DNA of 64,000 nucleotides from Halichondria panicea (taxonomy: Eukaryota > Porifera > Demospongiae > Suberitida > Halichondriidae). The notes under the pieces are model-generated. The model did not search any database and was not told where the DNA came from. It was given only the letters and a program-made list of their open reading frames with translations. The stretch spans positions 392,501 through 456,500 of the forward strand of contig NC_087385.1 in NCBI RefSeq assembly GCF_963675165.1, written 5' to 3'. This document shows positions 1-64,000 of the stretch, in pieces; the stretch's first letter is position 1, and each line of letters begins with the position of its first letter. The position numbers and the translations under genes are program-made.

Positions 1-630
1 TGTAGAGGTAGCAGTAAGTGCGTGAACACCGACATTGTCTGGAATGAGGCTCCTTAAATCTCCAATCTCGCGACTCGAAAATCATCTCCCCAGGTTTTAA
101 CACAATGGGCTTCATCAACTACTACTGCAACGAGATTCTTTATATACGGTGGTGACAGAAGCGTATTTCGAAAAATACCCTTCGCTAATATGCTCTCTGG
201 GGAGATGAACACCAACTGAGCTTCTCCTTTCAGTACTCTAGCTGTTAATAGCACTACGGTCTGTCTGAGCTTCTCCAACGTATTCCACTGTCAATCCTCC
301 AGCTGCATACTTTTTTTGTTGATCCATCATCAGCGAAGTGAGAGGACTAATACAAAGTACAATGCTTCCAGATGTTCCTGCAAAACAGAAAAAGGCGTAT
401 ATATAGGTACACTCATACAGCAATTTTAGTTCACCTTTCAATTGGTCAAAGGCCATAGGTAATGCAGCAAAGATTACTGACTTTCCATAGCCGGTTGGCA
501 GTGACACAAATGTGTCCTTTCCTCCAATGATTGAATACATTGCTTTCATTTGCTCTGGCTTTAAATAATGGATCCCAATTGCTCTAGCACTCTCAATTAT
601 CACGTCTTGCATCTTCATGTGTCTTTCCAT
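1..630 (-). pseudogene. RecQ-like DNA helicase fragment, frameshifted, runs off left edge
   Basis: The minus-strand reading starts at 630 and encodes a DExH helicase front. It has a Q-motif-like start (LKPEQMKAM), the Walker A motif PTGYGKS, and CISPLTSLMMDQ. After a 57-nt GT-AG intron (378-434) it continues with LVFISPES and the Walker B box DEAHC. Two breaks are visible. Near 240-255 the frame changes between EAQTD and VLKGEAQ. Near 65-75 it changes again between DDFRVA and EIGDLRSLIPDN. RecQ family proteins unwind DNA 3'-5'. Sponge genomes carry many short RecQ-like copies, so this is most likely a decayed one, though assembly errors could cause the shifts. The rest of the gene lies left of the window. 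Confidence 0.75.
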
Positions 631-1057
631 AGTCTTGCACTATAATTATGTACTAAATCTTGAAAGTCATAAACTAAATGTTCCACACTGATTTTTGACC
701 ACACCTGTACCCATTCAGTGATTGCATGAATTTCACCACACAGTGGGTAACACCCACCACTACACCTACACTATTTGGTTAACACCCAATTATCACTACT
801 AGGTTATCTAACCGCGGCACTTAGGGCCTGACACAAGTGGTGATAGTGAAGTTCACCAGACTCTTGCAAAGAGGCTGGAAATCGAGACTACTGTTGAAGG
901 GGGCAGTCGAGGCTAGTACGTGTGGTGAGTTTTATCACCTCTACTATCTATGGTTTTATAGACTATATATACTAGCCAGAAGTTTGTATGATATTTGTGA
1001 TCTGGATAGCTAAAATGTGTGTATGTATATTGCTCACTGTCCTTTAATATACTGCAG
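631..1057. other. Spacer, no gene seen
   Basis: This lies between the RecQ-like fragment (minus) and the first recognisable Kelch exon (plus). It is divergent, so it may hold promoters and the unseen 5' exon of Kelch-kinase A. No clear start codon, TATA box or repeat was found. Confidence 0.4.
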
Positions 1058-4000
1058 ACAATGTTGAAAGCTGTCTACCACCAGTTGAACCACCACCTCG
1101 TTATGGTCCGTTCTCTACTGCAGCTGACGGATGCCATTACGTGTTGATGGGGAAAGGTCCAGACGTGAGGTCTAACATTATTGCTGTGTGTGATCCAAGC
1201 ACTGAGCTGTGGAGCCTCTTGCCCACCACTGGACCTCTACCCTATGGAGAGCATAGTGGTTGCTCTGTTTGTGTAGGTCGTTGCCTGTACACCTTTGGTG
1301 GTGACGATGGGTCTACTTACTTGAGCAAGCTTGATGGGTCTTCTTACGTCAATGACTTGAGCAAGCTTGATCTGGACACTCTCCAGTGGACCAAAGTTCA
1401 ATCTTGTGGTAGTCAGCCTATGAAAAAGGTTTTCTGTGGACTTGTCAGTGTGAATGAGAGAACTCTGTGCTGCTTTGGAGGACTCTGTATTGAGGGCTCC
1501 ACACAACCAGGATCAACATTCACCAGTCCATGGTCTGATGGACGTGGATTGACGAACGAGTTCCATTTCTTTGATATACAAAATGGTAACTTTTGTCCTT
1601 TGCTGTATGTCTTCATTGCTTACACTTGTAGGATATCTAGCTACCGTATAGCGGGAAATTTTCGTGAAGTGCAACATTTCATGTTTTTCGAGGCAGAGCA
1701 GTTAACATGAATTAAAAACTGGGGTAAACTCCTACGCACCGGGTAGTTCACATGCAGAGCTATTGGTGGGTGTGGTTTCCTGTCATTGAACCTCAAATAT
1801 TAGAACCCACGAAAATTTCTGCTGAGGGCTCTCAAGCCAAATAGCGAAATTTTCGCGGGTTCTATACGGTACTGGTGGAATCTCACCCTCACTCACATAG
1901 GAAACTATGTTTACTTTCTTTCACCATTCTCTAAATTGCCGAACCCCCACTTCCAGGTGTCTGGTCGTCCCCTGAGCTCAGAGGAGAGAGACCTCCTCCC
2001 TGTAGTGACTTCACCTTTACCATGGTGGACCAGCACAGGGCAGTCCTCTTTGGAGGGTACCAATGTGGCCGTTGGGTCAATGATGTCTACGTATTCGATT
2101 TTAGGACCATGGTGAGTTGGAATTAGTACTGCCACATTGAAATGCACAATACTGTGTGTTCACTGTGTGTAGGAGGTCACTAAGGTGAAGCCAGTACAGG
2201 GAGAGCCATGGCCAGTGGAGAGGAGAAGCCATGCTGCCTGTTGTCTCAACTATGGCCAGGACCACCCTCAACTACTGGTGCACGGAGGAGAGGATACTAG
2301 AAACCAGGTATTGGCAGACATGTGGATACTAGATGTGGACACTGGCAAGTGGACAGAGGTGAGAATGGTTTACACAAACTGTTTCAGCCTGAGGCTAGAG
2401 GCTAGTAGTACATGTTTGACTAAATGTGTGGGCGTGTGTTCATGTATATACACGTACCAGTGTGTATATAGTTAAAAGTAATTTACCCGAGGCCCGCCAC
2501 GGGTATATATAGGAGTCTTTGGTTTGTTTGTTTATAATTTCTGAGTCTGCTAACCAGGATGCCATAGCACTGCGTTTACAGCAGGATAGTCTCCACACAA
2601 CAAGTTATTAGTTTTAATAGTGGCAGATTCGATGTTAAAGCTTCGTTGTCGTATAAAAGCGAGGAAAAGCTAAGAAGCTCTACACACGACCTTTATTTGA
2701 GGTAGATCTACACATTTGCAGCTCAAGTAATCCTTTACCATGCAGTCTCTATTAAAAGTAGTTGTTGCATCCTCTGGTTTTATACTATTCACGTAAAACA
2801 GACGAGGGTTAGGACTTCAGTGCTCTATAGGTTGTTTGTTTATGACACATAAGTCTATACTCACCGGGATTCCATGGAGCTGTTTTTGGTTAAAATAAGT
2901 GATTAGTGGCAGATTTTAATGTTAAAGCTTCTTTGTCGAATAAAAGCTAAGAAGCTTGAAATTACACGTTGGCTGCATGGCTAGCTAGCTATATACCCGG
3001 CCTTTATTCGCGAACCCGTATACCAGGAACAATGGAACAATAGAAAGCTAGAATTATAGCTACTTGCTGCTTAGCCGAGGCGCGCGTGGGCGGCCACGGG
3101 TATAGTAGTCTGTTGGTTTGCTTGTTTGTGATGGGCTTTTCTACTCACCTGGATGCCACAGCACTGCGTTTACAGCATGGATAGCCTTCACACAATAACA
3201 TCTTGATTTAAATAGTGGCAGATTTCGATGTTAAAGCTTCTTTGTCGAGCAAAAGCTAGGAAGCTTGATCTTGCACGTTGGCAGCTAGCTAGCTACACGT
3301 GGCCTTGACTATGTATTTGCAGCTGAAGTGATCAGTACCAGGAACAATTGAATAGGGTCAAAGTAGAATTTTAACTGTGTTGACTGGCTCTGGATCAGAG
3401 GAGGTACGAAATCCGTGTCAAAGTTTTAGACACACATTCCTTAGGTCAAAGTTCGAAATGTGTGTGTTAAAGACACGCGGATGACACGCGGATGTCGTAC
3501 CTCCTCTGGCTCTGGATCCTACTCTCCAGCCTGGCACTCAGCCGCCGCACGAGCCATACTTCTCTAAGTCTAAGACTCCAGGCTTCTTTGCTGTGATCCC
3601 AGTCCTCAGTGCATGTCGCATGCATGTACGTTGTTAGTTTAGTTTTATTGATCTTGAGTTGCTGTGCTAGACTAGTCATACATGCTACATGCACTGCATT
3701 TATATAATTATATCACTCCTCTGGTTTCTGTATTATCATGTCACCAGCCGAGGGTTTGCACTTTAGTGCTCTAGTTGTATTGGTTACTATACACCTGTAG
3801 ATCTTTATTTTAAACAACCGACTACAGTGCACTAGTTTTTTGTGCTGTCTGGTTTATGTATTTTGTGCCTTCAGGTGACACTTCCTGAGTCAGTGACGCA
3901 GCGTTACTTCCACTCCATCACTGCCACCAGTCTAAGACCAGGACTCACTGAGGTCCTCGTGTTTGGAGGCAAACCGACTAGTTATAGATACTTAACGACA

Positions 4001-5302
4001 GTTGCTGAGACCACCATACTGAGATTTGGTGAGCAGCTACTAGTACGTGTAACCATGGCGACTATTGTCTAATAGACAAGCACACACAATACATGTGTCA
4101 ATGACTCTGAATGCATATACTGTTACATTTTTTCCTTAATCCTCCCCACAGAGTTGACTGGACCCTCAGCGTCTGTTGCTGGATCCTCAGCTGGGAAGTG
4201 GGCTCTCGTGGATGTGGCCCACAACGACACTAGAGGCTCCACCCAGCGACTGAGTGAGAAGAGGATCAGACAAGCAACTGCTCGTGCCTCATCAGTCAGT
4301 GAGACCAGCGACCACTCCTCTCAAGACCGGGTGAGGGCTCTGGAACAACAGTTACGTGCAGCAGAGCAGAGAGAGCATGACAATCAACGTCACCACCAAC
4401 TACAGTTGCAAGAGAAAGATCGAGAATTGGCTGAGGCCAGCAGAAGAGAAGCTGACCTGTCTGCTCGAATCACAGCTCTAGAGAGGGAGTTAGAAGGCAA
4501 AACGAAAGAGTTGGCAGCGCACAACGCAGAGGTGTGGAGGATTCCGGCCAACAGAGTGATTACGATGAGAACGATTGGCACTGGAAGATGGGGGGAGGTG
4601 CTGGAGGGAACAGTGACTGTGGCCGTCAAGCGACTCTTTGCTGCCATTGTCAACCCACGCAATCTGGAAAGACTCCAGAGAGAAATGATGCTCTTGGCTG
4701 AAGTACGACACCCCAACCTGGTGCAGTTCATTGGGGCAGTGTTTGACCAGTCCCCTCCTCTCATCATCACCGAGCTTCTGGACATGAATCTCCGACAAGC
4801 GTACGAAGAGAATCAACTGGATCCAGGAAACCGCCTCTCGATCTTCATGGATATTGCCCTAGCTCTGAACTACCTGCACCAGCGCTACGATCCCATCATC
4901 CACCGTGATGTGAGTGCTCCCAACGTCCTCCTCCAGCGAATGCCCAACCACCAGTGGAAGGGGAAGGTCTCTGACCTGGGCTCTGCCAACTTCCTGCAGC
5001 ATGCTCATACGATGGGAGAGGGGGCCATAATCTACTCCCCTCCTGAAGTCATCCCTCAACCACTTGCACGACCTCCTCCACAAACTGTCAAGATTGATGT
5101 GTACAGCTACGGCATTGTGTTGGCTGAAGTGACTGCCAGTCGATTTCCGAGTCAAGACAATTTCCCTGAGATGTTTGAGAGAATCAAGAGAGAGCGTCCT
5201 GCAGTGTATGAGCTGATACTCGGCTGTATTGAGAGAGAGCCCAGCCATCGACCCAGCATGTCACAGGTGATGGTGGAACTGAACAAAATAGCACCCTTTT
5301 AA
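1058..5302 (+). CDS. Kelch-repeat / coiled-coil / TKL-type protein kinase (gene A)
   Basis: Five exons are visible: 1058-1585, 1957-2111, 2173-2358, 3875-4028 and 4152-5302, all with GT-AG borders. The first exon opens in phase after an acceptor, so an upstream 5' exon is not identified. Exons 1-4 encode Kelch blades (CLYTFGGDDG, LCCFGG, AVLFGGY, LLVHGGED, VLVFGGK). The last exon encodes a Glu/Arg/Gln-rich coiled coil and then a kinase domain with glycine loop GTGRWGEV, VAVK lysine, HRDVSAPNVLL catalytic loop, SDLG in place of DFG, and YSPPEV as the APE-like segment. Catalytic Lys and Asp residues are present, so activity is plausible. It probably phosphorylates partners chosen by the Kelch propeller, but the substrate is unknown. 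A transposon sits in intron 1 and tandem repeats in intron 3. Confidence 0.85.
1642..1871. mobile_element. Small inverted-repeat element (MITE), family 1
   Basis: The ends are inverted copies (TACCGTATAGCGGGAAATTT and its complement near 1850-1871). It lies in intron 1 of Kelch-kinase A. A diverged second copy lies at 23359-23602, with matching interior as well as ends. There is no coding capacity, so it would have to be moved by an element elsewhere. Confidence 0.8.
2489..3340. repeat. Three diverged tandem units in intron 3 of Kelch-kinase A
   Basis: The segment GATGTTAAAGCTTC, followed by TTGTCG and AAAAGCTA(A/G)GAAGCT, recurs near 2629, 2918 and 3227. The preceding block CACTGCGTTTACAGCA recurs near 2568 and 3163. 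The units are about 300 bp long and explain most of this unusually large intron. No coding content was seen. Confidence 0.7.
3397..3507. mobile_element. 111-bp inverted-repeat element with 11-bp target duplication
   Basis: The ends AGAGGAGGTACGA and TCGTACCTCCTCT are inverted. The element is flanked on both sides by GGCTCTGGATC (3386-3396 and 3508-3518), as expected of a target-site duplication. It sits in intron 3 of Kelch-kinase A. Confidence 0.65.
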
Positions 5303-5658
5303 TTGTTAGTTTTTGTTCAAGCCGGTATTGAGCTACATGTGTTTTTTGTATGCTTAGTGATTACATGTATAGTACCTTAATTCTTTTCTATCTACTTTTG
5401 TGGCAATTATGTGTTGCTAAATGTTAAAAGTGGGCGGGGCTGCTTATGGCCAAAGTGACAATTACCGGTATGTCATAGATAGAACTTCTAGCTCTATGGC
5501 CCAGCCAGTTTTGAGAAGTAACTTCAGTGTTCATGACATGTACGTGAGTTCAGAGCTACTATAGCTAGCTAGATCTAGATGTACATGTATCATTTTATAA
5601 ACAAGGTATAGATGCATGCATATTATTATTATATTAATCACTGTCTTCACTCCTGCAG
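5303..5658. other. Spacer between Kelch genes A and B
   Basis: It holds the 3' flank of A and the 5' flank of B. The first readable exon of B follows a CTGCAG acceptor-like site at 5653-5658, as in gene A, so a small upstream exon may lie here. Nothing else was recognised. Confidence 0.4.
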
Positions 5659-7845
5659 ACAATGCAAGCACGGCTTCGCTCCATTTTTCGTCTGTCACCA
5701 GTTGAACCATCACCTCGTTGGAGTCAATTCTCTGCTGCTGACGGACGCCATTACATGTGGAGGGGGGATGGTCCAGGACTGGGGTCTAACATCATTGTTG
5801 TGTATGATCCAAGCACTGAGCTGTGGAGCTTCTTGCCCACCACTGGACCTCTACCCCCTGGAGAGTATGATGGTTGCTCTGTTTGTGTAGGTCGTTGCCT
5901 GTACACCTTTGGTGGTTATGATGGGTCTTCTTACTTCAATGACATGAGCAAGCTTGATCTGGACACTCTCCAGTGGACGAAAGTTCAAACCTCTGGTAGT
6001 CAGCCTATGAAAAAGAGTGGTTGTGGACTTGTCCGTGTGAATGAGAGAACTCTGTGCTGCTTTGGAGGAGTCGGTATTGAGGGCCCCACACAACCAGGGT
6101 CAACATTCACCAAGACTGGATGGCCTGATGGAAGTGGACGGACAAACGAGTTCCATTTATTTAATATTCAAAATGGTAAGTTGTCAACATGCACATTCAC
6201 TGTAAGTTTTCATTTCATACACTTCTACTAGAGTCCCACCCTCACTCACGATCACATAGGAAACCATGTTCACTTTTAATTTTATAAGAATTTTTTAAAT
6301 TACCACTTCCAGGTGTCTGGTCCTCCCCTGAGCTCAGAGGAGAGAGACCTCCTCCCTGTAGTAGCTTCACCTTCACCAGTGTGGACCAGCACAGGGCAGT
6401 CCTCTTTGGAGGGTGGCAATCTGGTCATCGTGGTAGGCTCAATGAAGTCTACTTGTTTGACTTCAATACCATGGTGAGTTGGAATTAGTACTGCCACATT
6501 GAAATGCACAATACTGTGTGTTCACTGTGTGTAGGAGGTCACTAAGGTGAAGCCAGTACAGGGAGAGCCATGGCCAGTGGAGAGGTCATTCCATGCGGCC
6601 TGTTGTCTCAACTATGACCAGGACCACCCTCAACTACTGGTGTACGGAGGAGTGGATAATGGCAACAAGACACTGGGGGACATGTGGGTACTGGATGTAG
6701 ACTCTGTCAAGTGGACAGAGGTGAGTATTCAACCTGGACTTCATCTAGTGGGGGGGGGGGGGCTGGCCTTCTCCCCCAAACTTTTAATTACCCTGTCAAC
6801 CTGAGGCCAGTTGTAACATTGCAATTGTACACAGCTATAGGTGTACAATGCTACGTACATGTATAGCTACTGTGTACCGCATGTATTATCATTGCTGCAT
6901 GTATTATATGTATTTTTTGTCTCCATGCAGGTGACACCTCCTGAGTCAATGGCACCACGTTACTGGCACTCCATCACTGCCACCAGTCTGGGACCAGGAC
7001 TCACCGAGGTCCTCGTGTTTGGAGGCAAATTGGTGGATTATACGACAGTTGCTGAGTCCACCATACTGAGATTTGGTGAGCAGCTACTAGTACATATAGC
7101 CATGGCAACTATTGTCTGATAGACAAGTACAGTAGACTCTCGTTAATCCGGTCACCCTTGGGACCATGCAGCTTGGCCGAAATAGCGAGGTGGCTGTAGC
7201 TCAGGAAATAGCCGCGGCTTAAAAACGACCTTACCTCGAATCTAATGACTACTTTTGCGGTTCTTGTCTCGAGGATAATGTAGGATAATGAATCATTCTG
7301 TTCTCTATTTAAGTGTAATCCAATTTTATTTGCTAACTACACCCAAACGTCATATCCGGCCGTAATATACGTATAAAATTACATTGAAAACCTTGTTTGG
7401 GACAGCCAGCACTAGCCGGTAAACGGAATAGCGAGTGGCCGTACTTCAGGGTGAGTTTTGTGCAGTAAACATATAGATAGCATTCCGTGCCAAGCCAAAT
7501 GGCCGGTATATCGAGGTGGCCGTACTTCAGAGAGCCAGAATAGCGAGAGTCTACTGTACACACAATACATGTGTCAATGACTCTGAATGCATATACTGTT
7601 ACATTTATTCCTTAATCCCCCCTACAGAGTTGACTGGACCCTCAGCGTCTGTTGCTGGACCTTTGGCTGGGAAGTGGGCTCTCGTGGATGTGGCCCACAG
7701 AGACACTAGAGGCTCCGCCCAGCGACTGAGAGAGAAGAAGATCAGACAAGCAACTGCTCGTACCTGTACGAGCTGATACTCCACTGTATTGATAGAGCCA
7801 GCCATCGTCCCAGCATGGCACAAACTGAACAGAATAGCTAGCATC
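5659..7845 (+). pseudogene. Kelch-kinase paralog B, kinase domain deleted
   Basis: Exons 5659-6175 (in-frame ATG at 5662), 6313-6473, 6535-6720 and 6931-7075 keep open Kelch blades closely matching A and C. The last exon begins at 7628 and reads the same linker (TGPSASV, KWALVDVAH). After QATAR near 7762 it jumps to the very end of the kinase domain. There the segment YELILHC...SHRPSMAQ survives but out of frame, so translation stops at 7776 after TCTS. The coiled coil, nucleotide loop and catalytic loop are all gone. The product could only be a Kelch-only protein of about 380 residues, so a decoy role is conceivable but a dead gene is simpler. A transposon (7128-7558) lies in intron 4. Confidence 0.8.
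7128..7558. mobile_element. TA-flanked inverted-repeat element (pogo/Tigger-like MITE)
   Basis: The ends CAGTAGACTCTCG and CGAGAGTCTACTG are inverted and bounded by TA on both sides. The paralogous intron of Kelch-kinase C reads AGACAAGTACACACAATAC at 14583-14601, which is exactly the empty site with a single TA. Insertion plus TA duplication is therefore seen directly. The termini resemble the element at 44342-44636. Confidence 0.85.
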
Positions 7846-8051
7846 ATATTTTAACTTTGGTAGTTCTGTTATTATGTCTTTATTGTAAGTACCTTCCTTT
7901 TTTTTAGCGGTAATAGGTATATGATTATCTAATTATATGTATATCTACAAAACGATTAATTTTTTGTCAAAATTGATAGCTTAATAGTGTGATATAAATA
8001 TATGATTGTTAAAAATTGGGCCATCATAAACGAGAATATTTTAGAGCTAGA

Positions 8052-11000
8052 TCAGTCAAAATAGTCCTCAATGTCTACCCCGGGGTCCAGTAGACTCTCT
8101 CCAAACCTGCTCAAGTCCATCCCATTCAGAATCAGGTTCTCAAATGTTTCCTGCACAGAAAGAGATAGCAAATTAATGAGAGTATTTTGTGTGAGTGGGA
8201 GAGAAGCAATGGATTACTGGATCAACGAACGGTAATAAAAATTAAAGTTATGGCTGTTGAAAGATATTTACTGTGGGGGAAATTTGATGAACCGATGACC
8301 CCGCCCCCTCACCTCTAGGTCCGTGTCTCCAATGAGCACCGCCCCCACCATCCGCCCACTCACCAGCACCACCTTGATGTACTCAACACCTGGAGCAAGG
8401 AAACACATCAGTCAGTACACTAGAATTAACGCTACCATTCACAACTTGCCTCAGGGAAAGAATTAAGTACAGAGTACAGTTACTGTCTATTGTGGTCACA
8501 TTATAAAGGACCCCAAAGTCCCCCCATAGCATGTGTTTGGACCTGTGTTAGCAGCTACGCCACCTCTTTATGGCCAAGGTCCACCACTATAAAAAGATAA
8601 TGAATACATACAAGAGTACATTCGGCCACTGGGAAATATCAACAAAACAAGTGCTAGCTATTGGGTACAGGCCTACACAATTAAGTGCCAGTACATTGTA
8701 CACTCATGGCTAGAGTACTGAGGGACCACCATTACCCACCTTTGGTGGTCCTGATGATGAGCTCATGGTCAGTGCCCAGTCCCTGTCCATTGTAACAGCC
8801 GAGGAGCACCACCTTGTGACCAAAGAAACGAGTCACATGAGCAAACAGTTCAAAACAAAAGTCCAGCATCACATCTTCACCCCCTACAGCAGAGAGAAAC
8901 ACATCATCACTCCACGAGAGAAGAAGCTGAGCTGCATGTTATTAATTGTACGTACACTTACAAACAAACAATTTTAGCTGAACATAATTATGATGAGTTT
9001 GAACTGGTAGCCTAATAAATCAGAAGGTGGTGAGAAGGCTTCAACTAGCCACAGTAGAGAGAGTAGTATCATTGGTGGGGGGGGGGGGTCTAGTGTGAAC
9101 TCACTGAGATGAGCATCCATGCACTTGGCAGCGTAGGCCCCCATCTGTCTGGCCTGGGTCCACAGACGCATCTACACAGATCGAGGGAGACAGCACACAT
9201 GAGGACACTCTTTAGATCTAAGGCAATCAATTCAGATTTCACACAATGAACATTTAACCAGAATGTTCTACTTTGAGACCCTCCCCACACACACATAGTA
9301 CACATAGTACACTATACACACACCCACACAGTTAGCAATCACATCCCCTCCTAGTATAAGCCCCCTCTCCTGACACATCACATGATACCGACTACTCCAC
9401 TCACTGGGAACCATGTCCTAGAGTGATCCCTCCAGTCCACACTACACACATCACCAGCTGCATACAAATTAGGCACACTGCTCCTCATTTCAGTGTCAAC
9501 GATTATCCCACCATCTTCCGCTAGTTTCAACTCTCTGTCATCATTTATTGCCTCTCTTAGCCAGCCCGTGTTGGGTGATACCCCAGTTGCAGATATCACT
9601 ACATCACAACCGTACACTCTGCCATTACTCAGCCTCACAAACACAGGCCAGTCCGTAACTTGAGTAGTTCCTTCTGCCACTAAGTTTCCTCGTGCACTGT
9701 CAGCACTTTCTAGAGGGGTTTCCCCTTTATTGTCCGAGCTTTGAGCCTCTGTTTTTGGTTTCTGTGGGTGTGGCCAATCTGACGGATGCAAGCCGCTGGC
9801 GTTCAGTTGTCCTGGAGTCAGTACATCAGTCACTGTGCACTCGTACTCAATATTGACATGCGGGTACCCCTGTGGGGGGTAGGACGATAATTATCACTGT
9901 ACCCCTGTGGGGGGGAGATGATGATAATTATCACATGTATGCAGAAAATCTGGAAAATGTTTGCCTTCAAAATCATAACTACCTTGTGTTTGTCCCGCCC
10001 AGTGAGGCTGAGCTCCACACTCCAGTCCGGCCCTAGGGCACTACCACACTCTCCCTTCTCTCCTTTACTGCCTCCACAGACAGTGTATTTTGTACGCTTG
10101 TGAACTCTGACCTTGTCGGGAGAGCTAGACTCGGAGAGATGGGGAAGAAAGAAAGTTGCAGCTCCTCCATCAAAAAATGTGTGTCCAATAGATTTGTCCT
10201 TGATGACCCACACGACCTCACACCCCCGCACTTCGTACCTGTAGTGAGTGGGCGGGGCTATGTATACACAACTGACTAACAGGAAGAGAGGTGTCATGTA
10301 TGTTGTAATATTATTCAACTCACACTAGTTCAATGGCGATGCCTCCGTTGCCCACGACAACTATCCTACGAGCATTGCCAAGTCTCTTCTGGAACTCCTG
10401 TCAGGAATGGAGGGACAAGTGGACACACACACACACTGACACACTGGATGCATGGCTCTCACCAGCACACTCTCTGTGTCCCTGATACCCATCACATGCT
10501 CACTCTTGTTAGGGATGACCTGTACACAGAGAGAGAGAGAGTGAGATGGCACAAGATAATGATGAGAGGAATAGATATCTAGCCACCAGTCTTTGTAACA
10601 GTGGCATAAATAAATTATAGAATATAGTCTTGCTATGAGCTATACAGAATATAAACAATGTAGATCGTCCAAACTCAAGCTAATGGGCTGGGCTCATACC
10701 CAAAACAGCTAAAATACAGCCTTTGACCTTTACAAACATCTTTGAACGGCCACAACTTTAGTTCTGTTAATCCAGTAACGTTTTATATATATAGACACAC
10801 CCTCTACTTACGCTGGGGATTCCCCCTGTACAGATGCACAGTTTGTGGTAGTGGACACACCCACCAGTCCAGTGGATGATCTGGTGACACAGATTCAGTT
10901 GTGTGACAGTGGAGTGGATGACAGTGACGTTGGGGCAGGTCTCAGTGAGGTAGTCCCCACCCCTCTCACACACGTCAAACACCTCCAGAGAACGAGAAAT

Positions 11001-11389
11001 CTGACACACACACACAGAGAGAAATGGGCAATTTATAGGCCATAAGATAGTTTTTTTTCGTACACTCTACCTTCACAAAGTTGACTGCAGCTTTGATGAG
11101 AGGAGAGCTACTGATCAGAATAATCCTCGAGTCGGGGTTCAATCTGGAGAGCTAGTGTGTGAGGTGTGGGGTGTGGGGGTGTGGGAAGTGTGTGTTAGGT
11201 GTGGGGAGGAGGTGTGGGTGTGGGGGCTTCTTTTTTTCTAAAGCGCGGCCTGGACCTGAGACTATGGGTGGGCAGTGTGGGTAGTATCGCGTGCACGCAC
11301 GATGCATAATTTCAGCTCACCTCTTGTGCACAAGTGACTCCAGCTATTCCTCCCCCCACAATCACAAGGACTGGACCACTGGTAGTCAT
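8052..11389 (-). CDS. PYROXD1: PYROXD1, pyridine nucleotide-disulfide oxidoreductase domain protein 1
   Basis: Eleven exons join in frame to 525 residues: 11321-11389, 11071-11151, 10812-11000, 10463-10519, 10324-10397, 9983-10238, 9405-9869, 9105-9171, 8740-8883, 8313-8389 and 8052-8150. The FAD-binding motif GGGIAG is near residue 11 and the NAD(P)-binding motif GNGGIA near residue 148. ATGVSPN is near 337, and [11 protein letters not shown], the second flavin contact, is near 385. [11 protein letters not shown] and the C-terminal MDLSRFGE...DIEDYFD tail are family hallmarks. Human PYROXD1 is about 500 residues; the extra length is a Ser/Thr/Glu-rich insert in exon 7. The family is a class I flavoprotein oxidoreductase of nucleus and cytosol, reported to protect the tRNA ligase complex (RTCB) from oxidation. 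The start at 11389 immediately precedes the dinucleotide-binding strand. Confidence 0.93.
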
Positions 11390-11724
11390 GGTGGTGCGGT
11401 GCAAGTGAGTAGGAGCACTCTTGAAGACATACGATCGAGCACAAGTATAGTCAGTCACAGATATACATGTACCGGTATGCTATAGCTAATGAATAGAGTC
11501 AAGTGTGTGGGGGGGGGGGGGAGGCATATAATATATATAATTATACTGACCTCAGTGCTAGTGAAAAGTGTCTACGTGTATAGATCTAGCCTATTATACA
11601 TCTATAAACTTATCTCACCTTGTGGACATTGACAATTCGAATTGAAAGCTAGATCTAGATCTAGCTCGGCTTTTGTTAAATACTACAACTCTTTTCTTGG
11701 TCGACTCCCAGTTGATAATTAATT
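11390..11724. promoter_or_regulatory. Divergent intergenic region PYROXD1 / Kelch-kinase C
   Basis: The 335 bp between two oppositely transcribed start codons must hold both promoters unless 5' exons are missed. A poly-G run lies at 11511-11521. No convincing TATA box was seen on either side, so this may be a shared TATA-less promoter. Confidence 0.4.
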
Positions 11725-14700
11725 ATGGTTGAACCATCACCTCGTTATGGTCAATTCTCTGCAGCTGACGGACGCCATTACATGTGGAGCCGGAGGGGGC
11801 TTGGTCCAGGATTGGGATCTAACATCATTGCTGTGTATGATCCAAGCACTGAGCTGTGGAGCCTCTTGCCCACCACTGGACCTCTACCCCCTGGAGAGTA
11901 TGATGGTTGTTCTGTTTGTGTAGGTCGTTGCCTGTACACCTTTGGTGGTGATGATAGGTCTTCTTACTTCAATGACATGAGCAAGCTTGATCTGGACACT
12001 CTCCAGTGGACCAAAGTTCAAACCTCTGGTAGTCAGCCTATGAAAAAGTTTGGTTGTGGACTGGTCCGTGTGAATGAGAGAACTCTGTGCTGCTTTGGAG
12101 GACGCGGTATTGGATGGACAAACGAATTCCATCTCTTTGATATACAAAATGGTAATTTTGCACATTTGCTGTATGTTGTGTATACCACGAATATAAGGCC
12201 ATGCAAAGTCAATCTCAGGCTATTATTCGTAAAAATTAATAGCAAGTGGATTGAGGTGATTAAAAATATTAAGGATAATGATATTCATATAATTATAATT
12301 GAAAACACACCCCCAACTTCCTCAATAAGCGGAAGTGCATAATTTTTACTAAGTCATAATTATAATTATTCATGACCAAAAACCATACAAATTTATTAGG
12401 TCACGTGATTTGTAAAGCTGCCAATTTCCAAATGCAAGGGCCTGAGAAACTACAAATTGGCTTTAGTCTCTTGAATCAGCTGCCCTTCCTAGGGGCTGAG
12501 CACTTTACAGAACAATAGAATGTTAATTGTCATTACGTCAGTGTCAGTTATTGCAACATGCAAAGGTCAAACGCTTGACTATAGCTATGAATTTTTGTTT
12601 GGCTTTCTCCAAGAATGTTGCTAAAGGAACAGGCCTAGTGCAGTCAACTCAACTTACTATAGCTCCTTGACTGACTAACTATAACAGTATAGCCATAGTT
12701 AGGCTGACTAGCGCTAGCTATAAATGCGTCCCGCTGCATAAAATGCATTAGCTTCTTGTTATTCTTTATTTTGCTAATCCTTGATCTGATTGGCTAGGTC
12801 GGAATTCCGACCTAGCCAAAAAAGATTCGACTAAAAGTGCTTAGACGGTCTCTCTCCACTATGAAGGGCGGCTGATTCATGAAATTAAAGAGTAAGAGTT
12901 GAACTGATAGTAACAGCATATTTCTAAAGACTCCAGGCTTCTTAGCTGACTGACTTTGCTATGATCCTAGTCCACAGTGCATGTCTCATGCATATAATTT
13001 ATACTAAAACTCCAGTCTCAAATGTTTCAGCATGCCTCTATGAGTCTACTTTGAGATCATGTTACTTGCTGCTTAGCCAACTTCCATGTTTCATATACAC
13101 ATACAGGTATTAATCTACTGCTGAATGGGCAAATGCTGTTTGGTGTGTTTACTATACAGTTCAGAGTAGATGAGAGTACTCAACACTCATACTGGTGGGC
13201 AGAGTTCCACCCTCAATCGCATAGAGAACCATGTTCACTTTTATAATTTAACATGCCCCAATGCGCAAGCGGGCCTTCTTTTCTATGAAGGCCGGTGAAG
13301 GAGGCTAGGGTAATCTACTAGCCTCCTTCACCGGCCTTCATAGAAAAGAAGGCCCGCTTGCGCATGCGCGCAAAATTTCTGAATTCATCAGAGAAAATAT
13401 CTTAAAAGTCATACACAGAGCTATAATATTATATCTAGCTTAGAGACAGAGCTGTGTAGGTTTGTTGTATACAACTATTTTCTTCTGGTGATAGTAGACT
13501 TTCACCAAAGTTAGTGTTAAATGGGCGTGGCCTGTCCATATAGGCTCTTGTCAACTTTCACTCTGTTCAGACGATCGTCATCCACACTGTTATTGCAGGC
13601 TGTGAGTCTTTTGTTAACATAGCAGTCTAAGGGTAGCTCAGAGAATGCTATCAGATGGGCTAGAAACCTTCAATCGAACTTTCTATCTACTTTCTTCAAT
13701 CCACTTCTGTTTGTTGTGATATGTCATTATTTTACTGAGCATATATATACGAAGTTATCCAAAGCCCCCAGATACCGGGGGGATATTAGCGCATGCGCAA
13801 GCAGTTGATACCAGACCCACTTCCCTAAGTGAAGTGCGGCTGGGATCAAGGCTAGCCCCACCCCCACTTCCAGGTGTCTGGTCGTCCCCTGAGCTCAGAG
13901 GAGAGAGACCTCCTCCCTGTTCCCACTTCACCTTCACCATGGTGGACCAGCACAGGGCAGTCTTCTTTGGAGGGTGGCAACCTGATCGTGATGTTGTAGT
14001 CAATGATGTCTACCTGTTCAATTTCAGGACAATGGTGAGTTGGAATTAGTACTGCCACATTGAAATGCACAATACTGTGTGTTCACTGTGTGTAGGAGGT
14101 CACTAAGGTGAAGCCAGTACAGGGAGAGCCATGGCCAGTGAGGAGGTCACGCCATGCTGCCTGTTGTCTCAACTATGGCCAGGACCACCCTCAACTACTG
14201 GTACATGGAGGAAGAGATAATGACACCAAGACACTGGGGGACATGTGGATACTGGATGTTGACACTGCCAAGTGGACGGAGGTGAGGATGGTAGTATAGA
14301 TCAGCCTGAGGCTAAGTAGTTGTGTGAGTGCATGTACTACATGATTGTTTTGTACATCAGTACCTGGTTTTTGTATTTTGTGCCTCCAGGTGACACTTTC
14401 TGAGTCAATGACACCACGTTACTTCCACTCCATCACTGCCACCAGTCTGGGACCAGGACTCACTGAGGTCCTCGTGTTTGGAAGTATTTCGAAGTATTAT
14501 AAAAATGTTGCTGAGACCACCATACTGAGATTTGGTGAGCAGCAGCTACTAGTACATGTAGCCATGGCAACTATTGTCTGATAGACAAGTACACACAATA
14601 CATGTGTCAATGACTCTGAATGCATATACTGTTACATTTGTTCCTTAATCCCCCCTACAGAGTTGACTGGACCCTCAGCGTCTGTTGCTGGACCCTCGGC

Positions 14701-15820
14701 TGGGAAGTGGGCTCTCGTGGATGTGGCCCACAACGACACTAGAGGCTCCGCCCAGCGACTGAGTGAGAAGAAAGAACATCGCTTCCGACTACAGTTGCAA
14801 GAGAAGGATCGAGAATTGGCTACACAAGCTAAAGAATTGACCGAGGCCAACCGTCGTCATGGAGATGCGGAGGAAAGAGCACAGCTGGCAGAGCAAAGAG
14901 AGCAAGCTACACAATTACTTTTACAAGTGAAAGATCGAGAATTGGCTAAGGCCAACAGAAGAGAAGCTGACCTGTCTGCTCGAATCACAGCTCTAGAGAG
15001 GGAGTTAGAAGGCAAGACGAAAGAGTTGGCAGCACACAACACAGAGGTGTGGAGGATTCCGGCCAACAGAGTGAAAATGATAAAAAGGATTGGCATTGAA
15101 GGGTGGGGGGAGGTGCTGGAGGGAACAATGAGCGTAGCCGTTAAGCAACTCTTTGCTCCCATTGTCAACCCACTCAATCTGGAGAGCCTCCAGAGAGAAA
15201 TGATGCTCTTGGTTGAAGTACGACACCCCAACCTGGTGCAGTTCATTGGGGCAGTGTTTGATCAGTCCCCTCCTCTCATCATCACCGAGCTTCTGGACAT
15301 GAATCTTCGACAAGCGTACGACACGAATCAACTGGACCCAGGAAACCGCCACTCGATCTTCATGGACATTGCCCTAGCTCTGGACTACCTGCACCAGCGC
15401 TACAATCCCATCATCCACCGTGATGTGAGTGCTCCTAACGTCCTCCTCCAGCGAATGCCCAACCACCAGTGGAAGGGGAAGGCCTCTGACCTCGGCTCAA
15501 CCAACTTCTTGCAGCATGCTCAAGCAATGGGAGACATAGAGTACTCCCCTCCTGAAGTCATCCCTCAAGCCTTTGATCCTCTCACTCCACCTCTGAGACA
15601 GTCTGTCAAGATCGATGTGTACAGCTACGGCATTGTCCTCTGTGAGGTGACCGCTAGTCGATTCCCAAGTGCTGAACATTATCGAGACATGATTCTCCAA
15701 GTACAGAGGCAGCGTCCTGCAGTGTACGAGCTGATACTCCACTGCACTAAGAGAGAGCCCAGCCATCGACCCAGCATGGCACAGGTGATGATGGAACTGA
15801 ACAAAATAGCACCCTTTTAA
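11725..15820 (+). CDS. Kelch-repeat / coiled-coil / TKL-type protein kinase (gene C)
   Basis: Five exons (11725-12151, 13874-14034, 14096-14281, 14390-14534, 14661-15820) join in frame to 692 residues. The ATG at 11725 directly opens the Kelch segment MVEPSPRYGQ, shared with A and B. Kelch blades span roughly residues 1-305 and a heptad-like Glu/Arg/Gln-rich coiled coil about 340-435. The kinase domain spans about 440-690, with GIEGWGEV loop, VAVK lysine, HRDVSAPNVLL, SDLG and YSPPEV. It has a longer coiled coil than gene A. DLG instead of DFG and Ser instead of Lys after HRD occur in some active TKL kinases, so activity is likely but unproven. Substrate and pathway are unknown. Intron 1 is 1.7 kb and holds a large perfect hairpin. 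Confidence 0.88.
12790..12819. repeat. 30-bp perfect palindrome
   Basis: The sequence centred on GGAATTCC reads the same on both strands for 30 bases without a loop. It lies in intron 1 of Kelch-kinase C. Confidence 0.8.
13261..13365. repeat. Perfect 47-bp inverted repeat with 11-bp loop
   Basis: Left arm 13261-13307 and right arm 13319-13365 are exact reverse complements, with an 11-base loop. The arms contain GCGCAAGCGGGCC and CGGTGAAGGAGGC. It is probably a foldback transposon. It lies in intron 1 of Kelch-kinase C, so the transcript would carry a long hairpin. Confidence 0.85.
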
Positions 15821-16131
15821 CGTTGGTGGTTTTGTTTGTGTTAGTGTGTGTTCCATGCTGTTTGTATGCATTGAACACTATACTGTACCTTCCTTTCATT
15901 TACTTTTGCAACACATGCATAGGTATAATTTTGGATATTTTTGTGAATAAAACAGCATTCCTCATGCAAACCATAATAATCTGACTATAATTTATATCAA
16001 GTGGCTTGATTCGAGGCTATAATTGCCGTTTGGTTGGGATCGTTATCTTCATTTGATACAAGCAAAGGTGTAGAACATCAAGAAGAAACAACAGTCGTGC
16101 TAGCTTGAGTGTTAACTGACTAGAGAGAGCA

Positions 16132-16571
16132 ATGTCATCCCAAGAGCCACAACCCGACACTAACCAGACGGAGGGTCAGGAGGGTCAGGATCCAGAGCAG
16201 CTCACCAAGTTTGTAAGTTAATGTGACAATTGAATGTGTTCATTTGTCACCAAGTTCTTGTCCAACCTCTGTAGGTTGAGGAGCTACTCAGTAACATGGT
16301 GAGTTCAGAGTGTTCCTTTAGACTATCTTTAGACTACCTATAATGTTCTAATAATTCTACGCTTGGTATGCGTCTAGCTATTAGCTAGGTCGCCCCACGT
16401 ACGTACACACACACACACACACACACACGTACACAGCAAGGCAAGTTCCAGCAGATGTCAGAGCAGATCATTGGTCGACTGGACGAGATGGGCAAGAGAG
16501 TGGAAGATTTGGAGAAGAATATTGAAGACCTCATGCAACAAGTCGACACTAAAGACGATGCTAAGAAATAG
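16132..16571 (+). CDS. HSBP1: HSBP1, heat shock factor-binding protein 1
   Basis: Three exons (16132-16212, 16275-16298, 16437-16571) give 79 residues, close to the human 76. The core [16 protein letters not shown] and [10 protein letters not shown] is the family signature, a single long heptad-repeat helix with no other domain. HSBP1 trimerises or hexamerises through this coiled coil and binds the HSF1 trimerisation region, damping the heat-shock response. It also acts in WASH complex assembly. The N-terminus is acidic and Gln-rich, as usual. The 24-nt middle exon is very small. A CA repeat (16405-16429) lies just before the third exon. HSBP1 is tail to tail with AMFR, 203 bp apart. Confidence 0.93.
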
Positions 16572-16774
16572 ACTAACTATTAATTTAGCATTTTCAATTT
16601 CTCTTGACTTAATTGTAATTTCTTATACATGTAGTTATTGACTGGCAATTGCATATATAAAAAAAACACAAAATCACAATTGTGGGGGTGTACAAGTAAA
16701 CACAAAAAATGAAAGGTACAGTGTTGCCATGCCAACCGGCTGGGCTTCAGTTGGTTGCAGGTGTGTAGCTAGAG

Positions 16775-19700
16775 TTAGTTCACAGACTTGAGCATCGGAT
16801 TCTTCAAGAGATATTGCCTGCAGAGGAAAACAAAGACAATTAATTTTCATTCTGTCTTTCAAAAGGCATTTCTGAAATAACACAATTATATAGCTCAAAG
16901 TTAGCTCACACAAAAGCTATAGCCGATGCTTTCTCTTTGGAAACGACCAGAGAGCAATCACAGTCACTGATCTAAATACATCATGATCTATTAGAATAGA
17001 CCTTTCAAAGGGCTACTTTTTTATTTCAGCTAGCAACAGCCGTACACAATTCAAGATAGATAAATAATCTCAGCTACACATTACCTCCAGCTACACATTA
17101 CCTCCAGCTACACATTACCTCCAGCTACACATTACCTCCTAGCTCTCTCCAACAGTTGCTCCTTGCGCTCCACTAGCGATGCGAATGGCTCCATCTTCCG
17201 AACTTTGACCCTAGCCGGCACTGTTGTCACCACACACTGTGCGGGGGCGTCATCAGCTGCACCAGTACGAATAGGCCGAGCTACCCTCACAGCGTCAGTG
17301 CTGGGTGTGTCTTTAGTGCCTGTGTCTTGGACCCTCACAGCGTCAGTGCTGGGTGTGTCTTTAGTGCCTGTGTCTTGGTTCACGTTTCTCTTTCGTACAG
17401 TACTTGTGGTGTGGGTGGGTCCGCAAGTTTGTTCTGTGATTGTGGGCGGCGTGACATGTGTGAGGGTGTGAGGCTCCGAGCATGATAAAGGTGAAGCTGT
17501 CGGAAGTGGTGTGTTGGGAAGTGTGCATTGTGTGCCTGTGTGGGTGTGAGGCTGTGAGGGTGTGAGCTCTCCTGATGGCCGATCTTGTTCGGGGATATAG
17601 ATGACATTGTTGATAATTCTCTCGACTGTGAGTGAGACGGAGTGTGTGTCAGCGAGGTCAAGTGTGATGGCCTCCAGTGGAGTGTGGGGGAACATGGAGT
17701 GTACACGTTGGGCCTGTGTGTGTGTGTGTGTGGTGGGTGTGGTGTGTGTGTGGTGTGGGATGTGGGGAGGGGTAGTTGCACGGTAGAATACGGAAATGAA
17801 TTATTACCCAGGAATGTACAAGTGTAAATTGCAAAAACTTAACACAAAAATTAGACAGTCTAGTTGTGCTTGCTAATCTGGCTATCTGCACACTCACACA
17901 CAATACACATACACACTTCTCTGTGTAGCTCAGCAGCATCGGTCCAGCGAGCCTCGTCCCCGTCCTGATGCAGCTGGAGGGAGAACGTGGGCAGCCAGTT
18001 AGCAATCGATGCACCATTGAAATGTAGCAGCCAGTTCCGTGCCATTCGTCTCCTCGGCTCTCGTACACCAGCCCCGCCCCTCTCATTGGCCACACCCCTA
18101 GCCACGCCTCCTTCACCGGACGGGGAGTGTAGGTCTTCACTGAGAGAGCGTCGACAGGTTGGACACACTGTAGCTTGCTCCAACCACGACCGCAGGCACC
18201 CCCTACAAGGATATAAGTGATCTGGAAATATCACACCAATATGCAATAATTATCACGCCAAAGATGACTTTCTGATAACTTATAAGGAGCCCGTTCAGTT
18301 AAATTTGGAACAGGCCAACATTTCTATTTTTGGGAAAATTGTCAAAAACAGGTCCAAAATATACTTTTACACACATAATCTAAAAGGCTTATAATTATCT
18401 CTAAGCTTTCAGAAAATTGTAAAATTAATGAGATTGGACCAACACTAAAGTTATGGCTGGATACCTAGAATGTTAGAGTTTGGCTCTGTAACTAGAGTTC
18501 TGGTGAATCGAATTTTTTCTTTCATTCCAAAGCTCACAGCTAGCTACATTAAATCTCTCCCACTGTAACCATGCACAGCCACTCACATATGGAAGATATG
18601 TCCACACGGAAGTTTGGAGGCAGTGCTCATACCCTCCCAGCAGATGGCACACACCTCATCACTCAAGAGCAGCTCCTGGCGAGACACTTGCACAAACCTT
18701 GTTTCCAGGGTCTGACTCACTAGCACATAGTTGCTATGCCTCTGCAGTCTACGCTGGATCTCCTGGAGAAGAGGGACGTAGATAGAATATTATTATACAA
18801 AATAAAGTACATATACCGGTACACACATTTGTAGGCATCTCTATATTATGTATATATGTCCATACTTCTCTCAAGAAAGAAGCTTTTTTGAATGGGCCTG
18901 TTTTCAGAGCTAACTTTAAAGGTCTGTCAGAGACTGTATTTCCTGAAATCCAATTCCAATTTCTCCCGGGACATACGTATGGCTATCACGTGATTGAAAA
19001 CATAAGCTCTACAATATAAACACGCACACACCTGATACAGGAATCGTAGTTTCATGAGTAGAATGAGAGAGGCCACGCTCAGGAACATGTTAGCCCAGAG
19101 CAGCATGTGGATGTGGTGCATGAAGTCAATACCCAGCGCTGCCATCTCCAGTAGCAGCTCAGTGTAGTAGGTATAGGTGGATCTGTTCTCCCATGTGCCA
19201 TCATGCTGCATGTCCCACAGGTGAATCACGTATCTGTGGGGGTAGGGGATCGTCACAGTGGGGGGTACGGGATTGTCACAGTGGGGGGTAGCATAATAGC
19301 ATACAGTGCCATGTGGTTAGCAGGAGACAAGTTTTATGATTGAGGTATTGTGTGACTAAAATTGAGTTTCTGCTACTGTCCATTAAACAATGAAGTATTG
19401 TACAATCATTACGAGGAAGACAAATTCTCATGTCCAGTCCCTACAAATGTTGTCCCTGCCCCCCCACATATAAATGTTGTCCCTATATACCCCCCACAGA
19501 GCATGCCCCTACCCCCCACAGAGCTGTACCGTACCTTATGACAGTGTGCAGTGCTCGTGCAAACAAGATGAACACTTCAGAGTAGAGGAAGGTGAAGTAG
19601 TTGAAGCCATACTGCCACCCAACAATGGCTGTTACCATGAACAACCCGGCACAACTACCAATCACCAAGGAGACAAGCGTGATGATCTTGGCGTGGGAGG

Positions 19701-20640
19701 AGGCGGGCGTATTCGGGGAGAAGGAGAGCTGTGAGGGTGTGTCAAGTGTGAGGGTGTGTGAGGAGTGAGGGTGTGAATGTACAATGTAAATTTTGGGGGT
19801 AGGAAACTAGAAATAATGGGCAGTCCTTACAAGAGAAGCTACTAAAATTTGGTTTCTACAATAGCATTACCTACTGTAGTACGGGGTCGGTTAAAGTTAG
19901 GTAAATGACGAGTACAGTGACTACTGTTGCAGTAGCGTACTGCGTGCATATTATGACAATTTCCTCACAAATTGAAACCTGTCCTTGCAGAGTTGTTGTG
20001 TGAGCAGTAGTGTCCCCAATAGTGCAAACCACACACACCAGTAGAGCAGCTCCTGCATGTCCTGTACATTCATCACTCCAAACACAAAGATGAACTTGTA
20101 GAACACAAAGTTCCAGAACTTGTCTCTCATGTGCTGCTGTTCGATATGTCTCAGCTTCCCAAACACGAGGGAATAGATAGACTTAGTGAGTAGGAAGAAG
20201 CAACAGCAGCACATGTTGAGGGCAGCCTGTGTGTACAGGGGAGGGGGGAGGTGTTAGGGTATTAGGTATTAGGGTATTAGGTACATTAATTAATGTATAA
20301 GGTATGTTGTTTAGGTACTTTATTAAGGCTAGGGAATTTTTGGCCCATAGAATGCTTTTCTGAGGCTTGATATTGATGACCTCTACCCAATTTCTATAGA
20401 TAGCTTGGGTACCGGGTAAATATGACATTTAATAGAGATACCACGTCATACGCACGCTGTTCATACATGAATGAGGTGGACACTCACCGCGGCACACCAC
20501 ACGTCTGCTGTGAAGGTGTGGTAGAATCCATCAGGGGCACTCAGAGAGTACACAAGAGCATAGAACAGACCCAGTCCACTGAAGACGGTGTATATGTGTA
20601 GGTTGGGTAGGGGCAGCTGGTCCACTCTGTCCAGGGGCAT
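16775..20640 (-). CDS. AMFR: AMFR / gp78, ER membrane RING E3 ubiquitin ligase
   Basis: Eight exons (20488-20640, 19969-20226, 19535-19728, 19032-19233, 18587-18762, 17917-18202, 17136-17713, 16775-16817) join in frame to 629 residues; human gp78 has 643. The N-terminal half holds several hydrophobic membrane segments with conserved blocks (DKFWNFVFYKFIFVFG, RYVIHLWDMQH, MHHIHMLLWANM). A RING-H2 finger starts near residue 307 (CAICWEG, CGHIFHMGC, CPTCRR). A CUE-like ubiquitin-binding region starts near 424 (MFPHTPLEAI). A C-terminal p97/VCP-interacting motif reads RKEQLLERARRQY. gp78 drives ER-associated degradation with UBE2G2 and p97. The region between CUE and VIM is low-complexity, with a 16-residue in-frame duplication. 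The ATG at 20640 aligns with the family start. Confidence 0.93.
17071..17138. repeat. Four exact 17-bp repeats that multiply an AMFR splice donor
   Basis: The unit CAGCTACACATTACCTC occurs four times without a gap. On the minus strand each unit contains GAGGTAATG, the donor of AMFR exon 7. The repeat therefore gives three spare donors at 17-nt spacing inside the intron. Confidence 0.9.
17283..17378. repeat. In-frame 48-bp duplication in AMFR
   Basis: Two exact 48-bp units encode a 16-residue segment (core QDTGTKDTPSTDAVR) twice, in the disordered stretch between CUE and VIM. Identity suggests a recent or length-polymorphic repeat. Confidence 0.85.
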
Positions 20641-21879
20641 TCTGAGGACAGCTGGCACTCTCAGAGCATCACTGTCAATCACTGTCAGTTAGCTGGCCTA
20701 GATAGATTGTAAATGACTTCTGGCCGGGTAAGGCTTTGTTTTGGAAGTGGTCTAGATCATCTGCACACCGTCAATTGCATGTGACGTTGCAGCCCCGCCC
20801 TTCTTTTTTCAGCAAGCTAATCTCTGAGCCAGAGTCTGCAGAGCTAAAATTGCAGCCTCATATATATATATACGTACATGCAGTAGCTTATCGTTACTTC
20901 GGTTTTACAATGATGAGAAAGCAAGGAAACTTTGACAACGACCTGCTTGAGCTTAGAGTGTTTCAGCAGACTAACACTTTGCATATGAAATTTTTAATCA
21001 AGTTGAGATAACTTCTTGAGTATTGGAATGCACAAGGGAGCCCACACCATCGCTAACTTCTTGAGTATTGGAATGCACAAGGGTGAGACACTAGTCTGTC
21101 TACAGAGAACTGTGCATGCCCGATAAACCTGACTACACCCTCCTGTAACTATTTTGGTGTGCAGAAATTTACAACCTGGCAATTCCTTAACTATATAGTC
21201 TATACATTCTTTCCTGTAACTATTTTATTTCTACCGGCATGTTTATGATCAGTTGTAACTGTCTAGAACGGTATTCGTTATAATAATGACCATGCATAGA
21301 CCCGAGTCAGGTCTATATGCTCATATTACATTGTGTCTCTGTTTCCACCCCTCATTGCTAGCCCACCAGCACATGGCCAAAAGCCTATGTATGTATGGAA
21401 CAAGTGAACTAATATTGTGTCCCACGTCAGTGTTTGTATATTGCATTGATGAGCTCATTCATTGTTCACCTATGTTACCACATGCCACAACACAGGAATG
21501 GGCCGGCCAATAGCTGCTGGTGATTCTTCAGTATCTCTGAAAAAACAAGAAATAAATTAGGAGATGTTAGTAATTGCACATGCATCTGCATAATTATGTG
21601 GCAAACTGGACTCCCAATCAATGGTAGCTGAGAGATGGAGGCACTAAACAACCTTATCACGCCGGTTATAGTGTTCATGCATGCTACTCATGCATGTCAA
21701 TCATATATCAGTACAAATTAAATTGCTGTAAATGACTTCACTAAGCAGCTATAATTATAGTCAACCACTTTCTCTCGTTATTCATAATTATGACAGCTAT
21801 AGATCTACAAATTACTGAATAACTGTATTAGTCTACATATAGTTCAGTGTTCTCGCATTCAGCTCTCATAACGGAACAG
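20641..21879. other. Spacer between AMFR and the collagen array
   Basis: It holds the AMFR promoter side and the 3' flank of SC1. A 29-bp direct repeat (21010-21038 and 21055-21083, core TTCTTGAGTATTGGAATG) is present. An upstream-box relic (TTCCTGTAAC...TACCGGCATG, 21211-21264) and a copy of the array 3' block (21360-21665) show that array material already starts here. No convincing gene was seen. Confidence 0.5.
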
Positions 21880-22730
21880 CTACATTGTGCACATAGCACA
21901 GTTGATCTCTTTGTAGTTGTTGTAAGGAGGGCAAGCGAGTGCATTACACACAGCCTCAACATGACCAAACAGACCATTTCCCTTCTGTTGTGCACTTCCA
22001 GGTACAGACTCGAGAGCTTTGTCAACGCATTCAAATGTAGATCGTTTATGATTACCATGCACCCTCTCTGACATGAGGTAACCGTAGTACTCTCTCGTGA
22101 ATCCAGCTGGACAAGAGCTCTTGCCGGGTACCATTAACACAACTTCTTTAGTGGGTACCATACACACAGCACAAGGAATGTCGTGGCCATGGTTTCGAAC
22201 AGTATTTTGATATTCGACATTGTAGAGTGGGCTGTAGTTCTGCACACCTTTAATGAATGGGAGGGTGTAGTCAGGTTTACTGGGCATGCACAGTCGAGTG
22301 GTACCACCACCAGTGCGAAGATGATGACTTCCAGCCATTACTCCAGCATAGACTAGATTGGCTCCATCTCTGCAGGTAGTTTTCCCCCACCTGGTGTAGA
22401 CCACTTTTCCCGCACTCTTTGTTCCAGGGTCTCCGGATGTACCAGGAGGTCCATTCTTTCCAGGAGGTCCATTCTTTCCAGGGAGTCCTTTTGGACCCAC
22501 TGGTCCCTGCACTCCATCACATCCATTTTTTCCTGGCAGCCCATCCCTACCATCACGACCACGGAGGGCAGAGACACTAAGATCCACTGATCCAGGCTCT
22601 AAAATAGTATAGTTTAGATAAATTCGTATATAGCATTCACCTTTTCTAAGTCACTTTTTGCCAGTGTAAGTAGCTGCATAGAGCTGAAGACTCCAAAGGT
22701 AATGAATAAGAGAAAGCCAGACTTCATCAT
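21880..22730 (-). CDS. SC1: spongin short-chain collagen, type M leader
   Basis: Exon 1 (22655-22730) encodes a signal peptide beginning MMKSGFLLFITFG. Exon 2 (21880-22598) encodes 16 Gly-X-Y triplets and the C-terminal domain, 264 residues in all. The collagen stretch differs from other copies: GKN triplets recur and one triplet (GCD) carries a cysteine that could form an inter-chain bond. The C-terminal domain has the ten family cysteines. Its variable patches are HHLRT (V1), HGNHK (V2) and PGSAQQKGNGLF (V3). SSCC proteins are secreted matrix proteins considered distant relatives of the type IV collagen NC1 domain. With SC2 it forms an inverted pair. It belongs to a subgroup (TKEVV, SAGKVV) shared with SC2 and SC14. 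Confidence 0.88.
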
Positions 22731-22770
22731 GACTGATTAATATTATACTCAAACTCAAAGTCGCTCTTGT

Positions 22771-22818
22771 TTTTATACCCCTTTTGCGGTATTCACTGCT
22801 TGAATACCATTCCGAAAC
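22771..22818 (-). promoter_or_regulatory. SC1 promoter: TATA box and degenerate CCGGAA site
   Basis: On the minus strand GGGTATAAAA lies about 45 bp before the ATG. The upstream element reads TTTCGGAAT instead of TTCCGGAA. Confidence 0.55.
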
Positions 22819-23358
22819 TACATTTCGACCTTGCTAGTTGGATAACACATGGTTGCTATGGCGTACAGTAAAGTTATGTTTGCAAGTCATAATCAGCAGG
22901 GAATGTGCATGTGTACCAAGTAACTGCACCATTTAATTTCATATAGCCAGCCTTCTGTCATAAGTCATCCAGTCTCTCGCAGAGTTACGTATAATTATAT
23001 ACATGTCTTCCTGTCAAATGTTCACGATGTTGGCTAACAATCAATTAATTGCCTACATTCCTTCCTGTAACCATTTTATTTCTACCGGCATGTTTATAAT
23101 CAGGTGTACGGTTGTGACCCAACACAGTTGTATTGTATAGATATAGCTAGTCAACGGTATTCGTAATTATGACCACAACTCCATAGATCTGTGCACATTG
23201 TGTCTCCATGTGTAGACTATAATTAATCATGCAGTATGGACTTTTGTTGCAGCCGTTGTATAGTACCAATTAATGAAACAAGAGAAAACAAGTGATAGAC
23301 TAGCTTAGTTAGTAATACATCATTATTACATTATTATCATACAGATATGATTGACATG

Positions 23359-23602
23359 TATCGTATTGCAGGACATTTTCGTGGGGTCCAAAATTTCGCG
23401 TTTTTTGAGGGCAGAACAGTAACGCCAAAATTAAAACTGGGATAAACTCCCACGCACCGGTATTTTCACGTGCAAAGTATTGGTGGGTGTGGTTTCCTGG
23501 CATTGAAAGGCGAATATTAAAACCCACGAAAAAATGTTTGCTGAGGGCTCTGGAGCCAAATTGTGAAAATTTGCACCCGCGAAAATTTCCCGCTATACAG
23601 TA
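23359..23602. mobile_element. MITE family 1, second copy
   Basis: Ends and interior match the element at 1642-1871, including AAACTGGGATAAACTCCCACGC-like and GGTGGGTGTGGTTTCCTG blocks. It sits at the centre of the SC1/SC2 inverted pair. Confidence 0.75.
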
Positions 23603-24571
23603 TTATAGTCACCTCCATCTCTCCATTGATTGGGAGTCACCTGCTTGACACAGTATCTGACCGATGTATAATTGATCAAACCAGCTCTCAATTTCTTTTT
23701 TGCTTCCTCAGTCACATAATAGAGAAAAATACCGGCAGCCATTGGCCTCCGATCTCCATTTGACAATGTGTGTTGTGCCATATCATATGGCATAGATAAA
23801 ACAATATAACCTTATACACATTCTGTCAAACATGCAGTAATGTACCTGTAGTGGGACACATGCAGTTTTGTCTGAAATCTATAGTTAAGTATATTTCTGA
23901 GCAGTTGCATATATATCGATATGGAGTGAGCATGTTGAAGTTCCATAGTCCTTTGGCCATGTCTTCTAAATCTTAGATTACCAAGACTGAGAAATGTGCT
24001 GGTGGGCTAGCAACGAGGGGTGCAAACAGTCCAACTGCATACAGACACAATTATACTGTGAATATCAAATAGTTATACCGCTAACGAATCCTATATATCT
24101 ATACTATGCAACCGTGTTGGGTCACATGCATCCCAGACAATTATAGACACCTGCATGCATAATCATAAACATGCGGGTACTGGTAGCTGGTTATACAGGA
24201 AGGAATGTAGGTGATTGTTAGCCAACATTGTGAAAAATTAATTGACAGTTACAACAGCATGCACTGTGAAAAATTGACGAGAACATTTGTAGGTAGAGCT
24301 ACTTCGAAAACAACAGTCTGCTATGAAAGAGTGCATGCATGCGTGCAATGTATATTGCTTGGTGCACATTCCCTGCATGACTTATGACAGAAGGCATGGC
24401 TATGAAATTTAAATGGTGCATGCAATGTAGTTACTTGCATGCACATTCCCTGCTGATTATGATTTGCAAACATGACTTACTGTACGCCATATATATCAAC
24501 CATGTGTTATCTATGCATGCATGGCAAGTTCGTAACGTGGTTCCGGAATGTTATACCCCTAATCAGTCGTG

Positions 24572-25437
24572 ATGAAGTCTGGCTTTCTCTTATTCATTGC
24601 CTTCGGAGATTTTAGCTCTATGCAGCTACTTGCACTAGTAAAAGGTGACGTTGAAAAGGTGAATGCTATATCTACTGATGAATTTATCTAAACTACTATT
24701 TTAGAGCCTGGATCAGTGGATCTTAGTGTCACTGCCCTAGCTCCGTGGTCGTGATGGCAGGGATGGGCCGCCAGGAAAAAATGGACGTGATGGAGTGCAA
24801 GGACCAGTGGGACCAAAAGGACTCCCTGGAAAGAATGGACCTCCTGGTACATCTGGAGCCCCTGGAACAAAGAGTGCCAGAAAAGTGGTCTACACCAGGT
24901 GGGGGAAAAGCACATGCAGAGATGGAGCCAAACTAGTCTATATACGTTGGATTAATGGCTGGGAGTCGCCATAATGCTGTCGGTGGTGGCACTACTCGAC
25001 TGTGAATACCCAATAATCCCGACTCTACACCATCCCATTCATTAAAGGTGTGTAGAACTACAGCCCACTCTACAATGTTGAAAAGAGACTGTGAGAAACC
25101 ATGCCCACGACATTCCTTGTGCATGCTATATGTGTGTATAATTATTGTACCCACTAAAGAAGTTGTGCTAATGGTACCTGGCAAGAGCTCTTGTCCAGCT
25201 GGATTCATGAGAGAGTACTATGGCTACCTCATGTCAGAGAGGGTGCACAGTGGTCATAGACGATCTACATTCGAATGTGTTGACAAAGATCTCGAATCTG
25301 CATCTATAGGCATGGAAGTTCACAATGGCAGGCACATGCATGCTCTGATGGATCCTGTTGAGGCTGTGTGTAATGCACTATCTTGCCCTCCTTACAACAA
25401 TTACAAAGAGATCAACTGTGCTATGTGCTCAATGTAG
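24572..25437 (+). pseudogene. SC2: inverted short-chain collagen pseudogene
   Basis: This is the only plus-strand copy. Exon 1 is 24572-24644; the usual first ATG is GTG, leaving the second ATG. Exon 2 starts at 24705. After SVTALA the frame is broken by a 4-bp insertion (about 24745) relative to SC1, giving a stop within a few codons. The region around 24935-25010 (normally LVYAGVMAGS...TTRLCMP) is further altered. The last third is open to the stop at 25437 and keeps its cysteines, with V2 HSGHR and a V3 (ASIGMEVHNGRHMHAL) unlike any other. It is most similar to SC1. Confidence 0.85.
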
Positions 25438-26568
25438 CTGTTCCGTTATGAGAGCTGAATGCGAGAACATTGAACTATATGTACTGTAGACTAATAGAGT
25501 ATATAGCTAGTTAAGGCTATTGTTTTGATCTATATATATAGTTGCATGTCAATGAACACAACGAGAGAACAAGTGGTAGACTATAGCTTAGTGAAGTCAT
25601 TCACATCCATTAAACCATCATCAATAATTATACATACATGTAATTTATTAATGACATTCATTGTTCATCTCACTACATACCACATGCCATATAGAGACAT
25701 GCCACATGGCACACAACACACAACAATGGCTGCTGAGAAGGAGGTGGTGTTTGCCTAGGAACTGAGGAGATATTTGTTAATTATGCTGGTACCTGAGTAA
25801 GAATGAAATGAAGCAATTGCACGTCTGTGGCAAGCTAGACTCCCTAATCAATGGCAGCTGAGAGATGGAAGAACTGAAAACCTATCAGGTTAGTGTACGT
25901 GTGCATGCTTCTCATGTCAATCGTACAATCATTGTATACATTATAGTTATAATTATTATGTAAATTAATGACGTAACTAAGCTGCATGGCTAGACTATAC
26001 CTATTGTTGTTCTCATTGTTACTAGATTATATAACTACATGTATAATTATGATTGCTAGATCTATACAACAATGATTAACTACTGTATTAGCCTACATTT
26101 TAGTGTTCTCTCACTCAGTTCATTGTTTTTAATTAATAACATGCAGAACAGCTACATTGAGCACATAGCACAGTGTGTAGTTGTTGTAAGGAGGGCAAGG
26201 TAGTGCATTACACACAGCCTCAACATGACCAAACAGACCATGTCCCTGAGCTGCGCGTGTGAACTTTCAGGAAGTTCCGAACAGACTCGAGATCTTTGTC
26301 AACACATTCGAATGTAGATCGCTTATGAAGAGTATGTGCCTTCTCCGACATGAGATAGCCATAGTACTCTCTCGTGAATCCAGCTGGACAAGAGCTCTAG
26401 CCGGGTACCATTAGCACAAGGTATTTAGTGGGCACCACACACACAGCACAAGGAATGTCTTGGCGATGGTTTATGATACTCAACATTGTAGAGCGGGCTG
26501 TAGCTCTGCACACCGCTAATGAATGGGAGGGTGTAGTCGGGATTATTGGGCATACACAGTCGTGTAGT

Positions 26569-26795
26569 GCCACCAGTCATACCAGTATAACGTCTGGTTT
26601 GACGTCTGGTTTGGTGTCTGAGTGTCACATGTCAGGTGTTTCATTTTTGTCTATAAAAGTCACTAGTTGTTTTCTATTATTTTTTGTCCTGAAGAATCGC
26701 TCATTGCGAAGAAAAGCTTTGATAATATAATAAAACAAATTGAAAGTGACTATATATAGCCATAGCCTTAGCCAGCTCACAGCTAGTTACCTAAA
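26569..26795. mobile_element. Insertion of unknown type in SC3 exon 2
   Basis: Paralogs read straight across this point (GTGCCACCA to TATTTCTGTA). The insert contains CGTCTGGTTTGACGTCTGGTTTG, an internal partial repeat. No clear terminal repeats or coding content were seen. Confidence 0.5.
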
Positions 26796-27011
26796 GTATT
26801 TCTGTAGTGACTTCCAGCCATTACTCCAGCATACACTAGATTGGCTCCATCTCTGCAAGTACTCTTCCCCCACCTGGTGTAAACCACACCCCCACTATTT
26901 GGTCCAGGGACTCTAGATGTACCAGGAGGTCCATTCATTCCGGGGGATCCTCTTGTGCCCACTGGTCCTTGCACTCCATCACGTCCGTCTCTTCCCCGTG
27001 GTCCATCCCTG

Positions 27012-27929
27012 ATAGAGTTGCTAGTCCACGGTTGATAGAGTTACTAGTCCACAGTACGTTGTAGTTGGTCCACATGCAGTTGATAGTTCACAGTTGCTAG
27101 TTGCTTGATCGTGACTTTTAACGATTAATACTATCAGTAGGGTAATCATAACACACAGATCCTGGTGATGAAGCAGAGTGCAGGTGCTGGCTGATGGAGA
27201 ACACTGACGATGAACTGTGATCTGTGGCTTATATTATTCTACATAATAAAAAAGTGCAATCCAAAACCTGTTTCTCTAATACTTTATTGATGGGGGAAGC
27301 CCACTTAACATGTATGTATTGCGGACGCACGTCAGTGTCGTCTGATGCCAGCAAAAACTATCTAGTTAGCAAATTTTGTATAATGTATAGATCTAGTAAC
27401 TGGCTGCCAAAATGTGGTATAGTGCAGTTCAACTTTAACTTCCAAAATGATGTTTTTACAATTAATGAATCACTAAGTCCACTATTCTACGTGCAGGTCA
27501 ACTAAGAAGTGGGAGGCCTACAAATTCAATTTTCATAAATACATGCACTTAACGCTTCACTAATTGATTTAAACAGCTTTAACAATTCCTCCCCTCCCCC
27601 TGTTCAATTTTACAACATCAAAATTTGTTTTGCCATGCTTTGTATTCCATTGCAAACCCTTCTGAATTTTGATAAATCATGAACCACAAATTTTTTCCCA
27701 TACATGGACACTGTACACATCATTCCAAATGGATAACAAAAAAGACTACACTCACACATTTTGCGCAGCCAGATGGTATACAAAGAATGAGTTCTACATA
27801 CTTTAGGAGTGCGTTTGGACCAACCCTTCGTGCCTATACCTTCCATCAAATTTTTTTCACTTATACACTGCTAAGTAATTACTATATAATCGGACCCTTT
27901 CAATGAAGCTGTTGTAGAATTACTTTCCT
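27012..27929. other. Unrecognised 0.9-kb insertion in SC3
   Basis: It separates SC3 exon 1 from the truncated collagen stretch and has no similarity to other array spacers. The left end has imperfect repeats of GTTGATAGAGTT and CTAGTCCAC. Weak open frames exist on both strands (27224-27505 plus, 27610-27849 minus), but I recognise no protein family in them. Confidence 0.4.
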
Positions 27930-28090
27930 AAATTCACAGTATTCACTTTTTCTATATCACCTTTAGCCAATGCAAGTAACTGCATAGAGCTGAAGACTCC
28001 AAAGGCAACGAATAAGAGAAGGCCAGACTTCATCATGTCTGATTGTCAGCCAAAGATATGTATGTACTCCTCAAACTCAAAGTCGCTCTT

Positions 28091-28133
28091 GTTTTATACT
28101 CGGTAATTACTACTTGTATATAGTATTCCGGAA
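28091..28133 (-). promoter_or_regulatory. SC3 promoter relic: TATA box and CCGGAA site
   Basis: AGTATAAAAC and TTCCGGAA are retained on the minus strand upstream of the SC3 leader exon, although the gene body is dead. Confidence 0.5.
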
Positions 28134-29084
28134 CCACATGCTAGATACATTAACGCAGGATAACACAATGACATGGTTGCTATGGCGTACAGTAAGTCAT
28201 GGTTGCAGGTCATATCAGCAGGAAATGTGTGTACCAAGTAACAATAATAATACATGCATGCACTCTTTCATATGCAGCGGTGTTGGGTCACATGCCATGA
28301 TCATAAACATGCCGGTAGAAATAAAATGGTTACAGGAAGGAATGTAAGCAAGGAATGACATTTAATTGATTGTTAGCTAACATTGTGAAAAATGGACAGG
28401 AAGATTTTTTAGGTACTACTTTAGAAAGTGCATCATGGGCATTGGCTATATAGTGTATAGATATAAGATTCGTTAATGGCATTCGTTACAATGATGCTCA
28501 TAGTCACATTGTGTCTCCATGCAGTTGGACTGTTTCCACCTCTTGTTGCTAGCCCACCAGCACATGGCCAAAGGTATATAAAGTGACCCAATTCCGTGTC
28601 CCTCCTTCAGATAATTATACTGTATGTATAATATTGATGATGGTTATTAATGACATTCATTGATTCATCTCACCACATATACCACAGAGACATGCCACAT
28701 GGCACACACAACAATGGCCTGCTGAGAAAGTGTTGCCTATTCTTTAAGCAAGGAATGTTGCCTGTTACTGTGCTGGGAACTGAGTAAAAATGAAATGAAG
28801 CAATTACACGTACATCTGTGTGTGGCAAGCTGACTCCCAATCACAGCTGAGAGATGAAGGAACGGAACAACCTTACAACAGGTTAGTGCATGTGCATGCT
28901 TTTCATGTCAATCATACAATCATTTTGTATACGGTCATGTAAGTTACAAATGACGTAACTAAGCTATACTGTTTATAGATCTATAGTTAACTATGGCTGC
29001 TATATAATACAACAAAATGATTAACTATATACACTACATTTTAGTGTTCTCTCACGTACTCTGTTCATTGTTTTTACACAACAG

Positions 29085-29899
29085 CTACATTGTGCACATA
29101 GCACAGTTGATTTCCTTGTAGTTGTTGTAAGGAGGGCAAGGTAGTGCATTACACACAGCCTCAACATGACCAAAAAAACCGTGTCCCTGTCCGTGTGAAC
29201 TTCCATGTACAGACTCGAGAGCTTTGTCAACGCATTCGAATGTAGATCGTTTATGATTACCATGTACCCTCTCCGACATGAGGTAGCCATAGTACTCTCT
29301 TGTGAATCCAGCTGGACAAGAGCTCTTGCCAGGTACCATTAGCACAAGGTCTTTAGTGGGCACCACGCACACAGCACAAGGAATGTCGTGGGCATGGTTT
29401 CTTATGGTATTTTGATATTCAACATTGTAGAGTGGGCTGTAGTTCTGCACACCACTAATGAATGGGAGGGTGTAGTCGGGATTATTGGGCATGCACAGCC
29501 GAGTAGTGCCACCACCACTATTTAGGTGGTGACTCCCAGCCATTACTCCAGCATAGACTAGATTGGCTCCATCTCTGCAGGTAGTCTTCCCCCACCTGGT
29601 GTAGACCACACCCCCACTCTTTGCTCCAGGGGCTCCGAGTGTACCAGGAGGTCCATTCATTCCGGGGGATCCTCTTGGACCCACTGGTCCTTGCACTCCA
29701 TCACGTCCGTCTCTTCCTCGTGGTCCATCCCTGCCATCACGACCACGGAGGACACTGACATTGGATCCAGACTCTGAATGGCAATTCAGTATTTGTTACA
29801 ATAATAGCTATTTGCATAGTGTGTCTCACCTTGTGCTATTGCTAGCAGCTGCAAAGAGCCGAACACACCAAATAGTAGCAGAAAGTATGATTTCACCAT
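29085..29899 (-). CDS. SC4: spongin short-chain collagen, type V leader
   Basis: Exon 1 (29830-29899, MVKSYFLLLFGVFGSLQLL) and exon 2 (29085-29773) give 252 residues. The linker is ESGSNVSVLRG, the short type-V form. It is followed by about 14 Gly-X-Y triplets (GRDGRDGPRGRDGRDG opening) and the ten-cysteine domain. Patches are V1 HHLNS, V2 HGNHK and V3 HGSSHGQGHGFF. Its V3 equals that of the dead copies SC17 and SC19, which points to shared ancestry or conversion. The promoter carries an inserted telomere-like repeat (29966-29985). Confidence 0.88.
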
Positions 29900-29957
29900 G
29901 GCTGATTCTTTCCCGTGCAGCAACCAAACTCATGTTTTGCTGGCTAAAATTGTTTTG

Positions 29958-30049
29958 TTTTTATACCTAACCCTAACCCTAACCCTTTGACTAATATATT
30001 ACATATATATATGTACAGGGTACAGGTGCTTAAGACGTTTCCGGGGAAC
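29958..30049 (-). promoter_or_regulatory. SC4 promoter: TATA box and CCGGAA site, interrupted by telomere-like repeat
   Basis: The minus strand has GGTATAAAAA at 29958-29967 and GTTCCCCGGAAA at 30038-30049. The repeat at 29966-29985 lies between them, immediately upstream of the TATA box. Confidence 0.55.
29966..29985. repeat. Interstitial telomere-like repeat (CCCTAA)n
   Basis: The stretch has three full units of CCTAAC phase plus a partial one. Other type-V promoters read ATACCCTTTGAC continuously here, so the repeat is an insertion of about 18 bp. TTAGGG is the usual animal telomere unit. Confidence 0.8.
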
Positions 30050-30399
30050 TTATACTTGTACTGTATGCTCCTACAGAATAATAGTGAGTAACTAGTGTAG
30101 GGTTTCATTGGTAGAAACTGAAAGTGGTATTTACTATGATCACATGCATACAATCTGTTGTATGTACCTCTGCTGTAAGTCAATTTTCACTAATGATTCC
30201 TCTACACACATCTTCCTGTACCCATTATGTTCCTACCTGCAGGTTGTGATTAGGTGTCATTTTTCTAAACATGCATAACAATTAAGTTAACGTATAAAAA
30301 TTATGGATAGCAAAATTAATGGTTGTTGATTAGAACATCTAAGTATTTCTACCAAGCTGGCCAGTCTGTGTCAATCATAATTATACATAATAATTATAA

Positions 30400-30624
30400 T
30401 GTTTTGCAAGCATCAAATATAATAATGCGAATTTTGCGAGCGTTGAACACTTCCCAAAAATAAAAATTTAATTTAATCGCAAAACAAAATAATTATAGTA
30501 TCTGGTAAATACATACGATCCTTGCCATATATAACTGAATAGTTAGATCGCAAAGAGTCAATTTTTCTACTGATTTGGCTTGATCGTAAAGTTTTTCACC
30601 AGCAAAATATTCTAGTAATACGGT
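30400..30624. mobile_element. Short copy of spacer inverted-repeat element, family 2
   Basis: It starts ATGTTTTGCAAGCATCAAA and ends TTCTAGTAATACGGTA, matching the ends of the 664-bp copies at 52108 and 55981 but internally deleted. A further short copy is at about 33655-33872. Confidence 0.6.
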
Positions 30625-30713
30625 ATACATGCAATGGCATTATTGAGAACCTAACTCTTACTAATATTATACATAGTTCAGTGCATGTTCTCTCACTCAG
30701 TCAGAAAACTACA

Positions 30714-31516
30714 TTATATTGTGCACATAGCACAGTTGATCTCTTTGTAGTTGTTGTAAGGAGGGCAAGATAGTGCATTACACACAGCCTCAACATGACC
30801 AAACAGACCGTGTAACTGAAAGTTAGAACTTCCATGTACAGACTCGAGATCTTTATCAACGCATTCGAATGTAGATCGTTTATGATGAGCATGCACCCTC
30901 TCCGACATGAGGTAGCCGTAGTACTCTCTCGTGAATCCAACTGGACAAGAGCTCTTGCCGGGTACCATTAGAACAAGGTTTTTAGTGGGCACCACACACA
31001 CAGCACAAGGAATGTCGTGGCCATGGTTTCGAACAGTGTCCTGGTATTCGATATTGTAGAGCGGGCTGTAGTTCTGCACACCATTAATAAATGGGAGGGT
31101 GTAGTCGGGATTATTGGGCATGCACAGTCGAGTAGTGCCACCACCACTAACACTGTAGTGACTCCCAGCCATTACTCCAGCATAGACTAGATTGGCTCCA
31201 TCTCTGCAGGTATGCTTCCCCCACCTGGTGTAGACTACACCCCCATTTTTTGGTCCAGGGGCTCCGGATGTACCAGGAGGTCCATTCATTCCGGGGGATC
31301 CTCTTGGACCCACTGGTCCTTGGAGTCCATCACGCCCATCTCTTCCTCGTGGCCCATCCCTGCCATCACGACCACAGAGGACACTGACGTTGGATCCAGA
31401 CTCTGAATGGTATTAGTTAAGAATAGCTATTTATATAGTATCTCACCTTTTGCTATTGCTAGCAGCTGCAAAGAGCCAAACACTCCAAATAGTAGCAGAA
31501 GGCCTGATTTCACCAT
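30714..31516 (-). CDS. SC5: spongin short-chain collagen, type V leader
   Basis: Exon 1 (31447-31516, MVKSGLLLLFGVFG) and exon 2 (30714-31402) give 252 residues. Two departures from its relatives are visible. The Arg before the first triplet is Cys (VSVLCGRDG), adding a possible disulfide. The usual TAG stop is replaced by a TAA made by a small insertion, so the C-terminus reads CTI. Patches are V1 HYSVS, V2 HAHHK and V3 HGSSNFQLHGLF. It is the parent or sister of the truncated SC7. Confidence 0.86.
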
Positions 31517-31560
31517 GGCTGTTCTCTTTCCATGAAGAAATTGAACTCATACTTTTTGTT

Positions 31561-31645
31561 TTTTATACCCTTTGACTAACATAATTTTTGTAAATTGCAT
31601 AATATTATATTCAGGGTAGAATTGCTTAAGACATTTCCGGGGAAC
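31561..31645 (-). promoter_or_regulatory. SC5 promoter: TATA box and CCGGAA site
   Basis: The minus strand has GGGTATAAAA at 31561-31570 and GTTCCCCGGAAA at 31634-31645, the type-V form. Confidence 0.6.
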
Positions 31646-32731
31646 TTATACCATGCATACTCTATAATATATAATTATGCTCCCACAGAATATATAACAT
31701 ATTATAGAGTATAGCAACAGTCTAGGGTTTCAATGGAATGAGAGAACCTATAATCACATGACTGCATGATCTGTTGTACGTCCAACTGTAAGTCTATAGT
31801 GATTCCTAGCTTCCTACACACATCTTCCTGTACCCATTATGTTTCTACCTGCATGTTGTGTGATTAGGTGTCATGTTTCTAACATAGTGCCGTAAAAAAA
31901 TGGTTGGAAGGCCTTTGTATTTCTACCAAGCTCAGAGCTCAGCTGTGTAAATCATACACACAATCTGATGACATTAGTAAACCTAAATCCTTATACTGAC
32001 TGCTATAATAATGTAGTCTACGTAGTTGATCAGTGTTCTCTCATTCAGTTCATATAGAACAGCGATACATTGTGCACACACTATGCACAGTTGATCTCTT
32101 TGCTGGCCCACCAGCACATGCCCAAATTAGAACAACTGCTGCTCCCTCAGAATAATAATAGATTTCAGCTAGGGACTCAATTAAACTCTGTGTCAACATT
32201 ACTATTGTAGATATAAGTGATGACGCAGGAGCAGGAAAACTCTGTTGCTATAGCAGTTCAACACTCTGACTTATCTACTCTTGTATTTGTGTATTGGTGA
32301 GGTTTTTAATGACATTCATAAATTTGGTCACCTACCCACATGCCACATGCATGCATCATAGATCTATGATGGCACAACACAAATGGGCCAATCTAGATCT
32401 GCTGAAAGAGGTGTCCTATTTCTTCTTTATTGTGACTGACAAACCAACTAATGAGGAGATGTTGCCTTGGAAGCAATTGCACATCTGTGGCAAGCTGGAC
32501 TCTCAATCACAGCTGAGAGATAAAGGAACTGTATAACGTTATCAGGTTAGTGTGCATGCTTCTCATGTCAATCATCAATCATTTGTAATAATCTATAAAA
32601 TGATAAGCTAGACTTTGTTCATTGTTACTATACAACGCTAGATCTACAACTGTATACAATATAATTATAGTCCAATATACTGTTAATTACTGTAGTACTG
32701 TACATAGTTTAGTGTACTCGCATTCAGAAAG

Positions 32732-33287
32732 CTACATTGTGCACATAGCACAGTTGATCTCTTTGTAGTTGTTGTACGGAGGGCAAGCGAGTGCATTACA
32801 CTGAGCCTCGACATGGCCAAACAGACCATTTTCTATTCGAAAGTGTGATGAACTTCCATGTACAACTTCCAAATCTTTGTCAACACATTCAAAAGTAGAT
32901 CGTTTATGAGCAGGATGCACTTTTTCTGACATGAGATAGCCATAGTACTCTCTCGTGAATCCAGCTGGACAAGAGCTCTTGCCGGGTACCATTAGCACAA
33001 AGTCTTTAGTGGGCACTACACACACAGCACAAGGAATGTCGTGGGCATGGTTTCTTATGGTATTTTGATATTCAACATTGTATAGTGGGGTGTATTTCTG
33101 CACACCATTAATGAATGGGAGTGTGTAGTCAGGATCATTGGGCATGCACAGTCGTGTAGTGCCACCTCCACTATTTCTGTAATGACTCCCAGCCGTTACT
33201 CCAGCATAGACTAGATTGGCTCCATCTCTGCAGGTATGCTTACCCCACCTAGTGTAGACCACACCCCCATTCTTTGGTGCAAGGGCT
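32732..33287 (-). pseudogene. SC6: short-chain collagen, 5' half deleted
   Basis: The ten-cysteine domain is open from 33262 (VVYTRWGK) to the stop at 32732. The reading runs out at GALAPKNGGV, and upstream sequence jumps straight into spacer (ATATATATTATATACTTGTA). The leader exon, intron and nearly all Gly-X-Y triplets are gone, so no secreted collagen can be made unless a new promoter and leader exist. V1 is HYRNS and V2 HPAHK. V3 is the long form HGSSSHFRIENGLF. Confidence 0.85.
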
Positions 33288-33299
33288 CCGGATATATAT

Positions 33300-35450
33300 T
33301 ATATACTTGTACTGTATGCTCCTACAGAATAATAGTATTGTTAGAGTAACTAGTGTAGGGTTTCATTGGTAGAAACTGAAAGTGGTATTTACTATGATCA
33401 CATGCATACAATCTGTTGTATGTACCTCTGCTGTAAGTCAATTTTCACTAATGATTTTCTTTCCTACACACATCTTCCTGTATACCCATTATGTTTCTAC
33501 CTGCAGGTTGTGATTAGGTGTCATGTTTCTAAACATGCATAACAATTAAGTTAACGTATAAAAATTATGGATAGCAAAATTAATGGTTGTTGATTAGAAC
33601 ATCTAAGTATTTCTACCAAAGCTGGCCGTCTGTGTCAATCATAATTATGCTTATAATGTTTTGTAAGCATCAAACATAATAATGCGAATTGCGAGCGTTG
33701 AACACTTCCCAAAAATAGAATCGCAAAACCTAAAATAATTATAGTACCTGGTAAATACATACGATCCTTGCCATATATAACTGAGTAGTTAGATCGCAAA
33801 GAGTCCATTTTTCTGCTGATTTGGCTCGATCGTAAAGTTTTTCACCAGCAAAATGTTCTAGTAATACGGTACACATGCAATGGAGAACCTAACTCTTACT
33901 AATATTCTACATAGTTCAGTGCATGTTCTCTCACTCAGTCAGAAAACTACATTGTGCACATAGCACAGTTGATCTCTTTGTAGTTGTTGTAAGGAGGGCA
34001 AGCGAGTGCATTACACTGAGCCTCAACATGACCAAACAGACCATGTCCCTGATACTTAGAACTTCCATGTATAGACTCGAGATCTTTATCAATGCATTCG
34101 AATGTAGATCGTTTATGATGAACATGCACCCTCTCCGACATGAGGTAGCCATAGTACTCTCTCGTGAATCCAGCTGGACAAGAGCTCTTGCCGGGTACCA
34201 TTAGCACAAGGTTTTTAGTGGGCACCACACACACAGCACAAGGAATGTCGTGGCCATGGTTTTTTATTGTACCCTGATACTCAACATTGTAGAGCGGGCT
34301 GTAGTTCTGCACACCATTAATGAATGGGAGGATGTAGTCGGGATCATTGGGCATACACAGTCATGCTCAGGCTGTTCTCTTTCCATGAAGAAATTGAACT
34401 CATACTTTTTGTTTTATACCCACCCTTTGACTAACATAATTATTGCATAATATTTTATTCAGGGTAGAATTGCTTAAGACATAATTTCCGGGGAACTTAT
34501 ACCATGCATATTGTACTATATATATATAATTATGCTCCCACAGAATATATAACATATTATAGAGTATAGCAATAGTCTAGGGTTTCAATGGTATGAGAGA
34601 ACCTATGATCACATAACTGATCTGTTGTACGTCCAAATGTAAGTCTATAGTGATTCCTAGCTACCTACACACATCTTCCTGTACCCATTATGTTTCTACC
34701 TGCATGTTGTGTGATTAGGTGTCATTTTTCTAACATAGTGCCGTAAAAAATGGTTGGAAGGCGTTTGTATTTCTACCAAGCTCAGAGCTCAGCTGTGTAA
34801 ATCATACACACAATCTGATGACATTAGTAAACCTAAATCCTTATACTGACTGCTATAATAATGTAGTCTACGTAGTTGATCAGTGTTCTCTCATTCAGTT
34901 CATATAGAACAGCGATACATTGTGCACACACTATGCACAGTTGATCTCTTTGCTGGCCCACCAGCACATGCCCAAATTAGAACAACTGCTGCTCCCTCAG
35001 AATAATAATAGATTTTAGCTAGGGACTCAATTGAACTCTGTGTTATATATTATATAGATCTACATTACTATTGTCAAGAGCATAAGAAGTGATGACGCAG
35101 GAGCAGGCAAATTCTGTTACTATATAGCAGTTCAACACTCTTACTTCTTACAGTATTTGTGTATTGGGGAGGTTTTTAATGACATTCATAAATTGGTCAC
35201 CTACCCACATGCCACATGCATACATCACCATAGATCTATGATAGCACAACACAAATGGGCCAATCTAGATCTGCTGAAAGAGGTGTCTACCTATTTCTTC
35301 TTTATTGTGACTGACAAACCAACTAATGAGGAGATGTTGCCTTGGAAGCAATTGCACATCTGTGGCAAGGACTCCCAATCACAGCTGAGATATGGAGAAA
35401 CTGAATAACCTTATCAGGTTAGTGTGCATGCTTCTCATGTCAATCATCAA
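33300..35450. repeat. Segmental duplication, copy 2 (contains truncated SC7)
   Basis: This is the second copy of the block at 30046-32600. It is shorter because about 0.4 kb of gene sequence was lost inside SC7. Confidence 0.8.
33947..34360 (-). pseudogene. SC7: short-chain collagen, leader and collagen stretch deleted
   Basis: The reading is open from MPNDPDYILPF to the stop at 33947, but only the last 135 residues remain. At 34360 the sequence jumps from the TRLCMP codons to the region just before the normal start codon (compare 31516-31560). One deletion thus removed exon 1, the intron, all Gly-X-Y triplets, the first cysteine segment and V1. V2 is HVHHK and V3 HGSSKYQGHGLF. Confidence 0.85.
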
Positions 35451-35617
35451 TCATTTGTAAATGACTTAAGTTCATTCTTACTATACGACGCTAGATCTAC
35501 AACAATATAATTATATAATCCAATAAAATAACTCTTAATTACCTGTACTGTAGTACTGTACATTATTATAATAGTTCAGTGTTTTATCATTCAGTTTATA
35601 GTTTTAATAACAGAGAG

Positions 35618-36446
35618 CTACATTGTGCACATAGCACAGTTGATCTCTTTGTAATTGTTATAAGGAGGGCAAGATAGTGCATTACACACAGCCTCAACAT
35701 GACTAAACAGACCATGAAATTGCATTTGGTAACTTCCATATACAGACTCGAGATCTTTGTCAACGCATTCGAATGTAGATCGACTATGAACCTCATGTAC
35801 CCTCTCCGACATGAGGTAGCTATAGTACTCTCTCGTGAATCCAGCTGGACAAGAGCTCTTGCCGGGTACCATTAGCACAAGGTCTTTAGTGGGCACCATA
35901 CACACAGCGCAAGGAATGTCGTGGTTAGCATTTCGAACAGTAGCTTGATATTCAACATTGTAGAGTGGGCTGTAGCTCTGAACACCACTAATGAATGGGA
36001 GTGTGTAGTCGGGATCATTGGGCATACACAGTCGTGTGGTCCCACCTCCATTTTTTCTGTGATGACTTCCAGCCATTACTCCAGCATAGACTAGAATAGC
36101 TCCATCTCTGCAGGTAATCTTCCCCCACCTGGTGTAGACCACACCCCCACTCTTTGGTCCAGGGGCTCCAGATGTACCAGGAGGTCCATTCATTCCGGGG
36201 GATCCTCTTGGGCCCACTACTCCTTGCACTCCATCACGTCCGTCTCTTCCTCGTGGCCCATCCCTGCCATCACGACCACGAAGGACACTGACGCTAGGAG
36301 TCCCACCAACAGCCACTCATCCAGACTCTAGAAAATGTTGTTCAGATAAAAATTCACATCATCCACTTACCTTGTGCCAGTGCAAGTAGCTGCATAGAGC
36401 TGAAGAGTTCAAAGGCAATGAATAAGAGAATGCCGGACTTCATCAT
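35618..36446 (-). pseudogene. SC8: short-chain collagen, type M, nonsense codon at exon junction
   Basis: Exon 1 (36371-36446, MMKSGILLFIAFELFSSM) and exon 2 (35618-36327) have intact borders and length. The fourth codon of the junction peptide ESGS is TGA instead of TCA (plus strand 36318-36320), a single-base change. The rest is open for 232 residues. Use of the AG 12 nt downstream (then GAG) as acceptor would skip the stop in frame, so the gene may not be fully dead. V1 is HHRKN. V2 is HEVHS and V3 YGSYQMQFHGLF, both unusual. Confidence 0.75.
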
Positions 36447-36478
36447 GAATGACTGTTATAGCTTATACTCCTTAATTC

Positions 36479-36540
36479 TTTTTATACACTCAATCTTTGC
36501 ATTAGGTGTAGCATATTCACTGCTGTAGCATTTCCGGAAC
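36479..36540 (-). promoter_or_regulatory. SC8 promoter: TATA box and CCGGAA site
   Basis: The minus strand has GTGTATAAAAA and GTTCCGGAAA, the type-M form with perfect TTCCGGAA. Confidence 0.6.
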
Positions 36541-37060
36541 CATAATACAGTGTGTTGCATTTGGACATTATTAGACAATAATGATTCTTATGGCGTACAG
36601 TGTGTACCAGTATATACATTTGTTGCGTATAGCTAAAGCTTTCTAGTACATGTAATGTATAAAAGGCCGTCACTTGTGATCACCATGCATGTATGTTAGT
36701 CAATTTTCAAATAATTATATGCAGTAAATCAATGTCATCATGATTCCTTCCTATACACACATCTTCCTGTACCCGTTATGTTTCTACCTGCATGTTGTGA
36801 TTAGGTGTCATGTTTCTAAACATATGCTACAAGTTACTGTTGCATATAGTGGTTATTCGTTCTTACAGCGAGCCCGAAGTTCTTCCATAAAATAAAAGTA
36901 TGTGGACTTGATCATTATTAGGTTGCTATAATTTTTAATCAATCTTACAAACGTTTTGAACAATAGTGAACGTATTAGTCCTTATACTGATTAAATACTC
37001 TATATCAGTGTTCTATCATACAGTTCATATATATAAACTATATAGTTTTTAACGGAGCAG

Positions 37061-37873
37061 CTACATTGTGCACATAGCACAGTTGATCTCTTTGTAGTTG
37101 TTGTAAGGAGGGCAAGCAAGTGCATTACACACAGCCTCAACAGGACCAAACAGACCATGTGCCTGATACTTAAAACTTCCATGTACAGACTCGAGATCTT
37201 TATCAACACATTCGAATGTAGATCGTTTATGAGCAATATGCACCCTCTCCGACATGAGGTAGCCATAGTACTCTCTCGTGAATCCAGCTGGACAAGAGCT
37301 CTTGCCGGGTACCATTAGCACAAGGTCTTTAGTGGGCACCACACACACAGCACAAGGAATGTCGTGGCCATGGTTTCGCATGGTGTCTTGATACTCAACA
37401 TTGTAGAGTGAGCTGTAGCTCTGCACACCACTAATGAATGGGAGGATGTAGTCGGGATCATTGGGCATACACAGTCGTGTGGTCCCACCACCACTTGTAA
37501 GGTAGCGGCTCCCAGCCATTACTCCAGCATAGACTAGATTGGCTCCATCTCTGCAGGTATGCTTCCCCCACCTGGTGTAGACCACACCCCCACTCTTTGG
37601 ACCAGGGGCTCCGAGTGTACCAGGAGGTCCATTCATTCCGGGGGATCCTCTTGGGCCCACTGGTCCTTGCACTCCATCACGTCCGTCTCTTCCTCGTGGC
37701 CCATCCCTGCCGTCACGACCACGGAGGACACTGACATTGGATCCAGACTCTGAATGGCAGTTCAGTATTCGTTGCAATAATAGCTATTTGTATAATGTCT
37801 CACCTTGTGCTATTACTAGCAGCTGCAAAGAACCGAACACACCAAATAGTAGCAGAACGCCTGATTTCACCAT
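37061..37873 (-). CDS. SC9: spongin short-chain collagen, type V leader
   Basis: Exon 1 (37804-37873) and exon 2 (37061-37749) give 252 residues. The leader is MVKSGVLLLFGVFGSLQLL. The linker is ESGSNVSVLRG and about 14 Gly-X-Y triplets follow, with GTLGAPG near the end. Patches are V1 RYLTS, V2 HIAHK and V3 HGSFKYQAHGLF. GPVEA replaces the common GHVEA. The 0.6-kb spacer to SC8 is nearly identical to the spacers between SC16/SC17, SC18/SC19 and SC20/SC21, so the M-V dyad was copied as a unit. Confidence 0.88.
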
Positions 37874-37926
37874 GGCTGATATCTTTCCGTGCAACAATTA
37901 CTGCTTAGCTGGCTCAGGTTGTTTTG

Positions 37927-37988
37927 TTTTATACCCTTTGACTACACACATACAGGGTATACAATTGCTTAAGACATATCCGGAGAAC
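37927..37988 (-). promoter_or_regulatory. SC9 promoter: TATA box and CCGGA site
   Basis: The minus strand has GGGTATAAAA and GTTCTCCGGATAT, so the second A of CCGGAA is changed. Confidence 0.55.
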
Positions 37989-38399
37989 TTATACCATTGT
38001 ACTGTATATATGCATGCTGAGTCACACAGAATAACAGCAGTGTATGCATGTGACTTTGTATCAGAGTAACTATAGTGTAGGGTTTCAATGGTATGAGAGG
38101 AACTGATGAACGTCGGAACTGACTGCTATAATTATGATCACACAATTATAATCTGTTGCATGCATGTACGTCCGCTGCAAGTCTAGCTATACCTACACAC
38201 TTGTTCCTGTACCCACTATATTTCTACCTGCATGCATGTTGTGATTAGGTGTCATGTTTCTATGTTACAAGTTACTGTTTGTTGATCAATCATATATATG
38301 CACAATGTCATTATTTTGATGACATTATAGGATTCAATCTGATTAACTACTGTCAGTATTAGTACACAGTTCTCATTCAGTTTATAGTAGTTTTAAAAA

Positions 38400-39242
38400 C
38401 TACATTGTGCACATAGCACAGTTGATCTCTTTGTAATTGTTGTAGGGAGGGCAAGCGAGTGCATTACACACAGCCTCAACATGACCAAACAGACCAGGAT
38501 ACTGTGCATGGGAACTTCCATGTACAGACTCGAGATCTTTGTCAACGCATTCAAATGTAGATCGCTTATGAGCCTCTTCAAGCACCTTCTCCGACATGAG
38601 GTAGCCATAGTACTCTCTCGTGAATCCAGCTGGACAAGAGCTCTTGCCGGGTACCATTAGCACAAGGTCTTTAGTGGGTACCACACACACAGCACAAGGA
38701 ATGTCGTGGCCATGGTTTCGCACAGTGTCCTGATATTCAACATTGTAGAGTGGGCTGTAGCTCTGCACACCATTAATGAATGGGAGGATGTAGTCGGGAT
38801 TATTGGGCATGCACAATCGAGTGGTGCCACCACCAACAGCTCGGTGATGACTCCCAGCCATTACTCCAGCATACACTAGATTGGCTCCAACTCTGCAGGT
38901 AGTCTTCCCCCACCTAGTGTAGACCACACCCCCACTCTTTGGTCCAGGGGCTCCAGTTGTACCAGGAGGTCCATTCATTCCGGGGGATCCTCTTAGGCCC
39001 ACTGTTCCTTGCACTCCATCACGTCCGTCTCTTCCTCGTGGCCCATCCCTGCCATCACGTCCACGGAGGACACTGACGCTAGGAGTCCCACCAACAACCA
39101 TTGATCCAGACTCTATAACAGTAAGCTCAAAATTCACAGTACAGTATATTTACTTTTCTATGTCACCTTGTCCCAGTGCAAGTAGCTGCATAGAGCTGAA
39201 AACTCCAAAGGTAACAAATAAGAAAAGGCCAGACTTCATCAT
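38400..39242 (-). CDS. SC10: spongin short-chain collagen, type M leader
   Basis: Exon 1 (39167-39242, MMKSGLFLFVTFGVFSSM) and exon 2 (38400-39112) give 262 residues. The linker is ESGSMVVGGTPSVSVLRG, the long type-M form. TTCRVG replaces TTCRDG in the first cysteine segment. V1 is HHRAV, the same as SC14. V2 is LEEAHK, which lacks the usual first His and is one residue longer than in any other copy. V3 is HGSSHAQYPGLF. Confidence 0.88.
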
Positions 39243-39298
39243 GACTGATTGTCAGCTGTATATAGAGGCGTACTCGTCAATTAAAAATAACCGTATCC

Positions 39299-39358
39299 TT
39301 TTTATACACTCTTTGCATTAGGTGTAGCATATTTACTGCTTGTAGCATTTCCGGAACC
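39299..39358 (-). promoter_or_regulatory. SC10 promoter: TATA box and CCGGAA site
   Basis: The minus strand has GTGTATAAAAA and GGTTCCGGAAA in the type-M arrangement. Confidence 0.6.
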
Positions 39359-39871
39359 ATAATACAGTGTGTTGCATTGGTGGGAGGACATTGTAGGTGG
39401 GGGAACTAAACACATGATTTCTATGCATGGCGTATGAAATGTGTACCAACTCATGCACTACACTATTTCTTATAGCTATATAGCTTCTATATTGCTTAAG
39501 CGATTAACAAAGGTCCTCACTTGCAATTGTGATCACCATAAATTATTGTCCGTTACTACTCACAATATAGACGGGATAGTTGTACAGTAAATGCCATCAT
39601 TACGATTCCTTCCTACACACATCTTCCTGTACCCATTATGTTTCTACCTGCATATTGTGATTAGGTGTCATGTTTCTAAACATACGCTACAAGTTACTGT
39701 TGCAAAATTATAGCATTTGGTTTTTCAATACAACAAGGACAGAGTTCATCAGTATCAATCGTGAGACTTTGCAATAGTGCATGAACATGTAAATCCTACT
39801 GATTTACTGCTACACTAGTACATAATTATATTTTGTCCTTTAGTTCATGATTATAATTTTAATGGAGAACA

Positions 39872-39969
39872 CTACATTGTGCACATAGCACAGTTGATCT
39901 CTTTGTAGTTGTTGTAAGGAGGGCAAGGTAGTGCATTACACACAGCTTCAACATGACCAAACCAACCAG
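39872..39969 (-). pseudogene. SC11: 98-bp relic of a short-chain collagen 3' end
   Basis: Only the last 30 or so codons remain (GWFGHVEAVCNALPCPPYN to the stop). The sequence then continues directly into 3'-flank material (GCACAGTTGATCTCTTTTGCT). Confidence 0.8.
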
Positions 39970-40520
39970 CATGCACAGTTGATCTCTTTTGCTACACCAG
40001 CAAAGGTCTATAGAACATGCTGCTCAGAAAAATAATACTATATTTCAGGGACCCGAATTAAATTCTGTGTCATGATATACATCCAATGTATATTTCATGT
40101 GTGTATTGGTGATGGTTTTTAATTAATTAGTCACCTACACCCAAATGCCACATGCATGCCATCATAGATCTATGATGGCACAACAACACAAAATGGACCA
40201 ATCTGCTGGAAGAGGTGTTGGCCTATTCTTTATTGTGACTGGGGAATCAACTAATGACTTGGAAGCAATTGCACATCTGTGGCAAGCTGGACTCCCAATA
40301 AATGGTATAGCTGAGAGATGGAGGAACTGAAAACCTTATCAGGTTAGTGTATATTATTATGCTTCTCTTGTCAATCATAGAATCATTATTTTTTGTATAA
40401 GCTAGTATACCACTCGTTCATTGTTACTATACGACGCTATAGATCTACAACAATAGTCCTATTAACTATATAGAGTAGTATACGTGTACATAGTTCAGTG
40501 TTCTCACATTCAGCTCTCAT

Positions 40521-41000
40521 CTACATTGTGCACATAGCACAGTTGATCTCGTTGTAGGGAGGGCAAGGTAGTGCATTACATTTAGCCTCAACATGACCGA
40601 ACTGAGCATGGTTGCTGTAATCTTGAGTTGAGCTTCCACGTACAGACTCGAGATCTTTGTCAACGCATTCGAATGTAGATCGATAATGACCAGGGTGCAC
40701 CCTCTCCGACATAATGTAGCCATATAGTACTCTCTCGTGAATCCAGCTGGACAAGAGCTCTTGCCAGGTACCATTAGCACAAGGTCTTTAGTGGGTACCA
40801 CACACACAGCACAAGGAATGTCGTGGCCATTATTTTTTGTTGTGAATTGATACTCAACAGGAAAAAGTGAGCTGTAGCTCTGCACACCATGCATCAATGA
40901 ATGGGAGGGTGTAGTCAGGATCATTGGGCATGCACAGTCGAGTATAGTGCCACCACCACTAAAACTGTAGTGACTACCGGCCATTATTCCAGCATAAACT
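40521..41000 (-). pseudogene. SC12: degenerate short-chain collagen
   Basis: The ten-cysteine domain is recognisable but shifted several times: extra TA near 40724 and 40944, and added bases near 40890. The collagen stretch and leader are missing. At about 41000 the sequence jumps to promoter-type DNA with TTTTTATACACTC. V1 is HYSFS and V2 HPGHY. V3 is the long form RGSSTQDYSNHAQF, and LFPVEYQ replaces LYNVEYQ as in SC15. Confidence 0.85.
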
Positions 41001-41564
41001 AAAACGACTCAAAATAACATTTTTATACACTCTTTGCATTAGGTGTAGCATATTCACTGCTTGTATCACATCCGGAATCATAATACAGTGTGTTGCATTG
41101 GTTGGAAGATATTGCTATAGTTTGGAAGTTCTATATACATGGCGTACAATAAAATAATGTGTGTGCATGTATCCTACAAACTATACACTATTTTTTGCAA
41201 TTATAATTATATAGCTTGCTTCTACCAATAGACAGCCTAAGGCTCTCACTTTGCAATCACCATTTTGTCTGTTTGCCAATCATTGCCTTGATAGTTGTAC
41301 AGTGGCTAAATGCCGTCATTATAATGATTCCTCTAACACACATCTTCCTGTACCCATTGTGTTTCTACCTACATGTTGTGATTAGGTGTCCTGTTTCTAA
41401 ACATGCATAACAATTAAGTTGATGTTTTAGGTTATTCTTACAGCGAGCTCGGAGTTCTTCCATATATCAATCGTACAAGCATTTTAATAAAACATTCCAG
41501 ATTAACTGCTATATTAGTCTACATGCATATACTTCAGTGTTTTCAAAAGTTTTTAACGGAACAG

Positions 41565-42325
41565 CTACATTGTGCACATAGCACAGTTGATCTCTTTGTA
41601 GTTGTTGTAAGGAGGGCAAGCGAGTGCATCACACACAGCCTCCACAGGACCAAACAGACCTTGCATCTGCCATTTTGAACTTCCATGTACAGACTCGAGA
41701 TCTTGGTCAACGCATTTGAATGTATGATTGACATTCTATCCTCTCCGACATAAGGTAGCCATAGTACTCTCTCGTGAATCCAGCTGGACAAGAGCTCTTG
41801 CCGGGTACCATTAATTAGCACAAGGTCGTTAGTGGGTACCACACACACAGCACAAGGAATGTCGTGGGCATGGTTTCTTATGGTATCTTGATGTTGTATA
41901 GTGGGCTGTAGTTCTGCACACCACTAATGAATGGGAAGGTGTAGTCGGGATTATTGGGCATACACAGTCGAGTGGTGCCACCACCAGCCTGATGATGATG
42001 ACTCCCAGCCGTGATTACCCCAGCATAGACTAGATTGGCTCCATCTGCAGGTAGTCTTCCCCCACCTTGTGTAGACCACCCCCCACTCTTTGGTCCAGGG
42101 GCTCCAGATGTACCAGGAGGACCCTTCATTCCGGGGGATCCTCTTGGTCCCACTGGTCCTTGCACTCTATCACGTCCGTTTCTTCCTCGTGGCCCATACG
42201 GAGGACATGCACTGACTCTATAGGAGTCCCACTAACAGCCACTGATCCAGACTCTGTTCATAATTATATTAAAATTCACCTGCATGCATACAGTATTCAC
42301 TTTCTATGTCACCTTGTGCCATTGT
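41565..42325 (-). pseudogene. SC13: degenerate short-chain collagen
   Basis: Many small indels break the frame: near 41725 (V2 region), 41812, 41890, 42050 and 42085. The collagen triplets are partly preserved (GPRGSPGMKGPPG). Exon 1 is reduced to its last few codons (42310-42325) before the sequence jumps to an upstream box. V1 is HHHQA. Confidence 0.85.
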
Positions 42326-42601
42326 AAATAAAATAATTCGTTCCTGCACACATCTTCCTGTACCCATTACGTTTCTACCTACATGTTGTGATGGTGTCGT
42401 GCTTCTAACCAAAATTTATGTTGCATGTAGGATTCGGTTATTTAATAAAATCCTTACAACAAGGCCAGAGTTCTTCTATGCATTCAATCGACAGACACAT
42501 TGATAAACATTGAATCTATAGTTATAATTATTTATACTGATTAACTGCTATATTAGTCTACACACTTAATGTTTTCATATAGTTTTTAACAGAATTAACA
42601 G

Positions 42602-43387
42602 CTACATTGAGCACATGGCACAGTTGATCTCTTTGTAATTGTTGTAAGGACGGCAAGGTAGTCCATTACACACAGCCTCAACATGACCAAACCAACCATT
42701 TGCCTGATGATGTGAACTTCCACGTACAGCCTCGAGATCTTTGTCAACGCATTCGAATGTAGATCGCTTATGATTACCATGCACCCTCTCTGACATGAGG
42801 TAGCCATAGTACTCTCTCGTGAATCCAGCTGGACAAGAGCTTTTGCCAGGTACCATTAGCACAACTTCCTTAGTAGGTACCATACACACAGCACAAGGAA
42901 TGTCGTGGCCATGGCTTCGAATAGTTTCTTGATATTCGACATTGTATAGTGGGCTGTAGTTCTGCACACCACTAATGTATGGGAGGGTGTAGTCGGGATT
43001 ATTGGGCATGCACAGTCGAGTAGTGCCACCACCAACAGCTCTGTGATGACTCCCAGCCATTCTTCCATAGTAGACTAGATTGGCTCCATATCTGCAGGTA
43101 TGTTTCCCCCACCTGGTGTAGACCACCTTTCCTGCACTCTTTGCTCCAAGGGCTTCAGATGTTCCATGGGGTCCTCTTGGACCCACTTCTCCTTCCACTC
43201 CATCACGTTTGTCTCTTCCGATGCAAGAAGTCCCACCAACAGCCACTGATCCAGATTCTAAAAAAGATTTGTTCAGATAAATTCATAGTATATTCACCTT
43301 TTCTACGTCACCTTGTCCCAGTGCAAGTAGCTGCATAGAGCTGAAGACTCCAAAGGTAACAAATAAGAGAAGGCCAGACTTCATCAT
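42602..43387 (-). CDS. SC14: short-chain collagen with shortened collagen stretch
   Basis: Exon 1 (43312-43387, MMKSGLLLFVTFGVFSSM) and exon 2 (42602-43257) give 243 residues and are open throughout. About six Gly-X-Y triplets are missing. What remains is GRD, a break, then GVEGEVGPRGPHGTS, too short for a stable triple helix on its own. The junction has a new Cys (GTSCIGRD). The C-terminal domain is complete, with V1 HHRAV, V2 HGNHK and V3 RGSSHHQANGWF, and RPYNN in place of PPYNN. It belongs to the SC1 subgroup (TKEVV, SAGKVV). It could be a non-helical variant or an early stage of decay. Confidence 0.8.
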
Positions 43388-43443
43388 GACTGATTGTTTG
43401 GTATAGTGAGACTCATGCTCCTCAACTTGACTCAAAATAATCC

Positions 43444-43512
43444 TTTTTATACACTTCTTGCAACTTAGGTGTAGCATATTCACTGATTCGATTGTAGAGC
43501 ATTTCCGGAACC
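43444..43512 (-). promoter_or_regulatory. SC14 promoter: TATA box and CCGGAA site
   Basis: The minus strand has GTGTATAAAAA and GGTTCCGGAAAT. An inverted-repeat element begins 16 bp further upstream. Confidence 0.55.
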
Positions 43513-43527
43513 ATAATACAGCTATTA

Positions 43528-43789
43528 TAGTCTCGCAAGCCCCGCCCCTTCACTCACTCATGGGTCTACATGGCAACAGTGTGCATGCATGTGGAGTATA
43601 GTGGAATTTAATTACGTATTCATGCCCACTCTCCTATCAGCATGCTAATCCATGACATCATGTGGGTGTGGTTTTATAATATGAGTGGGTTGATGTTTTA
43701 CAATTAAATCTACAATCTGATTGGCAGCGCCAAGATCCTGGCGCAGGGGACAACTCCTAGTGAGTGAAGGGGCAGGGCTTGCGAGACTA
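43528..43789. mobile_element. 262-bp inverted-repeat element
   Basis: The ends TAGTCTCGCAAGCCC and its inverted partner (GGGCTTGCGAGACTA) extend imperfectly for about 29 bp. It lies upstream of SC14 and interrupts spacer sequence that is continuous near other type-M genes. Confidence 0.8.
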
Positions 43790-43984
43790 GATTGGTGCAT
43801 GGGAGGAAATTTCTATAGTTCACATGATTTCTATATAGCGTACAATAATTATAGAACATATGTAGCTATACCGATTTATTTTTGTGGCCTAGTCAATTAT
43901 AGCCAATAAGGCTCTCACTTGCGATCACCATTTTGTCTGTTTGCCATGCAGTCAATTTCCATTGCCTTAAATGCCGTCATCATG

Positions 43985-44285
43985 CAGTGGCGGATCCAGG
44001 GGGAGATCCCAGGGTGCCACGGATCCCCCCTTTCATGCAGTCTAGCTATTATGGCTTTACTACAGCTACCATGCATCCAGTTATAAACTGCCAAAAGAGT
44101 ATTCAAAGTCAATGTGTCAAAGTCAATGGCTAGACTGCATGTTCGTAGCAGCTAGCTAGCTAGTCACGCAAGTCTATTTATGGGACTTCCCCTGGCTGAG
44201 AATGGGATTTTCCCTAGTCTTACTGCACAACGTGTGACCGAAAGTGGGCGTAACCCCCCTTTCATTTTTCCTGGATCCGCCACTA
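43985..44285. mobile_element. hAT-like MITE with 8-bp target duplication
   Basis: The termini CAGTGGCGGATCCAGG and CCTGGATCCGCCACT are inverted. Flanks are GTCATCAT (43976-43983) and GTCATAAT (44286-44293), an 8-bp near-match as expected for hAT insertion. There is no transposase. Confidence 0.75.
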
Positions 44286-44341
44286 GTCATAATAAGTATT
44301 CCTTCCTAGACACATCTTCCATTATGTTTCTACTTGCATGT

Positions 44342-44636
44342 TACAGTAGAACCTCGATTATCCGGCCCTCCATTATCCGGAACCTCGATTAACCGGCTTG
44401 GCAGTTTTCTAGATTAGAAAATGGGCGTGTCCTTCAAATGCGCATGCGCGTTACAGCTGTTACCATGGAGACATGCATCTTCTGCGCATGCGCAGACAAC
44501 CATGTGGCACTGCTGTTTATCATGTCAATAAAGTGGGTGGATCAAGGCGTGGTTTATCTATTCGATTATCCGGCATATTCACTTATCCGGCCTGCTTCTG
44601 GAACCAAGGTGTCCGGATAATCGAGGTTCTACTGTA
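44342..44636. mobile_element. TA-flanked pogo/Tigger-like MITE
   Basis: The ends CAGTAGAACCTCGATTATCC and its complement lie between TA dinucleotides. It splits an array upstream box: TTCTACTTGCATGT lies on its left and TTGTGATTAGGTGTCATG on its right. Confidence 0.85.
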
Positions 44637-44860
44637 TTGTGATTAGGTGTCATGTTTCTAAACATATGCTACAAGTTACTGTTGGTATCATCTTCCTGTA
44701 CCCATTATGTTTCTACCTGCATGTTGTGATTAGGTGTCATGTTTCTAAACATATTATGCTACAAGTTATACTGTTGGCATCATCTTCCTGTACTCCTGCA
44801 TGCATTCGTTTTTACTGTGATTAGGCCTGTTTCAGTCTAAACATATGCCACAAGTTACAG
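44637..44860. repeat. Clustered upstream boxes without a gene
   Basis: The GTGATTAGG(TGTCATGTTTC) box recurs three times in tandem here (44638, 44723, 44817), two with a CTTCCTGTAC core (44695, 44790). They look like leftovers of deleted SC genes. Confidence 0.65.
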
Positions 44861-45550
44861 TGGATTGCAGTGCAGTGCATGCACTTGCAACAGAGAATTG
44901 CCAAACAGCAAAACCACAATTAGATTGTTAGATCATGATCATTGTTTTTGAAATACCAAGAGTACTTTAACTTGGCATTTTATTACTAAGCATATAGAGC
45001 CAAACTGAAATGGCAACCACTCAGTTTTTTAGCAGACACTCTCTAGGCATGCCTCCCCCCCCCCCCATCAACAAAAGAACATGCATATACATGTAAAGTC
45101 AGTCAAGCATTCTTGAAATGTACTTCATGCAAATACATGCACATACAGAAAATATGAGGTGTGTAAACCACTAGGATTTAGTGTGTTAATTCAGCTCAAG
45201 ATGTGTTTAACCAGCACAAGTGTGTTGAAACAGCATGTAGTCTGTGTTGAATACTGCACATTATTTTAGTGTGTACTTTTCAAAGCATGTTAATTTCCAG
45301 TGTGTAGGCTTGAATTTGAGGCTAAGTGTGCAATACAACGGTGTGTTGTTTTCAGTACCAAATAAGGGCATGTAGCACAACATGTGCAGTTGCAGCTGCA
45401 GGCGCATAGCAACAACAATTAACTGCATGTTCTAAGAAGAAGAGAAGTTGAGCTAGAGAATGGTTTGAGAGCTGTTTGACATAACTATGAAACTAGGTAA
45501 GTTCCCTTCAACATGCTGTACAATAATTGTATAATTTATTATGGTACAGC
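44861..45550. other. Spacer, no gene seen
   Basis: It is AT-rich with a poly-C run (45056-45066). The motif GTGTGTTGAA/GTGTGTAGG recurs loosely at 45180-45345. No supported gene or element ends were found. Confidence 0.4.
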
Positions 45551-45948
45551 TACCGTACTTATTCGATTTAAAGCGACCCTCCAAATATGCGACACCCTCG
45601 ATCTTTTCCAATTTTCTGACCTCTAAAAATAGCGACTGCAGGGTCACAATTATTTTTTTATGTCGCGTCCTAAATAGAGGTCAAACCACAGCCTCGATTC
45701 CAGGCCGCAAGAAACAATGTAATTTAAGCGGCCTATAATCGAGGACAGTAGAATAACCTTCATACTGAGTGTGACTCGCAGCTCGGCAGAGAATCAAACC
45801 TTCCCTCTGGACAATGGAACGACCAATTAGATGTGACCCTCTAAATATGCGACACTAGGACTTCAACATAATTTTTCAACCTCCAAAAGAAACGACCTCT
45901 GGCTTCGTAATTATTAAAACTGTCGCTTTAAATCGAATAAGTACGGTA
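45551..45948. mobile_element. 398-bp inverted-repeat element with 27-bp ends
   Basis: The ends TACCGTACTTATTCGATTTA... (45551-45577) and their complement (45922-45948) match perfectly over 27 bp. Inside lies a second inverted pair built on CCTCGATTCCAGGCCGC (45680-45750), the same word that forms the palindrome at 47468-47531. Confidence 0.85.
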
Positions 45949-46376
45949 TTATAGAATCTATTTATTGCAATAGAATGATGCTTAATAAATTATGCAGAAC
46001 CTTTTTGGGATAGGACAAGCAAGTAAAAGGTTGAATAGGGCTCAAACAAAATGGAGTGTTATACCAATTGAACCCTATTGCCCCAAGTTTCATCCAGCAC
46101 AACACAAGTGAGTTATTAAACTAGTCAACACCCCCTGCATGGTACATGGTCTTTCTTCTATTTAAATTGCGGTACACAAAAACTCTATGTCCAGTTTGGC
46201 GCATAATTATTAGAGTGGTGCATAGCAATAGTTCGTACGTACGTAGAGCTGTTTCCACCAGGCTCAGCTGTACACATGCATGTAGCTTCAATTAGATTCT
46301 TTTCTAATTGCCTAAGCACCAGCAAATCCATAATTTACTTGACGCTCAATTGGAGTAAAATATAAAATATAAATTA

Positions 46377-46806
46377 CCGTATAGCTGGTCATTTTCAAGG
46401 TTTTTAAGGATTGACCTTATCTTGAATCTTAAAAATTTAGTGCCTTGAAAAATGGTTTATTTCCGGTTGAAAGACCTACTGTAGGGGTGTGGTTATTTGA
46501 ACCTCTATCCTCGAAAATTTAGTGCCTTGAATAATATATCGTATATCTTCTAATTTATAGGACACTTCTAATTACCCCGGACACTCTTCTGGACAATTTT
46601 TTTGTTCTAATACAACGGACACTCTGTGCTTTAATATTACTAAATATCCGGACAATACCTTGAAAAGTTGAGTTACATTCATAGACGGCAAGTAAAACTT
46701 GAGTGCTGCAATTAGATAGCTTTGAGTAGCTAGTTTTAGATAGTTATGGTGCAACTATTCAGTCGCACACTGCTCTATTAAATTATACAGTAACCCGCTA
46801 TACGGT
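46377..46806. mobile_element. Possible inverted-repeat element
   Basis: TACCGTATAGC at the left and GCTATACGGTA at the right are inverted and equal to the ends of MITE family 1, but the interior differs. The interior has two diverged copies of TTAGTGCCTTGAA. Moderate support only. Confidence 0.5.
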
Positions 46807-47940
46807 ATGTTGTGGACTATTAGAGTGGCGCTTGTAATTGAAGAAAGACGGTAGTAGCAAGGGCATAATTATATAGAGGGCATGCAACTGACTGTCTATA
46901 TAAGGCCTTGCAAGGCTTTTCAAGAATGTTTTTCAAGAATGTGCTATCATAAGTATCCACATTCTTGTAGATATATCTATATGAGTGAGACTATGACTGA
47001 GCCCCTTCTTGGGTTTAGACTTTACATCCCCCCAGCCTGTAGATTCAATTTGCTCATACCTATAATTATACATTCAGGAATAAGCAGAGGTTCAATGAGA
47101 TTCTGCTAAAAAAGTCATTTGAGTAATTATTATTTGTAATGAGATTCATATCTGGTGGTTTTGCTGTTTGGCGTTGCAAGTGCACTGCAATCCACTGTAA
47201 CTGCATGGGTATCATCTTCCTGTACCCATTTTATGTTTCTACCTTCATGTTGTGATTATAGGTGTCATGTTTCTAAACGTAATGCTACAAGTTACTGTTG
47301 CATTGGTTGTAGCATTTCCGGAACCATAATACAGTGTGTTGCATTGGCGGGAGGACATTTCTATAGTTGGGAGATTACTATGCATGCATGGCGTATAATT
47401 TATATGTAAGATGTCGTTATGAAATGTGTGTACCAACTCATGCACTACACTATCTCTTGCATAGCTATAGCCTCGATTCCAGGCCGCGAAGAGAAAGGCG
47501 CCTTTCTCTTCGCGGCCTGGAATCGAGGCTAGCATAGCTATAGCTTCTATAGAGCAGTTTATTTTTATGGCCTAAGCGATTAACAAAAGACCCTAACTCT
47601 TGATCACCATGTCTGTTGCTAGACAATTTTCACAATAAAAGACTTAAGTTAATGTATTCAGTAAAAGACATCATATGATTCCTATACACACATCTTCCTG
47701 TACCCATTATGTTTCTACGCATGTTGTGATTAGGTGTCATGTTTCTAAACATGCATTACAAGTTACTGTTGCATAGTATTTGGTTTTTCAACACAACAAG
47801 TTAAGGCCGGAGTTCAACAATATCAATCGTGAGATTTTGCAATAGTGAACCTAAATCCTACTGATTTACCGCTATACTATAATTATTACAGTTTGGTATT
47901 CAGTTCATATAATTATAGCGTTTAATGGATCGTCGAGCAA
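46807..47940. other. Spacer with array relics
   Basis: Promoter-like CATTTCCGGAACC (47315-47328) and two upstream boxes (47213-47283, 47692-47758) remain, but there is no collagen exon before SC15. A deleted SC gene probably lay here. The foldback palindrome at 47468-47531 is the only other feature seen. Confidence 0.5.
47468..47531. mobile_element. 64-bp perfect palindrome with target duplication
   Basis: Centred on GGCGCC, both 32-bp arms match exactly with no loop. It is flanked by GCATAGCTATAG on each side. The equivalent spacer near 63843 reads through without it, so this is an insertion. Confidence 0.8.
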
Positions 47941-48779
47941 CTACATTGTGCACATAGCACAGTTGATCTCTTTGTAGTTGTTGTAAGGAGGGCAAGCGAG
48001 TGCATTACACACAGCCTCAACATGACCAAACAGACCGTGAGTAGCGTATTCTTGACTTGAGCTTCCATGTACAGACTCGAGATCTTTATCAACACATTCG
48101 AATGTAGATCGCTTATGACCAGGGTGCACCCTCTCCGACATGAGGTAGCCATAGTACTCTCTCGTGAATCCAGCTGGACAAGAGCTTTTGCCGGGTACCA
48201 TTAGCACAAGGTCTTTAGTGGGCACCACACACACAGCACAAGGAATGTCATGACCATGGTTTCTTATGGTACTTTGATATTCAACAGGAAAAAGTGGGCT
48301 GTAGCTCTGCACACCACTAATGAATGGGAGGGTGTAGTCAGGATCATTGGGCATGCACAGTCGAGTAGTGCCACCACCAGCCTGATTATTGACACTCCCA
48401 GCCATTACTCCAGCATAGACTAGATTGGCTCCATCTCTGCAGGTATGCTTCCCCCACCTGGTGTAGACCACACCCCCACTCTTTGGTCCAGGGGCTCCAG
48501 ATGTACCAGGAGGTCCATTCATTCCGGGGGATCCTCTTGGGCCCACTGGTCCTTGTACTCCATCACGTCCGTCTCTTCCTCGTGGACCATCCCTGCCATC
48601 ACGACCACGGAGGACACTGACACTAGGAGTCCCACCAACAGGTACTGATCCAGACTCTAAAAAAATGTATTAAATTTCACATTATTCACATTTACATGTT
48701 TACCTTGTCCCAGTGCTAGTAGCTGCACAGAGCTGAAGACTCCAAAGGTAACAAATAAGAGAAGGCCAGACTTCATCAT
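47941..48779 (-). CDS. SC15: spongin short-chain collagen, type M leader
   Basis: Exon 1 (48704-48779, MMKSGLLLFVTFGVFSSV) and exon 2 (47941-48656) give 263 residues. The linker is ESGSVPVGGTPSVSVLRG. V1 is VNNQA, the only intact copy without a His or Arg at its first position. V2 is HPGHK and V3 is the long form HGSSSQEYATHGLF. LFPVEYQ replaces LYNVEYQ, a combination shared only with SC12. It stands alone after the transposon-rich gap. Confidence 0.88.
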
Positions 48780-48822
48780 GACTGTTGTAGGTAGACTTAT
48801 ACTCCTCAACTCAAAATAACCT

Positions 48823-48880
48823 TTTTATACACTCTTTGCATTAGGTGTAGCATATTCACTGCTTGTAGCACATCCGGAAC
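48823..48880 (-). promoter_or_regulatory. SC15 promoter: TATA box and CCGGAT site
   Basis: The minus strand has GTATAAAAAG and GTTCCGGATG, so the core is CCGGAT rather than CCGGAA. Confidence 0.55.
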
Positions 48881-49400
48881 CATAATACAGTGTGTTGCAT
48901 TGGTGGGAGGACATTTCTATAGTTGGGGGAACTGAACACTTTCTATGCATCTACATAATTATAGGAATGTGCATAACAGCTCACTACACTATTTCTTGGG
49001 TAGCTAGCTTCTAGTAATTTAGTCTATCAGCGATTAACAAAAGGCCCTCACTTGTAATCACCATATTGTCCATTGCTAGTTAATGTTATATGCCGGGATA
49101 TAGTTGTGCAGCGAATGCCATCATTAAAATGATTTCCTTCCTCTAGATCTACACACATCTTCCTGTACCCATTATGTTTCTACCTGCATGTTGTGATTAG
49201 GTGTCATGTTTCTAAACATGCATTACAAGTTACTGTTGCATAGTATTTGGAATTCTTACAGCGAGGCCAGAGTTCTTCCATAGCAATCGTATACAAACAT
49301 TTTTGATACAATAGTGAACGTATTTTAGTCCTTACTGATTAACTTCTGTAAATCTGTGTTCTCTCATATTCAGTTCATAGAGTTTTTAATAACAGAACAG

Positions 49401-50230
49401 CTACATTGTGCACATAGCACAGTTGATCTCTTTGTAGTTGTTGTAAGGAGGGCAAGCGAGTGCATTACACACAGCCTCAACATGACAAAACAGACCGTGT
49501 ATCTGCCATTGTGAACTTCCATGTACAGACTCGAGATCTTTATCAACGCATTCGAATGTAGATTGCTTATGATCACCATTTACCTTCTCCGACATGAGGT
49601 AGCCATAGTACTCTCTCGTGAATCCAGCTGGACAAGAGCTCTTGCCAGGTACCATTAGCACAAGGTCTTTAGTGGGCACCACACACACAGCACAAGGAAT
49701 GTCGTGACCATGGCTTTGAACAGTGTCCTGATATTCGATATTGTAGAGTGGGCTGTAGTTCTGCACACCATTAATGAATGGGAGGGTGTAGTCGGGATCA
49801 TTGGGCATACACAATCGAGTGGTGCCACCACCAGCGTGATGATAATGACTCCCAGCCATTACTCCAGCATAGACTAGATTGGCTCCATCTCTGCAGGTAG
49901 TCTTCCCCCACCTGGTGTAGACCACACCCCCACTCTTTGGACCAGGGGCTCCAGATGTACCAGGAGGTCCATTCATTCCAGGGGATCCTCTTGGGCCCAC
50001 TACTCCTTGCACTCCATCACGCCCGTCTCTTCCTCGTGGCCCATCCCTGCCATCACGACCACGAAGGACACTGACGCTAGGAGTCCCACCAACAGCCACT
50101 GACTGATCCAGACTCTAGAAAATGTTGTTCAGATAAAAATTCACATCATCCACTTACCTTGTGCCAATGCAAGTAGCTGCATAGAGCTGAAGAGTTCAAA
50201 GGCAACGAATAAGAGAATGCCGGACTTCAT
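49401..50230 (-). pseudogene. SC16: short-chain collagen, type M, 4-bp frameshift at exon junction
   Basis: Exon 1 is 50158-50230; the first of the two usual ATGs is GTG, so the second is used. Exon 2 (49401-50114) carries a 4-bp tandem duplication (ACTG ACTG, near 50097-50104) that shifts the frame into a TAG within 13 codons. The same duplication creates CAG 16 nt inside exon 2. Splicing there would restore the frame as V-A-V-G-G. The rest is open, with V1 HYHHA, V2 NGDHK and V3 HGSSQWQIHGLF, and FCHVEA replacing FGHVEA (an extra Cys). Confidence 0.75.
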
Positions 50231-50838
50231 CACGAATGACTGTTATAGCTTATACTCCTTAACTCTTTTTATACACTCGATCTTTGCATTAGGTGTAGCA
50301 TATTCACTGCTTGTAGCATTTCCGGAACCATAATACAGTGTGTTGCATTTGGACATTATTAGAATTAAACACAATAATGATTCTTATGGCGTGCCAGTAT
50401 ATACATTTGTTGCGTATAGCTAAAGCTTTCTAGTACATGTAATGTATAAAAGGCCGTCACTTGTGATCACCATGCATGTATGTTAGTCAATTTTCAAATA
50501 ATTATATGCAGTAAATCAATGTCATCATGATTCCTTCCTATACACACATCTTCCTGTACCCGTTATGTTTCTACCTGCATGTTGTGATTAGGTGTCATGT
50601 TTCTAAACATATGCTACAAGTTACTGTTGCATAGTGGTTATTCGTTCTTACAGCGAGCCCGAAGTTCTTCCATAAAATAAAAGTATGTGGACTTGACCTT
50701 GTAATCATTATTAGGTTGCTATAATTTTTAATCAATCTTACAAACGTTTTGAACAATAGTGAACGTATTAGTCCTTATACTGATTAAATACTCTATCAGT
50801 GTTCTATCATACAGTTCATATAGTTTTTAACGGAGCAG

Positions 50839-51658
50839 CTACATTGTGCACATAGCACAGTTGATCTCTTTGTAGTTGTTGTAAGGAGGGCAAGGTAGTG
50901 CATTACACACAGCCTCAACATGACCAAAAAAACCGTGTCCCTGCCCGTGTGAACTTCCATGTACAGACTCGAGATCTTTGTCAACGCATTCGAATGTAGA
51001 TCGGTGATGATTACCATGTACCCTCTCCGACATGAGGTAGCCATAGTACTCTCTTGTGAATCCAGCTGGACAAGAGCTCTTGCCGGGTACCATTAGCACA
51101 AGGTCTTTAGTGGGCACCACACACACAGCACAAGGAATGTCGTGGGCATGGCTTCTTATGGTATTTTGATATTCAACATTGTATATAGAGTGGGCTGTAG
51201 TTCTGCACACCATTAATAAATGGGAGGGTGTAGTCGGGATTATTGGGCATGCACAATCAAGTGGTGCCACCACCAGCCTGATGATAATGACTCCCAGCCA
51301 TTACTCCAGCATAGACTAGATTGGCTCCATCTCTGCAGGTATGCTTCCCCCACCTGGTGTAGACCACACCCCCACTCTTTGGACCAGGGGCTCCAGATGT
51401 ACCAGGAGGTCCATTCATTCCGGGAGATCCTCTTGGGCCCACTGGTCCTTGTACTCCATCACGTCCGTCTCTTCCTCGTGGCCCATCCCTGCCATCACGA
51501 CCACAGAGGACACTGACGTTGGATTCAGACTCTGAATGGCATTTCAGTGTTTATTGCAATAACTACAATTATAGTGTCTCACCTTGCAATTCTGCTATTG
51601 CTAGCAGCTGTAGAGAGCCGAACACTCCAAATAGTAGCAGAAGGCCTGATTTCACCAT
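50839..51658 (-). pseudogene. SC17: short-chain collagen, type V, two lesions
   Basis: Exon 1 (51583-51658) has an in-frame 6-bp insertion near its end (AIAELQ). Exon 2 (50839-51531) has a CGA to TGA change in TTRLCMP (near 51257) and a 4-bp TATA insertion near 51183 in the YNVEYQ segment. It is otherwise well preserved, so it is recently dead. V1 is HYHQA, V2 HGNHH and V3 HGSSHGQGHGFF. Confidence 0.88.
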
Positions 51659-52107
51659 GGCTGATTTTTTCACGTGCAGCAACCGAACTCATGTTTTGCT
51701 GGCTAAAATTGTTTTGTTTTATACCCTTTGACTACATACATATACAGGGTACAAGTGCTTAAGACATTTCCGGGAACTTATACTTGTATACTGTATGCTC
51801 CTACAGAATAATAGTATTATTGTTAGTGTAGGGTTTCATTGGTAGAAACTGAAAGTAATAATTACTATGATGACATACAATACGTTGTATGTACCTCTGC
51901 TGTAAGTCAATTTTCACTAATGATTTTCCTTCCTACACACTTGTTCCTGTATCCATTATGTTTCTACTTGCATGTTGTGATTAGGTGTCATGTTTCTAAA
52001 CATGCATTACAATTAAGTTAACGTAAAAAAATTATGGATAGCAAAATAATGATTGTTGCATGATTGTATTTACCAAGCTGGCAGTCTGTGTCAATCATAA
52101 TTATATA

Positions 52108-52770
52108 CCTATAATGTTTTGCAAGCATCAAACATAATAATGCGAATTTTGCGAGTTGAGTTGATCACTTCCCAAAAGTCATATCCTGCATGATGGCTGC
52201 TTGAAAGTGATTGGGGTTGAGAAGGAGGGGGCGTTCTTAGAAAATCTTCACAGTGAGCATATAATTATAATCATAAATGTTATTGTACAGTGCAAAGAAT
52301 ATACAGTAGAACCTCAAGACATTCACCTTTTTTCCAGAGGCAGGCCGGATATATTACTGAATATGCCACAGTCCACCCACCTAATATTGATCAACAGCAG
52401 TCCACATTTTGGGCACATGCATACAATAACATGGTCGCCTTCAAGGAAGTGAATTAATTTACAAGGCACCTTAAACGCTGGCTCTATAGTTCTATGATCT
52501 TGTGTATATATAAATACAGTCCCATGCATGCAGTGCACGAGTCACCCAGCTGCTATATACCACGTATTACTAGAATATTTTGCTGGTGAAAAACCTTTGC
52601 GAATGAGCCAAATTAGCAGAAAATTGACCCTTTGCAATCTAACTATTGCGTTCTGGCAAGGATCGTGTGTATTTACTAGTTTAGATTTTGCGGATTTTAT
52701 TGTTGGGAATTGATTAACCATCGCAAAGTTCACAAATGTTTGATGCTCGCAAAACATTCTAGCAATACGG
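52108..52770. mobile_element. Spacer inverted-repeat element, family 2, long copy
   Basis: The left end ATGTTTTGCAAGCATCAAAC and right end GTTTGATGCTCGCAAAACAT are inverted; the right end runs on to CTAGCAATACGGTA. It carries CAGTAGAACCTCAAGAC, resembling a pogo-like terminus, inside. The duplicate is at 55981-56644. Confidence 0.65.
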
Positions 52771-52849
52771 TATGCACCTTCTCTTCATACGCCCTTGCAT
52801 GGTGTTACTATATAGCAGTTCAACACTCTTACTCTTACCTATAAGCTTA

Positions 52850-53110
52850 CTCTCTTGTATTTGTGTATTGGGGATGGTTTTTAATGACATTCATAAATTG
52901 GTCACCTACCCACATGCCACATGCATGCTATGATGACACAACACAAAATGGGCCAATCTGCTGAAAGAGGTGTCCTATTTCTTCTTTATTGTGACTGACG
53001 AATCAACTAATGAGGAGATGTTGTCTTGGAAGCAATTGCACATCTGTGGCAAGGACTCCCAATCACAGCTGAGAGAAGGAACTGAATAACGTTATCAGGT
53101 TAGTGTGCAT
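52850..53110. repeat. Representative array 3' block
   Basis: A block ending AGCAATTGCACATCTGTGG...TTATCAGGTTAGTG lies 150-250 bp past the stop of eight SC copies (near 21600, 25820, 28800, 32475, 35347, 40265, 53030, 56905), always in the same orientation. It contains weak open frames but no recognised protein. It is probably ancestral 3' flank copied with the genes. Confidence 0.6.
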
Positions 53111-53276
53111 GCTTCTCATGTCAATCATCAATCAATCTAGTCCATTCTTACTATACGACGCTACAACAATATAATTATACAATAAAATAACTCTTAATTA
53201 CCTGTACTGTAGTACTGTACATAATTATAATAGTTCAGTTTTTCGGCATTCAGCTCATAGTTTTAATAACAGAGAG

Positions 53277-54105
53277 CTACATTGTGCACATAGCACAGTT
53301 GATCTCTTTGTAATTGTTGTAAGGAGGGCAAGCGAGTGCATTACACACAGCCTCAACATGACCAAACAGACCGTGTCCCTGGTGATGTGAACTTCCATGC
53401 ACAGACTCGAGATCTTTGTCAACACATTCAAATGTCGATCGTTTATGATTAACATGTACCCTCTCTGACATGAGGTAGCCATAGTACTCTCTCGTGAATC
53501 CAGCTGGACAAGAGCTCTTGCCGGGTACCATTAGCACAAGGTCTTTAGTGGGCACCATACACACAGCGCAAGGAATGTCGTGGTTAACATTTCGAACAGT
53601 AGCTTGATATTCAACATTGTAGAGTGGGCTGTAGCTCTGCACACCACTAATGAATGGGAGTGTGTAGTCGGGATCATTGGGCATACACAGTCGTGTGGTG
53701 CCACCTCCATTTTTTATGTGATGACTTCCAGCCATTACTCCAGCATAGACTAGAATAGCTCCATCTCTGCAGGTAATCTTCCCCCACCTGGTATAGACCA
53801 CACCCCCACTCTTTGGTCCAGGGGCTCCAGATGTACCAGGAGGTCCATTCATTCCAGGGGATCCTCTTGGACCCACTACTCCTTGCACTCCATCACGTCC
53901 GTCTCTTCCTCGTGGCCCATCCCTGCCATCACGACCACGAAGGACACTGACGCTAGGAGTCCCACCAACAGCCACTGATCCAGACTCTAGAAAATGTTGT
54001 TCAGATAAAAATTCACATCATCCACTTACCTTGTGCCAATGCAAGTAGCTGCATAGAGCTGAAGAGTTCAAAGGCAACGAATAATAGAATGCCGGACTTC
54101 ATCAT
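53277..54105 (-). CDS. SC18: spongin short-chain collagen, type M leader
   Basis: Exon 1 (54030-54105, MMKSGILLFVAFELFSSM) and exon 2 (53277-53986) give 261 residues, split by a 43-nt intron. The linker is ESGSVAVGGTPSVSVLRG. Patches are V1 HHIKN, V2 HVNHK and V3 HGSSHHQGHGLF. ITCRDGAILVY replaces the common TTCRDGANLVY, as in SC8, SC20 and SC24. Its exon 2 protein appears identical to that of SC20, as expected from the 3.87-kb duplication. Confidence 0.9.
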
Positions 54106-54138
54106 GAATGACTGTTATAGCTTATACTCCTTAACTCT

Positions 54139-54200
54139 TTTTATACACTCGATCTTTGCATTAGGTGTAGCATATTCACTGCTTGTAGCATTTCCGGAAC
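54139..54200 (-). promoter_or_regulatory. SC18 promoter: TATA box and CCGGAA site
   Basis: The minus strand has GTGTATAAAAA and GTTCCGGAAA, repeated exactly at SC20. Confidence 0.6.
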
Positions 54201-54709
54201 CATAATACAGTGTGTTGCATTTGGACATTATTAGAATTAAACACAATAATGATTCTTATGGCGTACAGTGTGTACCAGTATATACATTTGTTGCGTATAG
54301 CTAAAGCTTTCTAGTACATGTAATGTATAAAAGGCCGTCACTTGTGATCACCATGCATGTATGTTAGTCAATTTTCAAATAATTATATGCAGTAAATCAA
54401 TGTCATCATGATTCCTTCCTATACACACATCTTCCTGTACCCGTTATGTTTCTACCTGCATGTTGTGATTAGGTGTCATGTTTCTAAACATATGCTACAA
54501 GTTACTGTTGCATAGTGGTTATTCGTTCTTACAGCGAGCCCGGAGTTCTTCCATAAAATAAAAGTATGTAGACTTGACCTTGTAATCATTATTAATTTTT
54601 AATCAATCTTACAAACTTTTTGAACAATAGTGAACGTATTAGTCCTTATACTGATTAAATACTCTATCAGTGTTCTATCATACAGTTCATATAGTTTTTA
54701 ACGGAGCAG

Positions 54710-55529
54710 CTACATTGTGCACATAACACAGTTGATCTCTTTGTAGTTGTTGTAAGGAGGGCAAGGTAGTGCATTACACACAGCCTCAACAGGACCAAAA
54801 AAACCGTGTCCCTGCCCGTGTGAACTTCCATGTACAGACTCGAGATCTTTGTCAACGCATTCGAATGTAGATCGGTGATGATTACCATGTACCCTCTCCG
54901 ACATGAGGTAGCCATAGTACTCTCTTGTGAATCCAGCTGGACAAGAGCTCTTGCCGGGTACCATTAGCACAAGGTCTTTAGTGGGCACCACACACACAGC
55001 ACAAGGAATGTCGTGGGCATGGCTTCTTATGGTATTTTGATATTCAACATTGTATATAGAGTGGGCTGTAGTTCTGCACACCATTAATAAATGGGAGGGT
55101 GTAGTCGGGATTATTGGGCATGCACAATCAAGTGGTGCCACCACCAGCCTGATGATAATGACTCCCAGCCATTACTCCAGCATAGACTAGATTGGCTCCA
55201 TCTCTGCAGGTATGCTTCCCCCACCTGGTGTAGACCACACCCCCACTCTTTGGACCAGGGGCTCCAGATGTACCAGGAGGTCCATTCATTCCGGGAGATC
55301 CTCTTGGGCCCACTGGTCCTTGTACTCCATCACGTCCGTCTCTTCCTCGTGGCCCATCCCTGCCATCACGACCACAGAGGACACTGACGTTGGATTCAGA
55401 CTCTGAATGGCATTTCAGTGTTTATTGCAATAACTACAATTATAGTGTCTCACCTTGCAATTCTGCTATTGCTAGCAGCTGTAGAGAGCCGAACACTCCA
55501 AATAGTAGCAGAAGGCCTGATTTCACCAT
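54710..55529 (-). pseudogene. SC19: duplicate of dead SC17
   Basis: Exon 1 (55454-55529) and exon 2 (54710-55402) share both SC17 lesions: TGA in TTRLCMP and the TATA insertion. The duplication therefore happened after gene death. Since then it has gained its own changes, INCVMC for INCAMC and GPVEA for GHVEA. Confidence 0.9.
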
Positions 55530-55980
55530 GGCTGATTTTTTCACGTGCAGCAACCGAACTCATGTTTTGCTGGCTAATAATTGTTTTGTTTTATACCCTT
55601 TGACTACATACATATACAGGGTACAAGTGCTTAAGACATTTCCGGGAACTTATACTTGTATACTGTATGCTCCTACAGAATAATAGTATTATTGTTAGTG
55701 TAGGGTTTCATTGGTAGAAACTGAAAGTAATAATTACTATGATGACATACAATACGTTGTATGTACCTCTGCTGTAAGTCAATTTTCACTAATGATTTTC
55801 CTTCCTACACACTTGTTCCTGTATCCATTATGTTTCTACCTGCATGTTGTGATTAGGTGTCATGTTTCTAAACATGCATTACAATTAAGTTAACGTAAAA
55901 AAATTATGGATAGCAAAATAATGATTGTTGCATGATTGTATTTACCAAGCTGGCAGTCTGTGTCAATCATAATTATATAC

Positions 55981-56644
55981 CTATAATGTTTTGCAAGCAT
56001 CAAACATAATAATGCGAATTTTGCGAGTGTTGAGTTGATCACTTCCCAAAAGTCATATCCTGCATGATGGCTGCTTGAAAGTGATTGGGGTTGAGAAGGA
56101 GGGGGCGTTCTTAGAAAATCTTCACAGTGAGCATATAATTATAATCATAAATGTTATTGTACAGTGCAAAGAATATACAGTAGAACCTCAAGACATTCAC
56201 CTTTTTTCCAGAGGCAGGCCGGATATATTACTGAATATGCCACAGTCCACCCACCTAATATTGATCAACAGCAGTCCACATTTTGGGCACATGCATACAA
56301 TAACATGGTCGCCTTCAAGGAAGTGAATTAATTTACAAGGCACCTTAAACGCTGGCTCTATAGTTCTATGATCTTGTGTATATATAAATACAGTCCCATG
56401 CATGCAGTGCACGAGTCACCCAGCTGCTATATACCACGTATTACTAGAATATTTTGCTGGTGAAAAACCTTTGCGAATGAGCCAAATTAGCAGAAAATTG
56501 ACCCTTTGCAATCTAACTATTGCGTTCTGGCAAGGATCGTGTGTATTTACTAGTTTAGATTTTGCGGATTTTATTGTTGGGAATTGATTAACCATCGCAA
56601 AGTTCACAAATGTTTGATGCTCGCAAAACATTCTAGCAATACGG
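55981..56644. mobile_element. Spacer inverted-repeat element, family 2, duplicated long copy
   Basis: This is the copy of the element at 52108-52770 carried by the 3.87-kb duplication, not an independent insertion. Confidence 0.65.
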
Positions 56645-57150
56645 TATGCACCTTCTCTTCATACGCCCTTGCATGGTGTTACTATATAGCAGTTCAACAC
56701 TCTTACTCTTACCTATAAGCTTACTCTCTTGTATTTGTGTATTGGGGATGGTTTTTAATGACATTCATAAATTGGTCACCTACCCACATGCCACATGCAT
56801 GCTATGATGACACAACACAAAATGGGCCAATCTGCTGAAAGAGGTGTCCTATTTCTTCTTTATTGTGACTGACGAATCAACTAATGAGGAGATGTTGTCT
56901 TGGAAGCAATTGCACATCTGTGGCAAGGACTCCCAATCACAGCTGAGAGAAGGAACTGAATAACGTTATCAGGTTAGTGTGCATGCTTCTCATGTCAATC
57001 ATCAATCAATCTAGTCCATTCTTACTATACGACGCTACAACAATATAATTATACAATAAAATAACTCTTAATTACCTGTACTGTAGTACTGTACATAATT
57101 ATAATAGTTCAGTTTTTCGGCATTCAGCTCATAGTTTTAATAACAGAGAG

Positions 57151-57979
57151 CTACATTGTGCACATAGCACAGTTGATCTCTTTGTAATTGTTGTAAGGAG
57201 GGCAAGCGAGTGCATTACACACAGCCTCAACATGACCAAACAGACCGTGTCCCTGGTGATGTGAACTTCCATGCACAGACTCGAGATCTTTGTCAACACA
57301 TTCAAATGTCGATCGTTTATGATTAACATGTACCCTCTCTGACATGAGGTAGCCATAGTACTCTCTCGTGAATCCAGCTGGACAAGAGCTCTTGCCGGGT
57401 ACCATTAGCACAAGGTCTTTAGTGGGCACCATACACACAGCGCAAGGAATGTCGTGGTTAACATTTCGAACAGTAGCTTGATATTCAACATTGTAGAGTG
57501 GGCTGTAGCTCTGCACACCACTAATGAATGGGAGTGTGTAGTCGGGATCATTGGGCATACACAGTCGTGTGGTGCCACCTCCATTTTTTATGTGATGACT
57601 TCCAGCCATTACTCCAGCATAGACTAGAATAGCTCCATCTCTGCAGGTAATCTTCCCCCACCTGGTATAGACCACACCCCCACTCTTTGGTCCAGGGGCT
57701 CCAGATGTACCAGGAGGTCCATTCATTCCAGGGGATCCTCTTGGACCCACTACTCCTTGCACTCCATCACGTCCGTCTCTTCCTCGTGGCCCATCCCTGC
57801 CATCACGACCACGAAGGACACTGACGCTAGGAGTCCCACCAACAGCCACTGATCCAGACTCTAGAAAATGTTGTTCAGATAAAAATTCACATCATCCACT
57901 TACCTTGTGCCAGTGCAAGTAGCTGCATAGAGCTGAAGAGTTCAAAGGCAACGAATAATAGAATGCCGGACTTCATCAT
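57151..57979 (-). CDS. SC20: spongin short-chain collagen, type M leader
   Basis: Exon 1 (57904-57979) and exon 2 (57151-57860) give 261 residues, with exon 2 protein identical to SC18 including V1 HHIKN, V2 HVNHK and V3 HGSSHHQGHGLF. It is the newest intact member of the array by this measure. Either copy may be redundant. Confidence 0.9.
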
Positions 57980-58012
57980 GAATGACTGTTATAGCTTATA
58001 CTCCTTAACTCT

Positions 58013-58075
58013 TTTTATACACTCGATCTTTGCATTAGGTGTAGCATATTCACTGCTTGTAGCATTTCCGGAACC
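58013..58075 (-). promoter_or_regulatory. SC20 promoter: TATA box and CCGGAA site
   Basis: It matches the SC18 promoter: GTGTATAAAAA and GTTCCGGAAA on the minus strand. Confidence 0.6.
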
Positions 58076-58602
58076 ATAATACAGTGTGTTGCATTTGGAC
58101 ATTATTAGAATTAAACACAATAATGATTCTTATGGCGTACAGTGTGTACCAGTATATACATTTGTTGCGTATAGCTAAAGCTTTCTAGTACATGTAATGT
58201 ATAAAAGGCCCTCACTTGTGATCACCATGCATGTATGTTAGTCAATTTTCAAATAATTATATGCAGTAAATCAATGTCATCATGATTCCTTCCTATACAC
58301 ACATCTTCCTGTACCCGTTATGTTTCTACCTGCATGTTGTGATTAGGTATCATGTTTCTAAACATATGCTACAAGTTACTGTTGCATATAGTGGTTATTC
58401 GTTCTTACAGCGAGCCCGGAGTTCTTCCATAAAATAAAAGTATGTGGACTTGATCATTATTAGGTTGCTATAATTTTTAATCAATCTTACAAACGTTTTG
58501 AACAATAGTGAACGTATTAGTCCTTATACTGATTAAATACTCTATATCAGTGTTCTATCATACAGTTCATATATATAAACTATATAGTTTTTAACGGAGC
58601 AG

Positions 58603-59434
58603 CTACATTGTGCACATAGCACAGTTGATCTCTTTGTAGTTGTTGTAGGGAGGGCAAGCGAGTGCATTACACACAGCCTCAACATGACCAAACCAACCAT
58701 GTGCCTGCGCGTGTGAACTTCCAGGCACAGACTCGAGAGCTTTGTCAACGCATTCGAATGTAGATCGCTTATGACTGGTATGTACTCTCTCCGACATGAG
58801 GTAGCCATAGTACTCTCTCATGAATCCAGCTGGACAAGAGCTCTTGCCGGGTACCATTAGCACAAGGTCTTTAGTGGGCACCACACACAAAACACAAGGA
58901 ATGTCGTGGGCATGGTTTCGAACAGTATTTTGATATTCGACATTGTAGAGTGGGCTGTAGTTCTGCACACCTTTAATGAATGGGAGGGTGTAGTCGGGAT
59001 TGTTGGGCATACACAATCGAGTAGTGCCACCACCACTAACACTGTAGCGACTCCCAGCCATTACTCCAGCATAGACTAGATTGGCTCCATCTCTGCAGGT
59101 ATGCTTCCCCCACCTGGTGTAGACCACACCCCCACTCTTTGGACCAGGGGCTCCAGATGTACCAGGAGGTCCATTCATTCCGGGGGATCCTCTTGGGCCC
59201 ACTGCTCCTTGAACTCCATCACGTCCGTCTCTTCCTCGTGGCCCATCCCTGCCATCACGACCACGGAGGACACTGACATTGGATCCAGACTCTGTATGTA
59301 ATCAGCGTCATTTCAGTGTTTGTTGCAATAATTATTAAAAAGCTATTTGTATAGTGTGTCTCACCTTGTGCTATTGCTAGCAGCTGCAAAGAGCCGATCA
59401 CACCAAATAGTAGCAGAAAGTATGATTTCACCAT
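58603..59434 (-). CDS. SC21: spongin short-chain collagen, type V leader
   Basis: Exon 1 (59365-59434, MVKSYFLLLFGVIGSLQLL) and exon 2 (58603-59291) give 252 residues. The 73-nt intron is the longest among the intact copies. IPCVLCVVP replaces IPCAVCVVP. Patches are V1 RYSVS, V2 HTSHK and V3 PGSSHAQAHGWF. GVQGAVGPRG replaces GVQGPVGPRG in the collagen stretch. It follows the duplicated spacer but its body is distinct from SC17 and SC19, so this dyad member was exchanged or escaped homogenisation. Confidence 0.88.
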
Positions 59435-59492
59435 GGCTGATTTATTTCCGTGCAGCAACTGAACTCATGCTTTGCTGGCTCAGGTTGTTTTG

Positions 59493-59592
59493 TTTTATAC
59501 CCTTTGACTAACATTTTAAAAGTATTGTAGACATATATACATACATGCATGCAAGGGTATACAAGTCAGTGCTTAAGATGTTTCCGGGGAAC
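59493..59592 (-). promoter_or_regulatory. SC21 promoter: TATA box and CCGGAA site
   Basis: The minus strand has GGGTATAAAAC and GTTCCCCGGAAA. The gap between them is wider than in other type-V copies. Confidence 0.55.
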
Positions 59593-59994
59593 TTATACTA
59601 TTGTACTATAATTATGCTCACACAGATAATGGCATTGATTTTATATTAGAGTAACTAATATTGTATAGGGTTTCAATGGTATGAGAGATCTAGAACCAGA
59701 AAGTGGTAACTACCATGATATCACAGATCATCTGTTAATTGTACGTACGTCTGCTGCATGTAAGTGATTCCTAGCTTCCTACACACATCTTCCTGTACCT
59801 ATTATGTTTTTCTACCTGCATTACAAGTTGATGTTGCATAGCATTCATTTTTGTAATTTACTAGAGAATTTACAACAAGGCCGGTGTTCATCCATATCAT
59901 GCAATCATACAGATAACAATTATACTGAACCGACTATAATTATTAGCTCATTCAGTTCATAAAAATTATAATGTGTTTAAAACATGCAGAGCAG

Positions 59995-60802
59995 CTACAT
60001 TGTGCACATAGCACAGTTGATTTCTTTGTAATTGTTGTAAGGAGGGCAAGCGAGTGCATTACACACAGCCTCAACATGACCAAACAGACCATTTAACTGA
60101 TACTTAGAACTTCCATGTACAGACTCAAGAGCTTTGTCAACACATTCGAATGTAGATCGTTTATGATTAACATGCACCCTCTCCGACATGAGGTAACCAT
60201 AGTACTCTCTCGTGAATCCAGCTGGACATGAGCTCTTGCCGGGTACCATTAGCACAAGGTCTTTAGTGGGCACCACACACACAGCACAAGGAATGTCGTG
60301 GCCATGGTTTCGCACGGTGTCTTGATATTCGACATTGTAGAGTGGGCTGTAGCTCTGCACACCATTAATGAATGGGAGGGTGTAGTCAGGATCATTGGGC
60401 ATGCACAGTCGAGTAGTGCCACCACCACTTGTACCGTAGTGGCTCCCAGCCATTACTCCAGCATAGACTAGATTGGCTCCATCTCTCAGTGCAGGTATGC
60501 TTCCCCCACCTGGTGTAGACCACACCCCCACTCTTTGGTCCAGGGGCTCCAGATGTACCAGGAGGTCCATTCATTCCGGGGGATCCTCTTGGGCCCACTG
60601 GTCCTTGCACTCCATCACGTCCGTCTCTTCCTCGTGGCCCATCCCTGCCATCACGACCACGGAGGACACTGACATTGGATCCAGACTCGGAATGGCAGTT
60701 CAGTATTAATAGCTATTTGTATAATGTCTCACCTTGTGCTATTACTAGCAGCTGCAAAGAACCGAACACACCAAATAGTAGCAGAACACCGGATTTCACC
60801 AT
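59995..60802 (-). pseudogene. SC22: short-chain collagen, type V, splice acceptor lost and frameshift
   Basis: Exon 1 (60733-60802) is intact. The exon 2 acceptor reads CG instead of AG (plus 60688-60689, GACTCGGAATGG versus GACTCTGAATGG elsewhere). A 4-bp insertion near 60486-60489 shifts the frame within TCRDGANLVY. Removing 4 bp restores the exact length of SC4 and SC9. V1 is HYGTS, V2 HVNHK and V3 HGSSKYQLNGLF. Confidence 0.86.
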
Positions 60803-61315
60803 GGCTGATATCTTTCCGTGCAACAACTGCTTTGCTGGCTCAGGTTGTTTTGTTTTATACCCTTTGACTACACACATACAGGATATACAATTGCTTAAGA
60901 CATATCCGGAGAACTTATACCATTGTACTGTATATGCATGCTGAGTCACACAGAATAATAGCAGTGACTTTGTATCAGAGTAACTATAGTGTAGGGTTTC
61001 AATGGTATGAGAGGAACTGATGAACGTCGGAACTGACTGCTATAATTTATGATCACATAATTATAATCTGTTGCATGCATGTACGTCTGCTGCAAGTTTA
61101 GCTATACCTACACACTTGTTCCTGTACCCACTATATTTCTACCTGCATGCATGTTGTGATTAGGTTTCATGTTTCTATATTACAAGTTAATGTTTTTGTC
61201 GATCAATCATATACACAATGTCATTATTTTGATGATATTAGCATGAATCCTTACTGATTAACTATACTGTCAGTATAAGTCTACATAGTTCTCATCCAGT
61301 TCATAGTTTTAAAAA

Positions 61316-62146
61316 CTACATTGTGCACATAGCACAGTTGATCTCTTTGTAATTATTGTAAGGAGGGCAAGCGAGTGAATTACACACAGCCTCGACATGA
61401 CCAAACAGACCGTGATACTGCATTTGGGAACTTCCATGTACAGACTCGAGATCTTTGTCAACACATTCAAATGTAGATCGATGATGAGTAGTATGCACCC
61501 TCTCCGACATGAGGTAGCCATAGTACTCTCTCATGAATCCAGCTGGACAAGAGCTCTTGCCGGGTACCATTAGCACAAGGTTGTTAGTGGGCACCACACA
61601 CACAGCACAAGGAATATCGTGGCCATGGCTTCGAACAGTGTCCTGATATTCGACATTGTGTAGTGGGCTATAGTTCTGCACACCATTAATGAATGGGAGG
61701 GTGTAGTCGGGATTATTGGGCATGCACAGTCGTGTGGTGCCACCACCAACAGCAATGTGGTGACTCCCAGCCATTCGTCCAGCATAGACTAGATTGGCTC
61801 CATCTCTGCAGGTATGCTTACCCCACCTGGTGTAGACCACACCCCCACTCTTTGGTCCAGGGGCTCCAGATGTACCAGGAGGTCCATTCATTCCGGGGGA
61901 TCCCCTTGGGCCCACTGGTCCTTGCACTCCATCACGTCCGTCTCTTCCTCGTGGCCCATCCCTGCCATCACGACCACGGAGGACACTGACGCTAGGAGTG
62001 CCACCAACAGCCACTGATCCAGACTCTAAAGCAGCAGTTCAGATAAATTCATATAACTTTTCTATGTTACCTTGTCCCAGTGCAAGTAGCTGCATAGAGC
62101 TGAAGACTCCAAAGGCAACAAATAAGAGAAGGCCAGACTTCATCAT
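61316..62146 (-). CDS. SC23: spongin short-chain collagen, type M leader
   Basis: Exon 1 (62071-62146, MMKSGLLLFVAFGVFSSM) and exon 2 (61316-62025) give 261 residues. The donor is GTAACA rather than GTGAC. YAGRMAGS replaces YAGVMAGS, and TNNLVL replaces TKDLVL. Patches are V1 HHIAV, V2 HTTHH and V3 HGSSQMQYHGLF; CNSLAC replaces CNALAC. Confidence 0.9.
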
Positions 62147-62191
62147 GACTTGTCTGCTGAGGCGTACTCGTCAATTCAAAATAACCGTCTC

Positions 62192-62250
62192 CTTTTATAC
62201 ACTCTTTGCATTTGGTGTAGCATATTCACTGCTTGTAGCATTTCCGGAAC
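62192..62250 (-). promoter_or_regulatory. SC23 promoter: TATA box and CCGGAA site
   Basis: The minus strand has GTATAAAAGG and GTTCCGGAAA. Confidence 0.6.
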
Positions 62251-62562
62251 CATAATACAGTGTGTTGCATTGGTAGGAGGACATTGCCAATTAGGCACAT
62301 GATTTTTATTGCGTATATAATTATAAACATGTCGTTATGAAATCTGTGTACCAACTCACTACACTATTTCATACATATAGCTATAAATTATAGCTTGACT
62401 TATAATTATAGAAGTTTATTTTTATGGCCTAAGCGATTAACAAAAGACCCTCACTTATGATCACCATGTTGTTCGTTGCTAGTCAATTTTCACAATACAG
62501 ATATAGTTGTACAGTACGTATAATGCTGTCAATAAAATGATTCCTTCCTATACACACATCTT

Positions 62563-62632
62563 CCTGTACCCATTATGTTTCTACCTGCATGTTGTGATTA
62601 GGTGTCATGTTTCTAAATATGCATAACAAGTT
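62563..62632. repeat. Representative array upstream box
   Basis: CATCTTCCTGTACCCATTAT, then GTTTCTACCTGCATG, then TTGTGATTAGGTGTCATG recur in the array spacers, usually 280-420 bp upstream of an SC start codon. Other good copies start near 30205, 31823, 33472, 34671, 36761, 38200, 39618, 41340, 42349, 47213, 47692, 49158, 50547, 51940, 54426, 55814, 58303, 59785 and 61109. ACAGGAAG on the minus strand resembles an ETS-factor site. Role unproven. Confidence 0.7.
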
Positions 62633-62768
62633 GATGTTGCAAATAGCATTCGGTTGACAACAAGGCCGGAGTTCTTCCATATCAATCTCACATGTATAGA
62701 CATTTTAACTGAGTATATATATTAGTCTACATACTCCAGAGTGTTTTCAATCGGTTCATATAGAACAG

Positions 62769-63599
62769 CTACATTGTGCACATAGCACAGTTAATCTCTT
62801 TGTAATTGTTGTAAGGAGGGCAAGCGAGTGCATTACACACAGCCTCAACATGACCAAACAGACCATGTCCCTGATGATGTGAACTTCCATGCACAGACTC
62901 GAGATCTTTATCAACACATTCAAATGTAGATCGGTGATGATTAACATGCACCCTCTCCGACATGAGGTAGCCATAGTACTCTCTCGTGAATCCAGCTGGA
63001 CAAGAGCTCTTGCCGGGTACCATTAGCACAAGGTCTTTAGTGGGCACCATACACACAGCACAAGGAATGTCGTGGTTAACATTTCGAACAGTAGCTTGAT
63101 ATTCGACACTGTAGAGTGGGCTGTAGCTCTGCACACCACTAATGAATGGGAGTGTGTAGTCGGGATCATTGGGCATACACAGTCGTGTGGTGCCACCTCC
63201 ATTTTTTATGTGATGACTTCCAGCCATTACTCCAGCATAGACTAGAATAGCTCCATCTCTGCAGGTAATCTTCCCCCACTTGGTGTAGACCACACCCCCA
63301 CTCTTTGGTCCAGGGGCTCTAGATGTACCAGGAGGTCCATTCATTCCAGGGGATCCTCTTGGGCCCACTACTCCTTGCACTCCATCACGTCCGTCTCTTC
63401 CTCGTGGCCCATCCCTGCCATCACGACCACGAAGGACACTGACGCTAGGAGTCCTACCAACAGCCACTGATCCCGACTCTAAAACAGCAGTTCAGATAGA
63501 TAAATTCATCACTTCTATGTTACCTTGTGCCCGTGTAAATAGCTGCATAGAGCTGAAGACTCCAAAAGTAACAAATAAGAGAAGGCCAGATTTCATCAT
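62769..63599 (-). CDS. SC24: spongin short-chain collagen, type M leader
   Basis: Exon 1 (63524-63599) and exon 2 (62769-63478) give 261 residues. The leader begins MMKSGLLLFVTFGVFSSM and ends with FTRAQ rather than LALAQ, the most altered signal-peptide end in the array. The body is close to SC18 and SC20 (V1 HHIKN, V3 HGSSHHQGHGLF) but V2 is HVNHH. YTKWGK replaces YTRWGK and YSVEYQ replaces YNVEYQ. Confidence 0.88.
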
Positions 63600-63651
63600 G
63601 ACTGATTGTCAGCTAGAGACGTACTCGTCACAATTCAAAATAACCGTCTCC

Positions 63652-63710
63652 TTTTTATACACTCTTTGCATTAGGTGTAGCATATTCACTGCTTGTAGCA
63701 TTTCCGGAAC
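63652..63710 (-). promoter_or_regulatory. SC24 promoter: TATA box and CCGGAA site
   Basis: The minus strand has GTATAAAAAGG about 55 bp before the ATG and GTTCCGGAAA about 50 bp further up. The array evidently continues past the right edge, since further spacer follows to 64000. Confidence 0.6.
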
Positions 63711-64000
63711 CATAATACAGTGTGTTGCATTGGTGGGAGGACTTTTCTATAGTTGGGAGATAACATAATTTTTTATGCATAGCAATGTAAAATGTCGTTA
63801 TGAAATGTGTGTACCAACTCACTACACTACATGCACTATCTCTTGCATATAGCTATATATAGCTTCTATAATTATATAGAGCAGTTTATTTTTATGGCCT
63901 AAGCGATTAACAAAAGACCCTAACTCGTGATTACCATGTTGTCTGTTGCTAGACAATTTTCACAATAATTATAAGTTAATGGATCCACTAAAAGACATCA

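Follow-up and report, generated by a model that had tools for sequence, protein, structure and literature searches.

The 64-kb window (the whole stretch of DNA that was analysed) contains 24 copies of a spongin short-chain collagen (SSCC) head domain, lying between 21883 and 63293, in which a few short patches are exchanged between copies as blocks and, in most recent duplicate pairs, have diverged more than the DNA flanking them. By homology, these patches appear to lie in the layer through which collagen IV heads assemble. We favour the reading that loops of an assembly face have been block-exchanged, diversified and kept when different, and that their likeliest use is partner choice, a proposal which we hold at about even strength for and against and which ranks narrowly above use of the same face to bind an outside ligand.

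Inventory of the array

As judged from their sequences, the genes of the array are secreted short collagens of the SSCC family, in which a signal peptide precedes a short Gly-X-Y stalk and a two-repeat C-terminal head. In the reference copy (minus strand), exon 1 (48704–48779) specifies the signal peptide MMKSGLLLFVTFGVFSSVQLLALGQ and exon 2 (47941–48656) the stalk and the head domain. The stalk scores 26.5 bits against Pfam Collagen, slightly below the cut-off of 27.2. The NC1-homologous head possesses ten cysteines, and no HSQ motif was found in the aligned head domains.

The domain frame is uninterrupted in 15 of the 24 head copies and broken or partial in nine. The motif flanking V1, the first variable patch, gave 21 matches in the window (20 on the minus strand, one on the plus strand) and none in shuffled sequences. 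A signal exon, a splice acceptor and an open exon 2 were all detected by pattern in nine of the 15 domain-open copies (29088, 37064, 38403, 42605, 47944, 53280, 57154, 58606 and 61319). Head domains of intact genes, all on the minus strand, lie at 29088–29609 (V1 HHLNS), 37064–37585 (RYLTS), 38403–38927 (HHRAV), 42605–43126 (HHRAV, collagen part shortened), 53280–53801 (HHIKN), 57154–57675, 58606–59127 (RYSVS) and 61319–61840 (HHIAV). The domains of 53280 and 57154 are identical, the latter copy being situated within a 6.3 kb repeat of 96% identity.

Also on the minus strand are two domains with an open exon 2 for which the search gave no signal exon, 21883–22404 (V1 HHLRT) and 30717–31238 (HYSVS), and an open domain at 62772–63293 (HHIKN) which has a signal exon and an unmatched acceptor pattern. 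Three domain-open copies are damaged upstream: 35621–36142 by an in-frame TGA close to the start of exon 2, 49404–49925 by a frameshift within exon 2, and 32735–33262 by the absence of the collagen part from the open frame. The broken or partial copies are found at 24885–25434 (two pieces in two frames, the one copy on the plus strand), 26151–26887 (four pieces in three frames), 33950–34360 (codon 38 onward), 39875–39967 (codons 146–176), 40524–41002 and 41568–42079 (both broken), 50842–51367 and 54713–55238 (each in two frames), and 59998–60486 (a frameshift around domain codon 12).

A further copy, L001, is located just beyond the window end. The set of 12 copies counted as intact below consists of the nine pattern-complete copies plus 62772, 21883, 30717 and L001, the last taken without a signal or acceptor check, with 53280 and 57154 merged as one. 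Copy 57154 was left out of all rate tests, and the three gene-damaged copies were kept in the 15-copy motif, rate, site-model and PHI tests and excluded from the 12-copy set.

Variable patches and conserved core

A first-pass annotation of this DNA had described a nearly invariant C-terminal domain in which variation is concentrated in three patches, V1 to V3. The contrast is borne out by the 12 intact copies, in which mean amino-acid identity is 92.5% outside the patches and 55% inside, and V1 to V3 stand; the count of three does not, since a fourth patch, V4 (YQxTxxxxxHDIPC, codons 67–74), is equally diverse and there are variable single sites at codons 9, 43, 52 and 56. Distinct alleles among these 12 copies number 10 for V1, 10 for V2, 11 for V3 and 10 for V4, and each V1 string quoted in that annotation is present in one or other of them. 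The ten cysteines, which it had reported as all kept, are indeed invariant in 16 aligned copies (positions 11, 39, 78, 81, 98, 127, 156, 161, 172 and 175).

Of the 20 sites that vary most, 16 lie in the four structural motifs, and entropy is 0.76 within these motifs and 0.18 outside. When the motif labels were shifted circularly, this contrast was matched in none of 176 shifts with 15 copies and in one of 176 with 12 copies, in a test that is not blind because the motif limits were set by hand after the alignment had been viewed. Histidine accounts for 23% of patch residues, the near-invariant H74 and H120 included, and 0.5% of those outside the motifs.

Head fold and placement of the patches

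A relation of the head to collagen IV NC1, proposed in the same annotation, was supported both by a profile search against PDB and by Foldseek. A profile of 25 sequences matched 6mpx (9.1e-9) and 1li1_A (6.7e-4); with the sequences of this genome only, the PDB search gave no NC1 match, and Pfam, PHROGs and PDB gave nothing significant for the head. AlphaFold reached a pLDDT of 33 with the window sequences only, and of 53.6 (pTM 0.53) when three bacterial domains were added, a modest model that is weakest at the variable loops and good only for fold recognition. With this model, ranks 1–21 in Foldseek were all collagen IV NC1 (best E-value=7.2e-4, TM-score 0.42), while VIA-align returned a Z of 6.0 over 127 residues at 4.3 Å, in a range (below 8) where the tool cautions that a merely common arrangement may be reflected. 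The head is composed of two collagen-IV-C4-like repeats that place V1 opposite V2; the comparison scored 88, and 100 column shuffles reached no more than 17.6.

In the reference copy, V1 (48379–48393, codons 27–31, VNNQA) aligns to NC1 residues 40–45, a stretch over which the HMMER per-residue confidence is low, and V2 (48112–48129, codons 115–121) is its equivalent in the second repeat. By homology, these would correspond to motifs SM1 and SM1'. V3 (48034–48069, codons 136–147) and V4 (48250–48273, codons 67–74) may be assigned, less surely and by cysteine spacing only, to the SM2' region and the vicinity of SM3, respectively, a placement that depends in part on what we take to be the numbering of the collagen alpha1(IV) NC1 outside residues 19–147. 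In collagen IV NC1, SM1 comprises residues 37–45 and SM1' residues 144–154, and the counterparts of V1 and V2 are described as assembly motifs (PMC6211539); position 40 is reported to assist divalent cation coordination at the trimer–trimer interface of the fly protein (PMC10694668). The patch motifs probably form part of the equatorial layer, through which trimers are closed and docked.

The single contact surface of the first-pass annotation survives to the extent that the patches map to one layer of the fold and are not scattered, with local alignment confidence remaining low. Whether they are exposed, as was also suggested, is uncertain, because in collagen IV the counterparts of V1 and V2, SM1 and SM1', border the central tunnel and the equatorial plane. 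According to the modelling described in PMC5395295, spongins are without the domain-swapping region, and their trimer may therefore differ.

Proposed function and relatives of the head

In the mechanism that we propose, the head would trimerise like collagen IV NC1, and the conserved core would keep the fold. Gene conversion or unequal crossing-over would swap short blocks bearing the loops from copy to copy, the exchanged loops would mutate further, and those that differ would be retained, presumably by selection. The loops could then govern the choice of chains within a trimer or of heads in docking. The corresponding motifs of collagen IV help to close chains into a trimer and to dock two trimers face to face (PMC6211539).

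Binding of ligands by the same face, with loops diversifying for different microbes, symbionts or matrix targets as in a defence collagen, is a possible explanation to which we give a somewhat smaller share of belief. Collectins, ficolins and C1q have the layout of a collagen stalk and a trimeric head. The tandem array, the fast-changing loops and the block exchange all suit such a role, and the histidine-rich patches would suit metal-assisted contact. In bacteria, homologous heads cap fibre-like proteins; a Shufflon_N match was obtained for one of these, and a collagen stalk is present in two. Within this genome, other clusters (L019, L027–L029) place the head on chains with no collagen stalk in the open frame. 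Against these points, the equivalent loops of collagen IV serve assembly (PMC6211539), and the literature consulted presents SSCCs as components of the matrix. No relatives of the head were found in the viral contigs searched, nor in the plasmids and phages searched with the L037 domain.

Block exchange and recent duplicates

Mosaicism of the copies was indicated by PHI (p 0.001), which is the formal support for segment trees that differ to the eye. Some patches are 1–2 nucleotides from those of a non-sister copy (for example V1 and V4 of 58606 and V2 of 37064), and long identical tracts are found between patches, e.g. at codons 74–114 and 143–177. The patches are exchanged between copies as short blocks.

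Nine duplicate pairs were listed for comparison. In eight of these, patch divergence is higher than that of the remaining domain and also higher than that of the flanks, the exception being 53280/62772 (patches 5.7%, 5' side 10.0%). Summed over three pairs with good alignment on both sides, which were picked for their similar 3' flanks, divergence is 65/261 (25%) in the patches, 67/1305 (5%) in the rest of the domain and 225/4712 (5%) in the flanks. In these three pairs, patch dN exceeds core dS by a factor of 1.6 to 2.4, and mean patch dN is 0.39 against a mean core dS of 0.20 (29 of 91 pairs). The flanks, whose mean divergence of 0.098 is below the mean core dS, are an imperfect neutral yardstick, as recent exchange may have left them younger than the genes.

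These values bear on the view that the patches are hot spots of recombination or mutation, or stretches spared by conversion, within loops that tolerate change, with no selection for difference. The identical tracts between patches are in keeping with it, and uneven gene conversion could contribute to the patch excess. Relaxed constraint alone, acting on one shared history, is ruled out because the patches exceed both flanking DNA and core dS; it cannot yield patches at 25% beside flanks at 5%. A hot-spot origin must furthermore strike four loops of one structural layer separately, and do so again in cluster C17 and in a dispersed set of paralogues (below). We regard it as unlikely.

Rates of substitution and site tests

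The first-pass annotation expected dN/dS to exceed 1 in the patches and took a value at or below 1 as grounds for giving up the claim; with region averages of about 0.4–1.2, not clearly above 1, the claim fails on its own terms. Averages were 0.38–0.72 with the damaged copies included and 0.42–0.76 in the 12 intact copies, and an omega-like ratio fell between 0.47 and 1.01 in the individual patches and reached 1.20 (p 0.33) in eight core codons. In part, this is due to synonymous differences also being raised in the patches, and dN/dS is a misleading measure here because block exchange between copies raises synonymous differences inside them. Both the omega-like ratio near 1 and the raised synonymous differences speak for the hot-spot explanation. 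As an independent test, the rise of synonymous diversity near the patches (permutation p 0.009) is not relied on because 11 of 105 circular shifts reach the same level.

A site model on a single tree gave a 2dL of 24.5 and was set aside, one tree being doubtful under mosaicism. We prefer for that reason the model with a separate tree per segment, whose 2dL of 8.6 is marginal (reached in six of 200 null simulations, in which trees were held fixed, favouring the claim), a further point on the side of hot spots. This model gave posteriors of 0.94–0.97 for codons 31, 119 and 145 and of 0.92 for codon 9, which lies outside the patches.

Paralogues were collected from 34 genomic stretches, of which L017, L024 and L030–L034 had no pattern-caught frame; L002 was dropped and 54 rows were left. 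The tests covered clusters C17, C3a and C3b (L021_1756 excluded from the last) and five dispersed paralogues (L010, L013, L014, L015 and L018, one look-alike group chosen by eye); neither C10 nor any remaining single paralogue was included. Nonsynonymous excess in the same motifs was found in C17 (one-sided p 0.0003) and in the dispersed group (0.0015), and was not significant in C3a and C3b (p 0.27 and 0.37). By the omega-like count, no other cluster showed a patch excess of nonsynonymous differences; V2 of C3a is an exception in sign (N 9, S 0, p 0.14).

Comparison with known collagens

The SSCC family (Exposito 1991 and Aouacheria 2006, as referenced in PMC5867623) resembles the array in its short Gly-X-Y stalk, NC1-like head homologous to that of collagen IV, ten cysteines and lack of HSQ. 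PMC5395295 describes seven cysteines common with collagen IV and three of its own, again with no HSQ; the total of ten on which the match was made is our sum of these. In the parts of the SSCC literature searched, there is no report of loop-focused hypervariability, block exchange or mapping to an assembly face. SSCCs are usually regarded as plain skeleton proteins, near kin of basement-membrane collagen. If their partner-choosing face is diversifying like a recognition surface, some of the matrix of this animal could be endowed with specificity, and recognition may have been the original role of the face that elsewhere builds basement membranes. Chain pairing in collagen IV is not fully explained (PMC6211539), and the array supplies a dozen naturally occurring loop variants of a single scaffold as a test set for which loops decide collagen chain pairing.

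A bolder reading would be a germline barcode, in which cells or individuals use about a dozen interchangeable chains, with shuffled loops on the collagen IV assembly face, to form varied homo- and heterotrimers, and head-to-head docking would serve to recognise self, the type of tissue or resident microbes; clustered protocadherins on neurons offer the comparison, and we consider the idea a long shot. Individual-specific recognition by the head loops (allorecognition) is compatible with the diversity and mosaicism, and collagen deposition is described as a barrier in graft rejection, SSCCs unnamed (PMC5450542), but that paper has "collagen" once and "spongin" never, the titles and abstract openings surveyed do not present short-chain collagens as allorecognition molecules, and the explanation is very improbable.

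Cthrc1 and BclA share the layout of collagen plus head, in animals and bacteria, but their head is a C1q-like jelly roll and not a two-repeat NC1 head (PMC7058181). Collagen IV is like the array in the two C4-like repeats of its head, with SM1 and SM1' as the equivalents of V1 and V2, and unlike it in its long chains, 12 NC1 cysteines and HSQ motif (PMC5395295, PMC9253329). The array does not fit collagen IV, having a short stalk and ten cysteines as opposed to a collagenous domain of ~1400 residues and 12 NC1 cysteines. None of 38 members matched Pfam C4 at E-values up to 1. A separate gene in the same genome has C4 matches above the cut-off.

Variable patches of the head

The spongin short-chain collagens (SSCCs) of this locus end in a C-terminal head of two C4-like repeats, in which all ten cysteines are invariant in 16 of 16 aligned copies, as the first-pass annotation had stated. 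The three variable patches that it described, V1 (codons 27–31 of the head in the reference copy), V2 (115–121) and V3 (136–147), were confirmed and a fourth, V4 (67–74), was added. Among 12 copies counted as intact, identity is 92.5% outside the patches versus 55% inside, and of the 20 sites that vary most, 16 lie within the four structural motifs matched to them. Histidine makes up 23% of the patches versus 0.5% of the sequence outside the motifs. Outside the patches, codon 9, which precedes the first cysteine of the head and encodes His, Thr or Ile, is also variable (posterior 0.92, beta above alpha).

Rates of change

Diversifying selection, proposed at the outset, is partly supported: nonsynonymous change in the patches exceeds that in the rest of the domain (Fisher p 0.0001, 12 copies counted as intact), but the Nei-Gojobori ratio is 0.65 in V1–V3 (0.19 outside). 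A tree-free minimum-change count gave omega-like values of 0.81 for V1–V3, 0.28 outside and 1.20 for a set of eight core codons (p 0.33); restricted to the 12 copies counted as intact, it gave 0.75 for the patches and 0.26 outside. A site-model scan for positions where beta exceeds alpha, using one tree per segment, returned a 2dL of 8.6, a value reached by 6 of 200 null simulations with the trees held fixed.

Elsewhere in the genome the family has at least 119 matches at E-values up to 1e-3, a lower bound in which pieces of one copy are counted separately, with sets on contigs C17, C3 (two places, C3a and C3b), C10 and C14. Excess nonsynonymous change was found in the same motifs in the C17 cluster (one-sided p 0.0003) and in a by-eye selection of five dispersed paralogues (p 0.0015), and was not significant in C3a (p 0.27) or C3b (p 0.37); loop diversification is therefore a tendency of the family without being universal. 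Some of the C10 and C14 frames (L019, L027–L029), read by eye, show no collagen stalk; their N-terminal part is longer and they contain a hydrophobic stretch.

Duplicate pairs and mosaicism

Three recent duplicate pairs chosen for similar 3' flanks (37064/58606, 35621/53280 and 38403/61319, named by start coordinate) together show differences at 65 of the 261 sites in the patches (25%) and at 67 of 1305 sites in the rest of the domain (5.1%). Their flanks, taken as 900 bases to either side and coding for stalk in the part nearest the head on the 5' side, differ at 225 of 4712 sites (4.8%). Eight of the nine pairs listed show higher divergence in the patches (22–48%) than in the rest of the domain (3–11%) and the flanks (4–12%). 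The exception is 53280/62772, with 5.7% in the patches, 2.1% in the rest and 10.0% on the 5' side. The flanks could be younger than the genes, since over 29 of 91 pairs they diverge less (mean 0.098) than the core does at synonymous sites (mean dS 0.20). Measured against core dS instead, patch dN is still higher, 0.39 versus 0.20.

The PHI test was significant (p 0.001), and the array copies are therefore mosaics. V1 of 58606 is one base from 30717 and its V4 one base from 21883, neither a sister copy, while V2 of 37064 is two bases from the non-sister L001, an additional copy directly outside the window edge; some other patches are without any close donor. This pattern fits block exchange between copies plus further change, which would also account for the raised synonymous differences inside the patches.

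Relationship to the collagen IV NC1 domain

SSCCs and their relation to collagen IV are already described in the accessible text of two papers (PMC5395295, PMC5867623). A head profile built from this genome's sequences alone had no named match in the libraries searched. Scanning bacterial genomes with it revealed homologues in two MAGs, and sampled searches hit 11 of 282 genomes in one phylum and 1 of 296 in another, counts that take in the starting genomes. Alignment A6, with 9 bacterial rows added to 16 from this genome (25 in all), matched collagen IV NC1 in the PDB (a fusion construct at E-value 9.1e-9 and the alpha1 chain at 6.7e-4). The halves of the head align to each other with a score of 88 (maximum 17.6 in 100 column shuffles), V1 standing opposite V2. 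The AlphaFold model is modest (pLDDT 53.6, pTM 0.53), its low-confidence stretches (27–37, 47–75, 113–124 and 134–168) including all four patches. In a PDB structure search with this model, ranks 1–21 were solely collagen IV NC1 chains (TM-score about 0.4), and VIA-align against NC1 gave a Z of 6.0, middling by the tool's own scale. The kinship to NC1 suggested earlier is borne out by the A6 profile, the internal repeat and the structure search.

Profile alignment places V1 on NC1 residues 40–45 (stretch VQGNERAHGQ), with low per-residue confidence. In collagen IV, according to PMC6211539, SM1 (residues 37–45) and SM1' (144–154) are paired hairpins toward the central tunnel; SM1, SM1' and SM2 are described as central to forming the protomer, while the face-to-face docking of two protomers involves all six motifs. 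V2 would correspond to SM1' via the internal repeat and, less certainly, cysteine spacing puts V3 near SM2' and V4 near SM3. Given these matches, the patches appear to lie in the equatorial layer of the fold and the conserved core in the polar layer. In fly collagen IV, PMC10694668 lists position 40 among residues coordinating a divalent cation at the docking interface.

Proposed function and bacterial heads

The favoured reading is that the head is trimeric and bears a contact face that has been diversified. Within this reading partner choice, in which the loops would set which chains close a trimer and which heads dock, is slightly favoured over ligand binding because the equivalent motifs do this in collagen IV. 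Ligand binding by the same face follows close behind, as this head also terminates fibre-like proteins of bacteria, one of which has a Shufflon_N match (profile positions 200–302 of 324), and sits on Gly-X-Y stalks in two bacterial proteins (L049 and L051), which share the SSCC layout.

Bacterial two-repeat NC1-like heads were found in L037 (CALENB010000436.1), L038 (CAIYOV010000326.1), L041, L043, L044, L046, L049 and L051, C-terminal on fibre-like or secreted proteins. A quick tree with three bacterial rows as its root grouped the host sequences into a single clade that contained none of the bacterial rows. V1 and V2 are often HYxH-like in the bacterial part of A6 (nine rows), His being present in V1 of 8 of 9 bacterial versus 8 of 16 host rows and in V2 of 7 of 9 versus 10 of 16. 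A metal at the paired loops V1/V2 would be a reasonable guess. No report of hypervariable SSCC loops or of bacterial two-repeat NC1 heads was found in the literature searched, most subscription papers lying outside it.

PMC5395295 describes demosponges as without collagen IV, and PMC7385117 reports type IV collagen genes from a freshwater demosponge. In this genome L035 (G000:C9:6766511-6766849) is a collagen-IV-like gene, with Gly-X-Y frames lying upstream of Pfam C4 matches that exceed the cut-off. In adult Amphimedon, according to PMC3447736, several short-chain collagens rise.

Organization of the array

The genome, probably that of a sponge judging by this gene family, comprises 131 Mb in 39 contigs. 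In the right half of the window short collagens are arrayed in tandem, almost all of them on the minus strand, and the window holds 24 head-domain copies, 15 of them open across the whole domain. In the typical gene a short intron (45 bases where one copy was read by eye) separates a small exon for the signal peptide from a single exon carrying stalk and head. Signal-peptide exon, intron/acceptor and stalk-head exon were all detected in 9 of the 15 open copies; three of the 15 have upstream gene damage. Two overlapping 6.3 kb stretches (49368–55606 and 53248–59510; 96% identity) are a tandem repeat covering six array copies. Upstream of three copies examined by eye in translated frames, a similar stretch recurs, which may be a promoter region common to them or a small mobile element. 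Two look-alike blocks (1048–6231 and 11719–15820) each contain Kelch-type and protein-kinase frames, Pfam having covered one frame of each type.
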